In this document: positions 1-25,603 of the stretch, piece after piece
Layout of the letters: the number at the start of each line of letters is the position of its first letter
Position numbering within the stretch: position 1 is the stretch's first letter
Origin: Terramyces sp. JEL0728
Lineage: Eukaryota; Chytridiomycota; Chytridiomycetes; Rhizophydiales; Terramycetaceae
Direction of reading: 5' to 3'
DNA: 25,603 bases
Assembly: GCA_027603945.1 (NCBI GenBank)
Contig: JADIIU010000165.1
Span: 1 to 25,603 of the forward strand
Position numbers and translations under genes: made by a program
The notes under the pieces: generated by a model
The model's input: only the letters and a program-made list of their open reading frames with translations
Databases searched by the model: none
What the model was told of the DNA's origin: nothing

Positions 1-433
1 TACTGTATTCTTTGTTGACAGAATCGGCCGCAAGCCAATCCAGTTCCTTGGGTTCACTGTCTTGACTATTGCTTTCGCTTTACTCGGTGGGTTGTATGAT
101 ACTCTCACCAAGAATGCAATTGGTGCGTTCGTCTTCTTGTACTGTGTTGCTCAATTCTTCTTCAACTTTGGTCCAAACTCTACCACTTTCATTATCCCTG
201 CTGAAGCTTTCCCTACCCACGTCAGATCATCTGCGCACGGCATCTCTGCTGCAGCTGGCAAATTGGGTGCCATTATCGCCGCTCAAGGATTTGATCCTCT
301 TAAAACTACCAGCGGAGGTGTGCCAATGTTGCTGTGGATCTTTGCTGGATGTTGTTTCATGGGTCTTCTCTTCACCTTCTTGGTCCCAGAAACCAACGGT
401 AAATCATTAGAAGAATTAGGCGACTATGAATAA
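1..433 (+). CDS. PHO84-like inorganic phosphate:H+ symporter, C-terminal part (5' end outside window)
   Basis: This is the last 143 codons of a major-facilitator phosphate transporter, read in the frame starting at base 2 and ending at TAA 431-433. It carries the features of the C-terminal half of the PHO84/Pht1 family: the FVDRIGRKP loop, the QFFFNFGPNSTTFIIPAEAFPT segment region (split here: FNFGPNSTTF, then PAEAFPT), the GISAAAGK loop, and a tail ending in PETNGKSLEELGDYE. It aligns without any length change to 3329-3761, the end of the second copy, with patches of near-identical DNA alternating with diverged ones, so the two are tandem duplicates. Expected role is high-affinity phosphate uptake at the plasma membrane, inferred from family. 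No intron is visible in this part. Confidence 0.9.
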   Translation, partial: TVFFVDRIGRKPIQFLGFTVLTIAFALLGGLYDTLTKNAIGAFVFLYCVAQFFFNFGPNSTTFIIPAEAFPTHVRSSAHGISAAAGKLGAIIAAQGFDPLKTTSGGVPMLLWIFAGCCFMGLLFTFLVPETNGKSLEELGDYE

Positions 434-543
434 TCTGTTTACATTTAATATATTTTCGCATATTTATCCTTTTGTTTCCTAGGTGCGGCTTTTTTGCGTC
501 ATAGCCACTGTTTCAGAGCGCTTTTTTTGCGCAACATTTCCAA

Positions 544-2000
544 ATGGATTCCCAGTGTTTGGATTATCGATCGACCACAGTATGGAGCACAGCCGCACTG
601 TTGTTATTAGTATTTGTGGAGACTAATATTTATCGTGCAAGACCAATTACCCTCCCAAAAATACTCTCCAATATTCAAAAATACAACTTTATAATACGGA
701 TACCATCCTTTGAAGTACATTTCTTTACAGTGATCCATACGGCTATTTACTTTGCAGTGCTGATATACTTTTCAGTGGTGAACTTTGACAGAGAGAATGA
801 CGGAAATTTCCCCCGGTTTGCGTATATTGCTCTTGTCCAATTCGCTATAGCACCGGTATTGGCTTTACGCAACTCTCCGCTCACTTTTATCGGATGCTCG
901 TACGACAAAATGGTGTACTGGCATATTATTCTTTCTACAGTGGGTGTAGCCTACAGCATCCTCCACGGTAGCTTGTATCTCTACGAATGGAGCCAGTATG
1001 GAGGTAAGTTTTATTCACAGTAGGTATTTCGTTCTTTCTCGACGCCGATCCACGCTACAAGTATGGCCTGGTATCAGGCGGGGTAGTTTGCTTGATATTC
1101 CTCACCGCCAACTTTATCTTTAGAAGATTCTTTTTCAAAATCTTCAAATTTGTTCACCTGGTATCTTATCCATTGTTGTTGGCATTTCTGTATCTGCATA
1201 TGAACAACTGCACCCTCCGATTCATCTTGCCTGCATTTGTGCTTACAGTTCTGGATTGGGGTTTGCGTATCTTCAGGTTTATGATTCCAACCTCAGTGCT
1301 GAGGAGCGAAAAGGCAGGGCCAGTTACAAAATTAACTCTGAAAACATACATGAAAACCACCAAGCCTGGCCAGTGGTTCCTTGTATATGCTCCACCTTTT
1401 GATATCCATCCATTTAGCGCTACAAGCACAACTTTCAAAGGAGAAGATGCACTCTCCTTTGCAGTTGCTCCTTACGGCAGCTTCACAAAAAATATTTCCG
1501 ACATTAAACACTTCAGATTGGATGGGCCGTATGGGAATTCCTTTGACAATATCCTCAAACACAAACATATCGTGCTTATCGCCGGTGGAATTGGCGTGAC
1601 ACCACTCCTGAGCATTGTCCATTTTGCAAAGAAGCTGTCAGTTGAAGCTTGCGGAATTAATATCAACTTTGTGTTCATTGCCAGATCCATCAACATGGTC
1701 GAAGCTTTTGAACCAGAACTGGACAAAGTGGCTCAATTTTGTAATCTGGAATGCTACATCACACAAATAGATGCTCTACGGAATAACATGAGTAGTAACT
1801 ACGGATTTTCGATAAAGGTGGGCCGTCCTAGCATCCGCGAAATTTTGGCTTCATCTAAAACTAATTCCACTGAACGGGAAACGATAGGCGTTGGTGTTTG
1901 TGGCCCTCGTGGATTAATTATTGATGTGAAGGAGGCAGCGCTTCGGGAGGCCGGCTATGACACTCAATATAGTGTATACTCGGAGATTTTTAGCAGGTAG
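544..2000 (+). CDS. Ferric-chelate reductase / NOX-like transmembrane flavocytochrome
   Basis: Exons 544-1003 and 1024-2000 join to a 478-residue protein; the 20-nt intron 1004-1023 restores the frame. It is a member of the ferric reductase/NADPH oxidase superfamily, moving electrons from NAD(P)H through FAD and two b-hemes across the membrane. The four heme ligands are visible as two H-X13-H pairs: His127/His141 and His198/His212. The FAD-binding HPFS motif is at about 282-285, the nucleotide-binding GGIGVTP at about 341-347 and the C-terminal CGP at about 446-448. The family sequence LALRNSP precedes the first heme helix. Length and lack of EF hands fit a short FRE-type reductase better than a classical NADPH oxidase, but the substrate (Fe3+/Cu2+ or O2) cannot be decided. 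It lies between two phosphate transporters. AATAAA occurs about 12 nt after the stop. Confidence 0.88.
1004..1023 (+). other. Ultra-short intron with CAGTAG tandem acceptor
   Basis: The intron is gtaagttttattcacagtag. Cutting at the final TAG gives a 20-nt intron and ...Tyr-Gly-Gly-Ile-Ser; cutting at the internal CAG gives 17 nt and an extra Val. Both keep the frame. The 20-nt choice fits the size of the other introns in the window. Confidence 0.8.
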
Positions 2001-2129
2001 CTCGGATATTCAATAAACTCGTTCTCGCGGTGTGAGGATCTTGACAACATTGATAAATTCGCCTATTTGATATCAAGTGATATAAATTATCATTCTAGTA
2101 TCGATATTTTCTGTCGTGGATTCAACTTG

Positions 2130-2150
2130 CATTTGTTTGATAAACAAATG
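2130..2150. promoter_or_regulatory. 21-bp perfect palindrome upstream of the second PHO84-like gene
   Basis: CATTTGTTT, a 3-nt centre (gat), then AAACAAATG form two perfect 9-bp inverted arms, 76 nt before the start codon at 2227. Such symmetry suits a dimeric transcription factor; the ATAAACAA core also resembles a forkhead site. It is not the CACGTG site of yeast Pho4. Function is inferred from position only. Confidence 0.4.
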
Positions 2151-2226
2151 TGGATTGCCAATACCTTGGAAAACGTGCGAGAGCATCCACCTATTTAAGG
2201 AAATGGATTTACAAAATTAATCGCGA

Positions 2227-3761
2227 ATGGCAACTGAAGATAAAGATATAACGGAATTAGACGTTCGAGAACAAGCTTTGAAGGAATTAAATGAAGCTAA
2301 ATGGGGTGTCGCTCATTGGCGCGCTATACTAGTAGCTGGGTCTGGATTCTTGACTGACTCGTACGACAACTTTGTTATCGGTATTATGACAACTATTATT
2401 GGATATGTTTACTTTGGATGGAACAAGAACAAAATTCCAGATTTCGATAACGGGTGGTTAAAAGCTGCCTCGTCATGGTAATTATCGTTCATATTAGGGG
2501 TAACTTGACTGGACAATTCGTTTTTGGTATCTTGGGAGATATTTTAGGAAGAAAGAAGATGTACGGTATCGAATTGATTATTTTGATTGTCGGCGCCGTT
2601 GGTTGCGCTCTTGCTGCTCCACCAGCCAGAGGATTCGGGTTTGCTGGTATTTTAGGGTTCTGGAGATTCATTCTTGGTGTAGGTGTAGGTGGAGATTATC
2701 CAGTATCTGGTGTTATTACCTCTGAATTCGCCTCAACCAAGAATAGAGGTACCATGATTGCTTTGGTCTTTGCTATGCAAGGTGTCGGCATCCTCCTAGG
2801 TTCAGCAGTGTCTGTTTTAGCGCTATTGGCTTATCAAGACATGATTCGTTCGGATCCTATAAACCTAGATTTTGTATGGAGAGTCATGGCCGGCTTTGGT
2901 TGTGTCCCAGCACTCTGCGCAGTCTACTTTAGGCTGACTATCCCAGAAACCCCACGATATGCACTCGATGTTGAAAAGGATGTTGCAAAAGGTGCAGCAG
3001 CAGCCAGACAATTCATGAGCAACAAGATGACCATTGTCCATGAAGAAGAGCATATTTCACAATCAACAGAAAAAAAGAAGCCTTTCCACGTCAGCTTTAT
3101 CGAGTACTTTGGCAAATGGGGCAACTTTAAAGTACTGATTGGTACTGCCATGACTTGGTTCTTCTTGGATATCGGTTTCTACGGTACCAACTTGAACACT
3201 TCTACCATCATTTCTGCTATTGGCTGGGGTGCTCCTCCAAGTCCTGCTGCACCGTATGATGTAATCTGGAACTTGGCTGCTGGTTCTGCTATAGTAAATT
3301 TGGCTGGTAACTTCCCTGGCTACTTCTTTACTGTATTCTTTGTTGACAGAATCGGCCGCAAGCCAATTCAATTCCTTGGGTTCGCAATGTTGACCTTGTC
3401 TTTCTTATTCATGGCCATTTTCTACAACACACTCACCAAGAATGCAATTGGCGCGTTCGTCTTCTTGTATTGCTTTGCTCAATTCTTCTTCAACTTTGGT
3501 CCAAACTCTACTACTTTTATTATCCCTGCTGAAGCCTTTCCAACCAAAGTACGATCCTCTGCCCACGGCATCTCTGCTGCAGCCGGCAAGGCTGGGGCAA
3601 TTATCGCTGCTCAAGGGTTTGATCCTCTTAAAACTCAAAGCGGTGGAATCTCCTTGCTATTATGGATCTTCTCGGGATGCTGCCTCCTTGGATTCCTGTT
3701 CACATTCCTGGTTCCTGAAACCAATGGCAAATCATTGGAAGAGTTAGGAGATTACGAATAA
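2227..3761 (+). CDS. PHO84: PHO84-like inorganic phosphate:H+ symporter (second copy)
   Basis: Exons 2227-2477 and 2498-3761 give 504 residues. The 20-nt intron 2478-2497 splits the Trp codon of SSWGNLTGQF and is precisely absent from the third copy at 21256, which reads straight through the same residues: direct evidence for the splice. Family hallmarks are GSGFLTDSYDNF in TM1 (Asp44), GGDYPVSG in TM4, LDIGFYGTNLN in TM7 and the ETNGKSLEELGDYE tail. The three Asp residues in these motifs match those lining the phosphate/proton path of the fungal transporter PiPT. About 12 TM segments and a hydrophilic central loop (about 260-290) are seen. It is a tandem paralogue of the partial gene at 1-433, separated by the ferric-reductase-like gene. 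Predicted to import phosphate at the plasma membrane. Confidence 0.95.
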
Positions 3762-3821
3762 TGGTGTTTTAACTGCATAAAGATTTTTGGTACATTTTTG
3801 CTTTGAAATTCCAATCCACAA

Positions 3822-5297
3822 ATGGCTTCGCCAAATGTAAAATACAAAATCATCATATTATTAACGTCATTGATACCAGAAGCCGTCGTAGATGGAACTA
3901 TTATACCGCTGTTTCCGTTTATGGTTCGGTTCCTGCTTCCAGACGAGCCTGAATCATCTGTGGGTTATCATGCTGGATTATTAGGATCCGCATTTTATCT
4001 CCCTCTGTTTTTAATGAACGTAGTATGGGGAGGTGCCTCGGATAAATATGGACGAAAAGTACATTTAGTTTAATGTAGCCAATTTTGCTGGTTGGACTAG
4101 CAGCTTGCGCGATCGTTACGTTAATTCTGGGATTCAGCCAATCGTTCGCACTTACTTGGATATGCAGATTTGTTGCTGGATTCTTTGGAGCTAATTCAAC
4201 CGTAGCTAAAGGGATGATTGGAGATATTGGTAAATTTCTTTAATGTTCAGCAAGAGACCAACGAAGCAGGACGTGGGGCTATGTTTTTTATGGAAGTGTT
4301 TATGGGGTCACTCAAATGATTGGGCCTTTATTGGGCGGATTATTGGCCAATCCAGCCGATTTATATCCTGGGGTTTTTGACAAGAACGGGCTATTTGGAC
4401 GGTAATCCTAAATAATCCAGATATCCATATTTACTGACGTGCTATATCGGCGTTGCTCTTGCTGTGGTGGATTTCTTTATAATCAAACACTATCTGATTG
4501 AAAAAAATACATATGAACAAGTGGATGATATTGACGACTTGGATTCCTTTGAAATGGAATTATCGGAGAGCTTCAACGAAAATTCGTTGGACGAAGGAAT
4601 ACGACATAAAAGAAGGACGTTGTCAGGTACAGAAATAGAATTGTCCATGGAGCAAGTTCAGCCGGACGAAGATGAGGAATCAGCACGGTCTGCAAAGTTT
4701 ATATTCTTGTCATGGAAGACACTTACGCCGATATTACTCTATTGCCTCATTGCATACGTTAATATGAGCTATGTTACCGCACTGCCACTGTTCTTTTCGG
4801 CATCCAGAGACACTGGCGGGATAGAGATGAACTCTAGAGACACTGCATTCTCATTCACAGTTAGCGCAAGCTCTAAACTGATTACTCAATTGTTCTTTTT
4901 TGACAAGCTCCTTTTTGCACTCAAAACGCCAAAAGCAGCTTATCAATTTGGAATGCTATTGTTGGTACCAATGTTTTTGATGATTACAGTATTATCCAGT
5001 CTGGATAACTTTAGATTTGTAGTTATCTTGGCGATTATGGTGGGAATCGGTATATCAGAAGCACTGGCATACCTCGCCGTGATGTTACTGATAACAGAAT
5101 CGCAGATACCGCAAAATTTAGGGCTGGCACATGGGTTGGCAAGCACTTTATCTGCATTGGCACGAACCTTTTCACCAGCAATAAGTGGTTTGGTGTGGGA
5201 ATTGGGTGTAGGCATGAAGATGCCGGGCTTGGTGTTTATCTTGGGTGCATGTATATCTGTTGCTGGTGTATTTGCAGCAACTCTACATAGAAATTAA
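3822..5297 (+). CDS. MFS transporter, ZIFL1/YCR023C-like drug:H+ antiporter type
   Basis: Four exons (3822-4058, 4079-4229, 4251-4401, 4421-5297) join to 471 residues; the introns are 20, 21 and 19 nt. The MFS motif A GGASDKYGRK is at residues 70-79 and is followed across the first splice by PILLVGLAACAIV. Around the next junctions the protein reads ANSTVAKGMIGDIARD, GYVFYGSVYGVTQMIGPLLG and NPADLYPG, which resembles the ZIFL (zinc-induced facilitator-like) / yeast YCR023C group. A charged central loop (about 215-270, rich in Asp and Glu) separates the two six-helix halves. Without splicing there are stops after each piece. The substrate cannot be told. It starts 60 nt after the phosphate transporter stop in the same direction. 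Confidence 0.88.
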
Positions 5298-5528
5298 TAG
5301 ATTATACAGTAAATCAATGTTCTACTGATATTGGGGCTGGTGTTCAAAGTCACCTAGTTATTTAACGATTTGCATTCATCCACCTTCATGTGTGTTCCAA
5401 CTTATTAGCGGGTTTTAAATTAGCACGTCTTTGGTAGCTCCTTTAAACTTGTCTTTGTTTTGTGCAGGTCACGAACCAAGCCACGCTGTATTTGTTTGCC
5501 TTAAAAGCCTGAAATTATAAACAAACCC

Positions 5529-6635
5529 ATGCTCTGGAATTCTACCTGCCCTTCAGATACTCCCAACGAAATAGTTTACAGCGATCCAAAGTGGAGAGGG
5601 GGATTAGCAGTCAGTGCAGGATGTGCCTTATTCGCAACAGTGTGCTCCGTTAGCCTAATGTACACTCATTGGAAAAACTACAACTACGTGCGATTCCAAA
5701 GACCGATCACAAGAATTATATTTATGGTCCCGGTGTATGCGGTATGCGCTGCGTTGCAATACTTTTCGCTAAAGTCGTTTGTGTATTTGTCGGTGATTTC
5801 AAGTTGCTATGAAGCTTTCATTGTATGGAACTTTTTTTCATTGATTATGGAGTATGCAGCTGAAAATGAACAGGAATTGAAAATGAAACTAATGCTACGA
5901 GAAGATAGAAGGCTGCCATTCCCATTTTTATGTTTTTCTTTCAACCCAGGAGATAGGAGATTCATTGGATATTGTAGAGCTGGAGTAGTTCAGTATATCA
6001 TTGTTAGAACAGTATTCACGGTTATTTCTCTAATTGCAGAATGGATGGGAAAGTTTTGTCCTGATTCAAATAGCTACAGATATGCCCACTTTTATTACCA
6101 GGTTTTTACTGCGGCTTCCGTTACAGTTGCAATGTTTGCTTTGATTACATTTTATATTACTGTACATCACGAAATCACAAGGGAGGGAACCCTTTTCCAA
6201 TTTTTGTCAGTCAAAGCCGTAATTTTTGTGCAATTCTGGTTGGTTTTGGTTATCAAAGGGTTTGTATATTTCGGATACATTACAGGAAATGATGTGGTCA
6301 ATGTGAACGAATATGCAATGTACCTTACGAGTCTAGTTGTCTGTATAGAAATGGCAATTGCGGCAGTGGTACACTTCTGGGCTTTCTCTGCACAATCCTT
6401 TGTCATTGAAGGGAAACAAACTGATCCAATGGAAGGATTCAAGAGCTGTTTCAACTTTTCAGACATTGTGGAAGATGCAAAGAATGGATATTTTTTCCTA
6501 AGGGACAGAAGCAAGACGATGGCCAGACCAACAGTGTCCAGAGATGCTACTGTAAACCACGATTTGCAGCCAACTAATTTACAATTCCGCGCTTCTAATA
6601 CACCGTCCGATGCGATCATACAAGTTGAAAAATAA
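5529..6635 (+). CDS. TMEM184/OST-alpha family membrane protein (Solute_trans_a)
   Basis: A single exon encodes 368 residues. The pattern of about seven hydrophobic segments, with RIIFMVPVYAVCAALQYF, CYEAFIVWNFFSLIMEY and QFWLVLVIKGF, is typical of the TMEM184/organic solute transporter alpha family, which in fungi includes vacuolar or plasma membrane proteins of poorly known function. A hydrophilic C-terminal tail of about 60 residues follows TM7. The stop codon lies inside an AATAAA (6631-6636). There is no intron, unlike most neighbours. The family is clear; transport activity is inference. Confidence 0.85.
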   Translation: MLWNSTCPSDTPNEIVYSDPKWRGGLAVSAGCALFATVCSVSLMYTHWKNYNYVRFQRPITRIIFMVPVYAVCAALQYFSLKSFVYLSVISSCYEAFIVWNFFSLIMEYAAENEQELKMKLMLREDRRLPFPFLCFSFNPGDRRFIGYCRAGVVQYIIVRTVFTVISLIAEWMGKFCPDSNSYRYAHFYYQVFTAASVTVAMFALITFYITVHHEITREGTLFQFLSVKAVIFVQFWLVLVIKGFVYFGYITGNDVVNVNEYAMYLTSLVVCIEMAIAAVVHFWAFSAQSFVIEGKQTDPMEGFKSCFNFSDIVEDAKNGYFFLRDRSKTMARPTVSRDATVNHDLQPTNLQFRASNTPSDAIIQVEK

Positions 6636-6636
6636 A
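6631..6636 (+). terminator. Poly(A) signal overlapping the TMEM184-like stop codon
   Basis: AATAAA contains the TAA stop (6633-6635) of the upstream gene, suggesting an extremely short 3' UTR. Confidence 0.5.
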
Positions 6637-6700
6637 TATTCCTCCCAATTGTTTATTATACTCTTCGAAAATACTGCAGGAAGTTTTTGAAAATTTTACA

Positions 6701-7365
6701 ATGTTCAAGAAAAGAAAAATTGACTTAAAGTACTGCGAATATGACCTAACCACAATGGAAGACACCAGAGGTGGATTCTTGCTTCCTCCTGAAGAAAAAG
6801 TAAACGAGGCTGAAGAGCAACAAGTGCAATTGACGGAAGAAGGATTGATTTGCCAGCATTGTCAATCAATAGATATCGATGTGAATATTTACAAATACTA
6901 CAAGGAAGCAGTTTGTCTGAATTGCAAAAAGGATAAACCAGAGCTGTATTCCCTGCTTACTAAAACGGAATGCAGACAAGACTACCTGCTCACTGAAAGT
7001 ACTTTGCCATTAACCAAGGTGAATTGAGAGATCAAAAGAAACTCCCAGTCTGGATAAAACCGAATCCGCACAAATCTACATATTCCAACATGCTACTATA
7101 TCTTCGTAAGCAAGTTGAACAGTTCGCAATCGATAAATACGGATCGGAAGAGTTGCTGGACAAGGAATTTGAAAAGAAAGAGAAACTCAAGGAAGAGCGC
7201 AAGGTAAAGAAGCACAAGAAGCAAATGAATGAGCTGCGGAAAAAGACTAGAACGTCGTTATGGGATTCACGGCAGATGGAAGAGGATCACAAGCATGATT
7301 ATAGAGAGCATGGAGATGTGCTAAAGTGTAGCTGTGGGCTTGAAGTTGAATTTGAAGAATTTTAA
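6701..7365 (+). CDS. RAD14: XPA/RAD14 nucleotide-excision-repair DNA damage verification protein
   Basis: Exons 6701-7018 and 7039-7365 give 214 residues. The 20-nt intron 7019-7038 joins ...STLPLTK to KLPVWIKPNPHKSTYS. The XPA zinc finger is at Cys51, Cys54, Cys72 and Cys75, with C-X2-C-X17-C-X2-C spacing identical to human XPA. It is preceded by the EYDLTTMEDTRGGF-type segment and followed by the DYLLTES, PNPHKSTYSNMLLYLRKQVE and WGS-like YGSEELLDKEF regions that bind damaged DNA. The C-terminus is highly charged (Lys/Glu). XPA verifies lesions and positions TFIIH and RPA in the nucleus. The protein is short because the N-terminal tail found in vertebrates is reduced. The intron lacks a clear YTRAY motif, but its length and frame effect match the rest. 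Confidence 0.93.
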
Positions 7366-7489
7366 TGTGAATAAACTGAATAACTATCTTTGATCCGGGT
7401 TTCCAAGTTCACGACAAAGTATCCCTGACTATGAGGCCGTTATGGAACCAGATTGAATTGCTGCTCCCAAATTTTTTAGAAATTTTACA

Positions 7490-7900
7490 ATGAACACACC
7501 TCCACCATTATTCAAGAGGTTCTTGGCTCAATTCAGAAAACCTATAGTCACCGGCCCATTAACATTCCTCGCGGGGGCATTCTGGGTAAACACATTGTTG
7601 AACAACACCTCAAACCAAAAAAGCAACTCGTCGCTATTCAAAGGGATTATTTATGCTCTGGAAGAACATCCGGAATTATCACAAGAACTTGGACATAAGC
7701 TAGTGTACAAGCAATCCATCTTTAACAGGGTGAAAGGACATTGCAGCATACCAGAGGGAATCGCCGACCTTACCTTTGTTGTTGAAGGAAAGGAAGGCAG
7801 GACTGCGGAAATCCATTTTGAAGGAAAGCGATATAGAGACACCGATTTGTGGATTTCTTCTATTTTCACAGTTAAAGCCGGCAAGCAGTATAATCTATAA
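7490..7900 (+). CDS. COA1: Cytochrome oxidase assembly factor COA1-like mitochondrial protein
   Basis: A single exon of 136 residues. The N-terminus is basic (KRFLAQFRKP), followed by one hydrophobic segment (about 20-36), fitting an inner-membrane mitochondrial protein with one TM helix. The remainder, LFKGIIYALEEHPELSQELG, then an alternating beta region (VKGHCSIPEGIADLTFVVEG, then TAEIHFEGKR, and LWISSIFTVKAGKQYNL at the end), matches the Coa1/Tim21-like fold used in complex IV assembly. Similarity is by pattern and short, so the assignment is moderately sure. The stop codon overlaps AATAAA at 7899-7904. Bases just before the ATG (aaattttaca) repeat those before the RAD14 ATG. Confidence 0.72.
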   Translation: MNTPPPLFKRFLAQFRKPIVTGPLTFLAGAFWVNTLLNNTSNQKSNSSLFKGIIYALEEHPELSQELGHKLVYKQSIFNRVKGHCSIPEGIADLTFVVEGKEGRTAEIHFEGKRYRDTDLWISSIFTVKAGKQYNL

Positions 7901-7904
7901 TAAA
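7899..7904 (+). terminator. Poly(A) signal overlapping the COA1-like stop codon
   Basis: AATAAA begins within the TAA stop at 7898-7900. Confidence 0.5.
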
Positions 7905-8001
7905 TTTATTTCAGCTAAAGCGGTTTTACGTTTAATAAACAATCTGTCATTGGATACAATTCTGGTTTTCGGAATCTAGATTTTAATTTGTAATCGCGCA
8001 A

Positions 8002-9433
8002 ATGGCAGAGAACGAACAGGATGTCAGCATCGACGCACCGCTCATCAGTAGCCACAACGACTACTTGTTGGACCAAACAAGCGTAATAAAGAGCCGCACC
8101 ATTCCTTGGGAAGTAACACTCGCTAATAAAGGGATATCAAAAAGCATCATTAATCAATGAACAAGAATTATCACTCATCCGGCAATTCCAACCAACAATT
8201 ACGGATAAACAGCAATATGCGACACTCTTTATTAGTTTGTTGAACAAATTGTCGCGAGTGGATACTCTGCAATCGATTCTTGTTTTGATTGACGACTTTA
8301 TTCAACAAGATGGGGTTGCGCAATTGTTTTTATCTGATCCAGCAGTTTTCACTTCGTTCAACAAGTAGTTTTCGTTAATAGCAGATTGTTGACAAAGGAG
8401 GATGAGTATATTCAGCTTAAGGCTGCAAAAATCTTGATTTTCTTGCTTGGAGAGTCAAATTCTTCTTACCCTGCGGATCCAACAGAGCTATTGACTTGGG
8501 TTGTATTCCAATTAGCCAGCACTAACACAAATGTTGTTGATATCAGCTTGCAATTCTTGCAGTCGTTGTTGGCCATCAATCTTTTTAGAAAAGAGTTTGT
8601 GAAGCAAGCGGACGGAGTCATGGCGTACGATTTATCTGATATAGATTGTTGACTATCTTGAACAAAACTGGACAAACGCCGCAAGTGCAATACCAAGCAA
8701 TTTATTCCATCTGGCTGCTATCATTTGTAAAGGAAATTGCCGCAGATCTTGAAAAGTGCTTTACTTTTAATTATAGGAAATATCATGTCATTCCTGTATT
8801 GCGAGATATCGCCAAATCTGCAATCAAGGAAAAAGTTGTAAGAATTGCAATTGCTACGTTCAAGAACATGCTAATTAATGCACCAGCAGAAAATATAATT
8901 CCAATGTTGGGGCACAAGTTGCTGGGAGCAATCGAAACTCTGTCTGTTCGTAAATGGTCTGATCCAGAAATCACTGAAGATTTGATGTATGTCAGGGAAG
9001 AATTATCGCACCACGTTGCCTCACTATCGTACAGTTTGATTAATCTAGTACTTTTGACGAATATTCCACTGAAGTTTTGTCAAGGAGACTCGAATGGTCC
9101 CCACCTCATCTTTCCGAAATATTCTGGAAACAAAATAGCAACAAACTTAATGATAACCAATTCGAACTTGTCAAGTAATTCTTGCTTATTTAGAACACTA
9201 GTTGATATTACCAAGACAAGTGAGGATCCAGTGGTGCTTGCAGTCGCTGCATATGATTTAGGACAGTACTGCAAGTATGCCAATAACGCCAAAAAGTAAT
9301 TCATATTGACTGTAGTGTTCTAGTTGAAACTGGCGGCAAAACCGCTGTAATGGGTCTGATGGCACACAAAAACTCTGATGTTCAATACCAAGCATTAGCA
9401 GCAGTTCAAAAATTCATGATGAATTCTTGGTAA
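8002..9433 (+). CDS. VMA13: V-type ATPase subunit H (V1 sector)
   Basis: Eight exons (8002-8112, 8132-8364, 8385-8624, 8645-8755, 8777-9028, 9049-9174, 9194-9295, 9316-9433) join exactly to 430 residues; the seven introns are 19, 20, 20, 21, 20, 19 and 20 nt. Family landmarks run in order: LLTKEDEYIQLKAAKILIFL, then PQVQYQAIYSIWLLSF, KEKVVRIAIATFKNML, LEWSPPHLSEIFWKQN, DPVVLAVAAYDLGQY and the C-terminal HKNSDVQYQALAAVQKFM. These form the HEAT/armadillo repeats of subunit H, which couples V1 to V0 and silences free V1 at the vacuole. The LEWSPPHLSE segment appears only when introns 9029-9048 and 9175-9193 are removed. The stop overlaps AATAAA. Confidence 0.93.
8756..8776 (+). other. Stop-less 21-nt intron in VMA13
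   Basis: This 21-nt intron is a multiple of three and has no in-frame stop, so retention would only insert seven residues (CFTFNYR region) between Glu-Lys and the conserved KYHVIPVLRDI. Removing it gives LEKKYHVIPVL, closer to the family. It is the only such intron I found here. Confidence 0.75.
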
Positions 9434-9437
9434 TAAA
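9432..9437 (+). terminator. Poly(A) signal overlapping the VMA13 stop codon
   Basis: AATAAA begins inside the stop TAA (9431-9433). Confidence 0.5.
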
Positions 9438-9494
9438 TATTTCACTTTGTTTATTGGCTATCGATACCCCTAATTTTCTTATTGCCAAAATATA

Positions 9495-10503
9495 ATGTCG
9501 TCATACTCATTGCAGGATACTCCTGATTGGAACGATCCTACTATCGAAATAATCACTGCACCAGGATATTATTACGTATATGGCATAGCACTTCCGATGC
9601 TCCAGATCAGCTTTATTTGTTCAATGTATATAGTGTTTCGCGTTATTCGGCGATTTCATGTAAGAGGAAATTGTCCGACACATGTACGGTTTCCGATGTA
9701 CACTGCACTAACCGATATACTACTCTATTTAGGAAATATGAACAATCTATTGTACGGATTTCTTTGGGGGCACACACGGCCAGATAATATCGGATGCCAA
9801 TTTGCAGCTTCGTTTGTATCGTTTGCAGTATTTCTAAATATGTCTATTACCTGCTCGTATGTATTGAATATTTACCTTAACGTGTGTAAAGAAAGGTATT
9901 TCGACACTGGGGTTTGGGATTGGAAGCTTATAGCTGCTTGTTCTACATTTGCAATAGTCATGGCTTCAATAGGGTTTCCATTCACCGGCCCTTGTTATTA
10001 TTGGTAATAAGCGATAACCCAGGTGTTATTTGAAAGCAGATGGCGGGAAACAGTTTGCTTGGATATTCACCGCGGTAGAAGTTACGCTATTTAACACTAC
10101 TGCGGTTTGTTTTTATTTGATTTACTCTAAAGTTGATTCAATGGAACCAAAATCTCAAAGTACCGCGGCACGAAAATCAGTCTTGAAACGCGAAACTGTG
10201 CGCAAAATCCGGCCATATATTATTTACTGTAAGTTGCACTAACCTAGTCTTTTTTCAGTGGTTTGGAGTAGTTCCCTATATTGTCGGCCACCTATTCGAC
10301 TATAGACCGACCTGGTAGCTGTGAATTAATGCAGGGTATTTGCACTTGTGTGTTTCTCCATCAACCTTGGCGGAATTTTGAACGTTGTTAGTTTCGTTGG
10401 CAACCAGGGATATTCTGACAATAAACTGGAGACAAAAAGCCATAACACTGACACCTTCTCTATAAAAGAAGTCCCAATCAGCACCTCACGAGTGCTGAAT
10501 TAA
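9495..10503 (+). CDS. Seven-transmembrane receptor-like protein (tandem copy 1)
   Basis: Four exons (9495-10003, 10023-10228, 10248-10314, 10335-10503) join to 316 residues; introns are 19, 19 and 20 nt. Seven hydrophobic segments are clear: YGIALPMLQISFICSMYIVF; a second with YLGNMNNLLYGFLWG; a third starting GCQFAASFVSF; a fourth starting WDWKLIAACSTF; FAWIFTAVEVTLFNTTAV; YIIYFFQWFGVVPYIVGH; and WVFALVCFSINLGGILNV. Cysteines in GCQFAA and GPCYYWC could form the usual extracellular disulfide. The layout recalls the cAMP-receptor/Git3 class of GPCRs, but no family motif is certain. The C-terminal tail is short and polar (Ser/Thr/Lys). The adjacent gene is a paralogue with partly different intron positions. 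Ligand unknown. Confidence 0.8.
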
Positions 10504-10863
10504 TCTGTATCAAAATAATCACTATTGTCATTTTTTGTAACTACCATATATTCGGGAGATTTATATTTGGTATTGGGATACTCTTTTGTGTATTTGGTAT
10601 TAGTCAGCGTCTATCAATATAGGGATTTTAAACGCCTTTAGCTTATTGTGAATCAAGGTTCGCTGATGGGAAGCAAGACTCAAGGGACACCACCCTACTG
10701 CCTCAACAATGGCGGCCTGATTTTAATACATACCAGACATTTATTGCATTATCTTTGCGTCACTCCGATTGTGCTGCTGTGATTGCATTGTCTGCGTACA
10801 TTGGTGACATAATGGACATTTTCTCTTGTTATCCCTAAATATCTACCGATATAAACGAATATA
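10504..10863. other. Intergenic stretch between the two receptor paralogues
   Basis: These 360 nt hold no convincing ORF or RNA on either strand. A short near-repeat around tatttggtatt occurs twice near 10563-10605. It presumably carries the 3' end of copy 1 and the promoter of copy 2. Confidence 0.5.
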
Positions 10864-11988
10864 ATGTCAGCATACGCATTAGAAAATACTCCGGATTGGG
10901 ACGACCCCACTATTATGATGATTCCGATGCCAGGCTATTACTATGTGTAATATATTACTAAGGTAGATATGGAATCGGATGGCCACTAATGCAATTGGGA
11001 TTTCTCGGTTCTATATACATTCTCTTTCGTGCGTGGAACAGGTACCGTTTGAGAGGGAGCTGTCCAGCTCAAGTTAGATTCCCAATGTATATTGCAATCA
11101 CAGATATCATGCTCTATGTCGGGCATATGAACAATCAGGGATATGGTTTAATATGGGGGCATACAAGACCCCAGAATCTTGGGTGTCAAATGGCAGCAGC
11201 ATATGTCGCATTTGGAATCTTCTGCAACATGGCAATTACAACTTCCATAGCTGTTAATAGCTATTTAATCATTTGCAGAGACTGGCATATTAATACCGGC
11301 GCGTGGGACTGGAAGATTATTGCTGTTTGCGGGACGTTTGCATTTATTTTTGCAGCAATTGGAGCACCATTTTCGGGACCGTGCTTGTATTGGCAAGTAT
11401 CCATTTAACCAAGGTGTTATTTTAAAATCACTGGAACAAAGGCATTGGCGTGGATTATGGGATCTATCGAAGTAGGGCTGTTCAACATTACTGCAGCTTG
11501 TTTCTTTCTTGTAATCAAGAAAATTGACAGTCTCACTATGGCCACAGCCCAATCAGAAATGATGCCATCTACTATGGATGGAAAACCAGCAGCAGCACCA
11601 AAAATTGACAGGAAGGCAGAATTGAAGCGAAGAACGGTGAAAAAAACCATGTTCTACATTATTAATTGTAACCAACTTTAATCCTAGATTTCATGCAATG
11701 GTCGGGAACTGTTCCGTGTATTGTTGATTTCTAATTTTAGATGTTGTCGGACATTTGTTTGACTATCGCCCAGACTGGGTATTTGTACTTGTCAATATCA
11801 GTATCAACCTCGGCGGAATATTGAATGTATTTTCATATATATTCAATGAAGGCTGGTCCGACCATCCAAAGAGTCCTGCGGGTGCTAAAGTGAAAACCGA
11901 ATCGCAAGCGGGCAAAGTAGCATCTTCGGCACCATCTTCGACGCCTACTGCTAACGAAGAAGATGAATTCGACTCTGACGAAGATTAG
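10864..11988 (+). CDS. Seven-transmembrane receptor-like protein (tandem copy 2)
   Basis: Five exons (10864-10946, 10967-11392, 11414-11667, 11688-11717, 11741-11988) join to 346 residues; introns are 20, 21, 20 and 23 nt. It starts MSAYALENTPDWDDPTI, matching MSSYSLQDTPDWNDPTI of copy 1, and conserves PAQVRFPMYIAITDIMLY, MNNQGYGLIWGHTRP, GCQMAAAYVAFG, WDWKIIAVCGTF, GPCLYWCYF and NISINLGGILNVFSY. Seven hydrophobic segments are seen, and the tail is longer and acidic (ends EEDEFDSDED). The second intron has a GC 5' splice site; the fourth, 23 nt, is the longest here. Exon 4 is only 30 nt. Coding length before the shared GPC(Y/L)YW junction is identical (509 nt) in both copies. Likely a surface receptor; ligand unknown. 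Confidence 0.8.
11393..11413 (+). other. GC-AG ultra-short intron
   Basis: The 21-nt intron begins gcaagt and ends accaag, splitting a Trp codon (TG|G). Copy 1 has a GT-AG intron of 19 nt at the same codon and phase (10004-10022), which fixes the boundary. No GT donor nearby gives an open frame. Confidence 0.82.
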
Positions 11989-12090
11989 GCAGTTCATTCA
12001 ACTTTGGAATGTTAATAAAAGAGATATTCCAACCACAGTTTATTATATTAATCCGAATGTTCGATTTTCTGCTTTTTGTTTGTCTCGTTA

Positions 12091-12652
12091 TCAACTAATT
12101 ACCTTCAACTCGTTCAGCACTTTTCCCTCATCATCGTATACCAGACAATTATTCTTCCAACAGCCGAACTTCAGTGCTATTTCCTTGTTTCTGCTATACT
12201 CTCTTTGAATATCGTCTTTTGAACCTCTCCAGTTTTTATACAGTTGCAAATTCTGCCTGCCGATCAATCTGATTGTTTTCAATCGCAATTCCTGCGGCGT
12301 CTTGTTAGCGATCATATACCCATTCTGGTAGTAAGCTCTGCGATATTCTTCTAAATTGTCCTATTCCGTGTTCCCCAATTCCTTGAATCAGCAGCTCTTT
12401 TTGTTTATCTGTCCACTGCCTCACAATCGGCTCTGTCAATACCATTCCTTTTGGAGGCTGGAAATATTCTTGATTTAGAGTTCCGTCTGAATTGATCATG
12501 TTTTTAGTCTCTGGAAACTCATTACTTTTGCAAAATAACAGCCTCGTTTTGTTGATCCAGTCCCGATCTATTTGCATTTTATTCAAAAAACAATTAGACT
12601 CATTACTTTCTGGTAGCTGACCGGGAAGATCAGAGCGTGAGACCTCACTCAT
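12091..12652 (-). CDS. Myb/SANT-like domain protein
   Basis: On the minus strand, exons 12652-12320 and 12300-12091 join to 180 residues; the 19-nt intron is 12301-12319. The central part, QWTDKQKELLIQGIGEHGIG and QFRRISQSLLPEWTPQELRL, has the spaced Trp and helix pattern of a single Myb/SANT repeat, followed by KTIRLIGRQNLQLYKNWRG and a basic-acidic tail. I chose ATG 12652; an upstream TTG codon continues the frame by six residues, but no earlier ATG does. One repeat without an obvious activation domain suggests a DNA- or histone-binding protein, function unknown. It is divergent from SPEF2 (137 nt between starts) and convergent with the second receptor. Confidence 0.72.
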
Positions 12653-12749
12653 CCAAGTTCTCTGCCTCAAGTCACCTAAAACGAAATCGTGGCATCAATT
12701 AGTGTTCTTTGAATAACTTGTCGTAATGAGTGGCTAGCGTAGAAATCAA

Positions 12750-12756
12750 TATATAA
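12750..12756 (+). promoter_or_regulatory. TATA box of SPEF2
   Basis: TATATAA lies 34-40 nt upstream of ATG 12790, implying a very short 5' leader. An ACGCGT (MluI-type) hexamer follows at 12766-12771. No RFX X-box was recognised. Confidence 0.5.
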
Positions 12757-12789
12757 AGCAGAGAGACGCGTAAATTAGCTTTGCAGAAA

Positions 12790-15700
12790 ATGTCCAAGAT
12801 TCTGACCCAGTGGTTAAAACAAGACGTAGGGTTTCCCACGGCAATAAACCCTACAGATTTGGATCAGGAGTTTAGTTCCGGCTACAATTTTGGGAAACTG
12901 CTGTCTACTCTGGGAATTCAGGATGACTTTGAACAGCACTATCTCCCTGGGAATACGACTGAAATTTTGATTAAAAATTACATTTCATTGGAAAGCACTC
13001 TGAGACAAAAGTTAGGAATCAAATTATCTGGAGGATTTGCTTTAGATTTAATAAATAACAAGCCAGGGAGCACTTCGAAATTATTGTATCAGATAAAGAG
13101 CGCGATGGAAATACTACCCAACGACCATTTCGTTCAATCCAAACATATATTCAAAAAGAAACCTAAATTTGATTCATATCCGTCGTCGCCAGTTGGTAAT
13201 TTCTACTAAATTAGAAGGAGAGTCTGCAAACTTAAATATCAAAGAAAATCCAGTGTTGCCATATGATTTACACTCAGTAGAACATTTTGCGACAATATTA
13301 AAGTCCAATTTGAAGAGAGCTGAATTCAAGTACCAGAAATCATCCAAATTACCAGTGGAGATTAAGAAAAAAGAACTTCCGCCAATTGTCAAAAATATCC
13401 CAATCAAAGTTGAAGCTCCGGTTACAAAACCATTTGCTATTGTTCCTGAAGTGGAGCCTGTAAAGCCAATTCCAAAAAAAGCTAAAATTCCAGATGTAAC
13501 ATGAACTGACAATAGATAAAAATGATTCAAGATATAAGCAATAGAATAGAAACATTTGAGCAACGGTTGTTTACTGGAGAGTTGAAAAAGGTGGATTCAA
13601 ATGAAGATTTAATAGAAACCAAAGAATCAAAGTCTGATTTAGTGCAATTTATCAAAACAAAATCAAATATGGATCCCTCATTACATCTAAAGGAATTGCG
13701 AAAAATTGTAAACAATCCTGGCTTTGACACCACAGATGAAACTAGACAATATATAGAAAAGATAAGAGTACCTTTCCTTAATATCAGGTTCATCGACAAG
13801 AAACAGAAAATTCGAGAAAGGAACGGGAAAAGCAAAGAAAAAAGATTCTACTATCTTGCCAGCAGGTCCAACAATCTATTGAGAAGGAAAGGCTGAACGA
13901 GTTGTTACAAAGCAAGTTGCTCAGGCAATCAAAGCAAGAAAGACGTATCGCTGAGCAGTAAATTTTTGATAATGTAGACTTTTACAAATTAGACACGAAA
14001 AGGAAGTTGTACACGAAAACCATCTATATAGAGAACAGCAGTATGCCGCCCAAAGACAAAAGGAGTACGAAGAAGCATTGGAGCGAGAACATGAACTGCA
14101 CGCAAATGCGCAAGGCGAATATAGACAACACGTCTTTATGCAAATTGAGCAGCACCGTGAAATTATTAATCAAAAGAAGGCTCGCAAACATGAAAGAAAT
14201 ACCAAATTCGTTGGAAAAATTGTGGACCAGATTTTAGAGCTATCATTTAAAGTACTTTAAGTTAACGCAGGTGGTTGATTTCAAAGTATTAAACGACAAG
14301 AAAGATGTTCCAGCCAAAATAATGAGGGATTGGAAAACCATCTTTGTTAATTGTGTAAACTTGGAAAATTACAAGGAAATTCCACTGGATAAGGATATTA
14401 TTCCGAAAAGTATCGAAGAAGAAATCAAAGATGGAAAAGAGGATGTTCTGGAAGCTGTCAAGATATTGGACAAGGAGGAATTTAACGAATATTTGACGTA
14501 CAGCGGAAATTGGTTAGCTACTGAAGAGTGCTTTCTTTCTAACACAGAAATCTTATTAAAAAGAACGAAATTCTTGCCCAGGCTGTAGAAGATGTAATTA
14601 AGCTGACTTCTCAACCTATTCAAGTACATCAGACAGCAGTGTTACCTGCAGTACCGCTACGAATCGTCCTTATTGGTAAGAAATACTCTGGTAAAAAAAC
14701 CTTGGCAAATGCTCTCGCTAGCACTTACAACATGGGTATAATACGACTCGATGATTTGGTAAAGGAGGCGATCGGAGTTGCTGATATCACGGTCAAGAAA
14801 CCCAGGGAAAAGTCATCAAACGGGGAAAAGAAGCTGTCAAAGCAACAAATCGGTGCTAAATTGCAGCTGACCATGATGGAAGGGCTGAGTCCCGATGATA
14901 ATTTACTTGTTTCACTGGTTGTAGAAGCAATGAGTCGCGAACCCGAAAAGCCTGGCGGTTATGTCTTGGTCGACTTTCCAAAAACCAGACAGCAAGCCCA
15001 ACTATTAGAGCGGGAAATTTCTGGGTAAATTTGAACTAAAAGTAGATATGAAGACCCTAAACCTGTAAAGAAGGGCGATTTAAAGAGATTGAGAGACAAA
15101 GAAAAAGCATCTACCAGTGCAAAAAACAGGTCGCTGGTTGCTTCGTTCGAAAATTCCGGTGAAACAACTACAACTGCGCCAATATCGGGGTTGGATGCCG
15201 TATTCTTGTTGAATGTCACCAACGAAGTTGCAGTAAAAAGGGCTGTCGGGAAACTTGCGGATCCTATTACCGATAAAAAGTATCACATTGAATACAATCC
15301 ACCTCCAACAGACCAACCAGGAACATTTGATCGGTTGGTGCATGAAGAGGACCAAGCTAGAGCCATGAACCAATTGCAATATCATTTGGCAGCATTTGAA
15401 GAAGAGGAAGAGTCTCTCAGAGAATGGATTAGTCAATTCAAAACCCTCAAAGTTATCGACGCCAATACTAATACTGCCGAGGTAAAGCATGCCTCGGAAG
15501 CAGTATTGAATCCAATTATCGCAAAGATCAACGAAAAAGAAAAAGAAAAGGAGAGCCTGAACGCTGAAGAAGGCAATACACTTAAAATTGAAGAAAATGC
15601 AAATTTGACCTCGGAATCGGACCTGACAAAACCAAGAGAAACTAGTTCAGCAAGAAACAAGGAAAGGATTCAAAGTCCAAATGAAGCAAAAAGGGCTGCA

Positions 15701-18206
15701 ACCCTGAAAGTTGGAGCAGGTAAACGTTGAAATGAGCCTAGATTTACAAAAGAAAAAGTCAGAGATTGCTTTACACACAGTTGGATTGGCTACCTCAGTG
15801 CCAGAAATCCCAGCAGTAGAGCCAATTAGCACTCACATTGTAAGAGGCAGCACCTCAGCTGGAAAAAAGCTACCTTCAAAGGAATTGGCTGAAATTTTAA
15901 TCAATAGATGGAACACTATTGAAAATACTTACACTGATATATTAAAATTCACCTTTCGATCTATCAGGAGACAAAAGCAAGAGTCATACAAATATTTTTA
16001 CGATACTAAAGTAAAATTCTCGGATTTCTTGAAAAGACCTGACACTGAGCAAGATTTGGTTGAGGCATTTCAGCAAGAATACAATGCGATCGAAGAAGAT
16101 TTTAGGAGCGATCCAGATGTAAAAGCAGAGCTGCACCAAAGAGTTGAAGAACTAAGAGAGAAATTATGGGATATTGCGGACAAACGAAGAGACGAAGCTG
16201 AATCAGAAAGAATTTCTATTATTGAGGATCGATGGGTGGAAGATCAATCTTACATTGTTGCAAATATTTATATCTCGATGATTCAAGCGGAGGCTGACAA
16301 GTATTTATCTACAAGACAATTTTTACTGGACTTTTTTAAAGATGCTTATTTGATCCCATTCGCAGATCAAACTAAAAGTCTAATTAAAATCCCTTTTGTA
16401 GGGGGAACAGCTACTCCTCCAATTGAAGTTGGAGGTCCAATGATCGCAGCAAGCGAAGCAATATCTTCCCATCGAAAAGACGTGGTTCAAAGCCAGACTG
16501 CAAAAGAAGTAACAAAGACTCCAACAAAACCAACGCAAGCTAAAGGTGGAGCAGCAAAGAACGCTCCAGCAGCCAAAGTTGCAGTTGAAACAGCTGCAAA
16601 ACCAGCCCCTCCACAAGGAGAAAAGGAAGTATTCACACTTGATCCCGATAGCATGAATTTTGCGGAAATGCAGAATGCTCTTGATTTCCTTTACCAAGCA
16701 CTTTCAGCCCCAGACTATTCTTTGGAACTAACCGCTCCAGAGCCCCCTAAAGACAAGAAAAACAATGTCGTGGAAAAAGGTATTTGAAACTAATGAAGAT
16801 GAGGTTGAAAAACCACAAATTGCAGAGTGTCAAAAGGCTGTTGAAACCGAAGAAGCCATTCTTCGCCAGAGAGGTGAAAAGATTAAAGCACACGCTTTGG
16901 AAGGACTGAGAGATCTCAGAAACAAAGCTGTTGAGGTGTACTTGCTGCTGGATGAATGGATAAATGTCCGATACAAAATGGAAATCGAAACTGCAAAGGA
17001 TTTGGCAAATGTTATCAAGGAAGCAATCGAAGCTGAAGCTAAACTTCCAAACTTGATTTTGTTAGAAGGAGACAAACTATCAATTGACTATTCCACTTTA
17101 GTTCTTCAACCCGAGCCTGAACCTAGACCGGAAAGTCCTGCAGAAAAGCCTCGTAAATATTTACTGACCGTAGTGCCTGACCAATATACGATTTTACAGC
17201 TGCGAAATTTGGCAAAGCAGCTTTATTTGATTGCCCCTTCTGGGAATATTGCGATTAAATATTTGACTGATTTCCTCACAAAATCTGCGATAATGTCTGC
17301 TTCAGCAGATGTTTTGCCTGAAGGTTATGCAAATGCAGAACAATATCAGATTCTCCAGACTATTCAATTATTGGATCCATTTGAAACTGGTTATGTAAAT
17401 TGGCAAAAGTTTTTATTATTCCATGCCAGATTACTGCCTGTAGATGAATTTCCAATCCAAGAAATGCATTCTGCTCTCGAAAAATTAGAGTCCTATAAGA
17501 ATGGAGCCTGCTCTAGGGAAGACTTTTTAAAAGTCCGACTTTGGTTTGAAAATGAGCCCTCTGTTGTAAACAAGCGCATATTTGATAGAGCTGGTAAGCT
17601 CAAAATTGCTCTAGTTGGTAAGTTGTTGTTGATATAGACATATTTGCGTGTCCTGGAGAGTCTCTACCTGCCCCGGCGCCAACTCCAGAGATTATAGAAC
17701 CGCACAAAGAAGAATCTGCACCAGCGACACCAGATAAGTTGGAAGAAACCCCACCTACCCCGCCGGTGATGGAAGTGCCGCCTGCAGTAAATGTATTGAA
17801 CTTTATGCTGTGTTGCTGCAGTGATGAAATTGCACAAAACGGATTGGAGAAAGCGTTCAAAGTACTTCAAGATGAGAATGGCCAGTGCACTAGGGAACAA
17901 ATTATCTATATTTTCCACCACTTTATTCATCTGATACCTTCAACGAACAGAATGGACAATAACCCTGAATTCGACAATCCGTACCCTTCTAAACGGTTAA
18001 ACGAGGTTTTTGATGCTGCTCAGCTGGGAGATGCAGCAACCTTGGAAGAAATGGTTAATACACTTCAGCAGTCGACCTTGGCAGAGTGGCTGTTCTGCCC
18101 TATGTATCAATTGGAGGTACCTTTTTTTAATTTCTAGGATCTGACTATTGGATTTAGTTCCAGACCATCATCTGGAAAGCAAAGTGCTAAAATCACTAAT
18201 CCATGA
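12790..18206 (+). CDS. SPEF2: SPEF2/CPC1 flagellar central-apparatus protein
   Basis: Twelve exons (12790-13195, 13215-13495, 13516-13767, 13788-13957, 13978-14251, 14271-14527, 14548-15024, 15046-15719, 15742-16779, 16799-17617, 17638-18116, 18138-18206) total 5196 nt, 1731 residues, near human SPEF2 (about 1820). Introns are 19-22 nt. The N-terminal calponin-homology-like domain (SSGYNFGKLL, GIQDDFEQHY, KPGSTSKLLYQIKSAME) is at 1-110. Coiled-coil stretches follow (about 230-470; LLRQSKQERRIAEQ). An adenylate-kinase-like domain has the P-loop GKKYSGKKT at about 590-598, then VLVDFPKTRQQAQLLE and a GYEDPKP-type turn. A long helical part, a Pro/Ala/Lys-rich linker (about 1160-1200) and EF-hand-like pieces (DPFETGYVNWQKFL, DENGQCTREQI) end the protein. 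SPEF2/CPC1 belongs to a projection of the C1 central-pair microtubule, so the organism very likely makes motile flagella. Confidence 0.95.
15025..15045 (+). other. Ultra-short intron with AAGTAG tandem acceptor
   Basis: The intron starts gtaaatttg and ends aaaagtag. The distal TAG gives 21 nt and Gly-Tyr-Glu-Asp-Pro, the family turn; the proximal AAG gives 18 nt and an extra Arg. Both keep the frame. Confidence 0.75.
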
Positions 18207-18243
18207 TTAATTTATAAAGTTTTGTTTGGTTTAATCACAAAAG

Positions 18244-18249
18244 TTTATT
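18244..18249 (-). terminator. Poly(A) signal overlapping the HisRS stop codon
   Basis: On the minus strand AATAAA contains the TAA stop (18247-18245). SPEF2 ends only 38 nt away on the other strand, so the two 3' ends probably overlap. Confidence 0.5.
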
Positions 18250-19804
18250 TTCCCAGCTTCTTTTTCAAATACGAAATCATTTCGGCTCTGGTGACTGTTT
18301 CTTCGTTTCCAGTTGCCAATTCTTTAACCTTGACAACCCCTTGCTGCACTTCAGCACTCCCGATAATAATAGCAAAAGGAATCTGCTGTTTTTCACAAGC
18401 AGCTAGTTGATTCTTAATTTTTGGATTCGCTTTGTAAGTAAATTCAGCATTAATGCTGTTCTCCCACAATTCTTTACAGATTTTCATACGTTCAGCTAAT
18501 TGTCCATCAACTGCGGAAACATATACTTCGGTAGATGTAGTTTTCACACTTTGAGATTTTTTTGCCATCAAAATTGCATATACTCTTTCAATACCAATTG
18601 ATACGCCGACACAGGGTACTTCATTTCCGGAAAACATACCAACCAATCCGTCATAGCGGCCACCAGCTGCGATTGAGCCAACACCGCTGGTTTCTTCACT
18701 TGTAGAGTTGAAAACAGCTTCGTAAATCACACCGGTATAATAATCTAAACCTCTTGCCAGGGAAAGGTCAAAGGAAATCTAAATTAATCAGGTCCAACCT
18801 TGTCAGCAATGCCAAAGATATCCAAGTAAACGAAAAGCGTCTTCATTTCATCGATGCCGGCTTTTGCGCTTTCATTTGAATATAAAGTAGCATCCGCAAT
18901 CAATTTTTCACACAATTCAGCACCTCCTTTCAACGATACATATTTTCCAATACGATCGGCAACTTCTGGATCCAAACCTTTCTCTCCAGTCATTTCCTTC
19001 TTGACCTCTTCCCATGGCATCTTGTCTAATTTATCAACGGCGGATGAAATTGATCTAATTTTCTCCTGAGGAACTCCGCATACTTGGAACATACCGTCAA
19101 GTATTTTTCTGTTGTTCAACTACGATTAGCATAATTTACCTTGACAAAGAACGAGCCAATATCCAACTTTTCCAATATTTCTATCGCAACTTTAATTACT
19201 TCTGCATCCGGAACCATAGGTTCATAATTTCCTGCAATATCGAAATCACATTGGTTGAATTCTCTCATTCTTCCTTTGTTGATGGATGGATTGTCTCTGC
19301 GATATACTTTTGCAATATGATATCTCTTGATATTTTGAATATCCCTGTTCATTGCCAAGAAACGAGCAAATGGGACGGTAAGATCATATCGAAGAGAACA
19401 AATTTCACCACCCTGATCTTTCAAGTCATAAATCAATTTGGAGTCTTCGCCATATTTTCCTGACAAGATTTCCTTCAATTCAAAAACAGGAGTATCGATA
19501 GTGACAGCGCCGTGCTTCTTGAATACGCTACGTTAGCATTGTATTACGATTTGATTGTATCAAACATGTGTTCCCTTACAGCCATTTCCTTGTCATTGAA
19601 GTCTCTGGTGCCCTTTGGAACTTTAACAGTAATTTTGCTCTTTTGCGAGTCTGACGATTTCCCAAATTGAGCTTTTTGAACATTCAGCTCCTTCAACTGC
19701 GATGCCAGTGCAGCTTCCTTTTCCTTGTCCCCTTTTACCAATTTCTTTTGGTCTTTGATTGCTTCAATCTGTGCCTCCAATTCACTTAAATTTGCAAATG
19801 TCAT
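18245..19804 (-). CDS. HTS1: Histidyl-tRNA synthetase (class II)
   Basis: Minus-strand exons 19804-19548, 19527-19140, 19119-18799 and 18778-18245 give 499 residues from ATG 19804; all three introns are 20 nt. An N-terminal WHEP-like coiled region (residues 4-50) precedes [20 protein letters not shown], class II motif 2 ([15 protein letters not shown], then [20 protein letters not shown]), the histidine-specific [11 protein letters not shown] and motif 3 (GVSIGIERV). The C-terminal anticodon-binding domain ends in YLKKKLGK. It charges tRNA-His. An in-frame ATG at 19897 would add 31 residues (MRVLALIYPS, then SKKFNKIF and RISSRLLSRRI), basic and free of acidic residues, like a mitochondrial presequence: one gene could serve cytosol and mitochondria, as in yeast HTS1. 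The third intron has an unusual GTTGG donor. Confidence 0.95.
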
Positions 19805-19873
19805 TATTCTCCGTGATAGTAGTCTACTGCTGATGCGAAAAATTTTGTTGAATTTTTTTGATGGGAGAGATGG

Positions 19874-19881
19874 ATATATAA
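19874..19881 (-). promoter_or_regulatory. Candidate TATA box for the cytosolic HisRS transcript
   Basis: TTATATAT on the minus strand lies about 70 nt before ATG 19804 but downstream of the upper ATG at 19897. Transcripts starting from it would make only the short form. Confidence 0.35.
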
Positions 19882-20100
19882 GTGCAAGTACTCGCATTCT
19901 CGAAATGGCAGTCTAAAGATTCATTTGATTCATACGGCTGCAGTAATAATGCAGTGAGTCATTACCCTTGAGAAAATATTAAAATGGCCTCAATCGAGAT
20001 GTGCGGATATGTCAGAATGGACTGAGTAGTTGGATAGCACCCGTCTTCCCGTTCGCTAGCCTCCTTACGTAATTCAAGTCGCGTGTTCTTTTCCTTTTCA

Positions 20101-20582
20101 ATGCCTATCAGCTATATTACCCGAACGCTAACATTCTGTTCAGGACATCGGTTACACTCTCCTCACCTCTCTGATAAAGAAAACTTTGAAATATTCGGAA
20201 AATGCAACTCTCCAAACGGTCATGGTAATATGCGCTAACGCAGGCCACAATTATACAGGTATTATTCAAATAATTCAGTACAAGTAACAATCAAAGGACA
20301 TATAGACCCCGTTACTGGAATGGTGATGAATTTGAACGAGTTGCGAGAGTACATGGAAGTCGCAATTCACGATCAACTCGACCACAAGAATATTGACAAG
20401 GATGTTGCTTATTTCAAAGAGAATACTAGGTAACTGATGCTAAAAGTAGTACTGCAGAGAATGTTGCAGTGTTTATCTGGAAGGAGATGATCAAAGTCTT
20501 GCCAAAGGACCGGGACTACGAGTTGTATGAAGTTACTCTTCAAGAAACCGGCAATAACACCGTAACTTACAAGGGAGAATAA
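20101..20582 (+). CDS. PTS: 6-pyruvoyl-tetrahydropterin synthase family protein
   Basis: Four exons (20101-20224, 20244-20258, 20279-20429, 20450-20582) join to 140 residues; introns are 19, 20 and 20 nt. Exon 2 is only 15 nt. The zinc-binding histidines are His16 (FCSGHRLH), His41 and His43 ([20 protein letters not shown]), with catalytic Cys35. [20 protein letters not shown] supplies the Asp/His pair, [11 protein letters not shown] the middle helix, and [12 protein letters not shown] the conserved substrate Glu. The enzyme turns dihydroneopterin triphosphate into 6-pyruvoyl-tetrahydropterin for tetrahydrobiopterin; bacterial QueD relatives make a different product, so a related role is possible. 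No exon is long enough to stand out alone. It is divergent from HisRS. The stop overlaps AATAAA. Confidence 0.93.
20430..20449 (+). other. Ultra-short intron with AAGTAG tandem acceptor
   Basis: The intron is gtaactgatgctaaaagtag. The distal TAG gives 20 nt and Asn-Thr-Ser-Thr-Ala-Glu, matching the family; the proximal AAG gives 17 nt and one extra Ser. Both are in frame. Confidence 0.75.
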
Positions 20583-20583
20583 A
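20578..20583 (+). terminator. Poly(A) signal overlapping the PTS stop codon
   Basis: AATAAA contains the TAA stop (20580-20582). Confidence 0.5.
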
Positions 20584-20611
20584 ACACTTGAAATACCGCC
20601 TTAAGGCAATT

Positions 20612-20654
20612 GTTTAAATCGCGATTAAACCATTGGGCTGTACCAGTTTAATCG
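20612..20654. repeat. Nested inverted repeats (GTTTAA/TTAAAC family)
   Basis: CGATTAAAC (20622-20630) is repeated inverted as GTTTAATCG (20646-20654) with a 15-nt loop. The left arm also pairs with GTTTAAATCG just upstream (20612-20621). The three half-sites could be a regulatory site or part of the PTS 3' end. Confidence 0.45.
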
Positions 20655-21213
20655 TAATTAGAAAAACGTAAGATTTGAGTATGTTTGCTGGGCTCCCTAC
20701 GTGACTAACCGACCAGCATTAAATCTTTTTGGTTGGTGATCCTAAATATCGTTGCTCTGCGAAACGTGGGTTTCACAAATCACAAATATCTAGTATGAAA
20801 TAGCAGAAAAAAACTGTGATTTCAAAACCGCTGCTACTTGATATTTTTTAATCCGTACCCGCATATAGAGTATGCATTACGATGTCTTTTAAATCATATT
20901 TCAACTAGTAACGGAGATTATTGGAAAAAAACGTTTTGCAAAATCGGGTACAAGTCATTGACAGGTACTGGATACAGGAGGATACGCAGATAAAAATAGG
21001 ATAGAACGGGCGGCAAACCGGAAATCAAAGCCAAATCTATCAAAGTCGCTTTTATAACCTTTCGCTATCATCTCTCGCATCTCTATCAATTTTTTATATT
21101 TGCGCCACAATGACAGCCGTTGGATGAATTGGGAACTCAAAGCTCTCCCGTCCTTTTCTGGCCAGTGGAAGAGAAACGTTTATCCCATTTCGGTAACAAC
21201 GTTTTCAAAAAAA

Positions 21214-21220
21214 TATATAA
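21214..21220 (+). promoter_or_regulatory. TATA box of the third PHO84-like gene
   Basis: TATATAA in an A-rich run, 36-42 nt before ATG 21256. A start site 25-30 nt downstream would leave a leader of only about 10 nt. Confidence 0.5.
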
Positions 21221-21255
21221 AAAGAATGAGATGCGGTGTGTATTATTATCAATAG

Positions 21256-22794
21256 ATGTCTGAAATTCAAAAGAAGGACGAACAAGTTGTACAAATAGAT
21301 GACAGAGAAGCTCTCAAGAAGGAAGCCCTCACCGAACTAGACATGTCCTCATGGACCGCTGCCCACTGGAGAGCAGTTTTGGTTGCTGGTTCTGGTTTCT
21401 TGACTGACTCTTACGATAACTTTGTCATTTCGTTAATTGTCAGCATCCTTGGTTACGTTTACTATGCGCAAGGATCAAACAAGGGCAAAGTTCCTGGTGT
21501 TGAAGCAGCGTGGATTAAAGCAATGTCTTCATGGGGTAACTTGGTTGGGCAATTCGCTTTCGGGATCATGGGTGATATCTATGGAAGAAAGAAGATGTAC
21601 GGTATCGAATTGATCATCTTGATTGTTGGTGCTATTGGTTGTGCTCTCGCTGCCCAGCCTGCAACCAAGAACTTTGGTATTGCTGCTATCCTTGGGTTCT
21701 GGCGTTTTGTGTTAGGTGTAGGTGTTGGTGGTGATTATCCAGTGTCTGGTGTTATTACTTCAGAATTCGCTTCCGCAAAGAACCGTGGTACTATGATTGC
21801 TTTGGTCTTTGCTATGCAAGGTATCGGCTTCGTACTAGGAACTGTTGTTGCTATTGTTTCCCTCGCTGCCTTCAAAGACTCTGCTATTGCCGATCCAAGC
21901 AACTTGGACTATGTCTGGCGTATCATGGCTGGTTTCGGTGTCGTCCCAGCTCTGTCTGCCGTCTACTACCGTCTTACTATCCCAGAAACTCCACGTTTCG
22001 CTATTGATGTTGAAGGAGATGTTAGCAAGGGTGCTGCCGCTGCAAACCAATTCTTGAAGGGAGGAAATGTAGAAGAGGCTGAAGCAACCCAAGGAGCAAC
22101 CGTTGAACGCAAACCATACTTCCAGGGATTAAAGGAATACTTTGGCAAATGGGGCAACATGAAAGTGTTGATTGGTACTGCTATGTGTTGGTTCTTGCTT
22201 GATATTGGTTTCTATGGCACCAACTTGAACACTTCCAGCATTGTCAAGTATATGGGCTTCGTGCCTTCTGCTGACAGAGCCAAGATTCCATGGGAAAACG
22301 TTTGGGCTTCTGCTAAAGGTACCGCTGTTGTCAACTTGATTGGTGCGCTTGGTTACTTTTTCTGTGTTGCTACTGTCGATCGTGTTGGACGTAAACCACT
22401 TCAATTGGGAGGTTTCGTTATCCTTACTATTTTATTCGCTGTCATGGCTTCCCAATTCAACTGGCTCATCAGCTCAGATGGTAACACCACCTTTGTCATC
22501 ATCTACTGTTTGGCTCAATTCTTCTTCAACTTTGGACCTAACTCTACTACTTTTATTGTCCCAGCTGAAGCTTTCCCTACCCATGTTAGATCTTCTGGAC
22601 ACGGTATCTCTGCTGCAGCAGGTAAATTGGGTGCTATCTTTGCCGCTCAATTGTTTGACCCTGTAAACTCTGGTGCTGGTATCCAACCACTTTTATATAT
22701 CTTTACCGGAGTCATGGCTGGAGGTATCTTGTTTACTTTCTTGATTCCAGAAACTAATGGAAAGACCTTGGAAGAACTTGGTGACTATGAATAG
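21256..22794 (+). CDS. PHO84: PHO84-like inorganic phosphate:H+ symporter (third copy, intronless)
   Basis: A single exon of 512 residues with 12 predicted TM segments. The transport-path Asp residues are Asp51 (GFLTDSYDNF), Asp160 (GVGGDYPVSG) and Asp316 (LLDIGFYGTNLN). The GRKKMYGIELIILIVGAIG and ETNGKTLEELGDYE signatures are those of the other copies. The central loop (about 255-290) is hydrophilic. Where copy 2 has its intron, this gene reads SSWGNLVGQF without interruption. Codon choice is strongly biased (ggt, gct, aac, ttg), more than in its neighbours, suggesting high expression. It imports phosphate at the plasma membrane. AATAAA lies 12 nt after the stop. Confidence 0.95.
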   Translation: MSEIQKKDEQVVQIDDREALKKEALTELDMSSWTAAHWRAVLVAGSGFLTDSYDNFVISLIVSILGYVYYAQGSNKGKVPGVEAAWIKAMSSWGNLVGQFAFGIMGDIYGRKKMYGIELIILIVGAIGCALAAQPATKNFGIAAILGFWRFVLGVGVGGDYPVSGVITSEFASAKNRGTMIALVFAMQGIGFVLGTVVAIVSLAAFKDSAIADPSNLDYVWRIMAGFGVVPALSAVYYRLTIPETPRFAIDVEGDVSKGAAAANQFLKGGNVEEAEATQGATVERKPYFQGLKEYFGKWGNMKVLIGTAMCWFLLDIGFYGTNLNTSSIVKYMGFVPSADRAKIPWENVWASAKGTAVVNLIGALGYFFCVATVDRVGRKPLQLGGFVILTILFAVMASQFNWLISSDGNTTFVIIYCLAQFFFNFGPNSTTFIVPAEAFPTHVRSSGHGISAAAGKLGAIFAAQLFDPVNSGAGIQPLLYIFTGVMAGGILFTFLIPETNGKTLEELGDYE

Positions 22795-22963
22795 ACGATT
22801 TAAATAAATTTTACCTAACTTACTCTGCTTTACATTTGTGCATAGTGTTTTGTGACAATCTCACACTCTTTTTCAACTTTGAGCAACTGCGACAAGTAGT
22901 TTGATATAAACCAAATCACATACTGGATTACAAACTATTTATTACCATTAATGGCCTTATTAT

Positions 22964-23830
22964 TCAAGATAGCGATGGAATTGTTGGTGCATCAGTTGGA
23001 GCTACGGTCTTCTCAACCACAGTTACTGCTTTTGGTTTTAATTTCTTTACCCCAGACAGAGCCAATTTCTTTAATTGAAGGAATATTAGAACCATAAAAG
23101 ATGCATGGAAGCTTAGTATAGAGTCGATAAGCAAGAACAGTGAATGAGAGCCAGAGTTGTCAAAGTAAATCGCGTACATGTACAGCGCAGCTCCGGTCCA
23201 GTCCATTAGAACGCATACCAGGTTCAGCACTACAGTTTGTTTGTAAGAGTTTGCCGTTGCTAGTTTTTTTGATATTTTGAATGAATAGACCAAATGTGTC
23301 AAATAAAGTGCCTGCACATTGTCGTATATGATCAGTAGTATCGCATGCAGCAGCGATGTAAAAGCGTTGGTCTATGGTCAAGTAATGCCTACCCAATCTA
23401 GAACTGGGGGTATCGGATCAAACCCGACAACGATAAATGCAGGGCCCAACAGCAATATGGAAATGATAATAAATGTAATTCTTAGGCTCGTGATTAATTT
23501 AGTGGTGATTTTTTCATTGAGACATTTGAAAATGGCAAGTATTTCAATGTTGAGTAAAACTATACAAGCTGATAATAGAGATGAAAACATAGCCGCAATT
23601 TTGAAATATATTCTAGGGTGTAGAGTGAATCCATACAATCCGTATCCTACTAGCTGAATGAAATTGATTGCTTGCATTAAATATAATCTGTTTGACAAAG
23701 TTTGCTGTTTGACATCTGTCAAAACACGATACAGCACGGATAGTATTAAGACATTGGCAATTATGAATGCGATTACGGACACTATATCTACTGTGTTATC
23801 CAGTGTAATAACGTAAAATGAATCTGGCAT
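22964..23830 (-). CDS. Seven-transmembrane protein of unknown function
   Basis: Minus-strand exons 23830-23393 and 23371-22964 give 281 residues; the 21-nt intron (23372-23392) contains an in-frame TGA. Seven hydrophobic segments are visible, including VSVIAFIIANVLILSVLYRV, LSACIVLLNIEILAIF, LRITFIIISILLLGPAFIVV, SLLHAILLIIYDNVQALYL and LIDSILSFHASFMVLIF. The last part of segment five is rebuilt only by splicing. The C-terminal tail is Lys- and Val-rich. The topology is receptor-like, but no GPCR signature is recognised and there is little similarity to the two receptors at 9495-11988. It converges on the phosphate transporter. Confidence 0.7.
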
Positions 23831-24066
23831 TAGGCGGAAAGAGTGACATCAGCAACCATGTCAAAAATGCGAAATGCCTGGCGACTAAATTATTGGGTTT
23901 GATGGATATTTTACAGTTACGAACAGAATTCAGAATATAATTCGGTGCAACAAAGATTCTGCGATCGCATTGAATTATGCAATTATGCGGATTTATTTTT
24001 GGAGTTTAATCTTGGAAAGCAAGTTGATACGAATATCACTACTGCAAGCCGCAGTAAGTTAAAGTG

Positions 24067-24072
24067 TTTATT
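24067..24072 (-). terminator. Poly(A) signal overlapping the dehydrogenase stop codon
   Basis: On the minus strand AATAAA contains the TAA stop (24070-24068). Confidence 0.5.
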
Positions 24073-25419
24073 GTCTCCATTCGTTACTCTTTACCAACCA
24101 CTTGATAACTTGTAAAGATCGGTGTCCATAACAAGGATTGACTTCCAATGACCGCTTATCAGCCAATTCAACAGCAATAGCTTGACTGGTCTTGCCAGTC
24201 TTTGCAGATCCGTCCAATACATGTAGAGTGAGGTTGAAGATAGAGTTATCCCAGTCTTTACCCAAATGCAAATCTAATTTTGGATCATCATCAATGATTC
24301 CCATATGTTCATCTGCACAATTGACTATTCCCATTCGGTTTACTAGGAAATCAGGGACATAGATCTTGCCCAGATTGTGTAAATGTAAATCGTCCGTCTT
24401 CATATTCAATAGTTGGTTGTTTGCCGCACCACAGATAATCTTTGCTTTGATTTGCGGGATGGTTGTAGGATTCAAAATACCGCCAGTTGCACAAGGACAC
24501 ACTGCATCAACATCCTTGAACAAAATAGAATAATCTGATTTATCTACTATATGCAATTCAAAGTTCTTTCCAGAGTATTCATTCTTGATTGATTCTGCTC
24601 TGTGTGCATCAACATCAGAAGCAATAACTTTACTAACGCCAGCTTCAAACAAAAAGTGAATGACAGGCATACCAACATGTCCTGCTCCTTGTACTGCAAC
24701 AGTAGACCCTTTCAAAGATTTACCTTTGTTAGTATTATTTACCTGCATGTTGAAAAGCAGCTTCTAATCCTTTGATCACACCTCTAGCAGTAGCAATAGA
24801 AGGATTCCCAGATCCGCCCAGTTCAGCAGGAATACAGGTGGTGTGTCTAGTTTTTGAAAAAATTGCTTTCATATCATTGACATTTGTTCCTACATCTTCT
24901 GCAGTGACATAGCAACCGTGTAAACTAGACATGAATTCTCCGTATTCTTCATAAGCTATTCTACGAGCTTCGAGGTCATCTGTTGGTGCAAGACCAGCAC
25001 CAGTATTACGAGCCATAACGCCTGCGTCAGTACAAGTTACCTTTACCGCCTCCCCACCATATGCCTGCCAATGCATTCTTGTGTCCCATGCCTTTAGCCA
25101 ACCGCAATCCGTCCCTAATAAACCCGTTCATGTTATCATAAACCCAATTACGAACACCACCCGCTCCAGGACCACGAAAGGTCTTGTGAATAGCAGCAGA
25201 CTGCAGTACACCGGATTTTGGCCCAATTTGAGCAAAATACCCTTCGTGATAATCGTAATCATCTGAAATATTCAAATCAGAGAGGATATCTGCAATTGGC
25301 TGGAGTATTTGGTGAGAGGCAACGAATTTATTGTTTTCTGTTACGAAATAGAATTTCTTGATTTGGTTTTTGGCTAGGAATTCAATGAATTGAGTTGGAG
25401 TTAAATTAAGCAGATCCAT
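24068..25419 (-). CDS. Leucine/phenylalanine dehydrogenase-like enzyme (Glu/Leu/Phe/Val dehydrogenase family)
   Basis: Minus-strand exons 25419-25041, 25021-24743 and 24723-24068 join to 437 residues; both introns are 19 nt. The catalytic lysines are Lys114 (AKGMGHKNA) and Lys126 (WWGGGKGVM), and the catalytic Asp sits in TAEDVGTNVNDM. GSGNPSIATARGVIKGLEAA and the Rossmann motif VQGAGHVG match leucine dehydrogenase rather than the larger glutamate dehydrogenases. The enzyme deaminates a branched-chain or aromatic amino acid to its keto acid with NAD(P)H. FRGPGAGGVRNWVYDN replaces the usual GPALGG(C/T)R, so substrate is uncertain, and the N-terminal 60 residues are not recognised. The family is mostly bacterial; old transfer is possible, but the gene has the local type of introns. 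I chose ATG 25419. Confidence 0.87.
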
Positions 25420-25492
25420 TTTTTGTTGAAAAAACAAGCTCACAAGGTCTATTTGAGGAAATCACAAGGTACATTTCGAAACGGCTATTGTT

Positions 25493-25603
25493 GGTTATTT
25501 GCAGGTTATTTGCAGATTATTTACTGGTTATTTGCTGGTTATTTGCTGGTTATTTGCTGGCTATTTGCTGGTTATCTGCTGGTTATCTGCTTGTATCTGC
25601 TTG
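25493..25603. repeat. 11-bp tandem repeat (minisatellite), runs off the window
   Basis: About ten units of ggttatttgct follow one another, with base changes (ggttatttgca, gattatttact, ggctatttgct, ggttatctgct). The most regular units are in the middle. It begins 74 nt upstream of the dehydrogenase start, so it may lie in or just beyond its promoter. Confidence 0.9.

Follow-up and report, generated by a model that had tools for sequence, protein, structure and literature searches.

In the zoosporic fungus Terramyces sp. JEL0728, a chytrid from a culture-collection genus with a saprobic life, the introns are very probably of the U2 spliceosomal type and reduced, across the whole genome, almost to a mechanical minimum, as judged from its genomic sequence. 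In 36 stretches of this genome, 286 of the 299 decoded GT-AG introns are 19-23 nt long. The window, that is, the whole 25,603-nt stretch of DNA analyzed here (Chytridiomycota; assembly GCA_027603945.1, contig JADIIU010000165.1, positions 1-25,603), holds 41 introns of this class in 13 genes.

Introns of the window

The 41 introns in 13 genes given by an earlier sequence-only reading were re-derived independently, with 12, 21, 6, 1 and 1 introns of 19, 20, 21, 22 and 23 nt, respectively. They are listed below with position, strand, length, gene and evidence.

1004-1023, +, 20 nt, gene 544-2000, presumably NOX/ferric-reductase-like; frame and motifs, 17-nt in-frame alternative
2478-2497, +, 20 nt, PHO84-like transporter (2227-3761); spanned by Sugar_tr match, uninterrupted in paralogue at 21256
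4059-4078, +, 20 nt, MFS transporter (3822-5297); spanned by MFS_1 match
4230-4250, +, 21 nt, MFS transporter; spanned by MFS_1 match
4402-4420, +, 19 nt, MFS transporter; domain scan and re-derived model
6999-7018, +, 20 nt, XPA/Rad14-like (6701-7365); spanned by XPA_C match
8113-8131, +, 19 nt, V-ATPase subunit H (8002-9433, +) intron 1; homologue alignment
8365-8384, +, 20 nt, V-ATPase H intron 2; homologue alignment
8625-8644, +, 20 nt, V-ATPase H intron 3; homologue alignment
8756-8776, +, 21 nt, stop-free, V-ATPase H intron 4; homologue alignment
9029-9048, +, 20 nt, V-ATPase H intron 5; homologue alignment
9175-9193, +, 19 nt, V-ATPase H intron 6; homologue alignment
9296-9315, +, 20 nt, V-ATPase H intron 7; homologue alignment
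10004-10022, +, 19 nt, 7TM-like gene 1 (9495-10503); homologue alignment
10229-10247, +, 19 nt, 7TM-like gene 1; homologue alignment
10315-10334, +, 20 nt, 7TM-like gene 1; homologue alignment
10947-10966, +, 20 nt, 7TM-like gene 2 (10864-11988); homologue alignment
11393-11413, +, 21 nt, GC-AG, 7TM-like gene 2; homologue alignment
11668-11687, +, 20 nt, 7TM-like gene 2; homologue alignment
11718-11740, +, 23 nt, 7TM-like gene 2; homologue alignment
12301-12319, -, 19 nt, MYB-like (12091-12652); frame and motifs
13196-13214, 13496-13515, 13768-13787, 13958-13977, +, SPEF2-like (12790-18206) introns 1-4; frame and motifs only
14252-14270, 14528-14547, 15025-15045, 15720-15741, +, SPEF2-like introns 5-8; frame and motifs only
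16780-16798, 17618-17637, 18117-18137, +, SPEF2-like introns 9-11; frame and motifs only
19528-19547, -, 20 nt, HisRS (18245-19804) intron 1; spliced protein equals deposited P0001
19120-19139, -, 20 nt, HisRS intron 2; likewise P0001
18779-18798, -, 20 nt, HisRS intron 3; likewise P0001
20225-20243, +, 19 nt, 6-pyruvoyl tetrahydropterin synthase (PTPS, 20101-20582) intron 1; PDB 1b66, no gap
20259-20278, +, 20 nt, PTPS intron 2; PDB 1b66, no gap
20430-20449, +, 20 nt, PTPS intron 3; PDB 1b66, no gap
23372-23392, -, 21 nt, third 7TM-like gene (22964-23830); frame and motifs only
24724-24742, -, 19 nt, gene 24068-25419, which we take to be amino-acid dehydrogenase-like; frame and motifs only
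25022-25040, -, 19 nt, same gene; frame and motifs only

All 13 spliced frames are codon multiples, as had been claimed, and have an ATG start and a single stop; the SPEF2-like gene (named in the earlier reading without a domain scan) again shows 12 exons and a spliced coding sequence of 5196 nt. The paralogue of the phosphate transporter does have the equivalent codon without an intron. The further statement that every splice restores conserved family sequence stands for the homology-tested genes; for the NOX, SPEF2, MYB, third 7TM and dehydrogenase genes, the evidence is the frame and the splice-site motifs. In the MYB-like gene, a Pfam Myb match of 20.7 bits, below the cut-off, stops short of the junction, so that homology provides no test. 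Retention would introduce an in-frame stop for 32 of the 41 introns, the length is not a multiple of three in 35, and 8756-8776 is the only one that is both stop-free and a multiple of three. Forty introns have GT-AG ends and one has GC-AG ends. ARAGORN (bacterial mode) found no tRNA in the window, and Rfam at gathering score returned no match there.

In 20 of the 41 introns, another GT/GC-AG boundary that keeps the frame can be drawn no more than 12 nt away. This favors a reading in which part of the length class is artefactual, the true introns being more varied and short ones over-counted because they are easily placed between open frames. Homology settles the choice of boundary in HisRS, PTPS, V-ATPase H and the first two 7TM genes; it leaves the boundaries ambiguous for NOX 1004-1023 (17 or 20 nt) and several SPEF2 introns. 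The spliced HisRS translation is identical to the deposited Terramyces protein P0001, and the spliced PTPS product aligns with PDB 1b66 across its three introns, the first two of which flank a 15-nt exon, without a gap at any junction.

When V-ATPase H was aligned with P0121, its Terramyces database entry, and four chytrid homologues, three introns (8756-8776, 9029-9048 and 9175-9193) emerged beyond the 38 of the first pass. The segment of intron 4 corresponds to seven extra residues in P0121 that are missing from the four homologues covering the site, and the Boothiomyces protein P0122 has a seven-residue insert at the position of intron 6. Two introns within one stretch of this gene cancel in frame, and the model there follows the homologues. 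In 7TM-like gene 2, the codon matching the 10947-10966 intron is intronless in 7TM-like gene 1, and the 21-nt GC-AG intron shares site and phase with a 19-nt GT-AG intron of that gene. A 30-nt exon between 11668-11687 and 11718-11740 is present in Boothiomyces P0240. P0239, the database model for 7TM-like gene 2, was not accepted: it is a fusion in which the GC-AG intron is mis-spliced and the 30-nt exon omitted. Some tiny introns are thus already annotated in deposited gene models (HisRS), and others are mis-modelled (V-ATPase H, 7TM-like gene 2).

Length survey across the genome

We surveyed 36 stretches totaling 298 kb, a non-random sample of about 2% of the approximately 15-Mb genome, with a decoder in which intron length was free from 12 to 150 nt. 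The lengths of the 299 introns form a single narrow peak across this sample, and longer introns are rare. With the window excluded, 231 of 238 introns in 24 stretches are 19-23 nt long, and six decoy dinucleotide pairs yielded only 3-16 introns of 19-23 nt versus the 286 obtained for GT-AG. These counts support the earlier proposal of a genome-wide class of putative spliceosomal introns; the genome, described there as that of a flagellated fungus-like lineage, is indeed that of a chytrid. Extrapolation from the sample gives about 14,000 introns.

Thirteen of the 299 fall outside 19-23 nt: three mis-decodings, two that are longer and seemingly real, two of 18 nt and six others. The mis-decoded lengths are 49 nt (window), 14 nt (L025) and 115 nt (L012); when the last, in a gene with an NTF2 match, is modelled as a 20-nt intron, the frame continues to FNDIFRLNYGY and a stop, an NTF2-like end. 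Window introns of 95, 102 and 126 nt from one decoder pass were dropped in the hand models, where an intron of 20 or 21 nt occupies the start of two of the three.

The two longer introns belong to an importin-7-like gene of L030 (48 nt, supported by homology with a gapless junction) and an epimerase-like gene of L024 (26 or 35 nt); both count in favor of the artefact reading. Against it, the peak already lies at 19-21 nt in passes without a splice-site profile or length model, just 9 of 299 introns exceed 23 nt with lengths allowed up to 150 nt, and alignments with PDB relatives are gapless at every junction, also for RuvB-like 1 (six introns) and Sec23 (five introns in the modelled part). We give that reading only a slim chance and favor a genuine class of ultra-short introns.

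Splice motifs and two-part geometry

The donor is GTAATT-like and rarely GCAA, the branch motif is of the YTNAY type, and the acceptor is mostly TAG or CAG, with little sequence in between. New here is a split of the total length into two near-independent parts: the predicted branch A lies 14 or 15 nt (rarely 16) from the intron start, and a tail of 5 or 6 nt follows. The motif occurs in 285 of 288 introns, and 265 of these (93%) have a tail of 5 or 6 nt, versus 50% and 26%, respectively, with shuffled interiors, a contrast that is exaggerated because the acceptor profile used in decoding favors this branch position. In the window, the best motif lies 4-7 nt from the end in 37 of 41 introns, some of which were first located with the acceptor profile.

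Outside the window set, seven more GC-AG candidates of 19-21 nt were found, all starting with GCAA although positions +3 to +6 were unscored. Five other donors gave 0-4 introns of 19-22 nt versus these seven, a modest excess for GC; one of the seven (L030) is contradicted by homology. U12-type introns, whose hallmarks are an [AG]TATCC donor and a CCTTAA branch sequence, were rejected, these motifs occurring in one and two of 288 introns, respectively.

It is exceedingly improbable that the segments were inserted during assembly, or that they are removed from the DNA ahead of transcription, as happens in ciliate macronuclei. Nothing was found in favor of this; their ends and branch motif are conserved, a Boothiomyces protein shows signs of introns at orthologous positions, and the genome is fungal.

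Spliceosome components

A U2 snRNA was found at 140 bits with the branch-binding GTAGTA present, and Prp8, Slu7 and Prp18 are all encoded in the Terramyces genome; a predicted Stentor-like loss of Slu7 and Prp18 was thereby rejected. The best match for the U2AF large subunit scores 251.7 bits with its introns read through, below the curated 310.3. At gathering score, Rfam reported nothing but U2 across 12 sources. Its two U6 matches scored 27.4 bits (E about 6e-4) and 26.9 bits (E about 8e-4), below the gathering score of 44, and were judged to be chance, one of them (L009) upon inspection; three sequence patterns gave no U6 match, and a tiny intron within U6, sought likewise, was not seen. 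Rfam gave no match for U1, a null that does not prove absence. Together, the splice-site and branch motifs, U2 snRNA, Prp8, Slu7, Prp18 and the U2AF65-like gene, all predicted from the genome, mark a U2-type spliceosome.

We consider it hardly credible that the segments remain in the mRNA and are skipped by the ribosome through programmed frameshifting or translational bypassing. Their GT-AG or GC-AG ends with a branch motif at a near-fixed distance and their presence or absence between paralogues speak against this, as do the U2, Slu7, Prp18 and Prp8 genes of Terramyces; no bypassing element is known to carry such a splice-site consensus.

A possible splicing mechanism

If these introns are spliced, the 5' site would pair with U1 and later with U6, and the branch motif with GUAGUA of a canonical U2 snRNA, leaving a gap of only about 4 nt between the two pairings; in the released lariat, the loop would measure about 14-15 nt and the tail 5-6 nt. 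Recognition probably takes place across the intron, since exons of 15 and 30 nt sit between introns.

Boothiomyces proteins suggest that the trait is older than Terramyces. A doubtful extension is that in Terramycetaceae (Terramyces, Boothiomyces), and perhaps in more Rhizophydiales, the spliceosome was retuned to a near-fixed loop of 14-15 nt and tail of 5-6 nt, with longer introns rare, U6 altered or intron-split, U1 altered, and Slu7, Prp18 and a U2AF65-like protein kept. The supported 48-nt intron lowers our confidence in this extension. Order-mates of Terramyces have sequenced genomes.

Comparison with known systems

At 19-23 nt, the introns are near the shortest that a spliceosome is known to handle and would offer a new test case for minimum size. 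Two distinct length rulers, one from the 5' site to the branch and the other from the branch to the 3' site, would constrain spliceosome structures. Our literature search found no report of such a class in a fungus; if true, a genome-wide ultra-short class enters Fungi, with miniaturization tied neither to endosymbiosis nor to a lack of Slu7 and Prp18. Tiny introns would also account for errors in deposited gene models of the group.

Terramyces introns have the U2 type and GT-AG ends in common with ordinary fungal introns. Of the tiny-intron systems listed in the sequence-only reading, the nucleomorph and heterotrich entries stand; mikrocytids (16-17 nt) and Paramecium and Nyctotherus (about 25 nt) were missing. 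The last two are reported to have only ultra-short introns; these are longer than those of Terramyces and belong to ciliates. Microsporidia, fungi or close relatives, have relatively short introns according to PMC10245619 but, unlike Terramyces, few or none per genome and a reduced spliceosome. In the same paper, Mikrocytos mackini and Paramikrocytos canceri are parasites living inside cells, their spliceosome is reduced, and their introns are 16-17 nt long and of conserved sequence; very narrow lengths and conserved sequence are shared, whereas M. mackini has 224 introns versus the approximately 14,000 extrapolated here. It also gives more than 800 chlorarachniophyte nucleomorph introns of 18-21 nt, a near-equal length range, but in the remnant nucleus of an endosymbiont, whereas Terramyces has an ordinary 15-Mb nuclear genome. 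In Stentor coeruleus, PMC9505925 reports GU-AG introns of 15-16 nt with an A at a fixed position (10-11, the branch A, without strong consensus) and a 5-nt tail; Slu7 and Prp18 are listed there as N/A. Near-fixed length, GU-AG ends, fixed A position and the 5-nt tail are common to both organisms, whereas Terramyces, a fungus, shows a clear branch motif, has introns of 19-23 nt and encodes Slu7 and Prp18.

Genome-wide intron lengths

The Terramyces assembly comprises 15.0 Mb in 231 contigs, the window being contig C165, and is placed by the NCBI taxonomy in Chytridiomycota, Rhizophydiales, Terramycetaceae. When a gene decoder with a hexamer coding model was allowed GT-AG introns of 10-400 nt, without any splice profile or length preference, the lengths peaked at 19-21 nt in the window and 20 further 10-kb stretches; four other dinucleotide pairs gave no such peak in the same stretches. 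A second pass, in which splice and length profiles were learned iteratively (lengths 12-150), covered 36 stretches totaling 298,174 nt, a non-random sample of 25 large stretches (window included; two selected around tubulin hits) and 11 loci from family searches. It returned 299 GT-AG introns, 286 of them of 19-23 nt (68, 132, 69, 15, and 2, respectively), with four shorter and nine longer. On these 36 stretches, decoy pairs placed 11/119, 11/108, 7/84, 16/127, 16/100, and 3/100 introns at 19-23 nt, with total coding scores below that of GT-AG. For the 24 large stretches other than the window, now with GC donors permitted as well, 231 of 238 introns measured 19-23 nt, the remaining seven being two of 18 nt and single introns of 33, 35, 48, 58, and 115 nt. 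Plain proportional extrapolation from the 299 introns of the non-random sample gives about 14,000 genome-wide.

Introns of the window

Re-derivation gave the same 41 introns in 13 genes that the sequence-only reading had counted (12 of 19 nt, 21 of 20 nt, 6 of 21 nt, and one each of 22 and 23 nt), and its claim that splicing leaves exact codon multiples held for all 13 genes. The first 38 were placed by hand and with the decoder; three more came from an alignment of V-ATPase H. These three, and a very short exon in the gene for 6-pyruvoyl tetrahydropterin synthase (PTPS), are as follows:

8756-8776, V-ATPase H intron
9029-9048, V-ATPase H intron
9175-9193, V-ATPase H intron
20244-20258, + strand, 15-nt exon between two tiny introns, PTPS

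Retention would introduce an in-frame stop for 32 of the 41 introns and a frame shift for 35, and neither for one; phases 0, 1, and 2 are represented by 10, 14, and 17 introns. For 20 of the 41, an alternative in-frame GT/GC-AG boundary lies at most 12 nt away, mostly giving a longer intron, and the intron of the presumptive NOX gene may be read as 17 or 20 nt. The gene names SPEF2 and dehydrogenase are likewise presumptive, in part those of the earlier reading.

The V-ATPase H alignment combined the deposited Terramyces protein (P0121) with those of Boothiomyces, Globomyces, Gorgonomyces, and Spizellomyces; the Kappamyces protein, also compared, lacks the region of 8756-8776. The intron there is 21 nt long and stop-free, and its seven residues, retained in P0121, are missing from all four homologues covering the region. 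The other two introns cancel each other in frame.

Comparison with deposited and related proteins

Spliced HisRS is identical, letter for letter, to deposited HDV01_002136 of Terramyces sp. JEL0728 (script comparison; 100% in the search). Deposited HDV01_002135 (P0239) was rejected as a correct model: it merges parts of two neighboring 7TM-like genes (9495-11988), mis-splices the GC-AG intron, and omits a 30-nt exon. Of 20 multi-intron proteins listed, five were submitted to Pfam, and four, as well as the beginning of another, to comparison with PDB relatives. RuvB-like 1, with six introns of 20-22 nt, aligned without gaps over 449 residues; the C-terminal two thirds of Sec23, with five introns of 20-21 nt, showed gaps, none at junctions; and PTPS, taken from the window (20101-20582, + strand), with three introns and the 15-nt exon, showed a single gap away from the junctions.

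The two 7TM-like genes (9495-10503 and 10864-11988) have introns in common at the same codon and phase with different sequences, at residue 169.7 in both copies and at the aligned positions 238.3 and 254.3. The first shared site holds a 19-nt GT-AG intron in one copy and a 21-nt GC-AG intron in the other; the intron at 10947 is absent from the other copy. The second gene's product, the one tested among the 7TM-like proteins encoded at 9495-11988 and 22964-23830, had no match in a Pfam scan, and a homologue search returned six proteins, five from Terramyces, Boothiomyces (two), Kappamyces, and Gorgonomyces.

PHO84-like transporters occur in three copies, at 1-433 (cut by the contig end), 2227-3761, and 21256-22794. 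One full copy has an intron and the other none; as the earlier reading had stated, the copy at 21256 is uninterrupted at the codon that is split in the copy at 2227. A short tandem repeat with units like GGTTATTTGCT occupies 25490-25603, up to the contig end.

GC-AG and longer introns

When the decoder accepted GC donors without a preset donor consensus, it called seven GC introns, all of 19-21 nt and all starting with GCAA. Control donors GA, GG, AT, CT, and TT gave 2, 4, 2, 2, and 4 introns, with 1, 4, 1, 0, and 3 at 19-22 nt. The excess of GC is modest. One of the seven, in locus L030, is contradicted by an importin alignment; for another, in L027, a 66-nt GT-AG reading is a rival; and that in L034 lacks a clear branch motif. 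The GC-AG intron of the window is not among the seven and was placed through its paralogue and Boothiomyces proteins.

Three longer decoder calls, in L012, L030, and L024, were inspected. The 115-nt intron in L012 is read as a fusion; a 20-nt intron instead lets the frame reach FNDIFRLNYGY and a stop, an end that appears to resemble that of NTF2. The 48-nt intron in L030 (- strand, about 6820; GTAAGT...CTAACAATAG) looks real because its junction is gapless in the alignment of an importin-7-like protein, and so does one in L024 (about 1992), where the frame of an epimerase-like protein requires 26 or 35 nt. The 19-23-nt class therefore has exceptions, and longer introns are probably still within reach of the spliceosome.

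Intron anatomy and splicing machinery

Among 288 introns of 18-23 nt (A+T 70%), the starts are GTA (260), GTG (17), and GTT (11) and the acceptors TAG (189), CAG (78), and AAG (21). In 107 introns outside the window, donor position +4 is A in 60% and +6 is T in 72%; +5, usually G elsewhere, is T in 50% and G in 17%. A YTNAY-type branch motif scoring at least 5 is present in 285 of the 288. The predicted branch A lies at position 14 (121), 15 (132), or 16 (18), followed by 5 (148), 6 (117), or 7 (6) nt, a sharpness that is partly built in because the acceptor profile of the decoder contributed to finding the introns. Introns of 19 nt are mostly 14+5, those of 20 nt 15+5 or 14+6, those of 21 nt mostly 15+6, and those of 22 nt mostly 16+6; in the four common combinations (64, 51, 74, and 55), the lengths of the two parts vary independently (p = 0.89). 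In 37 of the 41 window introns the best branch motif lies 4-7 nt before the intron end.

If the 5' site occupies positions 1-6 and the branch motif roughly 11-15, the U6- and U2-paired parts would be only some 4 nt apart. The occurrence of exons of 15 and 30 nt makes recognition by intron definition probable. The genome encodes a U2AF65-like protein, although the 5-6-nt tail leaves hardly any room for a polypyrimidine tract; the best match to the U2AF large subunit, with introns read through, scores 251.7 bits, below the curated 310.3. The genome also encodes Prp8 (PROCN domain, 774 bits), Slu7 (139 and 104 bits), and Prp18 (109 and 55 bits), and its U2 snRNA (140 bits) retains GTAGTA. An Rfam search of the genome did not find U1, which may have diverged from the model. 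For U6, neither Rfam nor three conserved-core patterns gave anything convincing in the genome; it may be absent from the assembly, divergent, or intron-split, and the failure to find it is odd.

Age of the trait and known systems

Boothiomyces belongs to the same family as Terramyces. Its deposited V-ATPase H (P0122, B. macroporosus) contains a seven-residue insertion, LIHINNR, precisely where Terramyces intron 9175-9193 lies. On manual back-translation this insertion would fit a retained, stop-free 21-nt intron with a GTT start and an AG end, possibly with a branch A placed 6 nt before that end. The C-terminal NAKK of P0122 coincides with the GTAA start of Terramyces intron 9296, the result expected if translation were continued into an unspliced intron. 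P0122 also lacks the ten residues preceding Terramyces intron 1, a pattern expected from a wrongly set, longer intron. These deposited Boothiomyces proteins suggest that tiny introns are older than Terramyces.

No report of a genome-wide class of tiny introns in Terramyces, chytrids, or other fungi was found among the matches listed in searches of the open-access literature, and excerpts of PMC10639083 and PMC3569864 contain nothing on Terramyces intron lengths. Published accounts of Stentor (PMC9505925), of mikrocytids and the nucleomorph (PMC10245619), and of a fungal survey (PMC8476143) provide the systems for comparison.
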